Source: Notolepis coatsorum (taxonomy: Eukaryota; Chordata; Actinopteri; Aulopiformes; Paralepididae). Taken from it: a DNA stretch of 64,000 nucleotides. Of this stretch, positions 1 through 64,000 are shown piece by piece (the first letter of the stretch is position 1; every line of letters starts with the position of its first letter). The notes beneath the pieces are model-generated. The model did no database searches. It was not told where the DNA came from and saw nothing but the letters and a program-made list of their open reading frames with translations. Location: positions 17,718,823 to 17,782,822 of the forward strand of contig OZ020591.1 in assembly GCA_963971535.1 (NCBI GenBank). Reading direction: 5' to 3'. The translations under genes and the position numbers were made by a program.

Positions 1-1412
1 AATGACATGAAACACAACGACATGAAACACAACGACACATGAAACACAATGACATGAAACACAACAACATGAAACACAACGACACATGAAACACAACGAC
101 ATGAAACACAACGACATGAAACACAACGACACATGAAACACAACGACATGAAACACAACGACACATGAAACACAACGACACATGAAACACAACGACATGA
201 AACACAACGACATGAAACACAAGGACATGAAACACAACGACATGAAACACAACGACACATGAAACACAACGACATGAAACACAACGACATGAAACACAAG
301 GACACATGAAACAACGACATGAAACAACGACATGAAACACAACGACATGAAACACAACGACATGAAACACAATGACATGAAACACAACGACATGAAACAC
401 AACGACACATGAAACACAACAACACATGAAACACAATGACATGAAACACAACGACATGAAACACAACGACATGAAACACAATGACATGAAACACAATGAC
501 ATGAAACACAACGACATGAAACACAACGACATGAAACACAACGACACATGAAACACAATGACATGAAACACAACGACATGAAACACAACGACACATGAAA
601 CACAACGACATGAAACACAATGACATGAAACACAACGACATGAAACACAACGACATGAAACACAATGACATGAAACACAACGACATGAAACACAACGACA
701 CATGAAACACAATGACATGAAACACAACGACATGAAACACAACGACATGAAACACAACGACACATGAAACACAACGACATGAAACACAACGACACATGAA
801 ACACAACGACATGAAACACAACGACATGAAACACAACGACACATGAAACACAACGACATGAAACACAACAACACATGAAACACAACGACACATGAAACAC
901 AACGACACATGAAACACAACGACATGAAACACCATGAAACACAACGACACATGAAACACAACGACACATGAAACACAACAACATGAAACACAACGACATG
1001 AAACACAACGACACATGAAACATAACGACATGAAACACATCGACATGAAACACAACGACACATGAAACACAACGACATGAAACACAACGACATGAAACAC
1101 AACGACACATGAAACACAACGGCATGAAACACAACGACATGAAACACAACAACACATGAAACACAACGACATGAAACACAACAACACATGAAACACAACG
1201 ACATGAAACACAACGACATGAAACACAACGACACATGAAACACAACGACATGAAACACAACGACACATGAAACACAACGACACATGAAACACGACACATG
1301 AAACACAACGACATGAAACACAACGACATGAAACACAACAACATGAAACACAATGACACATGAAACACAACGACATGAAACACAACGACATGAAACACAA
1401 CAACACATGAAA
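1..1412. repeat. Minisatellite, 15- and 17-bp units
   Basis: The stretch is made of tandem units of the form ACGACATGAAACACA (15 bp), alternating irregularly with a 17-bp form that has an extra CA (ACGACACATGAAACACA). Point variants (AACG to AATG, AACA or AAGG) are scattered through the array. The left end is cut by the window edge. The array stops at the truncated 5' end of the L1 at about 1413. There is no coding potential beyond accidental frames. Confidence 0.97.
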
Positions 1413-3221
1413 CGCTCTTCCAGACAGGGTTGCCCTCTTAGTCCCGGACTATTCGCTTTATCATTAGAGCCTTTAGCACAATATATAAGACAATCCCAAT
1501 CCATAGAACCAATCGCAATTAAGGGCACACAACATCATATTAGTTTATAGGCAGACGACGTAATATTGTTCATGCAAAACCCTAACACCTCAATGCCTCA
1601 TCTTCTCAAGTCGATTGATGACTTTGGCAATCTATCGGGATTTAGGATAAATTGGCCAAAGTCGGCCTTCCTTCCACTTAATGCCCCTGCAAAGAATATA
1701 CTCCTTCCAGAAAAAATACCAATGGTTAAACACTTCAGATGTTTAGGAGTTGAGGTATTCCCTACTATAAGCCAAACGGTGAAGTACAATTACACAAAAT
1801 TCCAAGATAAGATCAAATATGACTTTGACAGGTGGTCCAAACTTAAAAACTCAGTACAGGCACGAGTATCAATAGTTAAGATGGATGTTTTACCTAGAAT
1901 CAACTTCATTAGCTCAATGTTACCGTTACCCCCTCCTGATGGTTACTGGAAAAAATTACACTCCACCGCATATAAATGTATTTGGAATAACAAACCTCCA
2001 CGAATAAAAAGATCCACCGCACAGAGAAACAAAGCCGACGGAGGTTTGGCATTTCCAGACTTTTACCACTATTTTAAAGCGTACTCTTTAAGACCACTGA
2101 CAACCTGGTTTGACTCCCAAGCATCTGTATCCTGGAGAAACTTAGAAGAAAATATAGTAGCACCACATAGACTGCAGGACATAGTATACACCATATTATC
2201 AATTAAGCAATGCTAATTGAAATTTGGCCCCCTTATTACACATGTGATCCGGATATGGCGTGAAACACAAAACAAATATTCTAACCAACATAAATGGCAT
2301 AGCCATACTCCCCTATTCAATAACAATGCACTCCTTATTGGAAAACGACCTATAAGATACCCCAAATGGGAAAAGCAGGGCATACACACATTGGGAGATG
2401 TTTTCAACAAACAGGGTTTTTGTAGCTATCAAGATATACATAAGAAATTTAACCTCACCAGTTCCACATATTATTTTTACGCACAGTTATTGGATTGTTT
2501 GAAGGCTCATGGAGTCCCATTAAGGATACCAATTGAGCACCACAGATATCACAAATTCTTCTATGAAAGAGAGACATCGAGAGGCTTCGTATCTGATTTT
2601 TATCATCACTTACTAACGTCTTCGTATGGAATCCTCCCCCTAGACTCAGTCTGGAGGAGGGATATACCAGACTTGGAAATAGATTTTGATTGGCAAGAAG
2701 TCTGGGCAAACGTTCGAATTGCGTCACGTAACCCGGACCATCAACAAATTAATCTTAATTATATTCATAGGACATATCTGACTCCTATAAGATTGAACAG
2801 AATGGGACTTAAACAAGACTCCCTATGTTCCTTATGTACAAATGGGGATGAGGGTACATTTATGCACATGTATTGGGATTGCCCACCGGTTAAGATATTC
2901 TGGAAAGAAGTGTCCCAGCAATTATCAGTATTCTTATTTCTGAACATACCTGTACATCCCTCTGTATTGCTGTTGAATGATGTATTTCAGTTTGCAGCCC
3001 CTATACAGCTAAAGAGACTAGTTTTATCCGGTCTCACAGCTGCTAAAAAGCTGATAGCATCACAATGGATTCAACCGGAAAAAATTTGCCGGAAGGTATG
3101 GGTTCTTACCTATCTCGATGTGATTTATCTAGAAATATCTACAGCAAGAATTTTAGGTGTCAGTGAAACCAACATTGCAATCTGGTTAGAAGTGGTGGAG
3201 AGAATAAAAGCTAGCATATGA
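1413..3221 (+). pseudogene. L1 ORF2 fragment (RT and C-terminal domain)
   Basis: One reading frame covers 1413-3221 and encodes RT motifs typical of the L1 clade: [19 protein letters not shown], then the active-site region as stop-ADDVILF, then FGNLSGFRINWPKSAF. After the RT comes the L1 C-terminal domain, with a cysteine/histidine cluster of the form CSLC..H.YWDC near 2830-2880. Two in-frame stops break it: a TAG at 1548-1550 that replaces the tyrosine of the YADD catalytic motif, and a TAA at 2214-2216. Otherwise the frame is intact for about 600 codons, so decay is modest. A living copy would copy L1 RNA into DNA at the target site. This copy cannot do so, because the endonuclease and most of the RT are missing. 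Confidence 0.9.
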
Positions 3222-3460
3222 AGTGTAGTGCCTGGTTAGAAACGAATGAAAATGGATGGATTATCCAAGTGGGGGTCCGGGGGGGGTGAGCGAGCAGGAG
3301 CATATGTATGTATGGTATTAGATAGCAAGTATTAGGTATATATCTCGTAAACTACATTTATAATGATTCAAATGGTGATTTCATTGGATGTTAATGCTTG
3401 TGTGTCTAATTTGTTGTTATGTTTAAAAAATAATAAAAAAATTAAATATATAAAAAAACA
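1413..3460 (+). mobile_element. 5'-truncated L1/Tx1-type LINE
   Basis: The 3' part of an L1-like non-LTR retrotransposon: the end of the reverse transcriptase domain, the C-terminal domain, a 3' UTR from 3222 and an A-rich tail near 3425-3460. The element is truncated inside the RT domain and abuts the minisatellite. A second, minus-strand copy of the same family lies at 15212-17980, and the two can be aligned through ORF and 3' UTR. Confidence 0.9.
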
Positions 3461-3606
3461 AATGTATGTCAACATATTGGTTGCAGATAGAAGGGGGCGC
3501 AAAAAACCTCTGCTCAGCAAAAATAGATAAGCTCTAGGAAGCTCCGCCCCTGAGTGTGAACAACAGGGCACAGAGTGAACGCAGCGAGACAACAGATGTT
3601 CCTGAC

Positions 3607-3711
3607 CTGCTGGTCGGAGAGGGTCAGACAGCGTTGGCTCCGCAGCCCCACCAGAAACTCTGCCAAACGGTCCACTCTGTCCATGCCTGATGCACCAGAG
3701 ACGTCCACAGC
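3607..3711 (-). CDS. Putative 105-bp host exon, phase 0-0
   Basis: On the minus strand a pyrimidine-rich tract (C-rich, ending CTGCCCAG) precedes a 105-bp open segment that ends CAGCAG followed by GTCAGG, so both splice signals are plausible. It encodes 35 residues, including SGMDRVDRLAEFLVGLRSQ and then LTLSDQQ. Both borders are phase 0. The peptide resembles, from memory, a segment of multi-copy uncharacterised fish proteins, but I cannot name the family with certainty. It lies downstream, in the minus direction, of the zinc-finger and 78-bp exons and of the in-frame minisatellite, so it could be a later exon of the same gene. The base composition (GC-rich, coding-like) differs from the AT-rich flanks. 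It could also be an isolated pseudo-exon. Confidence 0.45.
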
Positions 3712-4314
3712 CTGGGCAGGGGGGGGGGGACAGATGAGCAACTTGAAGACGGTGAAGTGGGACAAAATGCAGATACAGTGATTGTATTTCTTCTTTATAC
3801 ATAATTGTGTGTAAAGATAGACTACTAATCATCTTACTGTCTTCTACTATCATGCACTATTCTACTAATTAATCTTCCTCGTCTATGTTACTACCTACTA
3901 TACTAATATGTCTCTGCTACTATCAGGGTTCCCACAGACATTGAAATTCAAGGACTTAAAAAGGAACACGCCAACATTTGGGGAAATTAGCTTATTTGTG
4001 CATGCATTAGGCTTAGGGAACAGCCACACCGTTAGACTAGCTTAGCGTCATTCACTGGAAGTAGGTGTGCCAGTGTAGCCTAGTTCCCAACAGTCACGAA
4101 ATACACTCCAAATACAACTCCAGAACATTCCTGTAAACATGTTGTGACCTGTGTATTTACCACGTGGAGAAACAAATTATAATAATTAGACATTTTCATT
4201 TTCTAAGCAGATATATACGCAGACATTTTCTTTGCCGAACCACTGCTGCCTGGGCGCAGTGATTTCATCACCTCAAAAGGCACGTTAAAATGTTTTTTTT
4301 TTCTTTTCTTTTTT
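3712..4314. other. Unassigned intergenic or intronic sequence
   Basis: An AT-rich stretch with short simple patterns (CTACTA-rich near 3840-3920). No gene, RNA or clear repeat was recognised. A poly-T run near 4292-4314 joins it to the LINE-tail fragment that follows. Confidence 0.5.
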
Positions 4315-4383
4315 TAACGTCCTGCCGACTTGCCGTACAGAACTTGTAAGTGGCTTTGGATTAAAGCGCTCAGCTAAATGACT
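4315..4383 (+). repeat. L2-type 3' tail fragment
   Basis: Contains a GTACAGAACTTGTAAGTGGC segment, then TTTGGATTAAAGCG and CTAAATGAC. The same end sequence closes the L2 fragment at 10160-10751. This 3' end is shared by fish L2 LINEs and the SINEs that use their machinery. Only the terminal part is present. Confidence 0.6.
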
Positions 4384-4391
4384 ACATACCC

Positions 4392-4890
4392 CCGAGTCGC
4401 CAGGCCATCAGAGCCTTGAACACTGAACTCTCCACACACAAGCACACATGAGCACACACACAACACACACTGTACACGCTCACACACTAGCAGCCACTTT
4501 AACATGAGCACGCACACACTCATGCTGCACACGCTCACACTATGGACACTTTACAGAAGGAAAGGTCACTTTAAGAATAGTATAGCTTGAGATTGTATAA
4601 TATAGCATTGTATAGCAGTGTACATAAAGACCCAATGCCTCATCCGTAGCTAACAGTGTACTGCACTGCCACAGGACCTAGCATGTCCTACCATGCTCTG
4701 TAAATAGCTCATGTACAGATACCGATATGCCTACTTTGTTTACTTGTTTATTGCACTATGTCGCTCTATTGGTTGGACTCTTATTATTATTACTTGTATT
4801 ATGCACATCGTTGCGGGCGAGACCCCCCGCATTTCACTGTATACCTGTATGCCGTGACAAATAAAACTCTTGTATCTTGTATCTTGTATC
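4392..4890 (+). mobile_element. 3' end of a jockey/Rex1-type LINE
   Basis: Starts with the last codons of a LINE ORF (reads as SRQAIRALN before a stop). Next comes a 3' UTR rich in CACACA, then the GCATTTCACTGTATACCTGT and AATAAA region, and a (CTTGTAT)n tail at about 4869-4890. Similar 3' UTR ends occur near 22280-22313 and 63100-63198. Heavily 5'-truncated. Confidence 0.75.
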
Positions 4891-5021
4891 AAACACTGTG
4901 GAAACACCTGACTGAGGAACGGTGGCTGCAGCCTGGGATGAGGAGAGAGGCTCAGAGGGATGATGCTGGGAGAGAGGCTCAGAGGAGGGATGAGGCCGGG
5001 AGGAGGAGAGAGGCTCAGAGG

Positions 5022-5916
5022 CAGGGGCGGGGCTAGGGGGTGGCTACTTGGGCTCAAGCCCCGAATGTTTTCTGAAAAGCCCAGAATATATTTATAAAAT
5101 TTTTATTTATTTTTTTTTTTTTTGACAATTCATCATTGTTACATGAAAATATGTTTGCACCAGATTTAGCAGAAGCTAATTTCCATCTGTGGTCTATCCA
5201 GCTGCTAACTGTATTTGAGTGAGTTAAGTCTTGGTGTCATGGTAGACTCAGACCTAAGCTTTAAATCACAATCAACAAGTTGACAAAAACTTAATTCTTC
5301 CACCTTAGAAACATAGCTAAAGTACGGCCATTTATAAATCAAAAGGACGCTGAAAACCAGATCCATGCCTTTATTTCAAGCCAACTCGACTACTGTAATG
5401 CACTCCTTACCGGCCTCCCGAAGAAATACGATGATAACTATTTTATTGCAATGCACTATTGCATTATTTTATTCTATTTTACTAACTATTTTATTGCACT
5501 GCACTATTTTACTTTGTATCAGTGAATCATAGACGCCTGGCCATAAGAGCATTCGGAGCATCTCTGCTCTCCCACTATTGAACTTGTGGAGCAAAGGTAT
5601 GATCTTGCTCCACCACTTTTTGATCATATGAAAAATATGATATATCCCCCCCCAATATATAAATCTAACCATAACTACTGAGTTAACTGAGTTTTATAGT
5701 GAAAAGAGCAGCTTTATTGGTCAAGATTGAAGGCTCTATATTGCAGGAAATTGCACGTACAGGTTAATTAAATTCAAAAAAAATCTGCCGTGGAGGGGGG
5801 CGTGCCTGACCCCCTCCAAACCACCCCTTGCCTGCAATTTTTTTTTTTTTAATTAAAAAGGCGGGCACCTATCTGGGCTAAGCCCCGGATCTCCTATAAT
5901 CCTAAATCCGCCCCTG
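5022..5916. mobile_element. Non-autonomous hAT element (895 bp)
   Basis: Terminal inverted repeats CAGGGGCGG and CCGCCCCTG bound the element, and perfect 8-bp target duplications CTCAGAGG lie at 5014-5021 and 5917-5924. The termini match the Tip100-like hAT type with ends of the form CAGGGGCGGAT. The interior has no transposase. It carries a captured piece of an L2-type LINE RT (5222-5440) and AT-rich filler. The insertion post-dates expansion of the minisatellite, because units continue on both sides. Confidence 0.9.
5222..5440 (+). pseudogene. L2 LINE RT fragment inside the hAT
   Basis: The translation resembles LGVMVDSDLSFKSQINKLTK, then FFHLRNIAKVRPFIN, then SSQLDYCNALLTGLPKK. This is the segment just after the RT catalytic core in L2-type LINEs. 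The same segment exists in the near-complete L2 at 53771-59480 (STLGVVIDSELNF-like, FFHLRNIAKV). The fragment has no LINE 3' end of its own, so it was probably inserted and trimmed, or captured by the DNA transposon. Confidence 0.75.
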
Positions 5917-8900
5917 CTCAGAGGGATGATGCTGGGAGGAGGAGAGAGGCTCAGAGGAGGGATGAGGCCGAGAGGAGGAGAGAGGCCCAGAGGGATGATG
6001 CTGGGAGGAGGAGAGAGGCTCAGAGGAGGGATGAGGCCGAGAGGAGGAGAGAGGCTCAGAGGAGGGATGAGGCCGGGAGGAGGAGAGAGGCTCAGAGGAG
6101 GGATGAGGCCGGGAGGAGGAGAGAGGCTCAGAGGAGGGATGAGGCCGGGAGGAGGAGAGAGGCTCAGAGGAGGGATGAGGCCGGGAGGAGGAGAGAGGCT
6201 CAGAGGGATGAGGCCGAGAGGAGGAGAGAGGCTCAGAGGAGGGATGAGGCCGAGAGGAGGAGAGAGGCTCAGAGGGATGAGGCCGGGAGGAGGAGAGAGG
6301 CTCAGAGGGATGAGGCCGGGAGGAGGAGAGAGGCTCAGAGGGATGAGGCCGGGAGGAGGAGAGAGGCTCAGAGGGATGAGGCTGGGAGGAGGAGAGAGGC
6401 TCAGAGGAGGGATGAGGCCGGGAGGAGGAGAGAGGCTCAGAGGGATGAGGCCGGGAGGAGGAGAGAGGCTCAGAGGGATGAGGCCGGGAGGAGGAGAGAG
6501 GCCCAGAGGGATGAGGCCGGGAGGAGGAGAGAGGCTCAGAGGGATGAGGCCGGGAGGAGGAGAGAGGCCCAGAGGGATGAGGCCGGGAGGAGGAGAGAGG
6601 CTCAGAGGAGGGATGAGGCCGGGAGGAGGAGAGAGGCTCAGAGGGATGAGGCTGGGAGGAGGAGAGAGGCTCAGAGGGATGAGGCTGGGAGGAGGAGAGA
6701 GGCTCAGAGGGATGAGGCTGGGAGGAGGAGAGAGGCTCAGAGGAGGGATGAGGCCGGGAGGAGGAGAGAGGCTCAGAGGAGGGATGAGGCCGAGAGGAGA
6801 GAGGCTCAGAGGAGGGATGAGGCCGAGAGGAGGAGAGAGGCTCAGAGGAGGGATGAGGCCGGTAGGAGGAGAGAGGCTCAGAGGGATGAGGCCGAGAGGA
6901 GGAGAGAGGCCCAGAGGAGGGATGAGGCCGGGAGGAGGAGAGAGGCTCAGAGGGATGAGGCCGGGAGGACGAGAGAGGCCCAGAGGGATGAGGCCGGGAG
7001 GAGGAGAGAGGCTCAGAGGAGGGATGAGGCCGAGAGGAGGAGAGAGGCTCAGAGGAGGGATGAGGCCGGGAGGAGGAGAGAGGCTCAGAGGGATGAGGCC
7101 GGGAGGAGGAGAGAGGCTCAGAGGGATGAGGCCGGGAGGAGGAGAGAGGCTCAGAGGAGGGATGAGGCCGAGAGGAGGAGAGAGGCCCAGAGGAGGGATG
7201 AGGCCGGGAGGAGGAGAGAGGCTCAGAGGGATGAGGCCGGGAGGAGGAGAGAGGCTCAGAGGGATGAGGCCGGGAGGAGGAGAGAGGCTCAGAGGGATGA
7301 GGCCGGGAGGAGGAGAGAGGCTCAGAGGAGGGATGAGGCCGAGAGGAGGAGAGAGGCTCAGAGGAGGGATGAGGCCGGGAGGAGGAGAGAGGCTCAGAGG
7401 GATGAGGCCGGGAGGAGGAGAGAGGCTCAGAGGGATGAGGCCGGGAGGAGGAGAGAGGCTCAGAGGAGGGATGAGGCCGAGAGGAGGAGAGAGGCTCAGA
7501 GGAGGGATGAGGCCGAGAGGAGGAGAGAGGCTCAGAGGGATGAGGCCGGGAGGAGGAGAGAGGCTCAGAGGGATGAGGCCGGGAGGAGGAGAGAGGCTCA
7601 GAGGGGGGATGAGGCCGAGAGGAGGAGAGAGGCTCAGAGGGGGGATGAGGCCGGGAGGAGGAGAGAGGCTCAGAGGAGGGATGAGGCCGGGAGGAGGAGA
7701 GAGGCTCAGAGGGATGAGGCCGGGAGGAGGAGAGAGGCTCAGAGGGGGGATGAGGCCGAGAGGAGGAGAGAGGCTCAGAGGGGGGATGAGGCCGGGAGGA
7801 GGAGAGAGGCTCAGAGGAGGGATGAGGCCGGGAGGAGGAGAGAGGCTCAGAGGGGGGATGAGGCCGGGAGGAGGAGAGAGGCTCAGAGGGATGAGGCCGG
7901 GAGGAGGAGAGAGGCTCAGAGGGATGAGGCCGGGAGGAGGAGAGAGGCTCAGAGGGATGAGGCCGGGAGGAGGAGAGAGGCTCAGAGGAGGGATGAGGCC
8001 GGGAGGAGGAGAGAGGCTCAGAGGAGGGATGAGGCTGGGAGGAGGAGAGAGGCTCAGAGGAGGGATGAGGCCAGGATGAGGAGAGAGGCTCAGAGGGATG
8101 AGGCCGGGAGGAGGAGAGAGGCTCAGAGGGATGAGGCCGGGAGGAGGAGAGAGGCTCAGAGGAGGGATGAGGCCGGGAGGAGGAGAGAGGCTCAGAGGAG
8201 GGATGAGGCCGGGAGGAGGAGAGAGGCTCAGAGGGATGAGGCCGGGAGGAGGAGAGAGGCTCAGAGGAGGGATGAGGCCGGGAGGAGGAGAGAGGCTCAG
8301 AGGGATGAGGCCAGGAGGAGGAGAGAGGCTCAGAGGAGGGATGAGGCCGGGAGGAGGAGAGAGGCTCAGAGGAGGGATGAGGCCGGGAGGAGGAGAGAGG
8401 CTCAGAGGGATGAGGCCGGGAGGAGGAGAGAGGCTCAGAGGAGGGATGAGGCCGGGAGGAGGAGAGAGGCTCAGAGGGATGAGGCCGGGAGGAGGAGAGA
8501 GGCTCAGAGGAGGGATGAGGCCGAGAGGAGGAGAGAGGCTCAGAGGGATGAGGCCGGGAGGAGGAGAGAGGCTCAGAGGGATGAGGCCGGGAGGAGGAGA
8601 GAGGCTCAGAGGGATGAGGCCGGGAGGAGGAGAGAGGCTCAGAGGAGGGATGAGGCCGAGAGGAGGAGAGAGGCTCAGAGGAGGGATGAGGCCGGGAGGA
8701 GGAGAGAGGCTCAGAGGAGGGATGAGGCCGAGAGGAGGAGAGAGGCTCAGAGGGGGGATGAGGCCGGGAGGAGGAGAGAGGCTCAGAGGAGGGATGAGGC
8801 CGGGAGGAGGAGAGAGGCTCAGAGGAGGGATGAGGCCGGGAGGAGCCAGGGAAGCTTGGGTCGTTGAGGTGACCCGACACAGCAAGGTAACCCTCCGTCT

Positions 8901-8963
8901 CCTCCTTCACCTTCAGGTTCTGTCCAGTCGGACCTGGCGTGTAGTGGACCCCGAGCGGCTCTC
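5917..8963 (-). CDS. Putative exon: 26-residue head plus PHPSEPLSSSR repeat
   Basis: On the minus strand a good acceptor (CTGTTCTGTTTCAG) at 8964 opens a segment that reads GEPLGVHYTPGPTGQNLKVK, then EETEGYLAVSGHLND, and then enters the minisatellite in frame. The array then encodes an 11- or 12-residue repeat, SSSRPHPSEPL or SSSRPHPSSEPL, for roughly 900 residues without a stop, up to the hAT insertion at 5916. The head is a copy of the 78-bp exon at 10961-11038, but here the donor site is not conserved, so the exon would read through. The product would be a serine/proline-rich low-complexity tail. The hAT now truncates it. It may equally be a non-coding array beside a decayed exon; frame preservation is the argument for coding. 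Confidence 0.35.
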
Positions 8964-9124
8964 CTGAAACAGAACAGACAGACGCACACCACACACTCAT
9001 CGTTAGTTGTATTCAAAGCATTCTATATAGATAACAGTTTCATTTTAATATTAAGAGTTCTGTATCATGTTATGAGCATGTTAGTATACAGTATGTGACC
9101 CAGCAGTGCCAGCACAGACTTTTT
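8964..9124 (-). other. Intron-like flank of the 78-bp exon family
   Basis: Sequence upstream, on the minus strand, of the exon head at 8963. It is nearly identical to the flanks at 11039-11200 and 24158-24290 and shares the ACACACTCATCGTTAGTTG and AAAGCATTCTATATAG segments. This shows that the exon and its intron were duplicated together. Confidence 0.6.
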
Positions 9125-10142
9125 TTTGCATTAGCGAAATGTGGCACCGGTGGATCTCGCGTGAATCGGTAGTATCGACTTTGAGTGCCAACGACGAGAT
9201 TTTTTTCATTCGTTCATGCCAACCGGTCAGTGCCAACGAGACGAGAGATCTCGGTTTTTATAGTTTTTTTTTATATTAGCGATTTCCATTCATATTTCAT
9301 CAATCTAGCCTCACGTTACCACTGGAACTCTCTCTGAGCTCCATTGGGAAAATACCGCCCCCTATCGTCTCTCCGGATGGTACTGCACCCCTTTGGATTG
9401 GATTGAATGAAACGGATGGAGAAAAAAAAGTCCTGCTTCCACATTTTACTTGTCAGACAAATAACCCGAGACGATCGAAGTCATTGCCGAGCCGCAGCAC
9501 AGCGGAGAATGTATGTTTCCAGTACCCAGCATTGGATAAATAAACGCAAATCGATATTTGGAATGGCGATCAGGAATTGGAATAATCTTTTTGGAGAACA
9601 TCTGATCTGAGGTAAGCAATCTATTTTACCAGTCTTGGGATAATCAGAGCTTTTTTCACCTATATATCAGCGTGTGCCATATGTGTGTGTGTGTGTGTGT
9701 GTGTGTGCTCGCTGATCGGGAAATGGATAATGGATTTTTCAGCCCGATTCTATAGCGTGCATAAGTACACATATACTATCGATAATCTAGCGTTTATTTG
9801 AAAACGATTCATAAATAGTCAGAAAAATTACTGTTTTTTGCGTATTCCAGTATATTCCAGTAAAGGGCGATTATCACAGAATCTTCTGAAATTTTCTGGA
9901 ACTTTCATAAAACAAGCGTTTTTCAAAATGGTATAAAACGGAAATGAACAGATTAAAAAACAATCCGTTTCTACAACGTTGACTGCAAACAAGTCATTGA
10001 TAAGCGACGGCCATATTATACACATAGCCATAATTTAAGATATAGTTTATGCGTTCGCAAATATGAGAGCTCTATCATTGAAGTGGGCGTTGGCACGCAA
10101 CGGGGTTTCGGGGCACCGCATGCATGGCTGGCATGGAAAGTG
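9125..10142 (+). mobile_element. piggyBac-like non-autonomous element
   Basis: The right end reads GGCATGGAAAGTG followed by TTAA at 10143-10146, matching the right end of the element at 49115-52042. The interior shares the CGCCCCCTATCGTCTC and TGGAATGGCGATCAGGAATT segments and the CATATACTATCGATAATCTA segment with copies at 13278, 44144, 49115, 62300 and 63200. The left end, near 9177, is degraded (ACTTTGAGTGCCAA). There is no transposase. A (GT)n run lies at about 9682-9707. Confidence 0.6.
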
Positions 10143-10159
10143 TTAAAAGTACCGGATTC

Positions 10160-10751
10160 GGTACCCATCCCTACGCCCGCCTGATCTCAAAACTAACGAA
10201 GTCAGCCCATGTCACCCCACTTCTTAGAGACCTGCACTGGCTCCCCATTGCTGCACGAATCCGCTTCAAGGCCCTCGACCTGGAATATCGTGCGGCGAAG
10301 GGAACGGCTCCCGCCTACCTCCGGTCAATGGTCTAACTAATTACACACCTTCAAGACCCCTACCCTCTGCATCTTCTGGCCGCCTCAGACCTACTCCTAT
10401 CCGAGCTCCGGGAGGGTCATCAAAGAGAAGCCGCCTATTATCGGTCCTTGCCCCACAATGATGGAACAAACTTCCCACCACAGTTAGGACAGCCGAAACC
10501 CGACCAATCTTTCGCCATCGACTAAAGACACTCTTCTTCAATCAATATCTGAAATAAAAATGTAAAACACTAACTAACTATTGTCATGCACTCTTCCTAA
10601 TATACATTACTAACATACACTCAACACTCTAGCACTCAAGTCTGAACACTTTGATGAACATTGTTACTCAGCTGAAAGAGTTGTACACTTCCTGATGACT
10701 TGTCGTACAGAACTTGTAAGTCGCTTTGGATAAAAGCGTTGAGCTAAATGA
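10160..10751 (+). mobile_element. 3' fragment of an L2-type LINE
   Basis: Encodes the end of an L2 ORF2 in about 40 open codons (THVTPLLRDLHWLPIAARIR, then FKALDLEYRAAKGTAPAYL), with further C-terminal coding sequence in shifted frames up to about 10550. The 3' UTR ends in the CTTGTAAGTCGCTTTGGATA and AAAGCG block typical of fish L2 ends. It is 5'-truncated and old. Confidence 0.8.
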
Positions 10752-10910
10752 CAATTGCAGTAGATACAATATTGCAGTGAGCATCGTCTGCATCTAGCTT
10801 TGTAAAGTGTAACCACACTTGCGACCATTTTCGGCTTGCCATTGCCCCGACTGCTTTGTTGTTGAATCAAGTCAAATCCTAGGTGTGTATTGTGTGCGTG
10901 AACGTGCAGC
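10752..10910 (-). pseudogene. hAT transposase N-terminal (BED finger) fragment
   Basis: On the minus strand the frame reads MASRKWSQVWLHFTKLDADD followed by AHCNIV, the start of a BED zinc finger as found at the N-terminus of hAT transposases of the GTF2IRD2/ZBED-like type. The upstream stretch (GATTTGACTTGATTCAACA) is also present at 61605-61630, where the C-terminal part of the same transposase family follows. Only the first finger half is here. Confidence 0.6.
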
Positions 10911-10960
10911 ACACTTCATAGGTTTCGTTTCATGGTAAATAAAAAATGTAAATGTCTCAC

Positions 10961-11038
10961 CCAGACGCTCCGTCTCCTCCTGCACCTTCAGGTTCTGTCC
11001 AGTCGGACCTGGCGTGTAGTGGACACCGAGCGGCTCTC
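10961..11038 (-). CDS. Putative 78-bp exon, phase 1-1 (copy 2)
   Basis: On the minus strand a polypyrimidine tract ending CTGTTTCAG precedes a 78-bp segment that ends CGTCTGG before GTGAGACA, a strong donor. It encodes GEPLGVHYTPGPTGQNLKVQ and EETERLG, where each border interrupts a codon after its first base (phase 1-1). Exon length is divisible by three, so it can be skipped or repeated without changing frame. A related copy with GGG/GGT, K/Q and G/R differences begins at 8963; a decayed one ends at 24157. It lies about 1.6 kb downstream, on the minus strand, of zinc-finger exon A. I do not recognise the peptide. Confidence 0.5.
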
Positions 11039-11654
11039 CTGAAACAGAACAGACAGAGGCACACCACACACTCATCGTTAGTTGTATTCAAAGCATTCTA
11101 TATATAGATATGGTTTCATTTTAATATTAGAGTTCTGTACCATGTCATGAGCACGTCAGTATATATGGTTTGCTTTGGCAATGGTAAAAATAAAGCCTTG
11201 TTGAACTCGAGTTAGAAACGAAAACCGAGAAACCAAAAGTATTATATAACCAGATATCAATTGGACATAGCAGTGTTTTTTATAGATTGAGGGGAGGAGC
11301 CTAATTTCCGATGATGACGAGATTACATTAGGCAGAAAGAAAACAAAAATAACAGTAAATTGTCATTTTACTCTGAGCTAAATCACACCACATTGAATTA
11401 CTTTCTCTGAATGTTTTGTTTTGTAGCAGGTTGTTTTGTTATATCAGTCATCTTTAGTGATCTGGATGTCCCCGTTCAAAACCACCGCAGTGCTCCATCT
11501 CCTCATCATATAGTCTCTGTCTTTACTAGATGGAAAGGATCACTGCCAAACCCAAGGCTAATAAATGGAGGCTAAGTCACCAGTCAATCATTCAATGGGA
11601 GATGGGGGTACGGGCACATGCTCAGATTGCGCTGTTGGAGTGTTGGGCTGTAAA

Positions 11655-12085
11655 TGGTAAATGGTGCATTTACTGTATATAGCAGCTTTTATCCAAAACG
11701 CTTTACAATTTGTTCCTCACATTGAATGAATGAATTATTTTATTTAGAATGTTTACAAATACAAATAAATAAACATAAACAAATAATTGTTCAATTTCTT
11801 TTTACAAATAAACAAACGGAAAGGATAGGTTTGAAGCTGAAGGCTTATAGAGCAACCTACTCCTAATTCAAAAACAAATTCAAAAAAGTTAAAGTTTGCA
11901 AAATATAACAAACAAACAAAAACACACATTTGACCCATTCACTCTCACATTCACACACCGATGCGGAGGCAACCATGCAAGGTGCCAACCTGCTCATCGG
12001 GAGCAATTAGGGGTTAATCGAACCGGGAACCTTCCGACTACCAGACGACCGCTCTACCTCCTGAGCCACTGTCTTCCCAATTACT
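11655..12085 (-). mobile_element. tRNA-derived SINE, interrupted
   Basis: On the minus strand the head has a tRNA-like A box (GTGGCTCAGGAGGTAGAGC) and a B box (GGTTCGATT). The body follows (TTGCTCCCGATGAGCAGGTT-type), then a tail ending in GCTTTTATCCAAAACGC read on the plus strand. A LINE 3' end of about 200 bp (about 11728-11930) sits inside the body. Sister copies lie in blocks B (24775-24942) and C (31060-31293). Confidence 0.7.
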
Positions 12086-12189
12086 GACTGAATTCAGCAG
12101 CAGATCCACCTGTTGGTGGCCTTTGACATACAAATTGTAGTAAGACCTAAAAACACAGATCTATGATCATTTATAAGCATGCTCATTAT

Positions 12190-12265
12190 GAAGAGCGGGA
12201 ATCAAACCGGGAACCTCCGGATTACCAGATGACTGCTCTACCTCCTGAGCCACTGTCGTCCAAAA
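12190..12265 (-). mobile_element. tRNA-like SINE head fragment
   Basis: Contains only the tRNA-like head in minus orientation (GAGCGGGAATCAAACCGGGA ... CTGAGCCACTGTC on the plus strand). It is the same family as the neighbouring SINEs and is repeated at 25055-25100, 31405-31445, 41315-41385 and 46286-46352. It is a SINE head, not a tRNA gene, because no acceptor stem pairs. Confidence 0.65.
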
Positions 12266-12661
12266 AGGGCTGGAGACTGTTTATCCGACTCAGTAGACTG
12301 TACCGTTCATGTACTATTTCAGAGTCGGAACCTTGTTCGTTCCCGTATACCAGACATCAAATGAGCTGGGAAATTTCACAATGTGAATTATAAAAACAGA
12401 ATAAGTGGTGCAATTTATAATCTTATAAAAATAGAGAGCAAAAGAAACAACAGTAATTACAACCTGTGAATTGATCGTGGGAATAAAAAATTCAAACGTA
12501 TTTTCATCCAGTCGGTTCCAGATGTTATTGAACCGGTTCCCGGTTGGAAAACGGGTCTCGGTTCCCGACCCTAGTAGTGACACGAGTTAAGTCTTCCTGA
12601 TCGAACGCCAAGAACTAACATTAATTTGGACACATAATCAGGTGTTTGCAAACAGGCCCAC

Positions 12662-12814
12662 CTGTGTCTCCAGCGGGTTGGCTAGGAGGAGGATTCCGGG
12701 GGTGAGACTTCATGTGGGTGGTAATTCGTCTGCGGATGTCAACAGTATAGGGACACTGTAGACATCTATACAGGCCCCCGGTTTTCTCCCATAGAATGCG
12801 TTTGAAGGACAAGC
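12662..12814 (-). CDS. Putative C2H2 zinc-finger exon A (153 bp)
   Basis: On the minus strand a pyrimidine tract ending TTCTATTCTACAG precedes the exon, which ends GACACAG before the donor GTGGGC. Both borders are phase 1. The 51 codons encode one classic C2H2 finger, C-x2-C-x12-H-x3-H, reading YRCLQCPYTVDIRRRITTHM followed by KSH, with leader WEKTGGL and tail NPPPSQPAGDTG. Helix residues at -1, +3, +5 and +6 are I, R, T and T. Four further copies (B 25463, C 31795, D 41783, E 46755) keep the zinc ligands and splice sites but differ at the helix. The likely role is nucleic-acid binding as a single finger or as part of a multi-finger protein. No start codon belongs to the exon itself. The upstream SINE tail ends only about 30 bp before the acceptor. 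Confidence 0.55.
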
Positions 12815-12846
12815 CTGTAGAATAGAAAACAGGGGACTGATTAAAC

Positions 12847-13105
12847 TGTGCATTTATATGGTAGCAGCTTTTATCCAAAGCACTTTACAATATTTGTTCC
12901 TCACATTCACCCATTCACTCACACATTCACACACCGATGGCAGAGGCAACCATGCAAGGTGCTGACCTGCTCATCAGGAGCAGTTAGGGGTTAAGTGTCC
13001 TGCTCAAGGACACTTCGACATGCTGCCCAGGGGGAGCGGGAATCGAACCGGGAACTTTCCAACTAACAGACGACCGCTCTACCTCCTGAGCCACTGTCGC
13101 CCCAA
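12847..13105 (-). mobile_element. tRNA-derived SINE upstream of exon A
   Basis: Minus-strand SINE with the tRNA-like head near 13035-13105 (A box GTGGCTCAGGAGGTAGAGC, B box GGTTCGATTCCCGCT) and a body with GTCCTTGAGCAGGACACTTA. Its tail ends at about 12847. Orthologous copies precede zinc-finger exons B (25650-25893), C (31985-32225), D (about 41980-42098, continued at 43869-43965) and E (about 46955-47070, continued at 48840-48935). Confidence 0.75.
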
Positions 13106-13277
13106 TTACTGAATTCAGCAGCAGATCCACCTGTATGCCTTTGACATAACAAATTTAGTAAGGGGGGCGGAGCCAGGCGGCATGGGATAAGGACGTGTTT
13201 CATAGCTGCTCCCGTATACTTTGGAAAACACACTTTTTACCCCTATAGTTTTTGTTTTATTTTAGTTTTTTTATTAA

Positions 13278-13747
13278 CTCATTCTGCGCCAATGATGAAA
13301 AAAGTCAGGTTAACTCACCATCGCTTGAGCGCCAATCACGAGAAAAGTCGGGTTTTAATCGTTATTTCTTTTATTAGCTATATCCATAAATTTTTCATCC
13401 ATCCAGCCTGATGTTATCATTGGGAATGGGTCTGAGCTTGCAAAGGGCAAATACAGCCGGTATTGCACATCATTGAAATCCCTCCCCCTTGGGCTGTACG
13501 CTGATCTGAGAAGTCCGGGCGGGGTATTCCTACGTTATTACACAGAGTTTGGGGAGACTCGGAGCAGCGTGGATTATGCCTTTTGGACATAATGTTCGAT
13601 CAATAAACACAATCAATATTTGGAATGGCGATCAGGAATTGGATTCATCTTTTTGCATTACATCAGAGACAAGGTAAGGACACTATATATCCAATCTTGC
13701 GTTGATCTGATATTTCTTTCTCCGGTACAAGCCCCATTTCAGTATAA
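13278..13747 (+). mobile_element. piggyBac-like element, right end lost
   Basis: Follows a TTAA (13274-13277) at exactly the point of the L1 5' UTR where the element at 49115 also begins. The interior shares TTTATTAGCTAT, CAATAAACACAATCAATATT and GGAATGGCGATCAGGAATTG segments with the other copies. The right end is missing: sequence passes straight into ORF1 codons near 13748, so the ORF1 start was deleted too. Confidence 0.6.
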
Positions 13748-14227
13748 CGGAGGAGATAGGAGCGGCTATTAAGATGGTGATGGAAGAAGTTAAAACACTT
13801 CAAGAAAGAGCCTTGGCTAACGATGAGATCGCCTCTCTCCCAAAGGAAGCCACAAGGCAGAGTCTACAGCTACACAAATTACAGAGGGCCTTAACCAATG
13901 TTCCCTCTAATTATTTTTTGGTCTGAGCAAACACTCAAACCTCCTGAGCAGACATCAGCAACTACTGAGCAACATACGCCACCTGCCGATTAACCGGTTA
14001 GTTGATATGCTGCGGTTTGTAAAAAATCTGAGAATCTTAATTTCCCTTAATGTCTAACATAAAAATATATACATTTTGCTGATACACAGAGAAATAATAC
14101 AAAAAGGCATATTATATTCCTTAATCAAATATTTATTTGACCATTGATTGACGATACCGAGCATAGTCCTTACTTTGGCTGGGTTGGCGGCGGCGGTGTG
14201 AGTCGTGTCACTAACTTTTGGTTTTAA

Positions 14228-15211
14228 ATTCATCATAAATTCATTAATTTATTTATTCAAGCGAGGCATTGCAATCCTTGACATAAATCATTTGATGTAT
14301 AATTAAATCAAAGGAAATGCGTTTGGGTCTGAGAGTGTGGCTGGTCTGCCGTTCTGATGCTGGATACTATTGGTTTGTTTTGGCAAAATTCTTCTGCTCT
14401 GTGTGACAATAAATAAATGAATGATGATATGCAATTTAAAACCAAAACTAAAGCCTCAGTATGAGTTTAAGACGTGAACATGGTCATGTTTGTTGAATTA
14501 AAAAAAAAAAGGAAAAAAAAAATCTATTTTTTTTTTTTTTCAACAAACATGACCATGTTCACGTCTTAAACTCATACTGAGGCTTTAGTTTTGGTTTTAA
14601 ATTGCATATCATCATTCATCATAAATTCATTAATTTATTTATTCAAGCGAGGCATTGCAATCCTTGACATAAATCATTTGATGTATAATTAAATCAAAGG
14701 AAATGCGTTTGGGTCTGAGAGTGTGGCTGGTCTGCCGTTCTGCAGCTGGATACTATTGGTTTGTTTTGGCAAAATTCTTCTGCTCTGTGTGACAATAAAT
14801 AAATGAATGATGATATGCAATTTAAAACCAAAACTAAAGCCTCAGTATGAGTTTAAGACATGAACATGGTCATGTTTGTTGAATTAAAAAAAAAAAGGAA
14901 AAAAAAAAAATCTATATATTTTTTTTTTCAACAAACATGACCATGTACACGTCTTAAACTCATACTGAGGCTTTAGTTTTGGTTTTAAATTGCATATCAT
15001 CATTCATCATAAATTCATTAATTTATTTATTCAAGCGAGGCATTGCAATCCTTGACATAAATCATTTGATGTATAATTAAATCAAAGGAAATGCGTTTGG
15101 GTCTGAGAGTGTGGCTGGTCTGCCGTTCTGATGCTGGATACTATTGGTTTGTTTTGGCAAAATTCTTCTGCTCTGTGTGACAATAAATAAATGAATGATG
15201 ATATGCAATTT
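14228..15211. repeat. Tandem 386/388-bp units with long hairpin arms
   Basis: The segment GAGGCATTGCAATCCTTGAC recurs at 14263, 14649 and 15037, giving periods of 386 and 388 bp. Each unit junction holds inverted arms of about 80 bp (for example about 14422-14504 and 14540-14620) around an A-run/T-run loop, so each junction can fold into a long hairpin. A further arm lies at 17981-18060, beyond the L1. Units are almost identical, so the amplification is recent or homogenised. Confidence 0.9.
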
Positions 15212-15329
15212 TGTATTAATTATTTTTATTATTTTTTAAACAAACATATAAACAAACATGACAACACACGATAAGATATACAAGCATTAATTGTCAGGGC
15301 ACATCCAATGAGATCACATTTTAGTTAGT

Positions 15330-15955
15330 TGTCTTATATATATCAGTTTTGGACTATGGTGATGTAATTTATAGGCATGCTGCGGCATCAACTCTTAAAC
15401 CTCTGGATTCTGCATATCACTCAGCTCTCAGATTTATAACTGGTGACAGATATGATACTCACCATTGTGTCCTGTATGATAGGGTGGGTTGGCCTTCTCT
15501 TGCAGAAAGGCGCAACAAACACTGGTATTTATTTATTTTTAAAGCCCTTATTGGTAAACAACCTGTTTATATCTCCTCACTGTTAAATTGGAATATTGGA
15601 ACCTATTCAACTCGATCGAATGACTGGATGGTTCTTAGGGTTCCTCAGATTTGTTCTGAGTTAGGGAAGTCAGCCTTTTCCTTTGATGCCTCTAACTCAT
15701 GGAATGTCCTTCAACTCACGCTAAAATTGGAGGTTCTCCCTTCCCTTGGAATGTTTAAATGTATGATTTCAGACCATTGTGTGACTACCTGTAACTGTTT
15801 TAGTTGATATTTTAAAATTATTTTTAAACGTTTTTAATTTGTTTTACTCTGGTGTTTAAATTTCTGTGAATATTGTTTTTATTATGTACTGTACAATCGT
15901 CGTTTCTGTAAATGAGGGAAACCTCAGATGCTTACGATTTTAAATAAAGGTTGAA
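15330..15955 (+). mobile_element. LINE 3' fragment nested in the L1 3' UTR
   Basis: Plus-strand frame 15349-15807 encodes the C-terminal tail of a non-LTR RT of the L2/Rex1 type: LDYGDVIYRHAAASTLKPLD, RFITGDRYDTHHCVLYDRVG and AFSFDASNSWNVLQL are recognisable. It is followed by a 3' UTR ending AATAAAGGTTGAAATGAA. It interrupts the antisense L1 3' UTR, whose two halves resume at about 15325 and 15960. Confidence 0.8.
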
Positions 15956-16091
15956 ATGAAATATAAGATATACCCCTAATACCTGTTATCTAAAAAACCT
16001 ACACACATATGCTCCAGCTCGAACCCCCCCCTCCCGGACCCCACCTTGAGAAGTACCTCCACTATCCCTCGCACCTAACCAGACACTACCA

Positions 16092-17980
16092 TTATAAGCT
16101 AGCTTTTATTCTCTCCACCACTTCTAACCACATTGACATTTTGGATTCATTGAGACCCAGAATTCTTGCTGTAGATATTTCATGGTAAATTACATCGAGA
16201 TATGTAAGAAACCAAACTTTACGGCACATTTTTTCCGGTTGAAACCAGCGTGATGCGATCAGCTTTTTAGCTACTGTGATACCTGATAAAACCAATCTCT
16301 TTAGCTGTGGATTCACTGCAAACTCAAAAACATCATTCAATAGTAATACCGAGGGGTGTACAGGTATATTCCAAGATACGAGTTTTGATATTTGTTGGGT
16401 CACATCTTTCCAGAATGCCTTAACTGGTGAGCAGTCCCAATACATGTGCATAAATGTCCCTTCGTCCCCATTTGTACATTGGGAGCATTTGGAGTCTTGT
16501 TTAAGCCCCATTCGGCACAGTCTTATAGGAGTCAAGTATGTCCTGTGAATATAGTTAAGATTGATTTGTTGATGATCCGGGTTCCTTGATGTAAGTCGGA
16601 CATTTGCCCAGGCTCCTTGCCAATCAAAGTCATTTTCCAGGTCTGGTATATCCCTCCTCCAGACAGAGTCTAGTTGGAGGGTTTCATACGAGGACGTTAG
16701 TAATTGATGATAAAATTCTGAAACAAAACCTCTCTATGTCTCTCTTTCGTAGAAGAATTTGTGGTATCTGTGGTGTTCAATTGGTCTGTCTAATGGAACA
16801 CTGTGAGACTTCAAACATAGCTCTAACTGTTTGTAAAAAAGCCATGTGGACTTGGTGAGATAAAATCTTTTGCGTATTTCTTTATCACTACAAAAACCCT
16901 GTTTGTTAAAAACATCCCCTAATGAGTGTATGCCTTGCTCTTCCCATATAGGGAATCTTATAGGTCGTTTTCCAATTAAGAGTGCATTGTTATTGAATAA
17001 GGGAGTATGATTGTGCCATTTTTGTGGGTTAGGATTTTTTTTTTGTGATTCACGCCATATCCGGATCGCATGAGTAATTATGGGGCCAAATTTTCATTCA
17101 CAGTGCTTGATTGGTAGTTTAGTGTATGCTATGTCCTTCAGTCTATGTGGGGCTACTATGTTTTCTTCTAATTTTCTCCAGGATACTAATGCTTGGGGGT
17201 CAAACCATGTTGTCAATGGACTTAATATGTACGCCTTAAAATATAGGAAAAAATCTGGAAATGCCATGCCACCATCTGCTTTATTTCTCTGTGTGGTGGA
17301 TCTTTTTATACGTGGTGGTTTGTTATTCCAAATAAATTTGTATGTGGAGGAGTGTAATCTTTTCGAGTAACCCTCTGGAGGGGGTAACGGTAGCATTGAA
17401 CTGAAGAAGTTGATTCTAGGTAGTACATCCATCTTAACTATTGATATCCGTGCTTGTACTGTGTTTTTAAGTTTTGCCCATCTATCAAGGTCGTCTTTGA
17501 TTTTGTTTTGGATTTTTGTGTAGTTGTGCTTCACCGTTTGTCTTATGGTGGGGAATATTTCCACTCCCAAGCATCTGAAATGTTTTACCATCGGTATCTC
17601 TCCTGGGAGGGTTGTATCTTTTTTTGCAGGGGTGTTAAGTGGAAGGAAAGCTTCGGCCAATTTATCTTAAATCCCGATAAATCACCAAAGTCCTCAATCA
17701 ACTTGAGCAGATGAGGCAATGTGGTGTTGGGGTTTTGCATGAACAATATTACATTGTCCGCATATAAACTAATTTTTTGTTGTGTGCCCTTGATTACGAT
17801 TGGTTCTATGGATTGGGATTGTCTTATATATTGTGCTAAAGGCTCTAATGATAGATTGAACAGTCCGGGACTAAGAGGACAACCCTGTCTGGCTGAGCGT
17901 GATACCGGAAAGATTTTGGAGATGATTGTGCCTGTTGTAATCATGGCCGATGGGTCTTTGTATAATACTTTAATCATATC
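16092..17980 (-). pseudogene. L1 ORF2 remnant (RT and C-terminal domain)
   Basis: Minus-strand frames encode, from 17980 downward, VLYKDPSAMITTGTIISKIF, then [19 protein letters not shown], then the active-site motif as YADNVILF, then the RT thumb and the L1 C-terminal domain with CSQCTNGDEGTFMHMYWDC, ending at 16092. The second catalytic aspartate is replaced by Asn (YADN). At least three frame or stop interruptions split the frame, near 17585-17660, at 17094 and near 16535-16600. The protein would be the L1 reverse transcriptase; this copy is dead. Confidence 0.88.
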
Positions 17981-18189
17981 GATGATATGCAATTTAAAAC
18001 CAAAACTAAAGCCTCATTATGAGTTTAAGACGTGAACATGGTCATGTTTGTTGAATAAAAAAAAAAAAGTAAAAAAAAAAAAAAAAAAACCTTTTTTTTT
18101 TTTTTTTTTTAGCGACCGATTTCAGATGTGCGCGGGAGCGTTTTGCCATGTGCGCGCGCGTGCACGGGCGCACCTTAGGGGGAACATTG

Positions 18190-18735
18190 CCCTTAACCGA
18201 CAAGCAGGCAGAGACGACCAAGATGCAATCCAGAATCAGCTAACTGCAGTCTCGGGAGAGACGCTTCAATATAAGAATCGTTGGAATCCCTGAGGGCACA
18301 GAGGGGAACCGTCCTTCAGACTTCATACCCGGCTTACTGCAAGGAATATTGGGCAAAGATGTCCTCCCTAATCCCCCGGAATGTGATGTAGCCTACAGAG
18401 CTAACCTGGTGAGGCCTGCTAAGGACCAGAGACCCAGACCGATCGTCGTGAGACAGCACAAGCTACAAACAAAAGGAGCTAATCGTCCGAGCGGGCCGCT
18501 CCAAAAGAGGAGATTTACGTTATGAAGAACACAAGGTCGCCATATTTGAGGACTATATTCCAGAAGTGTTGGCACAGAGAGGGGAGTATCGGGACGCCAT
18601 GTTCAAGCTATGGAAGTTGGGCTGCAGACCAGCATTGCTTTTCCCGGCAAGTCTGTCAGTGAAGCTGAGGGATGAGGAACGGAGGAAGTTTTGGTCGCTT
18701 CTCGAGGCTGAGGAGTATCTTAACGTCTTTATTAG
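18190..18735 (+). pseudogene. L1 ORF1 C-terminal part (nucleic-acid binding)
   Basis: Continues the ORF1 that was split at 13895. Frames read GIPEGTEGNRPSDFIPGLLQ, then PAKDQRPRPIVVRQHKLQ, and, in a second frame, FEDYIPEVLAQRGEYRDAMF, KLWKLGCRPALLFPASLSVK and LRDEERRKFWSLLEAEEYL. This is the conserved C-terminal half of L1 ORF1 protein, which binds RNA and acts as a chaperone in the retrotransposition particle. A TAA after residue SRIS and a frameshift near 18478 are both shared with the copy at 52090-52966. Confidence 0.8.
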
Positions 18736-19255
18736 TCATAGTGTATATTTACCAATAGGTTAATGTGTTATTAGTGAGATTTTAGTTTATGGAATGTGTT
18801 CATAATTTAGCGAATATCCGCCATTTAGAATTTGTGTCACAATTTGATTAGGAAAGGACATCCAGAGCTCTCAATGAGTATTGAAATTTCGAAAAACTAA
18901 ATTACACAGCGAATGCCAGCTTCCTGCAAGCAAATGACTTGTGGCTGATTTTTTTTTATTTCTCTTATTTTTTGGGATTATCTACCACAAAACTGAACGT
19001 TATTGGCATATATTAGTTTGTCTACCTTCTGTGAACGTTTAGCAACCATCCGCGTCTCAATCCGATAAAAAATGGCGGACCTGTCTCAAATTTAAAACGG
19101 ACTGTATTTACAGTAGATTTCATTCACGGTTCTTGCTGCACGGCTGGTGATACTAAATCCAAATTGAACTCTGCCATTTGAAAGAGGAGATTTGGCCCGA
19201 TCCATAGATGTGCAATTTGGCTATAATAAGGTCATTTATAGGCCTGATGTTCTAT
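18736..19255. other. AT-rich sequence with no recognised feature
   Basis: Diverges from the L1 copy at 52920 and shows no frame longer than chance, no tandem structure and no recognisable transposon ends. It may be old intergenic or intronic DNA. Confidence 0.5.
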
Positions 19256-19261
19256 ATTATA

Positions 19262-19545
19262 TTGGTTCTCAACCTTTTTACACCAAGTACCACCTGAGAA
19301 CGTAGCTGGCTCTCCAAGTACCACCATATGACTGACGTTAAAATACAGTCTATTCAGCTATGCACAGTTCACACAGGAGGCAAATGTATTCCTAATACCA
19401 TTATTTATTGTTAACTTTTGTCAGACACAGCCACAATGTACAAAGGGGTAGCACTAGAACTAGCAAACTCTTCCACACAACTCAAACTAACATTCTCACA
19501 TAGCAAGTGAGAAAATTAAGAACAACTGTATTTCAGCAAATGTAC
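19262..19545. mobile_element. hAT (Charlie-like) end remnant
   Basis: Contains TTGGTTCTCAACCTTTTTAC followed by ACCAAGTACCACCTGAGAA, a known Charlie-type terminal pattern in vertebrates. Only one end and some internal DNA are present. At its right begins another DNA-transposon-like end (GGGCGTTTTCACACCTG near 19552), into which the LINE at 19600 appears to have inserted. Confidence 0.45.
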
Positions 19546-19599
19546 TTAAGGGCGTTTTCACACCTGTAGTTCGTTTGCTTTGTTCCGATTCAGGGAGAC

Positions 19600-22313
19600 A
19601 CTACTACAGCTCGGCATTCAATACCATAGTCCCCTCCAAACTCATAGCCAAGCTCAGGGACCTGGGCTTTAAACTATGACCTCTGCCAGTGGGTCTTGGA
19701 CTTCCTGACGGGCAGACCCCAGGTGGTGAGAGCAGGCAACTGCACCTCCTCATCCATCACCCTCAACATAGGGGCCCCCCAGGGCTGTGTTCTGAGTCCC
19801 CTCCTCTACTCCCTGTACACACACGACTGTGTGGCTCAGCGGAGTAGCAACACAATAATCAAATTTGCTGATGACACAGTAGTTGTAACTGAGGGGTTAC
19901 AAAACCCTGACTGTATTAAAGATTGTGATAGATTAAACCACTGCTAGTTATGTACTTTAATTACTGGCCAGACAGTACATCAAATATAGATGATGAACAC
20001 TCAAAGAACACGGCATTGACAAAGAAATAGTATTTGAGGGTATTTTATTATTATGCAACATTAGGTTACAGAATGAGAATTAGGGTCGCGCTTGTATGGC
20101 GAAGAATATGCGTAAAGTCAGTCAGCAGCATGAGTCACTGGGAATAGCAGGATTCCTACGATGGGTCTAAGTTGACGCCACCGGTCGTATAATAGCAACT
20201 ATATAAGGCAACGCTAGTACCGCCTGGAGACAATGGGTTCCCTCCGGGGTGTAATGCCTGGAGGGTAGAGGAATGTTCGGATACTCAGTCTGATTCAATG
20301 AAGAATAAAGAGACTCCACGTACAGGAGTCGGTCCTTGTAAATCCCACGATCAGCAGCAAAGCAATAGTTGTAATCCAAATGCTCGATAGCACTGATGAC
20401 AGCTAGCCAGCCTCTGTCCATGAGGCCAGCCCGAGTTGTAATCCTCACGAGGTTGAATCCCAAACGATAGTGGAAATCAACGAGGCTCTTCTCCGGGTAA
20501 CACGTTCCAAATCAATATAATCCAACCAGTAATGGTTCTGCAATCGCCGACGCTGGTTCTCCTGTGCACATGTCCAACGGTTCTCCGACTAGGCATCCTC
20601 GGGTGCGGGCGACGTATTTAGGCCACACACCCTGGCTAAGGTACACTAGCTAAAACACGACGAACCGCTGGGTAATGCTACACACGAACGAACTGTGGTT
20701 GCACGATATACAATAAATGAACGACTATTTACTTCACATTAGATTAGGTCGAACTTGATGTTACTGCATTAAACTCTGACACTTTACTATTCTATTCGCA
20801 CATGTTCTCAACGCACGAGGGCTCAATTTACACGATGAACTACGTTGGCTTGTTTAGATGGACAAGCAGGTGATCGGTCGGGTTAGATACTGCTGTGCGC
20901 ACCTTGCGCTGTATATATACTTAGCGATTATCTAGTCCCAAACCGCAGTCCTTGTCTGGGATCAATACGCTGTCTCCGGGCATGTTCTGACATGCCTGAA
21001 CTTGTCTTTGAACCTGACGTTGGGGGCCTGCGAGGTGGCGCCTAGGGCGCTGTCCAATAAGGAGAGCGAATATTACTCTGGTTTGAACGCAGGTAAAGGG
21101 ATATTCCGTGTATATATAAATAATATACAAAGTATATCAAACAATAAAGGTAGATTCTCAGTTTTAATCTGGCCCTTCACAACAGTAGTGATGGGCCTGA
21201 TCTCTGCAAACGACGAGAGGGCCTACCTGGAAGAGGTCAAGGTCCCGGGATGGTGCCAGGAAAACAGCCTCTCCCTGAACGTCAGCAAAACAAAGGAGAT
21301 GATTGTGGACTTCAGGAGGTCGGGGGTCAAGGACTACAGCCCCCTCAGCATCGACGGGGCACCGGTTGAGAGAGTGAACAGCTTTAAGTACCTCGGAGCC
21401 CACATATCCGAGGACTTGACATGGACCACACACATTGACAGTGTTGTGAAGAAGGCACGACAACGCCTCTACTTCCTCAGGCGCCTAAGGAGGTTCCAAG
21501 TCAGTCAGAAGATCCTTAAGAACTTCTACTCATGTACAATAGAGAGCATCCTGACTGGCAACATCACCTCCTGGTTTGGGAATAGCACTGCACAAGACCG
21601 AAGCAGACTACAAAGAGTGACACGTTCAGCCGAATGCACAATTGGAGGGGGGCTCCCCACCCTCCAGAACATTTACAACAAGCGGTGCAGGGGCAAGGCT
21701 AAGAGAATCATTAAGGACTCCAGCCACCCGAACAACTGCCTCTTTGAACTGCTGCGGTCAGGCAAGCGATACCGGAGTCTCAAGGCGAGCACAGAAAGAC
21801 TCAGAAGAAGCTTCTATCCCCAGGCCATCAGGCTGCTCAATGAACAATGAACACTACACAACAACCATCAAACGCACATAGCACACACATCCACACGCAC
21901 ACACTCACTTTAAACAAACACACTGCAGCACCCACTCTCCACACTTTATATTTATTGATAAAGGATTTGCACTACAACTCGTACACCTTACTGTAAATTG
22001 TACCTAAATTGTACCTCATCCCATTTCTGCTTTGCACTATATAGTATTGTATATTAGTACACTGCATAGTATATTGTATATTATATGGTAACTCAGTTAC
22101 GTCTATTCTGCATCGAACATTGTACATATGTCTATACTGAACACTGTGACCTCATTTTCTACTTCTAATTTACATGCTATACTATGTTATTTGATACTTA
22201 TCTTGTCTAGCACAGTCTCTGGAGCGTAACAGTAAGAAGCATTTTGTATAAAAGTATTCTGTACTTCTGTATGACAACTATTAAAGAAACTTGAAACTTG
22301 AACACAGGGACTA
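19600..22313 (+). mobile_element. Jockey/Rex1-type LINE split by a solo LTR
   Basis: The RT domain begins near 19600 ([15 protein letters not shown], one stop near 19677) and continues as [33 protein letters not shown] and [11 protein letters not shown] up to 19878. After a 1.3-kb insertion it resumes at 21185 with GLISANDERAYLEEV and runs to 21850, ending FYPQAIRLLNEQ. A 3' UTR with CACACA, AATTGTACC and TATTAAAGAAACTTGAAACT repeats ends near 22313. The FADD catalytic motif is intact, but the 5' half, with the endonuclease, is missing. Family placement is by motif style (jockey, CR1 or Rex1 group) and not certain. Confidence 0.85.
19884..21184 (+). mobile_element. Solo LTR, likely Gypsy-type fossil
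   Basis: A 1301-bp insertion that starts TGTAACTG and ends TTCACAACA, with 5-bp target duplications GTAGT at 19879-19883 and 21185-21189. A TATA-like sequence (GTATATATAC) is near 20910 and an AATAAA near 21142, consistent with U3-R-U5 order on the plus strand. No internal coding region is present, so it is the product of LTR-LTR recombination. The clean duplication and preserved ends suggest moderate to young age. Confidence 0.75.
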
Positions 22314-22454
22314 TAATGATACAATGTTGCACTTGTCCCTTAGTTCGTTTGTGTTCACACGGCTGTGTTAACAGCGGACCAAAACAAAGGCACGTGCAAG
22401 CAAACTGTCACTCATTGGTCAGATTTTGGGGTGTGCCCCCCCCCCCCCCCTAAC

Positions 22455-22722
22455 CCTGAATCTCCGCGTTACATTGAAATCAGGGGGAGCAAATGAATGA
22501 ATGTGGATGAGAGCCGTGATGTAAATCGGGCGATTTAGTTCTGATCGATTAGGAATGGGTCGCGCCGTGTTCAGGAAACTCAGGCGCATGAAAGTATATT
22601 GGATCATGTCTCCAGCACCCCCACAGCCGTAGCTGCAAGCACTTACATCACGGCTCTCATCCACATTCATTCATATGCTCCCCCCGCTCTCTCCTCCCCG
22701 ATTTCAATGTAACGCGGAAGTG
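22455..22722. repeat. Palindromic (foldback) element, about 265 bp
   Basis: Arms at about 22456-22528 and 22640-22722 are inverted copies of each other: CCGCGTTACATTGAAATC with ATGAATGTGGATGAGAGCCG on the left, and the reverse complement on the right. The loop is about 110 bp. Both arms carry small indels in the C-rich/G-rich part. A C-run at 22438-22452 precedes it. It looks like a MITE with long inverted repeats; no target duplication is obvious. Confidence 0.7.
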
Positions 22723-22788
22723 CAGTGGTCTATAGACCACCGCAACAGTTCCGGGATTCTGAAATCGGGGAGGAGATAGCGTAGGGTG

Positions 22789-24117
22789 CCCACCTGTCCC
22801 ACGATTCGCGGGACAGTCCCGATATTGGGACATTTGTCCCGAGTCCCGCTACAACATAACAATGTCCCGCAATAAAAAATAAATAAAAAAAGATTATTAT
22901 TTTTTTTTATTTTTTATTATTCAAATATTATTATTTAAAAAATGTTTTAAATGTTGTTAATTTAATGCCTCATTCCAATACTCTTATATTTAAAATAAAA
23001 AAATCGGGCGACGTCAAGCCAATGCGCAGCCGAGCGGAGCAGCTGGACTCGAGTCTCGCGAGTCGCGCTGCCTGTCACTGTCAGACAGTCCGAGGCCGAG
23101 GCAGCTGCAGTGTGTGTGACGTCAGTCATACCTGATGTTTCTGCAGAATAGCCTAAAGCTTTTTTACGACGCAGTGCTTGAAGTTGAGGGGGATGACACA
23201 ACTGTCTGTGAGCTTTTCCAGCTCATGACCAGTCTAAGACTGAAACTTGAACAACGATCAAAGGACCATTATTTTGGATTCGAGACCAGTGCTCTCGTGC
23301 AGAGGTTTCCTACCACACAGGCTGCTGCGATCGAACAGGACTTTTCAATTTTCTATCAGAGAGAGCTCGCTTACCTAGACAAATGGTTTGATTTCTCTGA
23401 TCAGAATTACCTGAAACAGGTGTCATGCTTGCTTGGCTCTCAAGAAGAGAGCATTCAGCTTCCAAGAGCTTCGCGAAGCAGCTGAAGCTCTTAATATCAG
23501 CAGCAAACTGGACTCTGCATTTAAAAAATGTTGTGGGTTCACCAGACACATATTGTGGAGACTGTGCTGTCTCACCTTTTCTTTGTGTTATATAGGGTTT
23601 GTGGAGACTTTGGGTCTCACCCTTTTTGTTATATGAGCAACTGAGTGATCCGCTATTCACAATAAAAACATTATTATATTGTGAAGATCAACCATCGCAT
23701 TCCGTCTCCTCTCTTCTACTTCACTGCTAATAATGCTCAGGAAAAGATGGCTGAAAAGACTTAGCTCCTGCTCTTTCTATTAATGGAGTGGTTTTATCAG
23801 CTTGGATACCAAGATTGATGGTTACCTGCTTAATGATGAAAGTGATTAAATAAAGATGTTGGTGACATAGACAGTAGCGGCTGAGAAGGTGATTGGTGAA
23901 GCATCTATACAGTTTAATAAGATTAATAACAAAATGTGCTTTAAATAGCCTACCGTCTGCATCGAATATGAAATAAAGGCATTTAAATAATAAATACATT
24001 TCTTTAATTTTAATTAGCAAAAATTTGCTTTTTTTTTCCCTTTTTTTCTTCTTTTTTTCCTCACCTACGTGTCCCGCATTGTCCCGCAAAAGCAGTGCTG
24101 CTGTCCTGCGACTGAAC
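22789..24117 (+). mobile_element. hAT-type element with transposase remnant
   Basis: Left end TAGGGTGCCCACCTGTCCC followed by paired GGGACA/TGTCCC motifs, and a right end with GTCCCGCATTGTCCCGC, resemble the vertebrate hAT ends of the TAGGGTGACCA type. The plus-strand frame 23135-23485 reads LQNSLKLFYDAVLEVEGDD, DHYFGFETSALVQRFPTTQA and FYQRELAYLDKWFDFSDQNY, then continues in another frame (FSFQELREAAEALNISSKLD). This is a hAT-transposase-like or derived protein fragment. It has replaced the left half of a 78-bp exon copy. Confidence 0.6.
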
Positions 24118-24157
24118 CATTTTGACCTGGTCTTAATGTGGACCCCGAGCGTCTCTC
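24118..24157 (-). pseudogene. Decayed copy of the 78-bp exon
   Basis: On the minus strand the acceptor (TCTGTTTCAG) and the first bases GAGACGCTCGGGGTCCAC match the exon at 11038, but after about 20 bp the sequence degenerates and runs into the hAT element. Its intron flank (24158-24640) is conserved with block A. It could not encode the full peptide. Confidence 0.55.
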
Positions 24158-25950
24158 CTGAAACAGAACAGACAGACGCACACCACACACTCATTGTTAG
24201 TTGTATTCAAAGCATTCTATATAGATACGGTTTCATTTTAATATTAGAGTTCTGTATCATGTTATGAGCATGTCAGTATATATATGGTTTGCTTTGGCAA
24301 TGGTAAAAATAAAGCCTTGTTGAACTTGAGTTAGAAACGAAAACCCACAAACCAAAAGTATTATATAAGCAGATATCAATTAGACATAGCAGCGGTTTTT
24401 ATAGATTGAGGGGAGGAGCCTAATTTCTGATGATGACGAGATTACATTAGGCAGAAAGAAAACAAAAATAACAGTAAATTGTCATTTTACTCTGAGCAAA
24501 ATCACATAAATTTAATTACTTTCTCTGAATGTTTTGTTTTGTAGCAGGTCGTTTTGTTATAGCCGCCAGCTTTAGTGATCTAGATGTCCCCGTTCAAAAC
24601 CACCGCAGTGCTCCATCTCCTCATCATATAGTCTCTGTCTTTACTAGATGGAAAGGATCACTGCCAAACCCAAGGCTAATAAATGGAGGCTAAGTCACCA
24701 GTCAATCATTCAATGGGAGATGGGGGTACGGGCACATGCTCAGATTTCCCTGTTGGAGTGTTGGGCTGTAAATGGTGCATTTACTGTATATAGCAGCTTT
24801 TATCCAAAACGCTTTACAATTTGTTCCTCACATTTGACCCATTCACTCTCACATTCACACACCGACGCGGAGGCAACCATGCAAGGTGCCAACCTGCTCA
24901 TCGAGACGACCGCTCTATCTCCTGAGCCACTGTCGCCCCAATTACTGACTGAATTCAGCAGCAGATCCACCTGTTGGTGGCCTTTGACATACAAATTGTA
25001 GTAAGACCTAAAAACACAGATCTATGATCATTTATAAGCATGCTCATTATGAAGAGCGGGAATCAAACCGGGAACCTCCGGATTACCAGATGACTAGTAA
25101 TGAGTACCGTTCATGTACTATTTCACAGTCGGAACCTTGTTCGTTCCCGTATACCAGACATCAAATGAGCTGGGAAATTACACAATGTGAATTATAAAAA
25201 CAGAATAAGTGGTGCGATTTATAATCTTATAAAAATAGAGAGCAAAAGAAACAACAGTTACAACCTGTGAATTGATCGTGGGAATAAAAAATTCAAACGT
25301 ATTTTCATCCAGTCGGTTCCAGATGTTATTGAACCGGTTCCCGGTTGGAAAACGGGTCTCGGTTCCCGACCCTAGTAGTGACACGAGTTAAGTCTTCCTG
25401 ATTGAACGCCAAGAACTAAGATTCATTTGGACACAAAATTAGGTGTTTGCAAACAGGCCCACCTGTGTCTCCAGCGGGTTGGCTAGGAGGAGGATTCCGG
25501 GGGTGAGACTTCATGTGGGTGTCCATTTTTCTGCGGACGGAAACAGTATAGGGACACTGTAGACATCTATACAGGCCCCCGGTTTTCTCCCATAGAATGC
25601 GTCTGTTGAAGGACAAGCCTGTAGAATAGAAAACAGGGGACTGATTAAACGGTGCATTTATATAGCAGCTTTTATCCAAAGCACTTTACAATATTTATTC
25701 CTCACCCATTCACTCACACATTCACACACCGATGGCAGAGGCAACCATGCAAGGTGCTGACCTGCTCATCGGGAGAAGTTAGGGGTTAAGTGTCTTGCTC
25801 AAGGACACTTCGACATGCTGCCCAGGAATCGAACCGGGAACCTTCCAACTACCAGACAACTGCTCTACCTCCTGAGCCACTGTCGCCCCAATTACTGACT
25901 GAATTCAGCAGCAGATCCACCTGTTGGTGGCCTTTAACATAAAGATTGTA
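24158..25950 (-). repeat. Duplicated block B
   Basis: Same order as block A: intron with GGTTTGCTTTGGCAATGGTA, SINE (24775-24942, with an internal deletion), SINE-head fragment (25055-25100), TCGGGAACCGAGACC segment, zinc-finger exon B, SINE (25650-25893). It lacks the LINE insertion found in A's first SINE. The block ends at the L1 start AAGGACTTCCGGTGATGACG (25955), shared with C but not with A, D or E. Confidence 0.85.
25463..25618 (-). CDS. Putative C2H2 zinc-finger exon B (156 bp)
   Basis: Acceptor TTCTATTCTACAG and donor GACACAG/GTGGGC are identical to exon A, and phase 1-1 is kept. The finger reads YRCLQCPYTVSVRRKMDTHM followed by KSH, with leader NRRILWEKTGGL. Against exon A there is a 3-bp insertion in the leader and eight base changes, all within the nine codons between the second Cys and the first His. 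They change five residues (D-S, I-V, R-K, I-M, T-D), and the remaining roughly 120 bp is identical. The helix code (-1, +3, +6) is V, K, T. The exon is fully open and would splice in frame with any other copy. Confidence 0.55.
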
Positions 25951-25952
25951 GT

Positions 25953-26445
25953 AAGGACTTCCGGTGATGACGGTGTAGGTGCAAGTCGCGTGTAGGAGGT
26001 CTCCTGGTCGAAACTTCAAGATTTACCTACAAACACAGTTTTTTTGTTTGAAACGAAGTAACAGATGACAGTTCATATTGAGAATTATCATTCAATCGCA
26101 AAATGAGCAGTAAACATAAAGCGCCGAGCAGTGTCTCAACTCTGGCTAGCAAGGTCTCCAAGATGGCGGCAGCAAATATGGAAGCTGACGACACGCACAA
26201 AGTAATTCCCGAGACCATATCCATGAACCAACTGGTCATAGAACTGGATAAACAACGAGCCTCACTCCTCATAGAACTGGATAAACAACGAGCCTCACTC
26301 CTCATAGAACTGGATAAACAACGAGCCTCACTCCGAGAGGACATTTCGGCTCTAATTCAGGAGTCAGTTAAGCCGCTACAGTCTTCGGTAGACGCACTCC
26401 GCGAGACGATGAATAGCTACCATGGAGACAGGGCTCCCGAGTGCC
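25953..26445 (+). pseudogene. L1-type ORF1 fragment with 11-residue repeats (copy B)
   Basis: An L1 5' UTR starts at about 25955. An ATG at 26103 opens MSSKHKAPSSVSTLASKVSK followed by MAAANMEADDTHKVIPETIS, then three tandem copies of the 11-residue unit IELDKQRASLL (33 bp each), the last ending ASLREDISALIQ. This is the coiled-coil N-terminal part of an L1 ORF1 protein. It ends at about 26445, where a different repeat (GTCGCACTGTGCGACC) begins. The copy in block C has four repeat units. Confidence 0.75.
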
Positions 26446-26825
26446 ACCATTTTAGTCGCACTGTGCGACCGAAAATCAGTTCAGTGCGACTTAATGTTTT
26501 CCCTTGTCGCACTGGTGCTCCTAGCTCCCAGCAGGTCTGTCTGTCTGTGTGTATGTGTAGCGTCTTTCCCCCCGGCCCTGGCCATGTGCGTTCTCAAATC
26601 TTTTTTTATATATAATAATCTCTGCCTTTGATTGGCTCTAACACGTGCATTCTGCAAAGACCAGCCCCGATCTGCCTCTGATTGGCTCTGGCCATCACCC
26701 TGAAATTCGTATTCGCTGAATGACGGGCTAAACAAAATGAGCATCAACTTTTGGAATTGAAACGATAAATAAGCACATCGTCTCATACTGGTTATAACGT
26801 TTCCGAATGGACATTTGGATTAAAC
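26446..26825. repeat. Interspersed repeat shared by blocks B and C
   Basis: Begins with the short palindrome GTCGCACTGTGCGAC, contains GATTGGCTCTAACACGTGCA and ATAAGCACATCGTCTCATAC, and ends ACATTTGGATTAAACAA. In block C the same sequence (32825-33027 and 34458-34643) is interrupted by an LTR. It may be a DNA-transposon remnant that truncated the L1. Family not recognised. Confidence 0.5.
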
Positions 26826-27100
26826 AAAGTGTATGCAGGGACTGGTTCTCTGGTCCGCATCCCCTTAACGTTGTGTGTATGGGTTAGCCCATTCTACAGT
26901 ATATTGGTGGTGTTTTTAGTTCATTTATTCATTAACCCCTTCATGGTGCAAACCACAGTGGAGGTTACTGGTTGCAACCACCACTGGTGCTCCGTGTTAG
27001 CATCAGTCCTTTGCCTCTGGCATGTTGAAACAGTGCACCGCCCGGCCGACGCCATGAGGTGGGTCGGCCCGGCGAGTGGCTGGTGGGCTGTTAAGCCTGT
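26826..27100. other. Left part of a DIRS-like or unknown repeat
   Basis: Sequence of unknown family with TTCTCTGGTCCGCATCCCCT and CCGCCCGGCCGACGCCATGA. It is the left flank of the hAT-type insertion at 27109 and continues on the other side at 28294. Confidence 0.35.
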
Positions 27101-27108
27101 ACCGCCAC

Positions 27109-28285
27109 CAGTGATGCCACAGATTACTTGTAAAAGTAATCTGATTACTGATTACTGATTACTCCTTTAAAAAGTAATCTAAGTTACTTTACTGATTACT
27201 TGATTATCAGAGTAACTTAGTTACTTTGAAAGTAACTAGGTTACGAAGTCGTCGTCGTTCCCCCAACAGTTTTTTTTTTAAACGCTTTATTGTAAGTGCA
27301 TAAATTGTTTTTAACTTGTTTCTCTGCACATAACGTAAATTGTTAAACTAGTGCTTCAGCTTCTGTACCATCAAGTATGGTAAAGCAACAGTCTATGATG
27401 CTCACAGCATTAGAGCAGCCAGCCAGTGGTTTTACAAAACCAGTGTATCACATCTAACAAATGCAGGCTGAACTATTCAATTATATCAACTGTAACTATT
27501 AAATAGTTTTTATAAATGACTCTCTATAAACATACAATCAGTCTCTCTTTAACATGTAAATTAACTGTAAATCTGGCAAATAAGAGCTTTTGCTCTGCCA
27601 CCATCAACCCTCCTGTACCTAGTCGAAGCGTCGGCTAGTGTTGTGATTCCAGATGCTTTCAATGCAATTGGATGTGCTGTTTTTAGCGGTAGACAGTATT
27701 TTGTTTCCTCCGCCGTGAAGTAGTGACTGAGGCTACGTTTAGACGAGCGTTTTGGGGTGGAATTCTGAACAGAAACCGCAAAAGTCATCTTGCGGTTTCA
27801 CTTTTAATTTTGCCAAGCGTTTTGGGGTGGAATTCTCCGACGACGGAGCCCTGCTGTCACACGATTGGCGCATATGTCACATGACGTGCTATGAAGACCC
27901 GCCCTACTCTGCCTCTGATTCGCAGACTGTGGATGGGGAATGTGATTGGACAAAAGCAGAGTCACTCACAGACAGAGGGACCAGTCACGCCGCGGGACAC
28001 ATTCTTGTATTTAACCCTTTCACAGCCACACCACGTCACTCCCAAATAAGAAAAACAGCTCAAAATGTATTTTTGACTGTCGAAAACTAAATAAAATACT
28101 GCATTCCGCCTGCATTATGAATTTATGATGAGATAGTAACGAAATAGTAATGCACAGCCACTTGGACAAGTAACTGCAATCAGATTACTGGCTTTTAAAG
28201 ATGAACGCGTTAGATTACTATTTTCGGGGAAAAGTAATCAGATTACAATAACGCGTTACTTAGTAACGCGTTACTGGCATCACTG
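27109..28285. mobile_element. Non-autonomous hAT-type element (1177 bp)
   Basis: Ends CAGTGATGCCA and TGGCATCACTG are inverted repeats, and subterminal regions are rich in GTAATC/GATTAC and AACGCGTTAC motifs. Perfect 8-bp target duplications ACCGCCAC lie at 27101-27108 and 28286-28293. There is no transposase. A tandem of GCGTTTTGGGGTGGAATTCT occurs twice inside, near 27748 and 27818. Confidence 0.9.
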
Positions 28286-29164
28286 ACCGCCACGGTATGG
28301 AATTGGCAGCGATTAGTAACTTTGTTCGACTTGCTGTTTTTTCTGTCAAAAATGGTGTCTGGTGGCGGGGCCATGAGGGCCAGCCGACGTCGGAACATCG
28401 CACGAGGTTGTTGACGTTATTAGCTTTGACCTAGCCGCAAGCTATAACCACAGGGAGGTTCCCTCCTCAGGGCTCCCCTCTCCGCAGAGGATCTTGGTCT
28501 TCCGCTGGAGCGCGGGCGGTAATTGTTCTAGGCCCCACACCGCCTCACGCTGCGCAGCCAGAGGTGAGAGCACGGCCTCGTCAGCGACTATGGCGAGTCC
28601 CTCGACAGGCGGCCATGTTTCCCCCGCCAGAGGTATCCTGGGCGTTGAGTCAACAGGTGTCCACAAGGCCGACAGCCTTGGCGGCCGAGGGATCGGCCAT
28701 GGTCCTGCCGCGAGCAGCCCGCTCTCCGATCACTCCCTCCCCCAACACCAGCGGAAAAGGGGCTCTGATTTGTTTCCTTTGGCTGCGGGCCGCGAGCCTT
28801 CGTTGAAGCGCATGCGGCCCCACGTTTCGCTTCTCATGGGGACAGGGGCTGACACCCAGTTGATGGCTGAGCCTGGGTCTGTCCGTGAGAATGTTGTGCT
28901 GTCAAGCGGCTCCCACACCATAAGCTGTGTTTGGTTGAGCCTGGTGTTACGTCTGTCAACTACAAGTGTTGTCAGCAGGGGGGCTCGAGACCTTTTTGAG
29001 GCACACAGTGCGGGCTTCCCCGACCTCGCCAGGCCGCCTATTCTTTATTCCCAGCGGAAGAGTGCTGCCGAGTGCTTCCGCGTTTTCCCTGATTGGCTGC
29101 GACACGCCCCGCGGCAGCCGCAGAGCGGAGCGGCAGAGCTTGCGGCATTATGTAGCCGTAATCC

Positions 29165-29250
29165 CTGATGTTTTTCATTTGACGCTTAGCTCAACTGGTA
29201 TGCCGCCGTGCTGTGGATCCTGCGGTCCGTTGGTGACAAGTTCGATTCCC
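29165..29250 (+). repeat. tRNA-like (SINE head) segment
   Basis: TTAGCTCAACTGGTATG resembles a tRNA A box and CAAGTTCGATTCCC a B box, spaced about as in a tRNA. Followed by a T-run. I see no convincing acceptor-stem pairing, so it is better read as a SINE or captured tRNA relic than as a tRNA gene. Confidence 0.45.
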
Positions 29251-29294
29251 TTCAATTTTTTTTTCTTCTTTTTTAACATGCATTCTTTCGCCGG

Positions 29295-29570
29295 TTAAGT
29301 TTAGGCATGTTAACTTTAAGCATTGTTTCGGAGTTGGTTATGGTTAAGGTTAGGCATTGTTTCGGAGTTGGTTAAGGTTAGACGGGTTAAGTTTAGGCGC
29401 TGTTAAGGAGCTGGTTAAGGTTAGAGTTTGTCTTAGAGAATGGCTATATTCTTTCGGAGTTGGTTATGGTTAAGGTTAAGGTTAGGCATTGTTTCGGAGT
29501 TGGTTAAGGTTAGAAGGGTTAAGTTTAGCCGCTGTTAAGGAGCTGGTTAAGGTTAGAGTTTGTCTTAGAG
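29295..29570. repeat. GGTTAAGGTTAG-type degenerate tandem repeat
   Basis: Two imperfect copies of a longer unit (GTTTCGGAGTTGGTTA ... TTAGAGTTTGTCTTAGAGAA) built from telomere-like GGTTAAG words. Such arrays are common in fish transposon interiors. Confidence 0.75.
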
Positions 29571-30241
29571 AATGGCAATAGACAGCCTATTTCCGCACTG
29601 CCGCTCTCTTGCGCTGCCGCGGTCACATGGGCGTCGCAGCCAATCAGGGAAAACGCGGAAGCACGCAACGCACTCTTCCGCTGGGAATAAGCTACACGCC
29701 GCCAGGCCGGGTATCATGTTGGTGCCTACCACTCCTGAAAGATTGGCAGTGGTCTCGCAGGCGCGCGTGATTTGGGTGGTAGTAATATCACTGCAGGGCT
29801 ACGGTGTGTAGGAATCCATGGGGGCCTCACACCTTGCATGTCCAGCTGCAGAACAACTCCTCAGCATGTTCTGGAGGGGTGTTCAGTGGGGGAGCTTTTG
29901 TCACCTAGACTGATGTCAGCTTCCCCCATATCAAACCGGCCCTTTCTGTCGGGGTCCCCTCTTGGGTGCGATTGCCTCGTGGGTAGTGTCAGGGTGCGAT
30001 GTCCCGACTCCACGGAACGCTCTGCTCGCACGGGTCCAGGGTTGGCTACGCACAGCGGGTGGGACCGGGCCGCCTATCTACAGTTCCTAGCGGACCTGCG
30101 CCAAATGGCGGCGGGTGCGTTGGGAGTATCATCACATATGGCTACAGCAGTACCATATGTCGAGGTGGATGGAGAGAACGCTGAGGCGGGGACTTGTATT
30201 TACACAACCCCACCCGTTTTCGGGTTTGGTACAGACGATAA

Positions 30242-30526
30242 GTTATGTATATAACCTAGTTATATGAGTACTGGCTGAGCGTCTTGCTCTTAGCGCGCCC
30301 TGAGGTCCCTTGGGGGAGTTTTCTGATGGAAACTTTTCCCGAGGAAGGGCGAGTGTGACCACGCCTGGTGCCTTATAGGAGGACACTGGGGCGGGGCCTG
30401 GTCAGGTGCATGGGTGCATTTGTTTCGTTAATGAAGTACAGTATGTACTGGAGATGAGGTATATCTCGATGGCGAAAGAGCAAGACGCTCAGCCAGTACT
30501 CATATAACTAGATTATATACATAACC
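30242..30526. repeat. Inverted repeat, about 50-bp arms
   Basis: The left arm 30242-30290 (GTTATGTATATAACCTAGTT, then GAGTACTGGCTGAGCGTC) is repeated in reverse at 30477-30526. About 185 bp of unique GC-rich sequence lies between, including GGGCGAGTGTGACCACGCC. It is probably the terminal part of the DIRS-like element, or a MITE. Confidence 0.75.
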
Positions 30527-30531
30527 TATCG

Positions 30532-32285
30532 TTCTGTATGATGTTATGAGCAAGTCAGTATATGGTTTGCTTTGGCAATGGTAAAAATAAAGCCTTGTTG
30601 AACTTGAGTTCGAAACGAAAACCCACAAACCAAAAGTATTATATAACCAGATATCAATTAGACATAGCAGCGTTTTTATAGATTGAGGGGAGGAGCCTAA
30701 TTTCCGATGATGAGATTACATTAGGCAGAAAGAAAACAAAAATAAGAGTAAATTGTCATTTTACTCTGAACAAAATCACACCACATTGAATTACTTTCTC
30801 TGAATGTTTTGTTTTGTAGCAGGTCGTTTTGTTATATCAGTCATCTTTAGTGATCTGGATATCCGTTCAAAACCACCGCAGTGCTCCATCTCCTCATCAT
30901 ATAGTCTCTGTCTTTACTAGATGGAAAGGATCACTGCCAAACCCAAGGCTAATAAATGGAGGCTAAGTCACCAGTCAATCATTCAATGGGAGATGGGGGT
31001 ACGGGCACATGCTCAGATATCCCTGTTGGAGTGTTGGGCTGTAAATGGTAAATGGTGCATTTACTGTATATAGCAGCTTTTATCCAAAACGCTTTACAAT
31101 TTGTTCCTCACATTTGACCCATTCACTCTCACATTCACACACCGATGCGGAGGCAACCATGCAAGGTGCCAACCTGCTCATCGGGAGCAATTAGGGGTTA
31201 AGTGACACTGCCGGGGAGGAGCGGGAATCGAACCGGGAATCTTCCAACTACCAGACGACCGCTCTATCTCCTGAGCCACTGTCGCCCCAATTACTGACTG
31301 AATTCAGCAGCAGATCCACCTGTTGGTGGCCTTTGACATACAAATTGTAGTAAGACCTAAAAACACAGATCTATGATCATTTATAAGCATGCTCATTATG
31401 AAGAGCGGGAATCAAACCGGGAACCTCCGGATTACCAGATGACTAGTAATGAGTACTGTTCATGTACTATTTCACAGTCAGAACCTTGTTCGTTCCCGTA
31501 TACCAGACATCAAATGAGCTGGGAAATTACACAATGTGAATTATAAAAACAGAATACGTGGTGCGATTTATAATCTTATAAAAATAGAGAGCAAAAGAAA
31601 CAGTAATTACAACCTGTGAATTGTTCAAACGTATTTTGATCCAGTCGGTTCCAGATGTTATTGAACCGTTTCCCGGTTGGAAAACGGGTCTCGGTTCCCG
31701 ACCCTAGTAGTGACACGAGTTAAGTCTTCCTGATTGAACGCCAAGAACTAAGATTCATTTGGACACAAAATTAGGTGTTTGCAAACAGGCCCACCTGTGT
31801 CTCCAGCGGGTTGGCTAGGAGGAGGATTCCGGTCGTGAGACTTTATGTGGCTGTCCATTTTTCTGCGGACGGAAACAGTATAGGGACACTGTAGACATCT
31901 ATACAGGCCCCCGGTTTTCTCCCATCCAATGCGTCTGTTGAAGGACAAGCCTGTAGAATAGAAAACAGGGGACTGATTAAACGGTGCATTTATATAGCAG
32001 CTTTTATCCAAAGCACTTTACAATATTTATTCCTCACCCATTCACTCACACATTCACACACCGATGGCAGAGGCAACCATGCAAGGTGCTGACCTGCTCA
32101 TCGGGAGAAGTTAGGGGTTAAGTGTCTTGCTCAAGGACACTTCGACATGCTGCCCAGGAATCGAACCGGGAACCTTCCAACTACCAGACAACTGCTCTAC
32201 CTCCTGAGCCACTGTCGCCCCAATTAATGACTGAATTCAGCAGCAGATCCACCTGTTGGTGGCCTTTAACATAAAGATTGTAGTA
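30532..32285 (-). repeat. Duplicated block C
   Basis: Same order as A and B, starting inside the intron at GTATGATGTTATGAGCAAGT. It contains a SINE (31060-31293), SINE head (31405-31445), TCGGGAACCGAGACC segment, zinc-finger exon C, a SINE (31985-32225), then the same L1 start as block B. No copy of the 78-bp exon is left: the DIRS-like DNA replaces it. Confidence 0.85.
31795..31950 (-). CDS. Putative C2H2 zinc-finger exon C (156 bp)
   Basis: Splice signals and phase 1-1 are as in A and B. The finger reads YRCLQCPYTVSVRRKMDSHI followed by KSHDR, with leader NRRIGWEKTGGL. Differences from exon B are L-G in the leader (two bases in one codon), T-S at helix +6, M-I after the first His and P-D after the last His. 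All are amino-acid replacements and none is silent. The helix code (-1, +3, +6) is V, K, S. Both zinc-ligand pairs and the hydrophobic core are kept. Confidence 0.55.
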
Positions 32286-32287
32286 AG

Positions 32288-32824
32288 GACTTCCGGTGAT
32301 GACGGTGTAGGTGCAAGTCGCGTGTAGGAGGTCTCCTGGTCGAAACTTCAAGATTTACCTACAAACACAGTTTTTTTGTTTGAAACGAAGTAACAGACGA
32401 CAGTTCATATTGAGAATTATCATTCAATTGCAAAATGAGCAGTAAACATAAAGCGCCGAGCAGTGTCTCAACTCTGGCTAGCAAGGTCTCCAAGATGGCG
32501 GCGGCAAATATGGAAGCTGACGACACGCACAAAGTAATTCCCGAGACCATATCCATGAACCAACTGGTCATAGAACTGGATAAACAACGAGCCTCACTCC
32601 TCATAGAACTGGATAAACAACGAGCCTCACTCCTCATAGAACTGGATAAACAACGAGCCTCACTCCTCATAGAACTGGATAAACAACGAGCCTCACTCCG
32701 AGAGGACATTTCGGCTCTAATTCAGGAGTCAGTTAAGCCGCTACAGTCTTCGGTAGACGCACTCCGCGAGACGATGAATAGCTTCCAGGGCCGCTTAGCT
32801 ACCATGGAGACAGGGCTCCCGAGT
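32288..32824 (+). pseudogene. L1-type ORF1 fragment with 11-residue repeats (copy C)
   Basis: Matches the copy at 25953-26445. The ATG is at 32435. The same N-terminal region is followed by four tandem IELDKQRASLL units instead of three, then REDISALIQESVKPLQSSVD and MNSFQGRLATMETGLPSATI. The frame continues slightly further than in copy B before the shared repeat begins at about 32825. Nothing downstream of the coiled coil remains, so it cannot be a functional ORF1. Confidence 0.75.
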
Positions 32825-33027
32825 GCCACCATTTTAGTCGCACTGTGCGACCGAAAATCAGTTCGGTGCGACTTAATGTTTTCCCTTGTCGCACTGGTGC
32901 TCCTAGCTCCCAGCAGGTCTATCTGTCTGTGTGTATGTGTAGTCTTTCCCCCCGGCCCTGGCCATGTGCGTTCTCAATTTTTATTTTTTTTATAATAACC
33001 TCTGCCTTTGATTGGCTCTAACACGTG

Positions 33028-34457
33028 TGTCGTGTATTTATCTAAATGAAACATGAAATATAGCAACTAAAAATGTACAAAATAATATTAGATGAAATTG
33101 CTGATTTGACAGAAGGGCCATTTGAAAACCCCATGTTAGTTATCTCTGTGGCCCCAGGCTAAAGAGGTTGAGACAGTGACTCCCCCGACCAGGTGCCAGG
33201 TCATTAAGGTCATAAACTGACCCCTCCAGGCTATATTGAGATGGGCAGAAAGGAGTGATATGTACTTTAGCTAAAGAGGAACAAAAGCTTACTTGGAATG
33301 ACTCATTTCCCCCACCGGGCGAACCTAGTTGGTAAGAGATAAAAGAGGAACTAATTATCTTAGAACAGGAAACCAACTTAAAATACAGTTGAGATCAAAA
33401 GGTCATATTGACACTAAGCTAAGCAAATTCAGGTTACAACACGGCAGATGCTCACTAAGGTCCAGAGGTCAGAGAGATGACACCAGACTATTTGGAAGTC
33501 TCCCCCATTTAGACTGTGTAAACATTGTGTCACAAGAACAGTAGGACGTGTCACTCATTGAAAGGATCCCCTAATAAGGTAATATGAATGGCTAACTGCT
33601 AAAACAGCCCGGTGGATTCTACTGTGAAAACGTTGTGTCAGCAGACCAAGGCTGACGTGTCACTCAGCGAGAAGATCCTTTGGCCAATGGAGAAGCCCGA
33701 GCCCTGGGACACACGTCTTGGGGGAAGTTCCTTCTTCTTCCCTTTTAAGCAGGGCTGATGGAGATGGAAGGGAGACACACACAGGCGAGGAGACAGAGAG
33801 GATCCTGGAGATGAACGGAGACACAGACCTGGAGATGGACTGAGACACAGACCTGGAGCGACACACACACCGGCTGACAGAAGGAACCTGGAGATGAGCG
33901 CTCCTTGCTTGAGCGCTGAACCTCCACCGACGGAGAGAATCACCAACTGGAGCTCGAGAGCCGAGCCGGAGACTCAGAGCCACTGACACCCGATGACAGA
34001 CGATCGCCTCGCAGCAGGAGAGCCTGCCACGGAGAGAGACAAAATCAAGCGCTCCCTGCCTGAGCGCGGATACTCACGGAGACCCAGGGTTGCCTTAGCA
34101 ACCACACCAGCCCCAAAGAGAAGCCGCGTGTTGTCATGGGAAACCCGAGAGACAACACCACCACCACCGGAGAAACGGCTCTGATCGGCCCCAGCTGATC
34201 AGATCATGGACAGAACTGCCACACCAAAGAGACGATTAAATTGAAGTAAAGATCTTGTACTTGTTTGATTCATAGCTGTGGTTTATTTAGAAATGGAAAT
34301 AAACACACCAGTTTGTTTTATTCAGACCACCTCGTCAGCTTCTTTTCCTTAAATAGAACCAAACATCTGAAATACCAAACAATGCAGAGGAGAAGGGTAA
34401 AAGACTATACAATCACAGAACTTAGATATAGATATAAATGAAGCAAAAGATACTTCA
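33028..34457 (+). mobile_element. Probable solo LTR (1430 bp), fossil
   Basis: Begins TGTCGTG and ends TACTTCA, flanked by CGTG at 33024-33027 and 34458-34461. The repeat it interrupts is continuous in block B (near 26640-26650). It has a promoter-like CCCTTTTAAGCAGG near 33740, a run of CAGACCTGGAGATG-type short repeats, and AATAAAC signals near 34300. No internal coding region. Retroviral or Gypsy-like, family not assigned. It inserted after the B/C duplication. Confidence 0.6.
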
Positions 34458-34643
34458 CGTGCATTCTGCAAAGACCATCCCCGATCTGCCTCCGATTGGC
34501 TCTGATCATCACCCTGAAATTTGTATTCGCTAAATGACTGGCTAAACAAAATCAACTTTCGGAATTGAAACAATAAATAAGCACATCGTCTCATACTGGT
34601 TTCATAATACAACGTTTTCCGAATGGACATTTGGATTAAACAA

Positions 34644-35560
34644 GTGATTGATTGAATTGATTGAAAACTTTATTAACAGATTGCAGAATGGGTACAGTAC
34701 AGTACAGCTCAATACATACAATTGTTAAGGGGATGCAGACCAGAGAAAGACTTAGGAGGGGTGGGTGGGGGACACTGTACAACTGTACAAACAAAACTGT
34801 ACATTGGATTATTGACAAGACCATACTTGGTAATTTACTGTACATTGGAGGGGGTTGTGTTCGGACATTTACAGGGGCCAGTTTCGAGTTGCAGTCTCCC
34901 TTAGGTGTTTTTTGAGTGTTTTTGAACGTGGGTAGCGATTCACATTCCTTTACAGCTTTGGGTAGGGCGTTCCACATTGATGTGGCATAATTGCGAAACG
35001 TGTTTAGTCCCTTGTTTGAGCCGAATCTGGGTTTAACATGATTTGTGGAGCTCCCTCTGGTGTTGTGATCGTGGTATTCACTGACCTTTGGGAAGTATTT
35101 TGACATGTACATGGGTACCTTGGTCGTGTAGTGTATCTTGTAGACCAGGCCCATTGCAAGTTGCTGTACTCTGTCGTCTACTCTAAGCCATCCTAGGTTG
35201 TCAAAGTGGGCAGGGGTGAGGTGGGTTCTAGGAGTAAGGTCAAGCAGTAGTCTGACCAGTTTGTTTTGAGATGTTTGTAATTTTGTTTTTAGCGCCTTTG
35301 AGGTGCTTTGGTACCATGAGGTGCAAGCATAGTCGTAGTACCCTTGAATGAGTGCTCCTGCTAGAGTCTTCAGGGTATTCTTGTTTACCAGTGAGGAGAT
35401 CCGGTACAAGAATCGAGTTCGTTGGTTGACTTTTTTTATTACATTGGATGCCATTTTGTCACAGGAAAGATTTGCCTCTAGGATGGAACCCAGGTAGGTA
35501 ATATCTTCTTTCCTTGTGTATGCAGTGATGCTTTCCCAGCGGAACACAAGCTGCTTTACA
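34644..35560 (-). mobile_element. LINE 3' fragment with RT C-terminal region
   Basis: Minus-strand frame 35547-34636 encodes the post-RT region of a non-LTR element: DITYLGSILEANLSCDKMAS, GALIQGYYDYACTSWYQST, QNKLVRLLLDL, and NTFRNYATSMWNALPKAVKE. It ends in a 3' UTR with TGCAGAATGGGTACAGTACA (plus strand) and an ATTGA-rich tail (34644-34665). About 300 codons of this piece are open, apart from the last part, which is 3' UTR read-through. The endonuclease and RT core are absent. CR1, L2 or RTE-like; family uncertain. Confidence 0.75.
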
Positions 35561-35745
35561 CAGGTATGTCTGTGTCATGCACGTTAATTAAGCTATGTAA
35601 CGTTAGAGCGCAGCGAACGTTAAGATAACAGGAGCCGTCGGCCAACAAAGTTGTTTCAACAAATGTATTCACAAAATGGATTATCATTCAAACGTTATTG
35701 AAGCCTCCCGTGACCAGTAAGTAGGTACTACTACTCAACCGCAGC
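35561..35745. other. Short unassigned segment
   Basis: Contains TTAACGTTCG/CGAACGTTAA-like words and GGATTATCATTCAAACGTTA. It may be the left end of the ISL2EU element or host DNA. No inverted end could be fixed. Confidence 0.3.
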
Positions 35746-35747
35746 AA

Positions 35748-35902
35748 TGTTCACTATGAATTGAAAAGGGGGGACCCTGATGTAAACAAGACAAACGTCT
35801 TTCTCTGGTCTGCATCCCCTTAACAATTGTGTGTATTGAGCTGTACTGTATTGTACCCATTCTGCAATCTGTTAATAAAGTTTTCAATCAATCAATCAGT
35901 CA
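35748..35902 (+). repeat. LINE 3' tail, (ATCA)n end
   Basis: Contains GGGGGACCCTGATGTAAACA, CTGGTCTGCATCCCCTTAAC and an AATCAATCAATCA tail. The same 3' end closes the LINE at 34644 (opposite strand) and recurs at 45270-45415, 45466-45590, 50455-50600 and 50650-50775. Confidence 0.75.
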
Positions 35903-36169
35903 TGACCAACTTGGATCACTTGATGTACAACAACATGAAAACATGTCTGAACAGCGGAGCTCTGGTTCGTCTGCACCGACTGGGCCTCAACAATCCAAAC
36001 AAAAATTCATGAAAAAACGCTGTTATTACTCCTCGTTCATATTCAGAGTGAGCCTGTGTGTTTTATGTCTGCCTAGTCTACCTGTGGTCAAAGTACAAAT
36101 AAGAACGCTAACAGGCAATCATTCATTTCTATTTTGCTTTAATCTTTATAGCATTTTGTGCATGGACAG

Positions 36170-36432
36170 CCTACTGCCAACTTCCCTAACCCTGCTGTAC
36201 AAGTGGTCAACCCCACAAAGGAACAAGGGGCCTGCAGAAAGCCACCAAGGAAACGGTAGTTAACTTTAGACAAACTACAACATTTAATGCCTCTTGTGAT
36301 TGTATTGTTTTATTCCAAAATAACACAAATTATGGTTGTACAGACTCATGAAAACGTTGCAAGAGGCATCCACCTCCAGCACCATTGAGGAAACCCCAGA
36401 AGAGACTGTGTGTGTGATCTTCAATGGTGAGC
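36170..36432 (+). pseudogene. Upstream exons of the ISL2EU transposase gene (tentative)
   Basis: Open segments read NFPNPAVQVVNPTKEQGACR, and then TLQEASTSSTIEETPEETV before a GTGAGC donor near 36426. They lie in the right place to be N-terminal linker exons of the transposase at 37432. No THAP or other DNA-binding domain is visible. Confidence 0.35.
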
Positions 36433-36459
36433 GATGATCCTAGCTGTTTACACATTTCA

Positions 36460-36880
36460 AGTTCAAGTTTCAAGTTGTTTATTATTCGTCATAATAAAAT
36501 ACAGAATACTTTATGATGAAATGCTAGTTTCTGTATGAGCCCCTGAGAGTGTGCTTCATAAAGTAAAAAAAAGTAAGTAAGTAAAAAGTAAGTAAAGGAA
36601 TGTTCAGTCAATACATATATACAATACAGAGTAAATGAGATTCAAGATTCAAGAGGTTTATTTGTCACATACATACCAGGGCATACAGTGAAATGTAGGT
36701 GGTCATGCTCGCATCAATTGTGCAATAATACTAATAATAAAATAGACATAAAAGAAAGTTGGGGAAGTCATCGGGTTGACTGACAGGCGGTGCTTCAGCC
36801 TCAGCAGAAGGGGCTCCCTTGTTTAATAGGGGAAGCTGTAAAAAAGAAAAAGATGGGATCAAAATGCTATCATTAACATG
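36460..36880 (-). repeat. Two LINE 3' ends in minus orientation
   Basis: TTTCAAGTTGTTTATTATTC (36466-36490) and TTCAAGAGGTTTATTTGTCA (36647-36670) are reversed 3' ends of jockey/Rex1-type LINEs. Each is followed by a short 3' UTR piece. No coding sequence. Confidence 0.6.
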
Positions 36881-36923
36881 TAAATACGTGTCTTTCCAGA
36901 GACTGTGGAGCCACCCCTCCCTT

Positions 36924-37418
36924 ATTTTTTTTTTTTTTATTGGTCTTTTTCCCCCTCCATTTTCCTCCGATTTTCTCCCATCCCAATGTTAGTCGTATGC
37001 CAATTCCCAGTCCCTTCCTGGTCGCTGCGCACTTACCCCACACAGTCCGATCATCTGGAAGAGTGGAGGCTACCACGTGCTTCCTCCGACACACGTCCAG
37101 CCAATCACCGCTTCTTTTCACCTGGCAGCGCGGATTCTCATTGAGAGGGCGTAGCGTGTGGGAGGACCACACTATCCCCCTCACGTCCAATCCGCGCTTA
37201 GCAGGCGCCCCGACCGAACTGTAGGAGTCGCTGTTTACAACGACCCGGACCCACCCCGCCAGCTTCTCCCACCCTCTGATACAGCCAATTGTATCAGTGC
37301 AGACGGCCAGCCAAGCTGGTGACAACCCCGGAGCTGTGAGCTGGATTCGAACAGGCAAATCCAGCTCAGCTCCGGGGCTGGTGACGAACGCAATCTCCGC
37401 TCGGCCACCTAACCGCCT
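36924..37418 (-). mobile_element. tRNA-derived SINE, second family (full length)
   Basis: A 13-bp target duplication CCACCCCTCCCTT flanks it (36911-36923 and 37419-37431). The minus-strand head contains the tRNA-like part with GGATTCGAACAGG (plus strand reading), then a body with AGGAGTCGCTGTTTACAACG and CCAATCACCGCTTCTTTTCA, and a 3' end GGGATGGGAGAAAATCGGAG with a T/A-rich tail. It interrupts the ISL2EU transposase gene. Confidence 0.85.
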
Positions 37419-37431
37419 CCACCCCTCCCTT

Positions 37432-38117
37432 CTGAACAAGGTCAACTGGAAGGGGGACCAGAAGAGGAGCCAAATGTTTGCATACAGTACTGGGTTCACA
37501 TATGAACGATTCAACCACCTGTGCACAATATTTGGCATTCCAAATGATCCATGTGCCACTCAAATAAATGACCCCTTAAAATACCAGCGGAATGATTGGC
37601 AAGTTGTTGAGATGCCCCTGCGTAGCCAGCTGTTATTTGTTTTAATGAAACTATGCAACAATGAAGACTTGAAAAACCTTGCCTTTAGATTGAGCATAAC
37701 CGTGCAAAGTGCAAGTAATCTTTTCTACTCCTGGATTCATTATATGTTCGACGTATTGGGTGCAATACCAATTTGGCCTCACAGAGATGTCATTATGGCA
37801 AATATGCCAGACACCTACAAAACGGATTATCCATCAACATTTGCAATATTGGATTGCACTGAACTAAAAATGGAACGGCCTACCTCACTGGTGTTGCAAA
37901 GTCAGAGCTATTCGAGTTACTGCACTTTTCACAGGCACTATGTCTGACAAGGAGATAGTCAGAGAGAGTGGTCTCATCCCACTACTGGAGAAACAGATAG
38001 AAATTGGCTATCTGCAAAGAGGTGATGGCCTAATGGCCGATAAGGGCTTTTTGATATCGTCCTCTGTCAGACTGCAGTTAAACCTGCCACCCTTTGTGAG
38101 GTCTAAGAGGCAAATGT
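37432..38117 (+). pseudogene. ISL2EU transposase (DDE_4-type) fragment
   Basis: After the SINE the frame reads FTYERFNHLCTIFGIPND (helix-turn-helix region), PLRSQLLFVLMKLCNNEDLK, RLSITVQSASNLFYSWIHYM, then ILDCTELKMERPTSL, the first catalytic Asp region of DDE_4 transposases. A frame change near 37895 follows. The rest reads GTMSDKEIVRESGLIPLLE, then GDGLMADKGFLISSSVRLQL with the second catalytic Asp (MADKGF), ending NLPPFVRSKRQM. Roughly 230 residues of the catalytic part are visible. The enzyme would cut and paste the element. Here the SINE, the frame shift and loss of the N-terminus make it inactive. Confidence 0.8.
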
Positions 38118-38570
38118 AAATGACCAAAAAAAAAAGATTTTGTTTGACTTTTTTGTTTGTTCTTTGTTATTTTAAATTTGTTATATACATTTATTATTTG
38201 AATGGCTTACGGCTATAATGTACTTGATGTTTGTTTGTTATGTTGCATATTTGAAATAAACTTCAATCAAATCAAATATATTATTTTATATGTATGCATC
38301 AGAGAATGGCTTCTTGTGTTTAGCCAACACCCATGGCACTGAGTGAGGACTTGGTTGCTTTTTCTCTTTGTGACATAGATTTAACAATAATTCTGCTTGC
38401 AGCTTGATATGATGATTTCATTCCATTTATTTTATAACCAATAGGGCATACAGACCCTCACACTTGTTTACACTGTTGATTTCTCTCATATTGTTAGATT
38501 CAAATGCCTATATTTATATATTTCTACTATTACCCTCTTACTAGTTATGCTGTAGTTGTCATACTGTCTC

Positions 38571-38739
38571 TATTTATATAATACAACTCTGTACACATAC
38601 ATCTGATTAACACTACACTATTAATTAGTATATTTGTACCCAGTTTAACCACCTGTACATTGTATTTAAACTGGGTACAAAATATACAAATTAATAGTGT
38701 ATTGTTAGTCAGATGTATGTGTACAGAGCTGTATTATAT
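38571..38739. repeat. Near-perfect hairpin between convergent genes
   Basis: Arms 38571-38648 and 38666-38739 are inverted copies (AATACAACTCTGTACACATA, CTATTAATTAGTATATTTGT) with a loop of under 20 bp. It lies between the 3' ends of the plus-strand transposase and the minus-strand second gene. It could be a MITE or a structure tied to 3' end formation of both transcripts. Confidence 0.8.
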
Positions 38740-38759
38740 AGGGGGGGTCTTATCTTATT

Positions 38760-39200
38760 CCATAATTATATACGTTTCTCACCTGGTGGCTTAGGCCACA
38801 TCCCACAGGATATGTCCTGCCGCAAACTTCGACCTCAGGTGTGTCTTCTGCTGCAAGGTAGCTTATAGGCACATCTGTCATCTCTTTCATGAGCTTGTAT
38901 GTATTTGTTCCTAGTGTTTGCCTAGACACATAAATAGCATTATTAGCAAGAGCATGACTGATGGTAAATATAAATAAATAAATAAATAAATAAATAATAT
39001 GCAGTACACAGAATGGAATAACGTACTTGTTGTGGGTATAGTTGGATGTTATAGGCTTCCGCTTACGATTTACTTTGGCCTTGGCTACCACCACATTGTG
39101 GAGATCTGTTCTGTTTTTGCACGCCAAATGTCCAGTGTGTGCATCAAGCCCACTGTATGTGAACAGTAACCTGGCATACTGTAAAAAAATTTATTTTAAA
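38760..39200 (-). pseudogene. ISL2EU second gene, downstream exons
   Basis: Minus-strand frames read QYARLLFTYSGLDAHTGHLA followed by CKNRTDLHNVVVAKAKVNRK (39190-39040), and then QTLGTNTYKLMKEMTDVPIS followed by YLAAEDTPEVEVCGR (to about 38800), separated by an AT-rich intron-like gap with (AAAT)n. They match, by style and position, the auxiliary ORF of ISL2EU elements that follows a SWIM finger. Function in transposition is not known to me. Partial. Confidence 0.5.
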
Positions 39201-39282
39201 AGATCAGCTTGGTGGCATGTTTATCCAAAGCAACTTACATGTTTTGTACAACAAGACAGCAGTGTAGGTTCGTTTTTTTTCC

Positions 39283-39388
39283 ATTTCAGATAATGAAATC
39301 TTTTTCCAGTCAACATCTAGTTGTTTTTATTTCAGATAATGAAATCGTTTACCAGTCAACATCTAGTTTTTTATATTTCAGATAATGA
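39283..39388. repeat. Three tandem copies of a ~49-bp unit
   Basis: TTTCAGATAATGAAATC followed by CCAGTCAACATCTAGTT occurs twice in full and once in part (39283, 39332 and 39377). A small minisatellite immediately left of the TTAA element. Confidence 0.8.
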
Positions 39389-39420
39389 TTGAAGAAGTGT
39401 GTCTTTAGTCGACACGTTAA

Positions 39421-40299
39421 CACATTGGGCGCCGGGGGTTGTGCCCATCTTATACCACTCTCTGCCACCGTTGAAAGCCTATGTAGATGTCGATTATCTA
39501 TCGTTCAGGATGTGGGAACGTTATATTTTTTCATTCATACATTGTTGTGTTAATACCTTCGAGAATAAGTATGTTTTTAATCTTTTCTGCTGTAATTCCA
39601 AAAACAGTAGTTATAGGCCCTGAAGCATAATAGATTATCGATTGGCGTTTCTTTCCCATACACGCTATATTAAAAAATTCAAATGTATATGATCGGTATA
39701 CATTATGCTTCATCATGCGTGGAGGAAAGGGGGGGGGGGGGGGGTCGTTTATAATTCCTTGATCGTCAGTAACGGCTTTATGTAGTATGGGTGGATATAT
39801 TGATCAGACTGTTTGCAAACAAGGAAATGCACAATCGGGTTGAAAATAACATTACTGCCCCCTTACCGTGCGCCGATGAGACTGGCGGAGAAAGATCCCA
39901 ATTATTCGACGACGATCACCTAGATCCATTTCCGGTTTGTATGGCACAATAAACGCCAAAATCATATTGATTTTTGCTTTATGGCAGCGATCCATATGTA
40001 CTATAGTGTTTGTCAGGAGTCCCGTAGCAAGATGTGACTGCCGGAGGAATTTCCTCGACGCACGATGACACTTTCCGGTTTTTGAGTGTGTAACTGGCCC
40101 GACCATCCACCAGGCGGCGGTATTGAGCCGTTGCAGTCCCATTTAGGGTCCCGCTAGGGCACCGGGGGCTGGGTGGAGGAATTATGAATGCCATGGCGAA
40201 AAAATTAAATATTGATCTCAAAAACGCTGTACAGCGATGTTGGCGGTCAACGCATGGTGGGCAATATAACGCTGGAAAGCGATTTTGGCAACCAATGTG
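39421..40299. mobile_element. piggyBac-like TTAA element (879 bp)
   Basis: TTAA at 39417-39420 and 40300-40303 flank inverted ends CACATTGGGCGCC and GGCAACCAATGTG. TTAA target sites are the signature of piggyBac-type transposons. No transposase frame; a G-run of about 16 lies near 39729-39744. It has inserted into the second gene region of the ISL2EU element. Confidence 0.8.
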
Positions 40300-40689
40300 T
40301 TAAGGACAGCATTAGCTGTTACAGGCTGGTCTACAGCTCCACCCTGTGGGCATACTGAGCCTGTATAATATCTAATGTATAAAAGTATAATGTCTCACGT
40401 CATGGAAAAGGTGTGGTATGTTTACTTGTGTTCTGAAATACACAGCATTGTAGACACAACCCGACTCATTTATTGTACAAACATTAGCTAGCTAGCTCAT
40501 TCATTCATTCATTCATTCATTCATTCATTCAGCTTGATAGGATGATAAACATCATCCAAGTTAGCTAACGCTGTCGTTAACGTTAGCCATTTGTTGTCGT
40601 CGACTAACGACGCACTTCTTCAATCATTATCTGAAATGAAAAAGAATAACTAGATGTACGATTTCAATAGCAATAACAACTTGATATTA

Positions 40690-40975
40690 CAAAAAGCAGA
40701 ACGTACCCAGCAGTACATGAACAAGCTTGGTCCACAATATTGTGCTCGTCGAACTTTACATAGAGCTCATGTGGTTTCTCACTCTTGCACTGCGACCTAT
40801 ACGCTAGTGCCTCTATTGTGGTTGTGCCTCCATCTTTCTGCATCTTAATGCTGTGGATATATCCCTCCATGGCATATTGTAGCCCCTTTTGTCGGGACCT
40901 GGAGGATATTGCAGCGTTATTTCTCCAAAATGAGTCTGTTAAGGCGACTGATACGTTACGGAGACCCTCCATGGT
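40690..40975 (-). pseudogene. ISL2EU second gene, SWIM-finger exon
   Basis: The minus-strand frame reads MEGLRNVSVALTDSFWRNNA, then YAMEGYIHSIKMQKDGG, then YRSQCKSEKPHELYVKFDEH and ACSCTAG, where a donor-like GTACGT ends the exon. The CSCTAG piece is the start of a SWIM zinc finger (CxC...CxH), and the rest would lie in the next exon. This matches the auxiliary protein encoded opposite the transposase in ISL2EU elements. The exon itself is intact. Confidence 0.6.
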
Positions 40976-41782
40976 GGCTTTGTTGAATTTCAGAATCCCG
41001 GAAGTGTTGCGGTGGTCTATATGGCTCTCAGCTTGTCGGACGTAGCAACAGTAACCAAGGGGGGCCTGGCTTTGAGAAAGGTCAATTACTGACTGAATTC
41101 AGCAGCAGATCCACCTGTTGGTGGCCTTTGACATTATGTTTATTTTTTGTGTGTAAATAATGTAATGTAAAAAGGGTAGGCAATTATAAGCCTCGGCTTC
41201 AGCCTACACCTTTTCGGTAATTTTATTTATTTTTTAGTTTTAATTTTTTTTTATAGTACTATGCTTTGTAGAATCAGACCGAAATAAAATCATTCATTCA
41301 TTCATTCATTCAAGAGCGGGAATCAAACCGGGAACCTCCGGATTACCAGATGACTGCTCTACCTCCTGAGCCACTGTCATCCAAAAAGGGCTGGAGACTG
41401 TTTATCCGACTCAGTAGACTGTACCGTTCATGTACTATTTCACAGTCGGAACCTTGTTGGTTCCCGTATACCAGACATCAAATGAGCTGGGAAATTACAC
41501 AATGTGAATTATAAAAACAGAATAAGTGGTGCGATTTATAATCTTATAAAAATAGAGAGCAAAAGAAACAACAGTAATTACAACCTGTGAATTGATCATG
41601 GGAATAAAAAATTCAAACGTATTTTCATCCAGTCGGTTCCAGATGTTATTGAACCGGTTCCCGGTTGGAAAACGGGTCTCGGTTCCCGACCCTAGTAGTG
41701 ACACGAGTTAAGTCTTCCTGATTGAACGCCAAGAACTAAGATTAATTTGGACACAAAATCAGGTGTTTGCAAACAGGCCCAC

Positions 41783-41932
41783 CTGTGTCTCCAGCGGGTT
41801 GGCTAGGAGGAGGAATCCGGTCGTGAGACTTTATGTGGCCGTCCATTATTCTGCGGACGGAAACAGTATAGGGACACTGTAGACATTTATACAGGCCCCC
41901 GATTTTCTCCCATCGAATTGGGAAGGACAAGC
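41783..41932 (-). CDS. Putative C2H2 zinc-finger exon D (150 bp)
   Basis: Acceptor and donor are identical to the other copies, phase 1-1. The finger reads YKCLQCPYTVSVRRIMDGHI followed by KSHDR, with a shorter leader FPIRWEKIGGL. The helix code (-1, +3, +6) is V, I, G. Relative to C it changes the leader, T-I, R-K, K-I at +3, S-G at +6 and N-I in the tail; again every change is a replacement. Its exact duplicate E differs by a single base, which also changes helix +3. Confidence 0.55.
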
Positions 41933-42098
41933 CTGTAGAATAGAAAACAGGGGACTGATTAAAAGGTGCATTTATATGGTAGCAGCTTTTATCCAAAGCA
42001 CTTTACAATATTTATTCCTCACATTCACCCATTCACTGACACATTCACATACATGCAAGGTGCTGACCTGCTCATAGGGAGCAGTTAGGGGTTACGTG

Positions 42099-43868
42099 CA
42101 GTGTTTCCCCTACCATTGCCTTGGCGGGGCCAACGGGACCCCGCCCCCAACGGAAAAAATTATAATTATAAAAAAAGTAAAGATTTCTTTTTTAAGTTTG
42201 CTTTAATCACTAACGTTGACGAGCTAGCTAAATTATATAAAAACTAACTGGATAGTTGATATAAGTTGATATATGAACTGGATAGTTCATAAGCCATTCT
42301 CCCTTTCTGTGTGTGTGTGTGTGTGCGCGCGTGCCCGTCCCAACTCTGGTCTTTGGAAAGTTTGATATTTACTGAGGATGGCCAGATAATGTTGATATTT
42401 AAACTTAAAAAATTATTATACAGAGAGAAGCTTCAGCAAGTACAAAACGCTGTAGTGCTGAGTCTGACTGACAAAAGAGAATCTCTCACTAAGGAAAACA
42501 CAAAGGCCTAACCATCATGTATCACAATGGGGATGTCAGCCAGAGATGGGGAGAAGCATGAACCTTTAAAGGACATCTTTTTGAAATAAATGAAATTTCT
42601 TTTTGATCCACTTTTTCTCCCATTTTCTATATTTTTCTCCCATCCCAATTTCGTATCGTCCAATTCAACCCTCCCCTGTCACGGACGCTGTTTCTTGCCT
42701 CCCACAAGCCGGCTGCAATGTGGACTAAGTCATACATAGCACAAGTCCCCTCCGGTACTTGAGGTAACAGCAGTCGCATCTTTTCACCTGCGCAGCTCGA
42801 TCTCTCAGTGGCGAGGAGTAACGCGTGGGAGGCTCACGCTGCCCCCGACACTTCCTGATTCTACTGCGCAGGCGCACCAACCAACCTGTAGGAGTCGCTG
42901 TCCACAACGCCCGATCCCCACCCATCAGTTTCCCACCCCCTAATACGGCCAATGTGTATTAGTACGGACGACCAGCTAAACTGAAAGCAATGTGGAGCGC
43001 TGGGCTCGAACAGGCGAGCCCAGCGTCTCCAGTATTCGTGGCGAGCGCCTTGCCCACTACGCCACGTAGCCGCCCTAAATAAATGACATTTTACAGATTT
43101 TTTCTGATTTCTTTTAAACAAATTATTATTTTGTATTATTTAACCATTTAATTATTATTTAGTTATTGCACTGCACTGGCAGTTGAACTGCATTCAACTG
43201 AACTGAATTGAAAAAAAGAAACCTCATAACTGAACTGGCACTGAACATTGAACTACACTGCAGATGTACTGTTAATAAAGTTAGTTAAAAACATGATTTT
43301 GTATAGTTTTTTTTTTGTTAAATCCAAAGGAAAAAAAATAGAAATCAGAGAAATCCGAAAACAGGTAAATTAAAAACTGAGAAATCCGAAAACAGGAAAA
43401 GATTAAACGGAATTCATAGGGCCCTAGTTAAGGTGAGTTAATAAATGCACTCTGAAAATCTGCTCCGCTCTGATAAACTGACTCTTTGGTCAGAGCGTCC
43501 AGTGTGCACTCTGAGCCCTCAGAACCTCAGAACAACTTGAGTGCGCTCGCTCTGACACTGGTTGTAAATAGTTATGAGTGTTGTATGTGCCTCCCTGTAT
43601 TGTAAATAGTTCATATGTGTGTTGTCACTACTGTATGTATAATTGTAAATAAGTTAATTTATGTGTTGTAATAAGCCTAATCTATGTGCAATCGTTTAAT
43701 TTCAGCTCAGTGTAGAGAAATGCACAGATTCTAACAATCGTCTTACTGCGCGAGTCTATGACGACACTGTTGACACAACGTATCCGTGACACGCGTGCCC
43801 CGCGAAAACACTAGTAGTTTTGGGGGGCCTACCACCCCCCCCTGAAAAAAATCCCAGGGGAAACACTG
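42099..43868. mobile_element. hAT-type element with nested SINE (unit 1)
   Basis: Inverted ends CAGTGTTTCCCCTACCATTG and TCCCAGGGGAAACACTG. It interrupts the SINE upstream of zinc-finger exon D, whose halves resume at 42098 and 43869. The right target duplication is imperfect. A SINE of the second family (42599-43076) lies inside, with target duplications AAATAAATGAAATTT and AAATAAATGACATTT. The same element is duplicated at 47071-48839. Confidence 0.85.
42599..43076 (-). mobile_element. tRNA-derived SINE, second family
   Basis: Minus-strand head GGCGGCTACGTGGCGTAGTG, B-box-like GTTCGAGCCCAGC, body with AGGAGTCGCTGTCCACAACG and a GGGATGGGAGAAAAAT-type 3' end. 15-bp target duplications with one mismatch. 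Duplicated at 47569-48046. Confidence 0.85.
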
Positions 43869-44030
43869 TAGTGTCTTGCTCAAGGACACTTTGACATGCT
43901 GCCCAGGAGCAGGAATCGAACCGTGAACCAGACAACCGCTCTACCTCCTGACCCACTGTCGCCTCAATTACTGACTGAATTCAGCAGCAGATCCACCTGT
44001 TTGTGGCCTTTGACATAAAAAAATTAGTAA

Positions 44031-44705
44031 GGGGGGCGGAGCCAGGCGGCATGGAATAAGGACATATTTCATAGCTGCTCCTGTATACTTTGGAAAACAC
44101 ACTTTTTACCCCTATAGTTTGTTTTATTTAATTTTTTTATTAACACTTTGAATGCCCAACCAGAGTTTTCTCGGGTTTACCCCACGCGGGTTGAATGCCC
44201 ATAGCGAGAATATTATTTTGTTCTTGTTTTTTTTTATTAGCGATCTGAATTAATTTCATCAACCGAGTCTACCGTAAATCAGCCACCCCAGGCGCCAGGT
44301 GTGAAAAAAGCACCCCCTATCGTCTCCCAGATGGTAATTCACCCTTTTGGATTGGACTCAATGAAAAAGCATGAGAGAAAAAAAACCCGGACACCACATT
44401 TTACTTCTCACGCATGTAATCGGGGCCGATCAGCTTCATGCTGGACCCTCAGCACGGCGTGGTTACTGTGTTTTACAGTACGTAGCATTGGATCAATAAA
44501 AGGATAGATTTTCGGAATGGCGATCAGGAATTGGAATAATCCATTTGGATACCATCTGATCTCAGGGAAGGAATCTATTTTACCAGTCTTAGGATAATCA
44601 GACCTGTTTTCACAGAGATATAAGCGTTTCCCCTATAATGTGATATGGCTGTTTGACTCTAAGAGCGATCAGGAACTGAGAGAATCGATTTTCAGCGCGC
44701 GGCAC
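44031..44705 (+). mobile_element. L1 5' UTR with piggyBac-like left end (unit 1)
   Basis: The L1 start GGGGGCGGAGCCAGGCGGCA runs to a TTAA at 44140-44143, where the left end of the TTAA element begins (CACTTTGAATGCCCAACC). It is the duplicate of 49002-49686. The sequence ends at the deletion junction near 44705. Confidence 0.75.
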
Positions 44706-46055
44706 CAGCGTGCACACGTCCAGCCAATCACCGCTTCTTTTCACCTGGCAGCGCGGATTCTCATTGAGAGGGCGTAGCGTGTGGGAGGACCACACTATCC
44801 CCCTCAAGTCCAATCCGCGCTTAGCAGGCGCCCCGACCGAACTGTAGGAGTCGCTGTTTACAACGACCCGGACCCACCCCGCCAGCTTCTCCCACCCTCT
44901 GATACAGCCAATTGTATCAGTGCAGACGGCCAGCCAAGCTGGTGACAACCCCGGAGCTGTGAGCTGGATTCGAACAGGCGAATCAAGCTCACAGCTCCGG
45001 GGCTGGTGACGAACGCAATCTCCGCTCGACCACCTAACCGCCTAGCACGATATTTTCTGACCTTTCGGCGATACACGATACACATCACAATGTTTTTCTT
45101 TTTTACCCCAAACAATTCATTATGAGGCTTACCAAGACAGTATTTGAGTTTGCAAGCTAACATTAAAGACAAAATAAAATACCCATGCATTTAGCATTTT
45201 TATATTAGATTTAGATTATTAGATTATATATTGCATATGAGATATTATATGATTTAGATATGAAATATGATGAATTGAAAATGGGGGACCCTGATGTAAA
45301 CAAGACTAAAGTCTTTCTCTGGTCTGCATCCCCTTAACAATTGTATGTATTGAGCTGTACTGTACCCATTCTGCAATATGTTAAAGTTTTAAATCAATCA
45401 ATCAATAAATAGCATTTTAGCATTTTTATGAAACTACTGTATATATGTATGTCTCTAAATGTTTTGATGAATTGAAAATAGAGGACCCTTATGTAAAAAA
45501 GCCGAAAGTCTTTTTCTGGTCTTCATCCTCCTGTACTGTATTGTACCCATTCTGCAACCTTTTAATACAGTTTTCATTCATTCATTCTGACGGAAACATA
45601 ATAATTTTGATTGACAGTCGAGTCTGCCAATGACATCACACCGCTTGCACCCGCCCTGCTGTTCTTAGCACCAATCGGCAAGCGTTATTCGTTTTTGACT
45701 TCCTGAATGTCCCGTGTGCTGAACATCAACAAAGCTACTAACGTTAGCTCCCCGCGGCCGTCGAGTAGGAGACCAGTGCCTCACAGGATGACTAAATGAG
45801 GCATAATGATTTTACTACAACGAATGTTATAATAAAAGCCTTTCCATACATCTGTCTGATTGAAAACTTTATTAACAGACCGCGGAATGGTCATATCTCA
45901 GCACAGGCTGAGATATGAACGAGTAACGTGTGGACAGATTGACGCGACACAATCCTCTTGGGCAAAACATCACGATATCCACGATACGTTGAAAAAGTGT
46001 ATCGTTAATGAACTGTACCCGATATTTATATAATATCGTCATATCGCCCAGCCCT
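44706..46055. mobile_element. Truncated hAT and SINE (unit 1)
   Basis: Deleted version of the hAT at 49695-51242: its left end and the 3' part of the nested SINE are gone, and the SINE head (44706-45046) and hAT right part remain. The right inverted end CGCCCAGCCCTA is at about 46042-46053. It includes two LINE tails (45270-45415 and 45466-45590). Confidence 0.8.
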
Positions 46056-46754
46056 AACGTACACATATACTATCGATAATCTAGCGTTTATTTGAAAACG
46101 ATTATGTTTATTTTTTGTGTGTAAATAATGTAATGTAAAAAGGGTAGGCAATTATAAGCCTCGGCTTCAGCCTACACCTTTTCGGTAATTTTATTTATTT
46201 TTTAGTTTTAATTTTTTTTTATAGTACTATGCTTTGTAGAATCAGACCGAAATAAAATCATTCATTCATTCATTCATTCATTCAAGAGCGGGAATCAAAC
46301 CGGGAACCTCCGGATTACCAGATGACTGCTCTACCTCCTGAGCCACTGTCATCCAAAAAGGGCTGGAGACTGTTTATCCGACTCAGTAGACTGTACCGTT
46401 CATGTACTATTTCACAGTCGGAACCTTGTTGGTTCCCGTATACCAGACATCAAATGAGCTGGGAAATTACACAATGTGAATTATAAAAACAGAATAAGTG
46501 GTGCGATTTATAATCTTATAAAAATAGAGAGCAAAAGAAACAACAGTAATTACAACCTGTGAATTGATCATGGGAATAAAAAATTCAAACGTATTTTCAT
46601 CCAGTCGGTTCCAGATGTTATTGAACCGGTTCCCGGTTGGAAAACGGGTCTCGGTTCCCGACCCTAGTAGTGACACGAGTTAAGTCTTCCTGATTGAACG
46701 CCAAGAACTAAGATTAATTTGGACACAAAATCAGGTGTTTGCAAACAGGCCCAC

Positions 46755-46904
46755 CTGTGTCTCCAGCGGGTTGGCTAGGAGGAGGAATCCGGTCGTGAGA
46801 CTTTATGTGGCCGTCCATTGTTCTGCGGACGGAAACAGTATAGGGACACTGTAGACATTTATACAGGCCCCCGATTTTCTCCCATCGAATTGGGAAGGAC
46901 AAGC
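46755..46904 (-). CDS. Putative C2H2 zinc-finger exon E (150 bp)
   Basis: Duplicate of exon D within the 5-kb tandem unit, with identical splice sites and frame. The only difference is one base: ATA in D is ACA in E, giving YKCLQCPYTVSVRRTMDGHI. This changes helix position +3 from Ile to Thr. The helix code (-1, +3, +6) is V, T, G. It is the most upstream finger exon, in the minus direction, visible in the window. Confidence 0.55.
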
Positions 46905-47070
46905 CTGTAGAATAGAAAACAGGGGACTGATTAAAAGGTGCATTTATATGGTAGCAGCTTTTATCCAAAGCACTTTACAATATTTATTCCTCACATTCAC
47001 CCATTCACTGACACATTCACATACATGCAAGGTGCTGACCTGCTCATAGGGAGCAGTTAGGGGTTACGTG

Positions 47071-48839
47071 CAGTGTTTCCCCTACCATTGCCTTGGCGGG
47101 GCCAACGGGACCCCGCCCCCAACGGAAAAAATTATAATTATAAAAAAAGTAAAGATTTCTTTTTTAAGTTTGCTTTAATCACTAACGTTGACGAGCTAGC
47201 TAAATTATATAAAAACTAACTGGATAGTTGATATAAGTTGATATATGAACTGGATAGTTCATAAGCCATTCTCCCTTTCTGTGTGTGTGTGTGTGCGCGC
47301 GTGCCCGTCCCAACTCTGGTCTTTGGAAAGTTTGATATTTACTGAGGATGGCCAGATAATGTTGATATTTAAACTTAAAAAATTATTATACAGAGAGAAG
47401 CTTCAGCAAGTACAAAACGCTGTAGTGCTGAGTCTGACTGACAAAAGAGAATCTCTCACTAAGGAAAACACAAAGGCCTAACCATCATGTATCACAATGG
47501 GGATGTCAGCCAGAGATGGGGAGAAGCATGAACCTTTAAAGGACATCTTTTTGAAATAAATGAAATTTCTTTTTGATCCACTTTTTCTCCCATTTTCTAT
47601 ATTTTTCTCCCATCCCAATTTCGTATCGTCCAATTCAACCCTCCCCTGTCACGGACGCTGTTTCTTGCCTCCCACAAGCCGGCTGCAATGTGGACTAAGT
47701 CATACATAGCACAAGTCCCCTCCGGTACTTGAGGTAACAGCAGTCGCATCTTTTCACCTGCGCAGCTCGATCTCTCAGTGGCGAGGAGTAACGCGTGGGA
47801 GGCTCACGCTGCCCCCGACACTTCCTGATTCTACTGCGCAGGCGCACCAACCAACCTGTAGGAGTCGCTGTCCACAACGCCCGATCCCCACCCATCAGTT
47901 TCCCACCCCCTAATACGGCCAATGTGTATTAGTACGGACGACCAGCTAAACTGAAAGCAATGTGGAGCGCTGGGCTCGAACAGGCGAGCCCAGCGTCTCC
48001 AGTATTCGTGGCGAGCGCCTTGCCCACTACGCCACGTAGCCGCCCTAAATAAATGACATTTTACAGATTTTTTCTGATTTCTTTTAAACAAATTATTATT
48101 TTGTATTATTTAACCATTTAATTATTATTTAGTTATTGCACTGCACTGGCAGTTGAACTGCATTCAACTGAACTGAATTGAAAAAAAGAAACCTCATAAC
48201 TGAACTGGCACTGAACATTGAACTACACTGCAGATGTACTGTTAATAAAGTTAGTTAAAAACATGATTTTGTATAGTTTTTTTTTTGTTAAATCCAAAAG
48301 GAAAAAAAATAGAAATCAGAGAAATCCGAAAACAGGTAAATTAAAAACTGAGAAATCCGAAAACAGGAAAAGATTAAACGGAATTCATAGGGCCCTAGTT
48401 AAGGTGAGTTAATAAATGCACTCTGAAAATCTGCTCCGCTCTGATAAACTGACTCTTTGGTCAGAGCGTCCAGTGTGCACTCTGAGCCCTCAGAACCTCA
48501 GAACAACTTGAGTGCGCTCGCTCTGACACTGGTTGTAAATAGTTATGAGTGTTGTATGTGCCTCCCTGTATTGTAAATAGTTCATATGTGTGTTGTCACT
48601 ACTGTATGTATAATTGTAAATAAGTTAATTTATGTGTTGTAATAAGCCTAATCTATGTGCAATCGTTTAATTTCAGCTCAGTGTAGAGAAATGCACAGAT
48701 TCTAACAATCGTCTTACTGCGCGAGTCTATGACGACACTGTTGACACAACGTATCCGTGACACGCGTGCCCCGCGAAAACACTAGTAGTTTTGGGGGGCC
48801 TACCACCCCCCCCTGAAAAAAATCCCAGGGGAAACACTG
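47071..48839. mobile_element. hAT-type element with nested SINE (unit 2)
   Basis: Duplicate of 42099-43868 with the same inverted ends; the nested SINE is at 47569-48046. A few base changes and a one-base A-run change near 48298 separate the copies. Confidence 0.85.
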
Positions 48840-49694
48840 TAGTGTCTTGCTCAAGGACACTTTGACATGCTGCCCAGGAGCAGGAATCGAACCGTGAACC
48901 AGACAACCGCTCTACCTCCTGACCCACTGTCGCCTCAATTACTGACTGAATTCAGCAGCAGATCCACCTGTTTGTGGCCTTTGACATAAAAAAATTAGTA
49001 AGGGGGGCGGAGCCAGGCGGCATGGAATAAGGACATATTTCATAGCTGCTCCTGTATACTTTGGAAAACACACTTTTTACCCCTATAGTTTGTTTTATTT
49101 AATTTTTTTATTAACACTTTGAATGCCCAACCAGAGTTTTCTCGGGTTTACCCCACGCGGGTTGAATGCCCATAGCGAGAATATTATTTTGTTCTCGTTT
49201 TTTTTTATTAGCGATCTGAATTAATTTCATCAACCGAGTCTACCGTAAATCAGCCACCCCAGGCGCCAGGTGTGAAAAAAGCACCCCCTATCGTCTCCCA
49301 GATGGTAATTCACCCTTTTGGATTGGACTCAATGAAAAAGCATGAGAGAAAAAAAACCCGGACACCACATTTTACTTCTCACGCATGTAATCGGGGCCGA
49401 TCAGCTTCATGCTGGACCCTCAGCACGGCGTGGTTACTGTGTTTTACAGTACGTAGCATTGGATCAATAAAAGGATAGATTTTCGGAATGGCGATCAGGA
49501 ATTGGAATAATCCATTTGGATACCATCTGATCTCAGGGAAGGAATCTATTTTACCAGTCTTAGGATAATCAGACCTGTTTTCACAGAGATATAAGCGTTT
49601 CCCCTATAATGTGATATGGCTGTTTGACTCTAAGAGCGATCAGGAACTGAGAGAATCGATTTTCAGCGCGCGGCACCAGCGTGCACACGTACAC

Positions 49695-51242
49695 TAGGGC
49701 TGGGCGATATGGCCTAAATATGATAGCACGATATTTTTATTTTTTTTTATTGGTCTTTTTCCCCCTCCATTTTCCTCCGATTTTCTCCCATCCCAATGTT
49801 AGTCGTATGCCAATTCCCAGTCCCTTCCTGGTCGCTGCGCTTTACCCCCCACAGTCAGATCATTTGGGAGAGTGGAGGCTACCACGTGCTTCCTCCGACA
49901 CACGTCCAGCCAATCACCGCTTCTTTTCACCTGGCAGCGCGGATTCTCATTGAGAGGGCGTAGCGTGTGGGAGGACCACACTATCCCCCTCACGTCCAAT
50001 CCGCGCTTAGCAGGCGCCCCGACCGAACTGTAGGAGTCGCTGTTTACAACGACCCGGACCCACCCCGCCAGCTTCTCCCACCCTCTGATACAGCCAATTG
50101 TATCAGTGCAGACGGCCAGCCAAGCTGGTGACAACCCCGGAGCTGTGAGCTGGATTCGAACAGGCGAATCAAGCTCACAGCTCCGGGGCTGGTGACGAAC
50201 GCAATCTCCGCTCGACCACCTAACCGCCTAGCACGATATTTTCTGACCTTTCGGCGATACACGATACACATCACGATGTTTTTCTTTTTTACCCCAAACA
50301 ATTCATTATGAGGCTTACCAAGACAGTATTTGAGTTTGCAAGCTAACATTAAAGACTAAATAAAATACCCATGCATTTAGCATTTTTATATTAGATTTAG
50401 ATTATTAGATTATATATTGCATATGAGATATTATATGATTTAGATATGAAATATGATGAATTGAAAATGGGGGACCCTGATGTAAACAAGACTAAAGTCT
50501 TTCTCTGGTCTGCATCCCCTTAACAATTGTATGTATTGAGCTGTACTGTACCCATTCTGCAATATGTTAAAGTTTTAAATCAATCAATCAATAAATAGCA
50601 TTTTAGCATTTTTATGAAACTACTGTATATATGTATGTCTCTAAATGTTTTGATGAATTGAAAATAGAGGACCCTTATGTAAAAAAGCCGAAAGTCTTTT
50701 TCTGGTCTTCATCCTCCTGTACTGTATTGTACCCATTCTGCAACCTTTTAATACAGTTTTCATTCATTCATTCTGACGGAAACATAATAATTTTGATTGA
50801 CAGTCGAGTCTGCCAATGACGTCACACCGCTTGCACCCGCCCTGCTGTTCTTAGCACCAATCGGCAAGCGTTATTAGTTTTTGACTTCCTGAATGTCCCG
50901 TGTGCTGAACATCAACAAAGCTACTAACGTTAGCTCCCCGCGGCCGTCGAGTAGGAGACCAGTGCCTCACAGGATGACTAAATGAGGCATAATGATTTTA
51001 CTACAACGAATGTTATAATAAAAGCCTTTCCATACATCTGTCTGATTGAAAACTTTATTAACAGACCGCGGAATGGTCATATCTCAGCACAGGCTGAGAT
51101 ATGAACGAGTAACGTGTGGACAGATTGACGCGACACAATCCTCTTGGGCAAAACATCACGATATCCACGATACGTTGAAAAAGTGTATCGTTAATGAACT
51201 GTACCCGATATTTATATAATATCATCATATCGCCCAGCCCTA
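49695..51242. mobile_element. hAT element, TAGGGCTGGGCGATAT type (1548 bp)
   Basis: Inverted ends TAGGGCTGGGCGATATGG and CATATCGCCCAGCCCTA, with perfect 8-bp duplications ACGTACAC at 49687-49694 and 51243-51250. It holds a SINE and two LINE 3' tails (50455-50600, 50650-50775). Subterminal ATATCG-rich DNA is typical of this family in fish. Non-autonomous. Confidence 0.92.
49738..50228 (-). mobile_element. tRNA-derived SINE, second family
   Basis: Target duplication TAGCACGATATTTT at 49724-49737 and 50229-50242. Same sequence type as 36924-37418. Unit 1 of the tandem duplication keeps only the head half (44706-45046). Confidence 0.88.
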
Positions 51243-51442
51243 ACGTACACATATACTATCGATAATCTAGCGTTTATTTGAAAACGATTCATAAATAGGC
51301 AGAAAAATGACAACGTTCTAGAATATTACAGTACATGGCGATTATCATGGAATCTCTTATTTTTTCCGTGAAAACAAGGGCTTTTCAAAATGCTATCAAA
51401 CGAAAATGAACCGATAAAAAAACAATCCGCTTCGACAATGTT

Positions 51443-51877
51443 TTATTTTTTTTATCCACTTTTTCTCCCATTTTTCTCCCATCCCAATTTCGTATTGTCC
51501 AATTCAACCCTCCCCTGTCTCAAACGCTGTTTCTTGCCTCCCACAAGCCGGCTGCAATGTGGACGAAGCCATACATAGCACGAGTCCCCTCCGATACTCG
51601 AGGTAGCAGCTGTCGCATCTTTTCAGCATCAGGGGTCTGCGCTTTGGAGGGACGCCGCCCCCATCGCTTCCTGATTCTACTGCGCAGGCGCACCAACCGA
51701 CCTGTAGGAGTCGCTGTCCACAACGTCCGATCCCCACCCCTCAGTTTTCCCACCCCCTAATACTGCCAATTGTATTAGTACGGACGACCAGCCAAACTGA
51801 AAACAATGTGGAGAGCTGGGCTCGAACCCAGCGTCTCCAGCATTGGTGGTGAGTGCCTTGCACCACCTAGCCGCCCC
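51443..51877 (-). mobile_element. tRNA-derived SINE, second family
   Basis: A perfect 16-bp target duplication CCGCTTCGACAATGTT at 51427-51442 and 51878-51893. Slightly shorter than the others because of a small deletion in the middle (near 51625). Inserted into the right half of the TTAA element. Confidence 0.88.
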
Positions 51878-52089
51878 CCGCTTCGACAATGTTGACTGGA
51901 AATGGGTCATTGATAATGCGACGGGCAGATTAGACACATAGCCATAATTTAAAACATAGATTAGGCGATATTAACGTTAACATTGGAGTGGTGCTGGGCA
52001 TTCAAGCACTAAATGAGCGCCCCCTGCTGGGCACGGAAAGTGTTAAGAACATTGCCAGGTTAATCACCTTATATCTTTTTTTGGCAGAA

Positions 52090-52966
52090 ATGGCGAGCAA
52101 ACTGTCTGCTGTTCGGGTTGTAGCGACACCAGCAGCCGAAGGTACCGCACCCACGGCAGGGGCTGAGCTAACATCAGCAGCCATTAGCAAACTCATAGAA
52201 AGAACGATAGAAAGCCAATTCGCCATACACTTCGACGCCTTTCGTCAGTCGGTAACGGAGGAGATAGGAGCGACTATTAAGACGATGATGGAAGTTAAAA
52301 CACTTCAAGCAAGAACCTTGGCTAATGATGAGGAGATCGCCTCTCTCCCAAAGGAAGCCACGAGGCAGAGTCTACAGCTACACAAATTACAGAGGGCGTT
52401 AACCGACAAGCAGGCAGAGACGACCAAGATGCAATCCAGAATCAGCTAACTGCAGTCTCGGGAGAGACGCTTCAATATAAGAATAGTTGGAATCCCTGAG
52501 GGCACAGAGGGGAACCGTCCTTCAGACTTCATACCCGGCTTACTGCAAGGAATATTGGGCAAAGATGTCCTCCCGAATCCCCCGGAATGTGATGTAGCCT
52601 ACAGAGCTAACCTGGCGAGGCCTGCTAAGGACCAGAGACCCAGACCGATCGTCGTGAGACAGCACAAGCTACAAACAAAAGGAGCTAATCGTCCGAGCGG
52701 GCCGCTCCAAAAGAGGAGATTTACGTTATGAAGAACACAAGGTCGCCATATTTGAGGACTATATTCCAGAAGTGTTGGCACAGAGAGGGGAGTATCGGGA
52801 CGCCATGTTCAAGCTATGGAAGTTGGGCTGCAGACCAGCATTGCTTTTCCCGGCAAGGCTGTCAGTGAAGCTGAGGGATGAGGAACGGAGGAAGTTTTGG
52901 TCGCTTGTCGAGCCTGAGGAGTATCTTAAGAGAGAGTGGGTTGACCGGGAGGATGGCCGAAAGTGA
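52090..52966 (+). pseudogene. L1 ORF1 (coiled coil plus RNA-binding C-terminus)
   Basis: Start at the ATG at 52090 (GCAGAAATGG context): MASKLSAVRVVATPAAEGTA, then an alpha-helical region SKLIERTIESQFAIHFDAF with heptad-like LQLHKLQRALTDKQAETTKM. A TAA at about 52447 follows SRIS. Downstream frames give GIPEGTEGNRPSDFIPGLLQ, RPRPIVVRQHKLQ and, after a +1/-1 change near 52683, FEDYIPEVLAQRGEYRDAMF and CRPALLFPARLSVKLRDEER, stopping at GRK near 52966. This is the L1 ORF1 layout (coiled coil, RRM-like, C-terminal domain). The stop and the shift are the same as in the 18190-18735 copy. Confidence 0.82.
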
Positions 52967-54107
52967 GCGCTAACGACGTGAGTATGGAGCCAGCAATGGC
53001 CGGGCGAAGTGGAGCTAGGTTGGCTAAGAAGCTTTGACTTTTGTCATGCATTACTGAGCTAAATTTAGTAATAAAATAATTACGTTTTTTGATAATTGAT
53101 GTAACACTGGACTGGTCCGTGTACCGGGAACATCTTCTTGAACAAGCCAGGGAACAGATACAATGGCTGGCTAGCTGTACGGCGGACTAATACAGAGATC
53201 CAGCATAGAGCTAAAGCTCCGATCATTACATGGGCCAGCCTCGTGCTTTTAAGCTAGCCGACATAGACACATGTGCTTGAGATGACGGACTGTATTGCAC
53301 TAGCTAACTTTTTAGCGAGCGAGGGGTAGCCCAGCTTCCCTGCTACAATGGTTATTGACCACTAATTTCTAGTTTTTTAATGCAAATGTCTTGCTACAAT
53401 GTTTTGAGCTATACTGTACTGAACTGATGCTTGCTTGGGATTGATGATGTGTAGTAGAGCTGACCTTCAAATTATTTTTTGGAATTCGAAGCTTCGGGGC
53501 CGAGATTCAATTTTAATTAGAAGCTTCGAGATTAAAAAAAATAATAATAATAATCAATCGTTTTTTTTTATGTTGTTGTGGGACTTGTACAGCACTTTGT
53601 TCAACTTTTTCAGTGCTGTAAAGTTTAAACCTTTTAAAATCTTAGACAAACGAAACACTTTGCTTTCATGAAATATTGTAAGCCATCATTTGAGGCTTTA
53701 TAAAAGCAGCACAATGAACACAAATCTGTCAGTGCCGAGTCCGACCTCATCTTAAATAACAAACAGCATTATAATAATAATAATAATAACTTTATTTGTA
53801 TAGCACTTTTCATACAGAGGTTGCAGTTCAAAGTGCTTCACAACAGTAAAAAATACAGGCATAAGCGAGCATAAAAAGATAGACAGGTAGAATCACAGTG
53901 TTTCACATTAGGATCTAGCATCCCAATAGGCTCTCCGCTTATAGTTTTCAGTAACACAAATAGTAAAAATAGTTTAAAATGATTCAGTTAAAAAATAGTA
54001 AAATAAAAATAAAATAAAATAAAATAAAAATTATAAAATAGAACGGACATAAAAAATACAGGCATGAGCGAGCATAGCAAGATATGGCAAGTGACAACAA
54101 TGCATAA

Positions 54108-54300
54108 AGTTTACAGACAATCCATGCTGATTGATCTGCCATAAGCAAGTGAAAGTTTACAGACAATCCATGCTGATTGATCTGCCATAAGCAAGTGAAG
54201 ATTACAGTCGGTTCTAACAAACCAAACTGCCATGTATTAAAGTTTACAGACAATCCATGCTGATTGATCTGCCATAAGCATAAGATTACAGTCTGTTCTA
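54108..54300 (-). repeat. ~45-bp tandem repeat in the L2 3' UTR
   Basis: Three to four copies of GTTTACAGACAATCCATGCT followed by GATTGATCTGCCATAAGCA, with variable spacers (GATTACAGTCGGTTCTAACA in some). Confidence 0.85.
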
Positions 54301-54311
54301 ACAAACCAAAC

Positions 54312-54688
54312 TGCTACAGCCAGGACACAGTTAACCTGGTTCTACTAACAGCCAGGACACAGTTAACCTGGTTCTACTACAGCCAGGACACAGTTAACCT
54401 GGTTCTACAACAGCCAGGACACAGTTAACCTGGTTCTACTACAGCCAGGACACAGTTAACCTGGTTCTACAATGCTACAGCCAGGACACAGTTAACCTGG
54501 TTCTACTACTACAGCCAGGACACAGTTAACCTGGTTCTACAACAGCCAGGACACAGTTAACCTGGTTCTACTACAGCCAGGACACAGTTAACCTGGTTCT
54601 ACAATGCTACTACAGCCAGGACACAGTTAACCTGGTTTAATGCTACAGCCAGGACACAGTTAACCTGGTTGTACAATGCTACTACAGC
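54312..54688 (-). repeat. 28-bp minisatellite in the L2 3' UTR
   Basis: About a dozen units CAGCCAGGACACAGTTAACC plus TGGTTCTA, joined by CTACTA or CAATGCTA spacers of variable length. Located just downstream, on the element strand, of the ORF2 stop. Confidence 0.9.
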
Positions 54689-54987
54689 ATAGTGTTTCAC
54701 ATTAGGATCTAGCATCCTAATAGGCTCTCTATTCAGTAATTAAAAAGTGCACTAACCGACGGACATAAAAAAAAATACAGGCATGAGCGAGCATAACGAA
54801 TAATAAGAATAGTTTAAAATGATTCAGTTTAAAAATAGTCATCAGTAAGAAGTAAAAAGTGCAATAACCGACACATGAATTTGATAGGCAGTGTAAAAGA
54901 GTAGGCAGGGTAAGAATAAATACAAGTTGTGTCAGGATATCCCTGATGTTTCCTCTTGCCACTAGGTGGTAGCAGATATCTATCAGT

Positions 54988-57850
54988 GAAATGCCTGAGC
55001 AAAGAGATAGGTTTTAAGCTGTCTTTTAAAGATGTCTAGCGAGTTGGCTTCCCTGATGTTTTGGGGTAGTTTGTTCCATAGTTTTGGGGCATAGTTGATA
55101 AAGGCTGCATTACCGATCCTCTTTTGACTGCTTCTGGGAGCCTCTAGTAGTCCAGCAGCTGATGATTGCAGTGTTCTTGCTGGTGTGTAATTTATTAGAG
55201 TGTTGGCGATGTAGCTAGGTCCCTGTCCATTTAGAGCTTTGTATGTAAGGAGAAGGACCTTAAAGTCAATTCTAAATGTTACAGGAAGCCAGTGTAAAGC
55301 GGCTAAGACTGGACTAATGTGCTCTCTCCTTTTGGTTCTAGTTAGCAGTCGGGCTGCAGAGTTTTGGATTAGCTGAAGCCTCTCTGTGGTTTTCTTAGGG
55401 AGACCTGTGAAAAGTGCATTACAGTAGTCTAGCCGGCTAGATATGAATGCATGAATTAGCTTCTCAGCATCGTTCCGATTAATAAATGGTCATACTTTTG
55501 CTATATTTCTGAGATGGAAGAACGATGTTTTCGTCACTTTGCTAATATGAGAATTGAAGTTCAGTTCTGAATCTATGACAACCCCAAGACTAGTGACCTC
55601 AGATTTGATCCAAGGGGTTAGTCCCCCCAGGTTCTTTATTAATGTTTCTTTTTTAGTTTTGGAGCCGATAATTAGAATTTCAGTTTTGTTCTCGTTTAGT
55701 TTCAGGAAGTTCTTACTCATCCATTTATGTATTGCCAGTAAGCAGTCTGTAATGGAGGTAATCGCTGTATCATTTGGTTCAGCAGATATGTACAGTTGTG
55801 TATCATCCGCATAGCTATGGAAATCTACATTATGTTCTCTGATGATATCACCCAGCGGTAACATGTAAAGGGAGAAGAGTAAAGGACCTAAGCAACTCCC
55901 TTGTGCAACTCCATAGTTGTTGTCGTATATATCAGACATGTGATCTCCTAGTTTAACATAGAATTTCCTCCCTCTGATGTATGTTTTAAACCAGCCTAGC
56001 ACATGGTCTGAGAAACCGACATGGTTTTCAAGACGATCGATTAGAATATCGTGATCGATTGTATCAAATGCTGCACTGAGATCTAACAGGATAAGGATGG
56101 AGATCTTATTCTCGTCAGAGTTTAGTCTGAGGTCACTGATTATTTTGGTGAGGGCAGTTTCAGTGCTATGATATTTTCTGAATCCTGACTGAAATTCTTC
56201 TAAGATGTTGTTTTCTTCAAGAAAGGAATTTATTTGAACTGAAACTATTTTCAAGTACTTTACTAATGAATGGTAGGTTGGATATTGGACGATAATTTGC
56301 CATTTCATTACTATCCAAGTTAGGTTTTTTTTAGTAATGGCTTTACAACTGCTGTTTTAAAGGCATCCGGGAAAATACCAGTCCTAAGGGAAGTGTTTAT
56401 GATATCTAGCACAGGGCTTGAAACACTATTAAATACCCGTTTGAAGAAAGCTGTAGGTATAGGGTCAATGTCTGAGGTGGAGGAGTTACATTCTGAGACA
56501 GTTTTGCAGAGTACATCTAATGTGATGCATGTGAAACTTCTCATGGTTACATTGCACGGTTTGCCGCAATCAACTTTATTTCCATCATGAGTAATGCTGG
56601 CCCTGATCAAGGTTATTTTGTTGTTAAAGAATAGTGCAAGTTCTTCACACTTAACCGTTGATGACTGAGGAGGTGTAGGGGCAGTGTTGAGTAGTACATT
56701 AATAGTGGAAAAGAGGATTCTGGAGTTTCCAGCATTTTCTGTAATGATTTTAGAGAAGTAATCTTTCCTTGCTAAGCGGATGGTTTTATTATAAGCAGTT
56801 AAAGCATCTTTGTATATATCACAGCATATGGTGGTTTTTGTTTTTCTCCATTTTTGCTCCGCTGCACGACATTTCCTTTTTTCTTCGTTGACCGTATTAT
56901 AGTTTAACCAGGGCGAGGCTCTAGTTTTCTTCTTTTTCGTTTTTAATGGGGCGACAGAATTTAATATAGATGACATTGCATCATTGAGATTTTCTACCAT
57001 TTCATTTAGAGAGCTGTCATGATTGTGTGCAGGTTCATGTAGTCTGATAAGATCAATGAACTTTGATTCAGCTTTGTCGTTTAGGAGCCTCTTTTTAACT
57101 ATGATTTCTTTTTTTGTTTTAGTAAGGGTTATTTGAGTATCAAAAAATATACAGTGATGGTCGGAGAGAGGTAATTCAGTTAGAGATATTTGTTATGCTT
57201 AGCCCAGTTGTTGTTATAACTAAGTCTAGTGTATTCCCAAGCCGGTGAGTTGCATTTGTTATATGCTGTATTAGGTCAAAGCTATCCAGTAGATTTTTTA
57301 GTTCCATAGTTTTGGAGTCTGTTTTCTTATTAAAATGGATGTTCAGGTCTCCATTTAGGATCACCTTATCATATCCGGTAACACATAGTGAGATCAGTTC
57401 AGAGAGCTCCTGTATAAATACTGGTGAGTGTCTAGGCGGGCGGTATATTGTGACAATAATAGTTGATTCTGTTTTTAGTTCAATGGCAAGATATTCCATT
57501 GACATGAACTCGCCTAGTTCTGTGATTCTAAACAAGAGTTTTGAGGAGAAGATTGCTGCAACTCCTCCGCCCCTTTTATTTTTCCTGGGTATTTGAAAAA
57601 AGTTATAGTCTGGTGGACAAGCTTCAATCATTATTGATGTAGCTGTGTCATTATTTAGCCATGTCTCTACTAGGCAGATGCAATCTAAGTTATTTTCTTT
57701 AATCAGATCATTTACTAAGAAAGTTTTATTATTCAGTGATCTGACATTTAGGAGAGCTAATTTTATTTGTTGGACTTCTTTAGAGGAGGTCTGCTTTGGC
57801 TTGACCGTGATGGCCCTGAGGTTAATAGCAGGTAAACGCATTGATGGTGT
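54988..57850 (-). pseudogene. L2 ORF2 (endonuclease and reverse transcriptase)
   Basis: The minus-strand product starts about 40 bp after ORF1. The APE-type endonuclease shows ALLNVRSLNNKT, CLVETWLND-like, YRPPRHSP, NGDLNIHFN, THRLGNTLDLV and LSDHH. The linker and RT follow: FRKYHSTETALTKI, LDLSAAFDTIDHDILIDRL, GVAQGSCLGPLLFSLYMLPL, the catalytic FHSYADDTQLY, then LKLNENKTEILIIGSK. The C-terminal tail is RLDYCNALFTGLPKK, LHWLPVTFRIDFKVLLL and PKLWNKLPQNIREANSLDIF, ending LKTYLFAQAFH. Frame breaks lie near 57176, 56310-56320 and 55490, so at least three lesions. All catalytic motifs are otherwise present, which indicates a rather young copy. Confidence 0.85.
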
Positions 57851-57882
57851 ATATTTTTCACCATGCCATTGGCTGGTTAGGA

Positions 57883-59415
57883 TTACTTGTATGTTTTGAG
57901 AGATGGCATGGCAATTGTGCTATTCTGTACCGTACTGACTGTTCTGTGCTTTCGGGGACATTTGATCAGACGAGATGGCCTTGTGTGATATGGGGGGGAC
58001 GGGACGTCTTGTGCTGCTGTAATCCGTGGTGAGATTGTGTCCTTCATGATTATCTCTCGTGCTGGTGTGAGCTTAATATTCTTGGAGGCCATCAAGGCAT
58101 GACGCATGTTTGCTGATAGGAGCTTTGAACCTAAGCGATTTGGGAAGAAGCCATTTCTTTGAAAACGTTCTGGGTTATTCCAGAAAACATTGAAGTTGTC
58201 AATGAATTTCAGGTCGTGTACGAGACATGCAGCCCCTAACCATGAATAAAAATTTAGGAGTCGACTGAATGCTTCCTGTCCTCTGCGAAAGCATGCAATT
58301 GGTCCACTGATGGACACATCAGTGTTTGTGTACACAGACTGATGTTTGTCTAGTGTGTTCATTAAACGTGTGAAATCGTCTTTCAAAGTCTCTGTGCCAG
58401 TCTTCTTTCGCAGGATGTCAAACGATCCAGAGTGAATGACAATTTTTCTTATTCCCGGTCTGATTAGTGTTGGAAGTTTTTCGGCCAGCTCTTTGACAGA
58501 TGTATTATCTAGACAGATATTTTCTGTGTTTGCCATCTCCACATACCTTGTTGTGGAATCTCCAATCAGTATACAGTCTATTTTCTGTGTGAGGTTAGCA
58601 TTTTTCTTTCCAACAGTTTTGGGGCCGTTTGTTTTTGGGCTAGGCCTAGTCTGCCGGTTCTTTCCACAGTCCTGTGGCCTTGGTGAAGCCTCGTTAGCCT
58701 TCTCAATAGCCGGCATGTTAACGCTGGTCCCGTACCTTCGGCGTTGGCTACCGCGACGTTCTCGGCGCATGATAGTCTCTTCGCTGTTAGCCGTTCGCTC
58801 GGTCTGGGTCGTGTTTGCTAGCCGTGTCACTAGTGGCTCTGTTTTCCTCGTCGTCTCGTCGTTAGCGTGTGCTCCGATGTGCCGGCTGTTAGCTTCGCTA
58901 GCATTAGCGTGAGCTCCGGCATGCCAGCTGTTTGCTTCGCTAGTGTTAGCGTGAGCTCCGGTATTCTTGCTATTAGCGTCGTTAGCGTGAGCTCCGTTTT
59001 GCCCGCTGTTTGCTTCGTTAGCGTTGTTAGCCACGCTTCTATGTCTCTTTGCTTTGGGTGTTGATATGCATGTTTCTGAGAGTAGGTTGAAACTATTTCT
59101 TGGCGGTACCGGGGGTGAGGTCCTGGTTCGTTTTTTTCTCTTTTTTTCCTTGACGGTAATCCACTGCTTTGGTCTAGCTCCTTGGTTGTGCCAAGGACCG
59201 TCTTTTGGGTGGTGCTGTTCTGTAGCTGCTAGCATAGGCCAGGTTTCAATCATGGTATTGTTGGCTATATTTGTAGTAGCTTCAAGCATAGAGTCAAGGA
59301 ATTGCTCATTCTGCTGTATTTGGTACAGGGTAGAAACCCGAGCCTCCAGCTTTACAATCTTCATACGCATCTTCAAGCAATTAGTACATTCTGTGGGAGA
59401 GCCGAGTCCCGGCAT
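57883..59415 (-). CDS. L2 ORF1 with esterase-like domain
   Basis: One open frame of 510 codons. The start MPGLGSPTECTNCLKMRMKI precedes a coiled-coil segment (KLEARVSTLYQIQQNEQF). A basic stretch (KEKKRKKRTRTS) and a repeated region around residues 145-195 (units of the form GAHANxSEANSxH) follow. The C-terminal half resembles the SGNH esterase domain of L2/CR1 ORF1: CILIGDSTTRYVE holds the GDS serine motif, and GFFPNRLGSKLLSANM corresponds to the block that usually carries the catalytic Asp and His (typically DGxHPN). Here those positions read N and F, so esterase activity is doubtful. Family members bind RNA and may act on lipids. The frame has no stop. Confidence 0.75.
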   Translation of the reverse strand: MPGLGSPTECTNCLKMRMKIVKLEARVSTLYQIQQNEQFLDSMLEATTNIANNTMIETWPMLAATEQHHPKDGPWHNQGARPKQWITVKEKKRKKRTRTSPPVPPRNSFNLLSETCISTPKAKRHRSVANNANEANSGQNGAHANDANSKNTGAHANTSEANSWHAGAHANASEANSRHIGAHANDETTRKTEPLVTRLANTTQTERTANSEETIMRRERRGSQRRRYGTSVNMPAIEKANEASPRPQDCGKNRQTRPSPKTNGPKTVGKKNANLTQKIDCILIGDSTTRYVEMANTENICLDNTSVKELAEKLPTLIRPGIRKIVIHSGSFDILRKKTGTETLKDDFTRLMNTLDKHQSVYTNTDVSISGPIACFRRGQEAFSRLLNFYSWLGAACLVHDLKFIDNFNVFWNNPERFQRNGFFPNRLGSKLLSANMRHALMASKNIKLTPAREIIMKDTISPRITAAQDVPSPPYHTRPSRLIKCPRKHRTVSTVQNSTIAMPSLKTYK

Positions 59416-59477
59416 ATTCCCTTATTTCCTGTCTTTTCAGGTTAGGCTAAACTGAAGCTAAGCTAGGTACTTAGCTG

Positions 59478-59552
59478 GTGGTGGTGGTGATGATGATGAT
59501 GGTGGTGATGGTGGTGGTGGTGGTGATGGTGGTGGTGGTGGTGGTGATGGTG
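59478..59552. repeat. (GGT)n/(GAT)n microsatellite
   Basis: GGTGGTGGTGATGATGATGA-type trinucleotide repeat next to the L2 ORF1 start region. Confidence 0.95.
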
Positions 59553-60208
59553 GGTCACTCACTTCACATCCGGGGTCTTTATGAAATAACATACAGGAGA
59601 GCTGTCTGTCGCTCTCTCCTAAACGGGGCAGCTTCCGTCGCTCTCTCCTACACGGGGGAGTTCCGTTGCCCTGGAGCTGTGCTATTACTCAGACAACCAA
59701 AACCACTGTCGTCTTCCGTCTCGTTAAAACTCAAAATGAAGTATGAAGTATTCTCGCCTTTCATAAATATCCTCGACTTCAGCAGTGCCCGACATAGTCC
59801 TTTGTGTGTAGCTGATAAGACGGAGACTTCTTCATTTCGCCTGTCCTCCCACGGAGAGATCTCGCTACTCGTCCTTTCGGTGAAGTACTGCGGTCATAAA
59901 TCTAAATAAATAAATTCACAGTTCTGGAGAAGTACCATGGAACTGGGAGTTAACATACAGAGTATTTAGAGTTGAAAGGGCTATAATAAATCATTAAGGT
60001 AGCGATAGGTAGAAAAACACGGAGCGACAGTGAAAAGCAGCTTGCATAGCAGAAGCAGGAAGCTTAGTTAACAAAGAGAGGCAGAGTTGATTTTGCACAA
60101 CAAAAAAATATATATATTATCTTCGAATTTTATTTTCATATTCGAATCCCATGCCCATCGAACGAAGCTTCGAAGCTTCGAAGTATTTAAGACAGCCCTA
60201 ATGTGCAG

Positions 60209-60880
60209 GCCACGGGGACTGGGTGGTCTGACTACTGTGTGCTAACGGCTTAGATTGGCGCAGTGTTTATAAATGCCGGGGACGCTGGGCAGCGGGGGTT
60301 GGCGTGATCTGTGATCGGGAGCATTGAGGATGCCAACATGCTAGCCGGCTGAACGCACTTTATTAGTTCAGTAATGCTGATGGTATATCTGTATTACTTG
60401 GCACTACTTACGTTGTTTGGCTGGTTGTTAGCTAGCCATGAGCCCTAAGCTTATTATAGTGGTAGTGTTGATGTTATATTGTTAAACGTTTTCGGGCTGG
60501 CTGGTTGCCGGTCAGTGGGGGGGGGGGGACTCTTGGGAGAAGGGGGCACTTTGTCATTACCAGACAGCAGCCGGCGGATATTTCACCGTCGGGTCACAAT
60601 TACATGTCAAATTATCATATGGGTAGCTCGGTGTGTCCATGGTGTATGGACGGGAAGAACTTCTGTGTTCCTGGATCTGGGGGGTCTTATCCACTATCTA
60701 TTGGGGGACTGGGCGGTCGGCCCAATTAGGGGCCATGTTTATGTTATGTTTATGCTTGTGGAATGTTATTGTTATTGCCAACCATGTGCCTGGTCATCAA
60801 TGAGGATGATAGATCTGTATTACCTTGTATTACTTACTATGTACAACACTACATGAAAATTATTACCTTTAAAAAGAATT
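60209..60880 (+). other. Continuation of the L1 ORF1-ORF2 spacer
   Basis: GC-rich sequence without a long frame that resumes the L1 after the hAT. It contains a G-run (60518-60530) and TGCCGGGGACGCTGGGCAGC. The L1 appears truncated before ORF2, because no endonuclease motif follows. Confidence 0.45.
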
Positions 60881-61045
60881 AGTAACACTAATTGAAATGC
60901 AGACTCAGACAGTAGCTGGCTTGAGCTGGGTATTGTAGTTTTTCGAAATTCCGACGCTCATTGAAAGACCCGAGTGTCCTTCATCATAATAACTACAACA
61001 AAATGGCCGCTCGCATTTATTTCCTGTCGAAATTTGCTAGCTTAC

Positions 61046-61396
61046 ACCGGTTCCTGACAGGGAGCGACGCGAGCGAGCGTGATTGCGAAAATGATTAAAA
61101 TGTATTAGTTTCAATCAGACTATCCTGACCTACCGCGAGCGACAGCGAACTGAGAGGCGATGTCGCTCCCCCCTCAAATATTCGCTCGCTGTGTCTCTAG
61201 TTGAGCGATTAGGCAGCCGAGTCCCACCCCTAAACACTTTTTATTGGTCGAGAATCGCAGGCTGCTTTGCCCCTGTGCTTCCAGGTAAATACACACACAC
61301 AGACACACTCGGACAAGCGCCGCGTCATATCAGGACAGTGTCGCGCGCGATTTCGTCTCCAGTTCGCTCGCTCGCTGCCCGTCAGGAACAGGTGTT
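61046..61396. mobile_element. Short element with inverted ends (about 350 bp)
   Basis: CACCGGTTCCTGACAGGGAG with CGACGCGAGCGAGCG at the left and the reverse complement at the right (CGCTCGCTCGCTGCCCGTCA, GGAACAGGTG) are inverted repeats of about 32 bp. GAGCGA/TCGCTC words recur inside. A MITE of unknown superfamily; the target duplication is unclear. Confidence 0.6.
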
Positions 61397-61441
61397 ATGA
61401 ATACAATTCCTGAACTGATATTTCATTAATAACACTTTAAC

Positions 61442-62240
61442 CCAGACCTGGGCATTGTACGGCCCGCGGGATGATTCTGACCGGCCCGCAAAAGATTACA
61501 TGATAATTAGAAAAAAAAATAAAAATAAAAAATGTTTTTTAATTATTATTACATTTTTTCTTTTCATGTCAACGTTCACACGCACAATATACGCTTACCT
61601 AGGATTTGACTTGATTCAACATCAAAGCAGTCGGGGCAATGGCAGGTCGAAAGTGTGGTTATTATTATTTTTCACAACTGACGTAGGCGTAGGTAGATTA
61701 CATTTTTTTTATTTGCAATTAATTTCAAGGCAACTAGGCAGCAACAATCTCGAACACATGAAAACCCTGAAAAAAGTCAAACCATCAGCTGATCACCGGC
61801 ACAGGTACTCATCCATGTTAGGAGCACTGCATGATGAATTTTCAAGGCGTTTTCAAGATTTCAAAAAGGTTGAGGATGAAATGCAGCTGGTTTCCTCTCC
61901 CTTTACCTGCAGTGTTGATAGTGCACCCACTGATGTTCAGCTTGAACTCATTGACCTGCAGTCTGATTCACTACTGAAAGAGCACTTTAAGTCAGCAGCA
62001 CTGCTAGAGTTTTACTCTGCTCTCAAGGAGGATAACTTTCCAAACATGAGGAGACATGCTCAGAAGATGTTGGTTCTCTTTGGATCCACATACATATGTG
62101 AACAGACATTCTCAGTCATGAAGTTTACCAAATCCAGGTACACGGAGGTGTCCCTGGCTCATTTGCCTATGTTGGAATTGCAATGCCGATCGAATCTCAC
62201 CAGGTGGCAGTATCACCTACCTTTTGAACTCTGATAGAAA
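61442..62240 (+). pseudogene. hAT transposase C-terminal region (GTF2IRD2/ZBED-like)
   Basis: Preceded by the hAT end-like CCCAGACCTGGGCATTGTAC. A frame running to 62234 encodes LGALHDEFSRRFQDFKKVED, FTCSVDSAPTDVQLELIDLQ, LLKEHFKSAALLEFYSALKE and FGSTYICEQTFSVMKFTKSR, the hAT C-terminal dimerisation region with its conserved CEQTFS motif. The region from the N-terminal BED finger up to residue 90 is a deletion-joined remnant (GFDLIQHQSSRGNGR comes from the 5' leader). A hAT transposase dimerises through this part to cut at 8-bp sites. Here the catalytic core is missing, so it is inactive. Confidence 0.8.
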
Positions 62241-62299
62241 GGGATCAGTAGAGACTGGACTGAACTGTCAAGACTCGCTCTGAGAAGGGAGATCTGCTC

Positions 62300-62921
62300 G
62301 CCTCAAAACCTTCCTGTAGCTTCCCGTAAACACAAGTAATTACATATAAACGAGTAATCGCGATCGCCGATGGGATCATTGGAATTATTCTTTTTGGAGT
62401 ACCTTCTGGCTAAGGTAAGGACCCCCTATGTCTATTTTACCAAACCTGAAACATGTTTCTGTAACGATCACAGTGTCTTACTTTACCGGATCTAAACCAA
62501 GCGTTTTCTAACGATCGCATTTTCCGGGGTAAGACTACCCCCCCCTTGATAATTTTGTGAAGGCACATGTGTACATGGTATATACCTTTGACTTGGGAGT
62601 ATTTGGGGTTTCAGGGGATCAACCAGAACGATTTGGGCTTATTGCATATAACATGTCTTATCTCGCAATCTATGGAAAAAGACTGGATTATTTTGGAAAT
62701 GGGCGATGTTTAGCGTGTAATAAACTACAGTGTAGAAACAAACTCTTTTTTACATGTTGGACTAGAAATAGTGTCTGTCAAATGAGCCATACTATTGTCT
62801 CCATAGCTATAATATAGAATATACAATAGCTCCGCAAAGATCATGAAATATCGTGAAAATGGTCAAGAAAAGCTGGCGCTAGTCAGTGCAGATGGGGACA
62901 GCTTGTGGCCGTCAAAGAGTT
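62300..62921. mobile_element. piggyBac-like element, right half
   Basis: Shares GATCATTGGAATTATTCTTT, then CTAAGGTAAGGAC, and a right end GTCAAAGAG followed by TTAA near 62920. Similar to the copies at 13278 and 63200, with the left part missing. Confidence 0.5.
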
Positions 62922-62939
62922 AAAGGAAAAAAACAAAAC

Positions 62940-63198
62940 ATAACTGGATGTTTTTGTATAGTAGTTAGGATAGCATAATGACATAGGGTATAAGTGTATA
63001 TTGTATAGTAGTGTACATAGGACTCATTGCCTTTTGAATTTTATCTTAGTATTTTTATCATGTCTATTTTATTTCTATTCTATTCTATTATTATTTGTAT
63101 TTTTTACACAATCGAAGCAGGCATGGCCACCTTCATTTCACTATATGTCTTGTGTATGTATGTGATGAATAAACCTTGAATCTTGAACCTTGAACCTT
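62940..63198 (+). mobile_element. 3' end of a jockey/Rex1-type LINE
   Basis: A 3' UTR with ATTTCACTATATGTCTTGTG, AATAAACC and a (CTTGAA)n tail at 63172-63198. No coding sequence. It seems inserted beside or within a TTAA-type element. Confidence 0.7.
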
Positions 63199-63845
63199 TT
63201 GGTTGCCGTTCACGAGAATTCTCGTTTCTGTGGCCCAACGGTTGAGTGCCGAAGGTTTCGTTCTCGTTTCTGGGTCATTATTTCTTTTATTCGCTATTGC
63301 CATTCATAATCCATCGAGGCACCTTGTGCAGGCTGTCCTGAATGTGTCTGAGATCGCAAACGGTCAATACCGCCACCTAACGCCGTACGGCCGCTATTGC
63401 ACTCCATTTGAAACTATGGTTTGTTTTCTGGGCCGAGCTGCGGCGTGGGGTCGGGGTCTGAACACTCGGGCAATACAAGCGCTTATAGGGATGGAATCGA
63501 CGAGGGTCCCCGCCCCCCCGTTCATGTTCTTTGGTGGATTACGTTGGACACACGATCGCAATCAGTATTTGGAATGGCGATCAGATAATTGGATTATTCT
63601 TTTTGCAGTACATCATAGACAAGGTAAAGGCTATATATTATCAATCTTGCGTTGATCCGATAATTTTTTCCCCGGGATCGGAGCGCGTGTCTGCGGTGTG
63701 TGTGTGGGCCGTCTCCCGTTGGTGGCGATCGAAGCATAGAAAAATGCTGGAACTATGCTCGTATTCACCACGGTATAAAACGGAAATGTATGGATGAAAA
63801 AATTATCTGTTTTTTGCATGTTGACCGGAAGAAACTAACTGACAA
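63199..63845. mobile_element. piggyBac-like element, left half
   Basis: TTGCCGTTCACGAGAATTCT at the left, then TATTTCTTTTATTCGCTATT, GGAATGGCGATCAGATAATT and GACAAGGTAAAGGC, in the same order as the copies at 13278-13747 and 9125-10142. Confidence 0.5.
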
Positions 63846-63856
63846 TCGATTAGTAG

Positions 63857-64000
63857 GGATGGGTACCGAATTCGGTACTTTTAAAGGTACTTACCGAAAC
63901 ACGTCGGTACTACCGAGTATCGATTCACGTGATACCGTTTAAAAAAAATAAGATATATTTTTTTCTTTACACTTGTTTTTTTTTTTTTTTTTTTTTATGT
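63857..64000. mobile_element. hAT-like end, cut by the window edge
   Basis: TAGGGATGGGTACCGAATTC followed by GGTACTTTTAAAGGTAC resembles the hAT end that also appears reversed at 10151-10168 (GTACCGGATTCGGTACCCAT). The window ends in a T-run. Confidence 0.55.

Follow-up and report, generated by a model that had tools for sequence, protein, structure and literature searches.

Dispersed single-finger exons with fast-changing helix residues suggest a multi-finger gene family in Notolepis coatsorum

Five exons that each encode one C2H2-type zinc finger lie in a single region of Notolepis coatsorum contig OZ020591.1, which raises the question of whether such scattered fingers belong to one gene, to several, or to none that is still in use. 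All five are on the minus strand of the window, by which is meant the whole 64,000-nucleotide stretch analysed. Finger exons A (12662..12814, 153 bp), B (25463..25618, 156 bp), C (31795..31950, 156 bp), D (41783..41932, 150 bp) and E (46755..46904, 150 bp) have AG/GT splice sites, phase 1-1, lengths divisible by 3 and intact C-x2-C-x12-H-x3-H ligands. Their helices, from position -2 to +6, are DIRRRITT (A), SVRRKMDT (B), SVRRKMDS (C), SVRRIMDG (D) and SVRRTMDG (E). An earlier sequence-only reading had listed the same coordinates, splice features, ligands and helix residues, and all were reproduced on recheck. The exons are bounded by ...TTCTACAG on one side and GTGGGC on the other, and neighbouring fingers are 5–13 kb apart. 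The region also contains several transposon coding remains. Pfam, applied to the minus strand of the window between 9 and 54 kb, detected one finger (E 0.017) and missed the other four; it also returned two reverse-transcriptase matches and two weak matches that were taken as chance. An Rfam scan of the window gave 0 matches, and an IMG/VR scan with the finger gave 21 pattern matches and 0 relatives.

How do the five exons differ? Between A and B, all eight substitutions fall in helix codons and all are in replaced codons, as had been claimed, but a 3-bp indel had gone uncounted. The wider claim that the exons differ mainly in the helix holds for 10 of the ~20 variable exon columns, which lie in the 24 bp encoding helix positions -2 to +6; the remainder are elsewhere in the exon. 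A codon comparison of all five agrees with the earlier observation that no silent difference separates them. In total, 20 of 150 gap-free exon columns vary compared with 21 of 450 columns of flanking intron (Fisher p 5.5e-4), indicating that the exon variability is not due to chance. Tested singly, the 10 exon pairs gave four exon-versus-intron results at p <0.001, one at 0.015 and five at >=0.05. The E unit is a tandem copy of the D unit (~4.97 kb each). Over 4969 aligned bp the two differ by 8 substitutions, and one of these, at helix +3, is in the exon.

A search of the genome (3.42 Gb) identified 17 finger exons at three loci only: the window locus (C23) and two others (C33 and C49). The window's five exons are thus accompanied by 12 further copies with equal properties, eight of the 17 being on C49 and nine at C23 and C33. 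The edge of the family is clean, with 17 matches at E <= 1.2e-8 and the next at E 0.65. Every copy encodes a single finger in a stop-free exon of 135–165 bp, divisible by 3 and of phase 1-1, with near-identical AG/GT splice sites, and within each locus all copies are on one strand. The C-x2-C-x12-H-x3-H pattern is present in 15 of the 17; copies 49f and 49g have H-x4-H, a spacing that also occurs in some C2H2 fingers. Among the eight copies scanned against Pfam, none reached the gathering cut-off (best, zf-C2H2_7 at 23 bits against 27, E 8.3e-5; PF00096 at <=17.9 bits against 25.2). The possibility that a transposon carries the finger could draw on the coding remains in the region. However, it is contradicted by a copy number of only 17, at three loci, on one strand and within arrays, which is not the dispersed multi-copy pattern of a transposable element. 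We reject this origin, which the sequence-only reading had itself raised, as extremely improbable.

Across the 17 copies, helix positions +1 and +2 are invariant, whereas six residues occur at +3 (R, K, I, T, Q, E) and seven at +6 (T, S, G, I, R, K, V). Mean pN is 0.115 and mean pS 0.015 over 136 finger-exon pairs, with pN exceeding pS in 131. In a codon model, for which identical finger copies were left out, omega for the finger exon is 9.8 (lnL -566.06 versus -576.64 at omega 1); helix codons reach the bound of 50, and other finger codons give 5.0. By contrast, a conserved exon of a second type, described below, has a dN/dS of 0.37 under the codon model; its alignment excluded terminal copies, broken copies, C23:17797768, C33:779534, two C49 copies that matched a retained sequence exactly, and the variable KV-repeat block. 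Mean distance among 14 clean finger copies is 0.094 in the exon and 0.028 in the intron, and the exon value is higher in 87 of 91 pairs (the 3' flank comparison omits 49b, which is non-homologous there, and the 5' flank comparison omits 33b and 49e). Comparing dN/dS with intron divergence had been proposed in the sequence-only reading; the ratio is ~10, and exon distance exceeds intron distance. It is chiefly the residues with which a finger usually reads DNA that natural selection seems to have altered. Because finger repeats exchange sequence, however, the tree-based ratios are to be taken cautiously; an excerpt of PMC3890296 gives the same caution for repeats that exchange sequence. Positional pairs between C23 and C33 show 11 replacement nucleotide changes and 0 silent, but their flanks differ at 1/445 (A), 15/422 (B), 5/425 (C) and 3/445 (D) positions, and overall the divergence of the exons does not clearly exceed that of the flanks, which counts against the selection reading; pair C was positioned by its neighbouring block only. 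Outside the helix, 20 of 120 exon columns and 55 of 428 intron columns are variable (p 0.18, not significant). Silent differences (pS 0.015) are also rarer than intron differences (0.028), a rarity that selection on the helices does not explain.

The arrangement of the family is clearest on C49, which looks like its most complete member. Three single-finger exons with AG/GT sites precede the array on the same strand; their phases (1, 2, 1) give a single open frame that runs through all three and on into the first finger of the array. The second and third are single copy in the genome and have no counterpart on C23 or C33. Within the array, the finger exons (~50 residues) are interspersed with second-type exons (~26 residues, GxPLGVHYTPGPTGQ..LKVKEETE), and those read are all of phase 1-1. 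Eight fingers and ten second-type exons lie on one strand of C49, and 13 of the 17 neighbouring pairs alternate; on C23 and C33 both kinds occur without regular alternation. The expected spacing is ~30 residues between fingers, or ~57 where a second-type exon intervenes. The window example (10961..11038, minus strand, 78 bp, phase 1-1, GEPLGVHYTPGPTGQNLKVQEETERL) has acceptor TCTGTTTCAG and donor CTGG|GTGAGA. It had been named earlier as a 78-bp exon, but not as a member of a second exon family lying between fingers; the terminal repeat exon, the C49 gene and the differences from locus to locus likewise lay beyond the sequence-only reading. Each locus has one copy of a terminal exon, in which a second-type exon runs on into GYLAVSGHLNDPSFPGSS and repeats (5902..8963 in the window, minus strand), and one copy of a candidate 3' exon (AVDVSGASGMDRVDRLAEFLVGLRSQRCLTLSDQQVRNI; 3595..3711, minus strand, preceded by a C-rich acceptor), of which three copies were found in the genome. 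Alternation on C49, one terminal exon per locus and the in-frame upstream exons together make the family look like a single multi-finger gene in which tandem amplification took in the last finger exon and the one after it, with a partial copy in the window. The units are tandem segmental copies, as the D and E units illustrate, and could be taken for a cluster of young paralogues, each a complete gene with its own finger. That reading is unsupported, since no second-type exon was found in a search near D or E, the terminal and 3' exons occur once per locus, and two upstream exons are single copy in the genome; we reject it as very improbable. Of the sequence-only interpretation, coding exons, fast-changing contacts, one finger per exon and the option of a multi-finger gene are supported, and complete paralogues are not.

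The window copy differs from C49 in ways that bear on whether it is functional. Its terminal exon carries ~84 in-frame RPHP(S)SEPLSSS repeats and stops at 5902. The remainder of the repeat array and a QAAATVPQSGVST segment follow at 4888..5026 (minus strand), with ~0.9 kb of other sequence between this segment and the main array. An insertion at ~4450–4886, absent from C49, comes next, and beyond it lies the end of the terminal coding segment (4330..4404, minus strand; GVCSHLAERYNPKTLTSFVRQ in the C49 version). The GYLAVSGHLNDPSF continuation of the second-type exon is also found on C33 and C49, and the repeats were read on C49. In the window tail, silent changes are not clearly in excess in any frame and no codon-level constraint is seen, and coding constraint from this tail alone was rejected; it is counted as part of the gene only because the same exon precedes the tail at the other loci. 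Another second-type exon has only its start in the window (24138..24157, minus strand), the rest being replaced by unrelated sequence, and the C33 copy at 735846 has the same breakage. These interruptions, together with the two missing C49 5' exons, would be consistent with a decaying, untranslated tandem duplication in which conversion or local hypermutation produced the replacement bias. So would the grouping AB|CDE, which is supported by 5 exon columns and 0 flank columns, a conflict expected with exchange between copies. However, all five finger exons of the window are free of stops and frameshifts and none of their changes is silent, although conversion or hypermutation alone should give silent changes too. 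The probability of 0 silent changes in 20 is 0.0009–0.0038, or 0.005–0.015 when these are counted as 15 codon events. Decay is considered unlikely, and the all-replacement pattern suggests that the window copy may still be in use.

The probable explanation is that the exons form a small, three-locus gene family. Its most complete-looking member, on C49, would consist of three single-finger 5' exons leading in frame into an amplified array of two-exon modules (finger exon and conserved exon) and one terminal exon bearing the repeat tail, and the window would hold a partial copy of the array without the second and third C49 5' exons. We infer that the exons are spliced into one mRNA, and that tandem duplication of what was once the final finger exon, together with its downstream neighbour, gave rise to the array. 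A tRNA-type, SINE-like repeat lies directly upstream of finger A (12815..13109, minus strand), with a same-orientation copy past that finger at ~12190–12260, and the homology common to all five window units stops inside such repeats. These elements probably aided duplication, and exchange between copies probably went on. Since all modules are of phase 1-1, gain, loss or skipping of a module preserves the frame. Selection would preserve the zinc ligands, frame, splice sites and second-type exon while altering helix residues that touch DNA in classical fingers. The product may be a nuclear protein whose fingers, strung out at wide intervals, track a fast-changing target, either DNA, such as repeats, or protein. 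Because skipping is frame-neutral for every exon of the array, the fingers could alternatively be cassette exons, an option named in the sequence-only reading, with each transcript taking one or a few and the locus yielding a repertoire of proteins. The near-identical splice sites and the 5–13 kb between window fingers would suit this arrangement, but the second-type exon interposed on C49 fits serial inclusion equally well, and we regard cassette use as a possible though rather unlikely alternative to a serial multi-finger gene.

The C49 layout resembles that of ZNF414, a single-copy vertebrate zinc-finger gene of which it may be an orthologue, in its 5' exon order, its finger-plus-proline-rich exon and a last finger with a WEHT lead-in. 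It differs in that the last finger is present 8 times on C49 and 9 more at C23 and C33, and we know of no ZNF414 with an amplified last finger. Dscam-type genes, with their tandem alternative exons, are similar in that homologous, in-frame exons sharing one phase form arrays; here, in contrast, array members have a conserved exon between them. In mouse Prdm9, positions -1, 3 and 6 are the most diverse and position 2 is invariant, according to an excerpt of PMC3890296, and here too +3 and +6 are the most variable and +2 is fixed. PRDM9, however, carries its fingers as a tandem coding minisatellite. The fingers described here occupy separate exons set among long introns filled with transposons, with another exon between fingers, and the stretches scanned yielded no PR/SET domain. 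KRAB-ZNF and fish FiNZ-ZNF genes, as presented in an excerpt of PMC10547256, share duplicated young fingers with positive selection at contact residues. By that same excerpt they consist of one effector exon and one exon holding the entire finger array, unlike the present family, with one finger per exon and no known effector domain. No diversifying exon-per-finger gene was found in the open-access literature, as judged from titles and abstract openings.

Fast-evolving finger contacts are already known where fingers share one compact array; what would be new is selection of this kind where every finger has an exon to itself, with a second-type exon under purifying selection alongside as an in-gene control. 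There is perhaps an even chance that this is a new hypervariable recognition gene, in which modules of a variable finger and a conserved exon, spread over tens of kb, are acquired, lost and exchanged as whole exons, with PRDM9-like selection on helix contact positions and haplotype-specific sets of fingers. Such a gene would be an exon-shuffling counterpart of PRDM9 and KRAB-ZNF arrays, grown from a conserved single-copy gene. It would allow a test of whether contact-residue diversification requires a compact array, and would be a candidate genome-defence or meiotic recognition factor, traceable in populations of the species.

Neither PR/SET nor KRAB-like domains were detected by Pfam in the window between 9 and 54 kb (minus strand, three frames) or in 10 kb upstream on C49. 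An acidic exon of phase 1-1, one of a large family (of 820 candidates, 150 were scored), is situated 2.3 kb upstream of a second-type exon on C23 and 8.8 kb upstream of one on C33; none occurs in the 200 kb of C49 searched, and no finger was seen by eye in 4.3 kb downstream of another copy. This acidic exon is a possible first exon for the window copy. The candidate 3' exon gave one Pfam match (E 0.16) and, against PDB, a best match at E 1.8e-4 to a 'Rab family protein'. A PDB search with one C49 upstream exon returned other C2H2 proteins, the best being ZNF410 at 5.1e-12.

The five minus-strand C2H2 finger exons of the window (A to E, at 12662–12814, 25463–25618, 31795–31950, 41783–41932 and 46755–46904) are all as the sequence-only reading described them, and there are indeed no silent codon differences among them. 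Gap-free columns vary more often in the exon (20 of 150) than in the flanking introns (21 of 450; p 5.5e-4). At the intron rate ~5 replacements would be expected in the exon, while at least 22 changes are required (P < 1e-7, rough Poisson); with each changed codon taken as one event, there are 15 events (P 2.7e-4 to 5.2e-4, likewise rough). Approximately half of the variable columns fall within the 24 bp encoding helix residues −2 to +6, so the earlier statement that the exons differ 'mainly' in the helix is generous.

Unit alignments show the window to be a mosaic of tandem copies. The B and C units differ by 44 substitutions in 2370 aligned bases, and the A and B units by 88 in 1841, a count that includes a poorly aligning stretch at the upstream end. 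A very young tandem duplication of ~4.97 kb (41133–51289; 8 substitutions in 4969 aligned bp between the D and E units) made two fingers, D and E, out of finger D, with one replacement between them, at helix +3. The homology common to all five units stops on both sides inside SINE-like repeats in one orientation, which suggests repeat-mediated unequal exchange between units. Sequence exchange between finger copies is also likely, because five exon columns and no flank columns group A and B against C, D and E, despite the large structural features common to B and C, and because the counterpart of B on a second locus (C33) bears the sequence of exon C.

In the 3.42-Gb assembly there are 17 finger matches at three loci: C23, whose positions 17718823–17782822 are the window (5), C33 (4) and C49 (8). 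A second finger query recovered the same 17 at E <= 1.2e-8, with no other match below 0.65. All 17 extracted exons have AG and GT, are open, and measure 135–165 bp, divisible by three; 15 are distinct. Helix positions +1 and +2 are R,R without exception. The others vary: −2 (D,S,H,T,N), −1 (I,V,T), +3 (R,K,I,T,Q,E), +4 (M,I), +5 (T,D,E) and +6 (T,S,G,I,R,K,V). In mouse Prdm9, diversity peaks at −1, 3 and 6 and position 2 is fixed (PMC3890296).

C33 (935 kb) is collinear with the window in blocks at 96–99% identity, which makes it a second haplotype of the region, or else a duplicate of recent origin. Finger E lacks a counterpart of its own there. Positional pairs A to D show 11 replacement and 0 silent nucleotide changes: pair A differs at −2 and +3, pair B in four codons including +6, pair C not at all, and pair D in three codons including +3 and +6. 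Flank differences are 1/445, 15/422, 5/425 and 3/445, respectively, so only pairs A and D clearly exceed their own flanks.

Under a codon model (IQ-TREE, GY+F3X4), omega is 9.8 for the finger exons (lnL −566.06; −576.64 with omega fixed at 1, the better of two kappa values), 50 for helix codons, which is the program bound, 5.0 for the remaining finger-exon codons and 0.37 for the second exon, the conserved exon lying between fingers, although tree-based omega is unsafe where copies swap sequence. Mean pN is 0.115 and mean pS 0.015 over 136 finger-exon pairs. In 14 clean copies the distance is 0.094 for exons and 0.028 for introns, the exon value being greater in 87 of 91 pairs. However, two observations count against selection: outside the helix, variable columns are not significantly more frequent in the exon than in the flanks (p 0.18), and silent differences in the finger exons are rarer than intron differences.

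The second exon occurs downstream of finger A as a 78-bp exon, phase 1-1 like the fingers. Among its five fingers the window has two copies, one of them intact and the other broken, and it also has a terminal copy; a further copy lies 15 kb past the window end. On C49, ten second-type exons and eight fingers lie on one strand throughout, and 13 of their 17 neighbour pairs alternate, a regularity that C23 and C33 show to a lesser degree. Ten internal copies were read; they measure 78–87 bp in multiples of three and carry KV repeats ahead of EE(TE). Their conserved VKEE stretch fits a SUMO-acceptor consensus and would suit a repressor. In the copies of C49, C33 and the window the second-last codon varies (R, D, A, G, H) in an otherwise conserved exon.

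One second-type copy per locus extends into GYLAVSGHLNDPSF, with open frames of 1036, 539 and 286 aa, followed in frame on C23 and C49 by a RPHPSSEPLSSS repeat. C49 has the terminal segment in full; on C23 and C33 only the second half of it was matched, and on C23 the halves are split by an insertion. A candidate exon, SGASGMDRVDRLAEFLVGL..., follows the terminal exon, with three genome copies found, one per locus. A 15/17-bp minisatellite, GACATGAAACACAAC, occupies window positions 1–1413, and a similar repeat lies past the 3' end of the gene on C49, near 1994496.

Just upstream of the C49 array, on the same strand, are three C2H2-type finger exons: IPCTLYGCKRVYNDVAAFDGHISDH; VFLCTTTGCGGSFPNMQKLMEHMRHHH; and CENCRAKLRSYRGLLTHLHTC, which adds a proline-rich stretch. 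Each is bounded by AG/GT, and in phase they fit one another as well as the first array finger (...AVWRKNQGLSFNSRILWEHTGGLYRC). A genome search of the second and third found each in single copy, on C49 only. The exon layout and WEHT lead-in resemble those of ZNF414, the candidate identity of the C49 gene. In the simplest history, the last finger exon would have been amplified together with the exon following it, with a partial copy on C23 and C33.

Most likely, the product would be a nuclear protein in which selection diversifies the widely spaced single fingers to track a moving target, which could be DNA (such as repeats) or protein. The fingers may act together, or else be picked by splicing. 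Fast evolution of contact residues is already known for PRDM9 (PMC3890296) and for FiNZ-ZNF and KRAB-ZNF genes (PMC10547256). Searches of the open-access literature turned up, in titles and abstract openings, no array of one finger per exon that has a conserved exon between the fingers.

An acidic phase-1-1 exon, DPPSDLLMIKKEEAQDTLDPIMDISTGLKEEPTDHQDIS, lies at C23:17800125–17800262, ~17.3 kb past the window end. Of 820 candidate copies 150 were scored, many of them on C21, C13 and C1; the exon may encode the N-terminus in a large family of genes. No fingers were seen by eye in the 4.5 kb surrounding one copy. Within the window, minus-strand ORFs at 57886–59421 and 55490–57192 resemble a non-LTR element by eye, and the former matches the Pfam OSK domain (2.7e-8). 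An ORF at 20936–21850, reverse-transcriptase-like by eye, matches Pfam ALKBH8_N (1.5e-16). Because this match recurs upstream on C49, what Pfam labels ALKBH8_N is probably a transposon segment.
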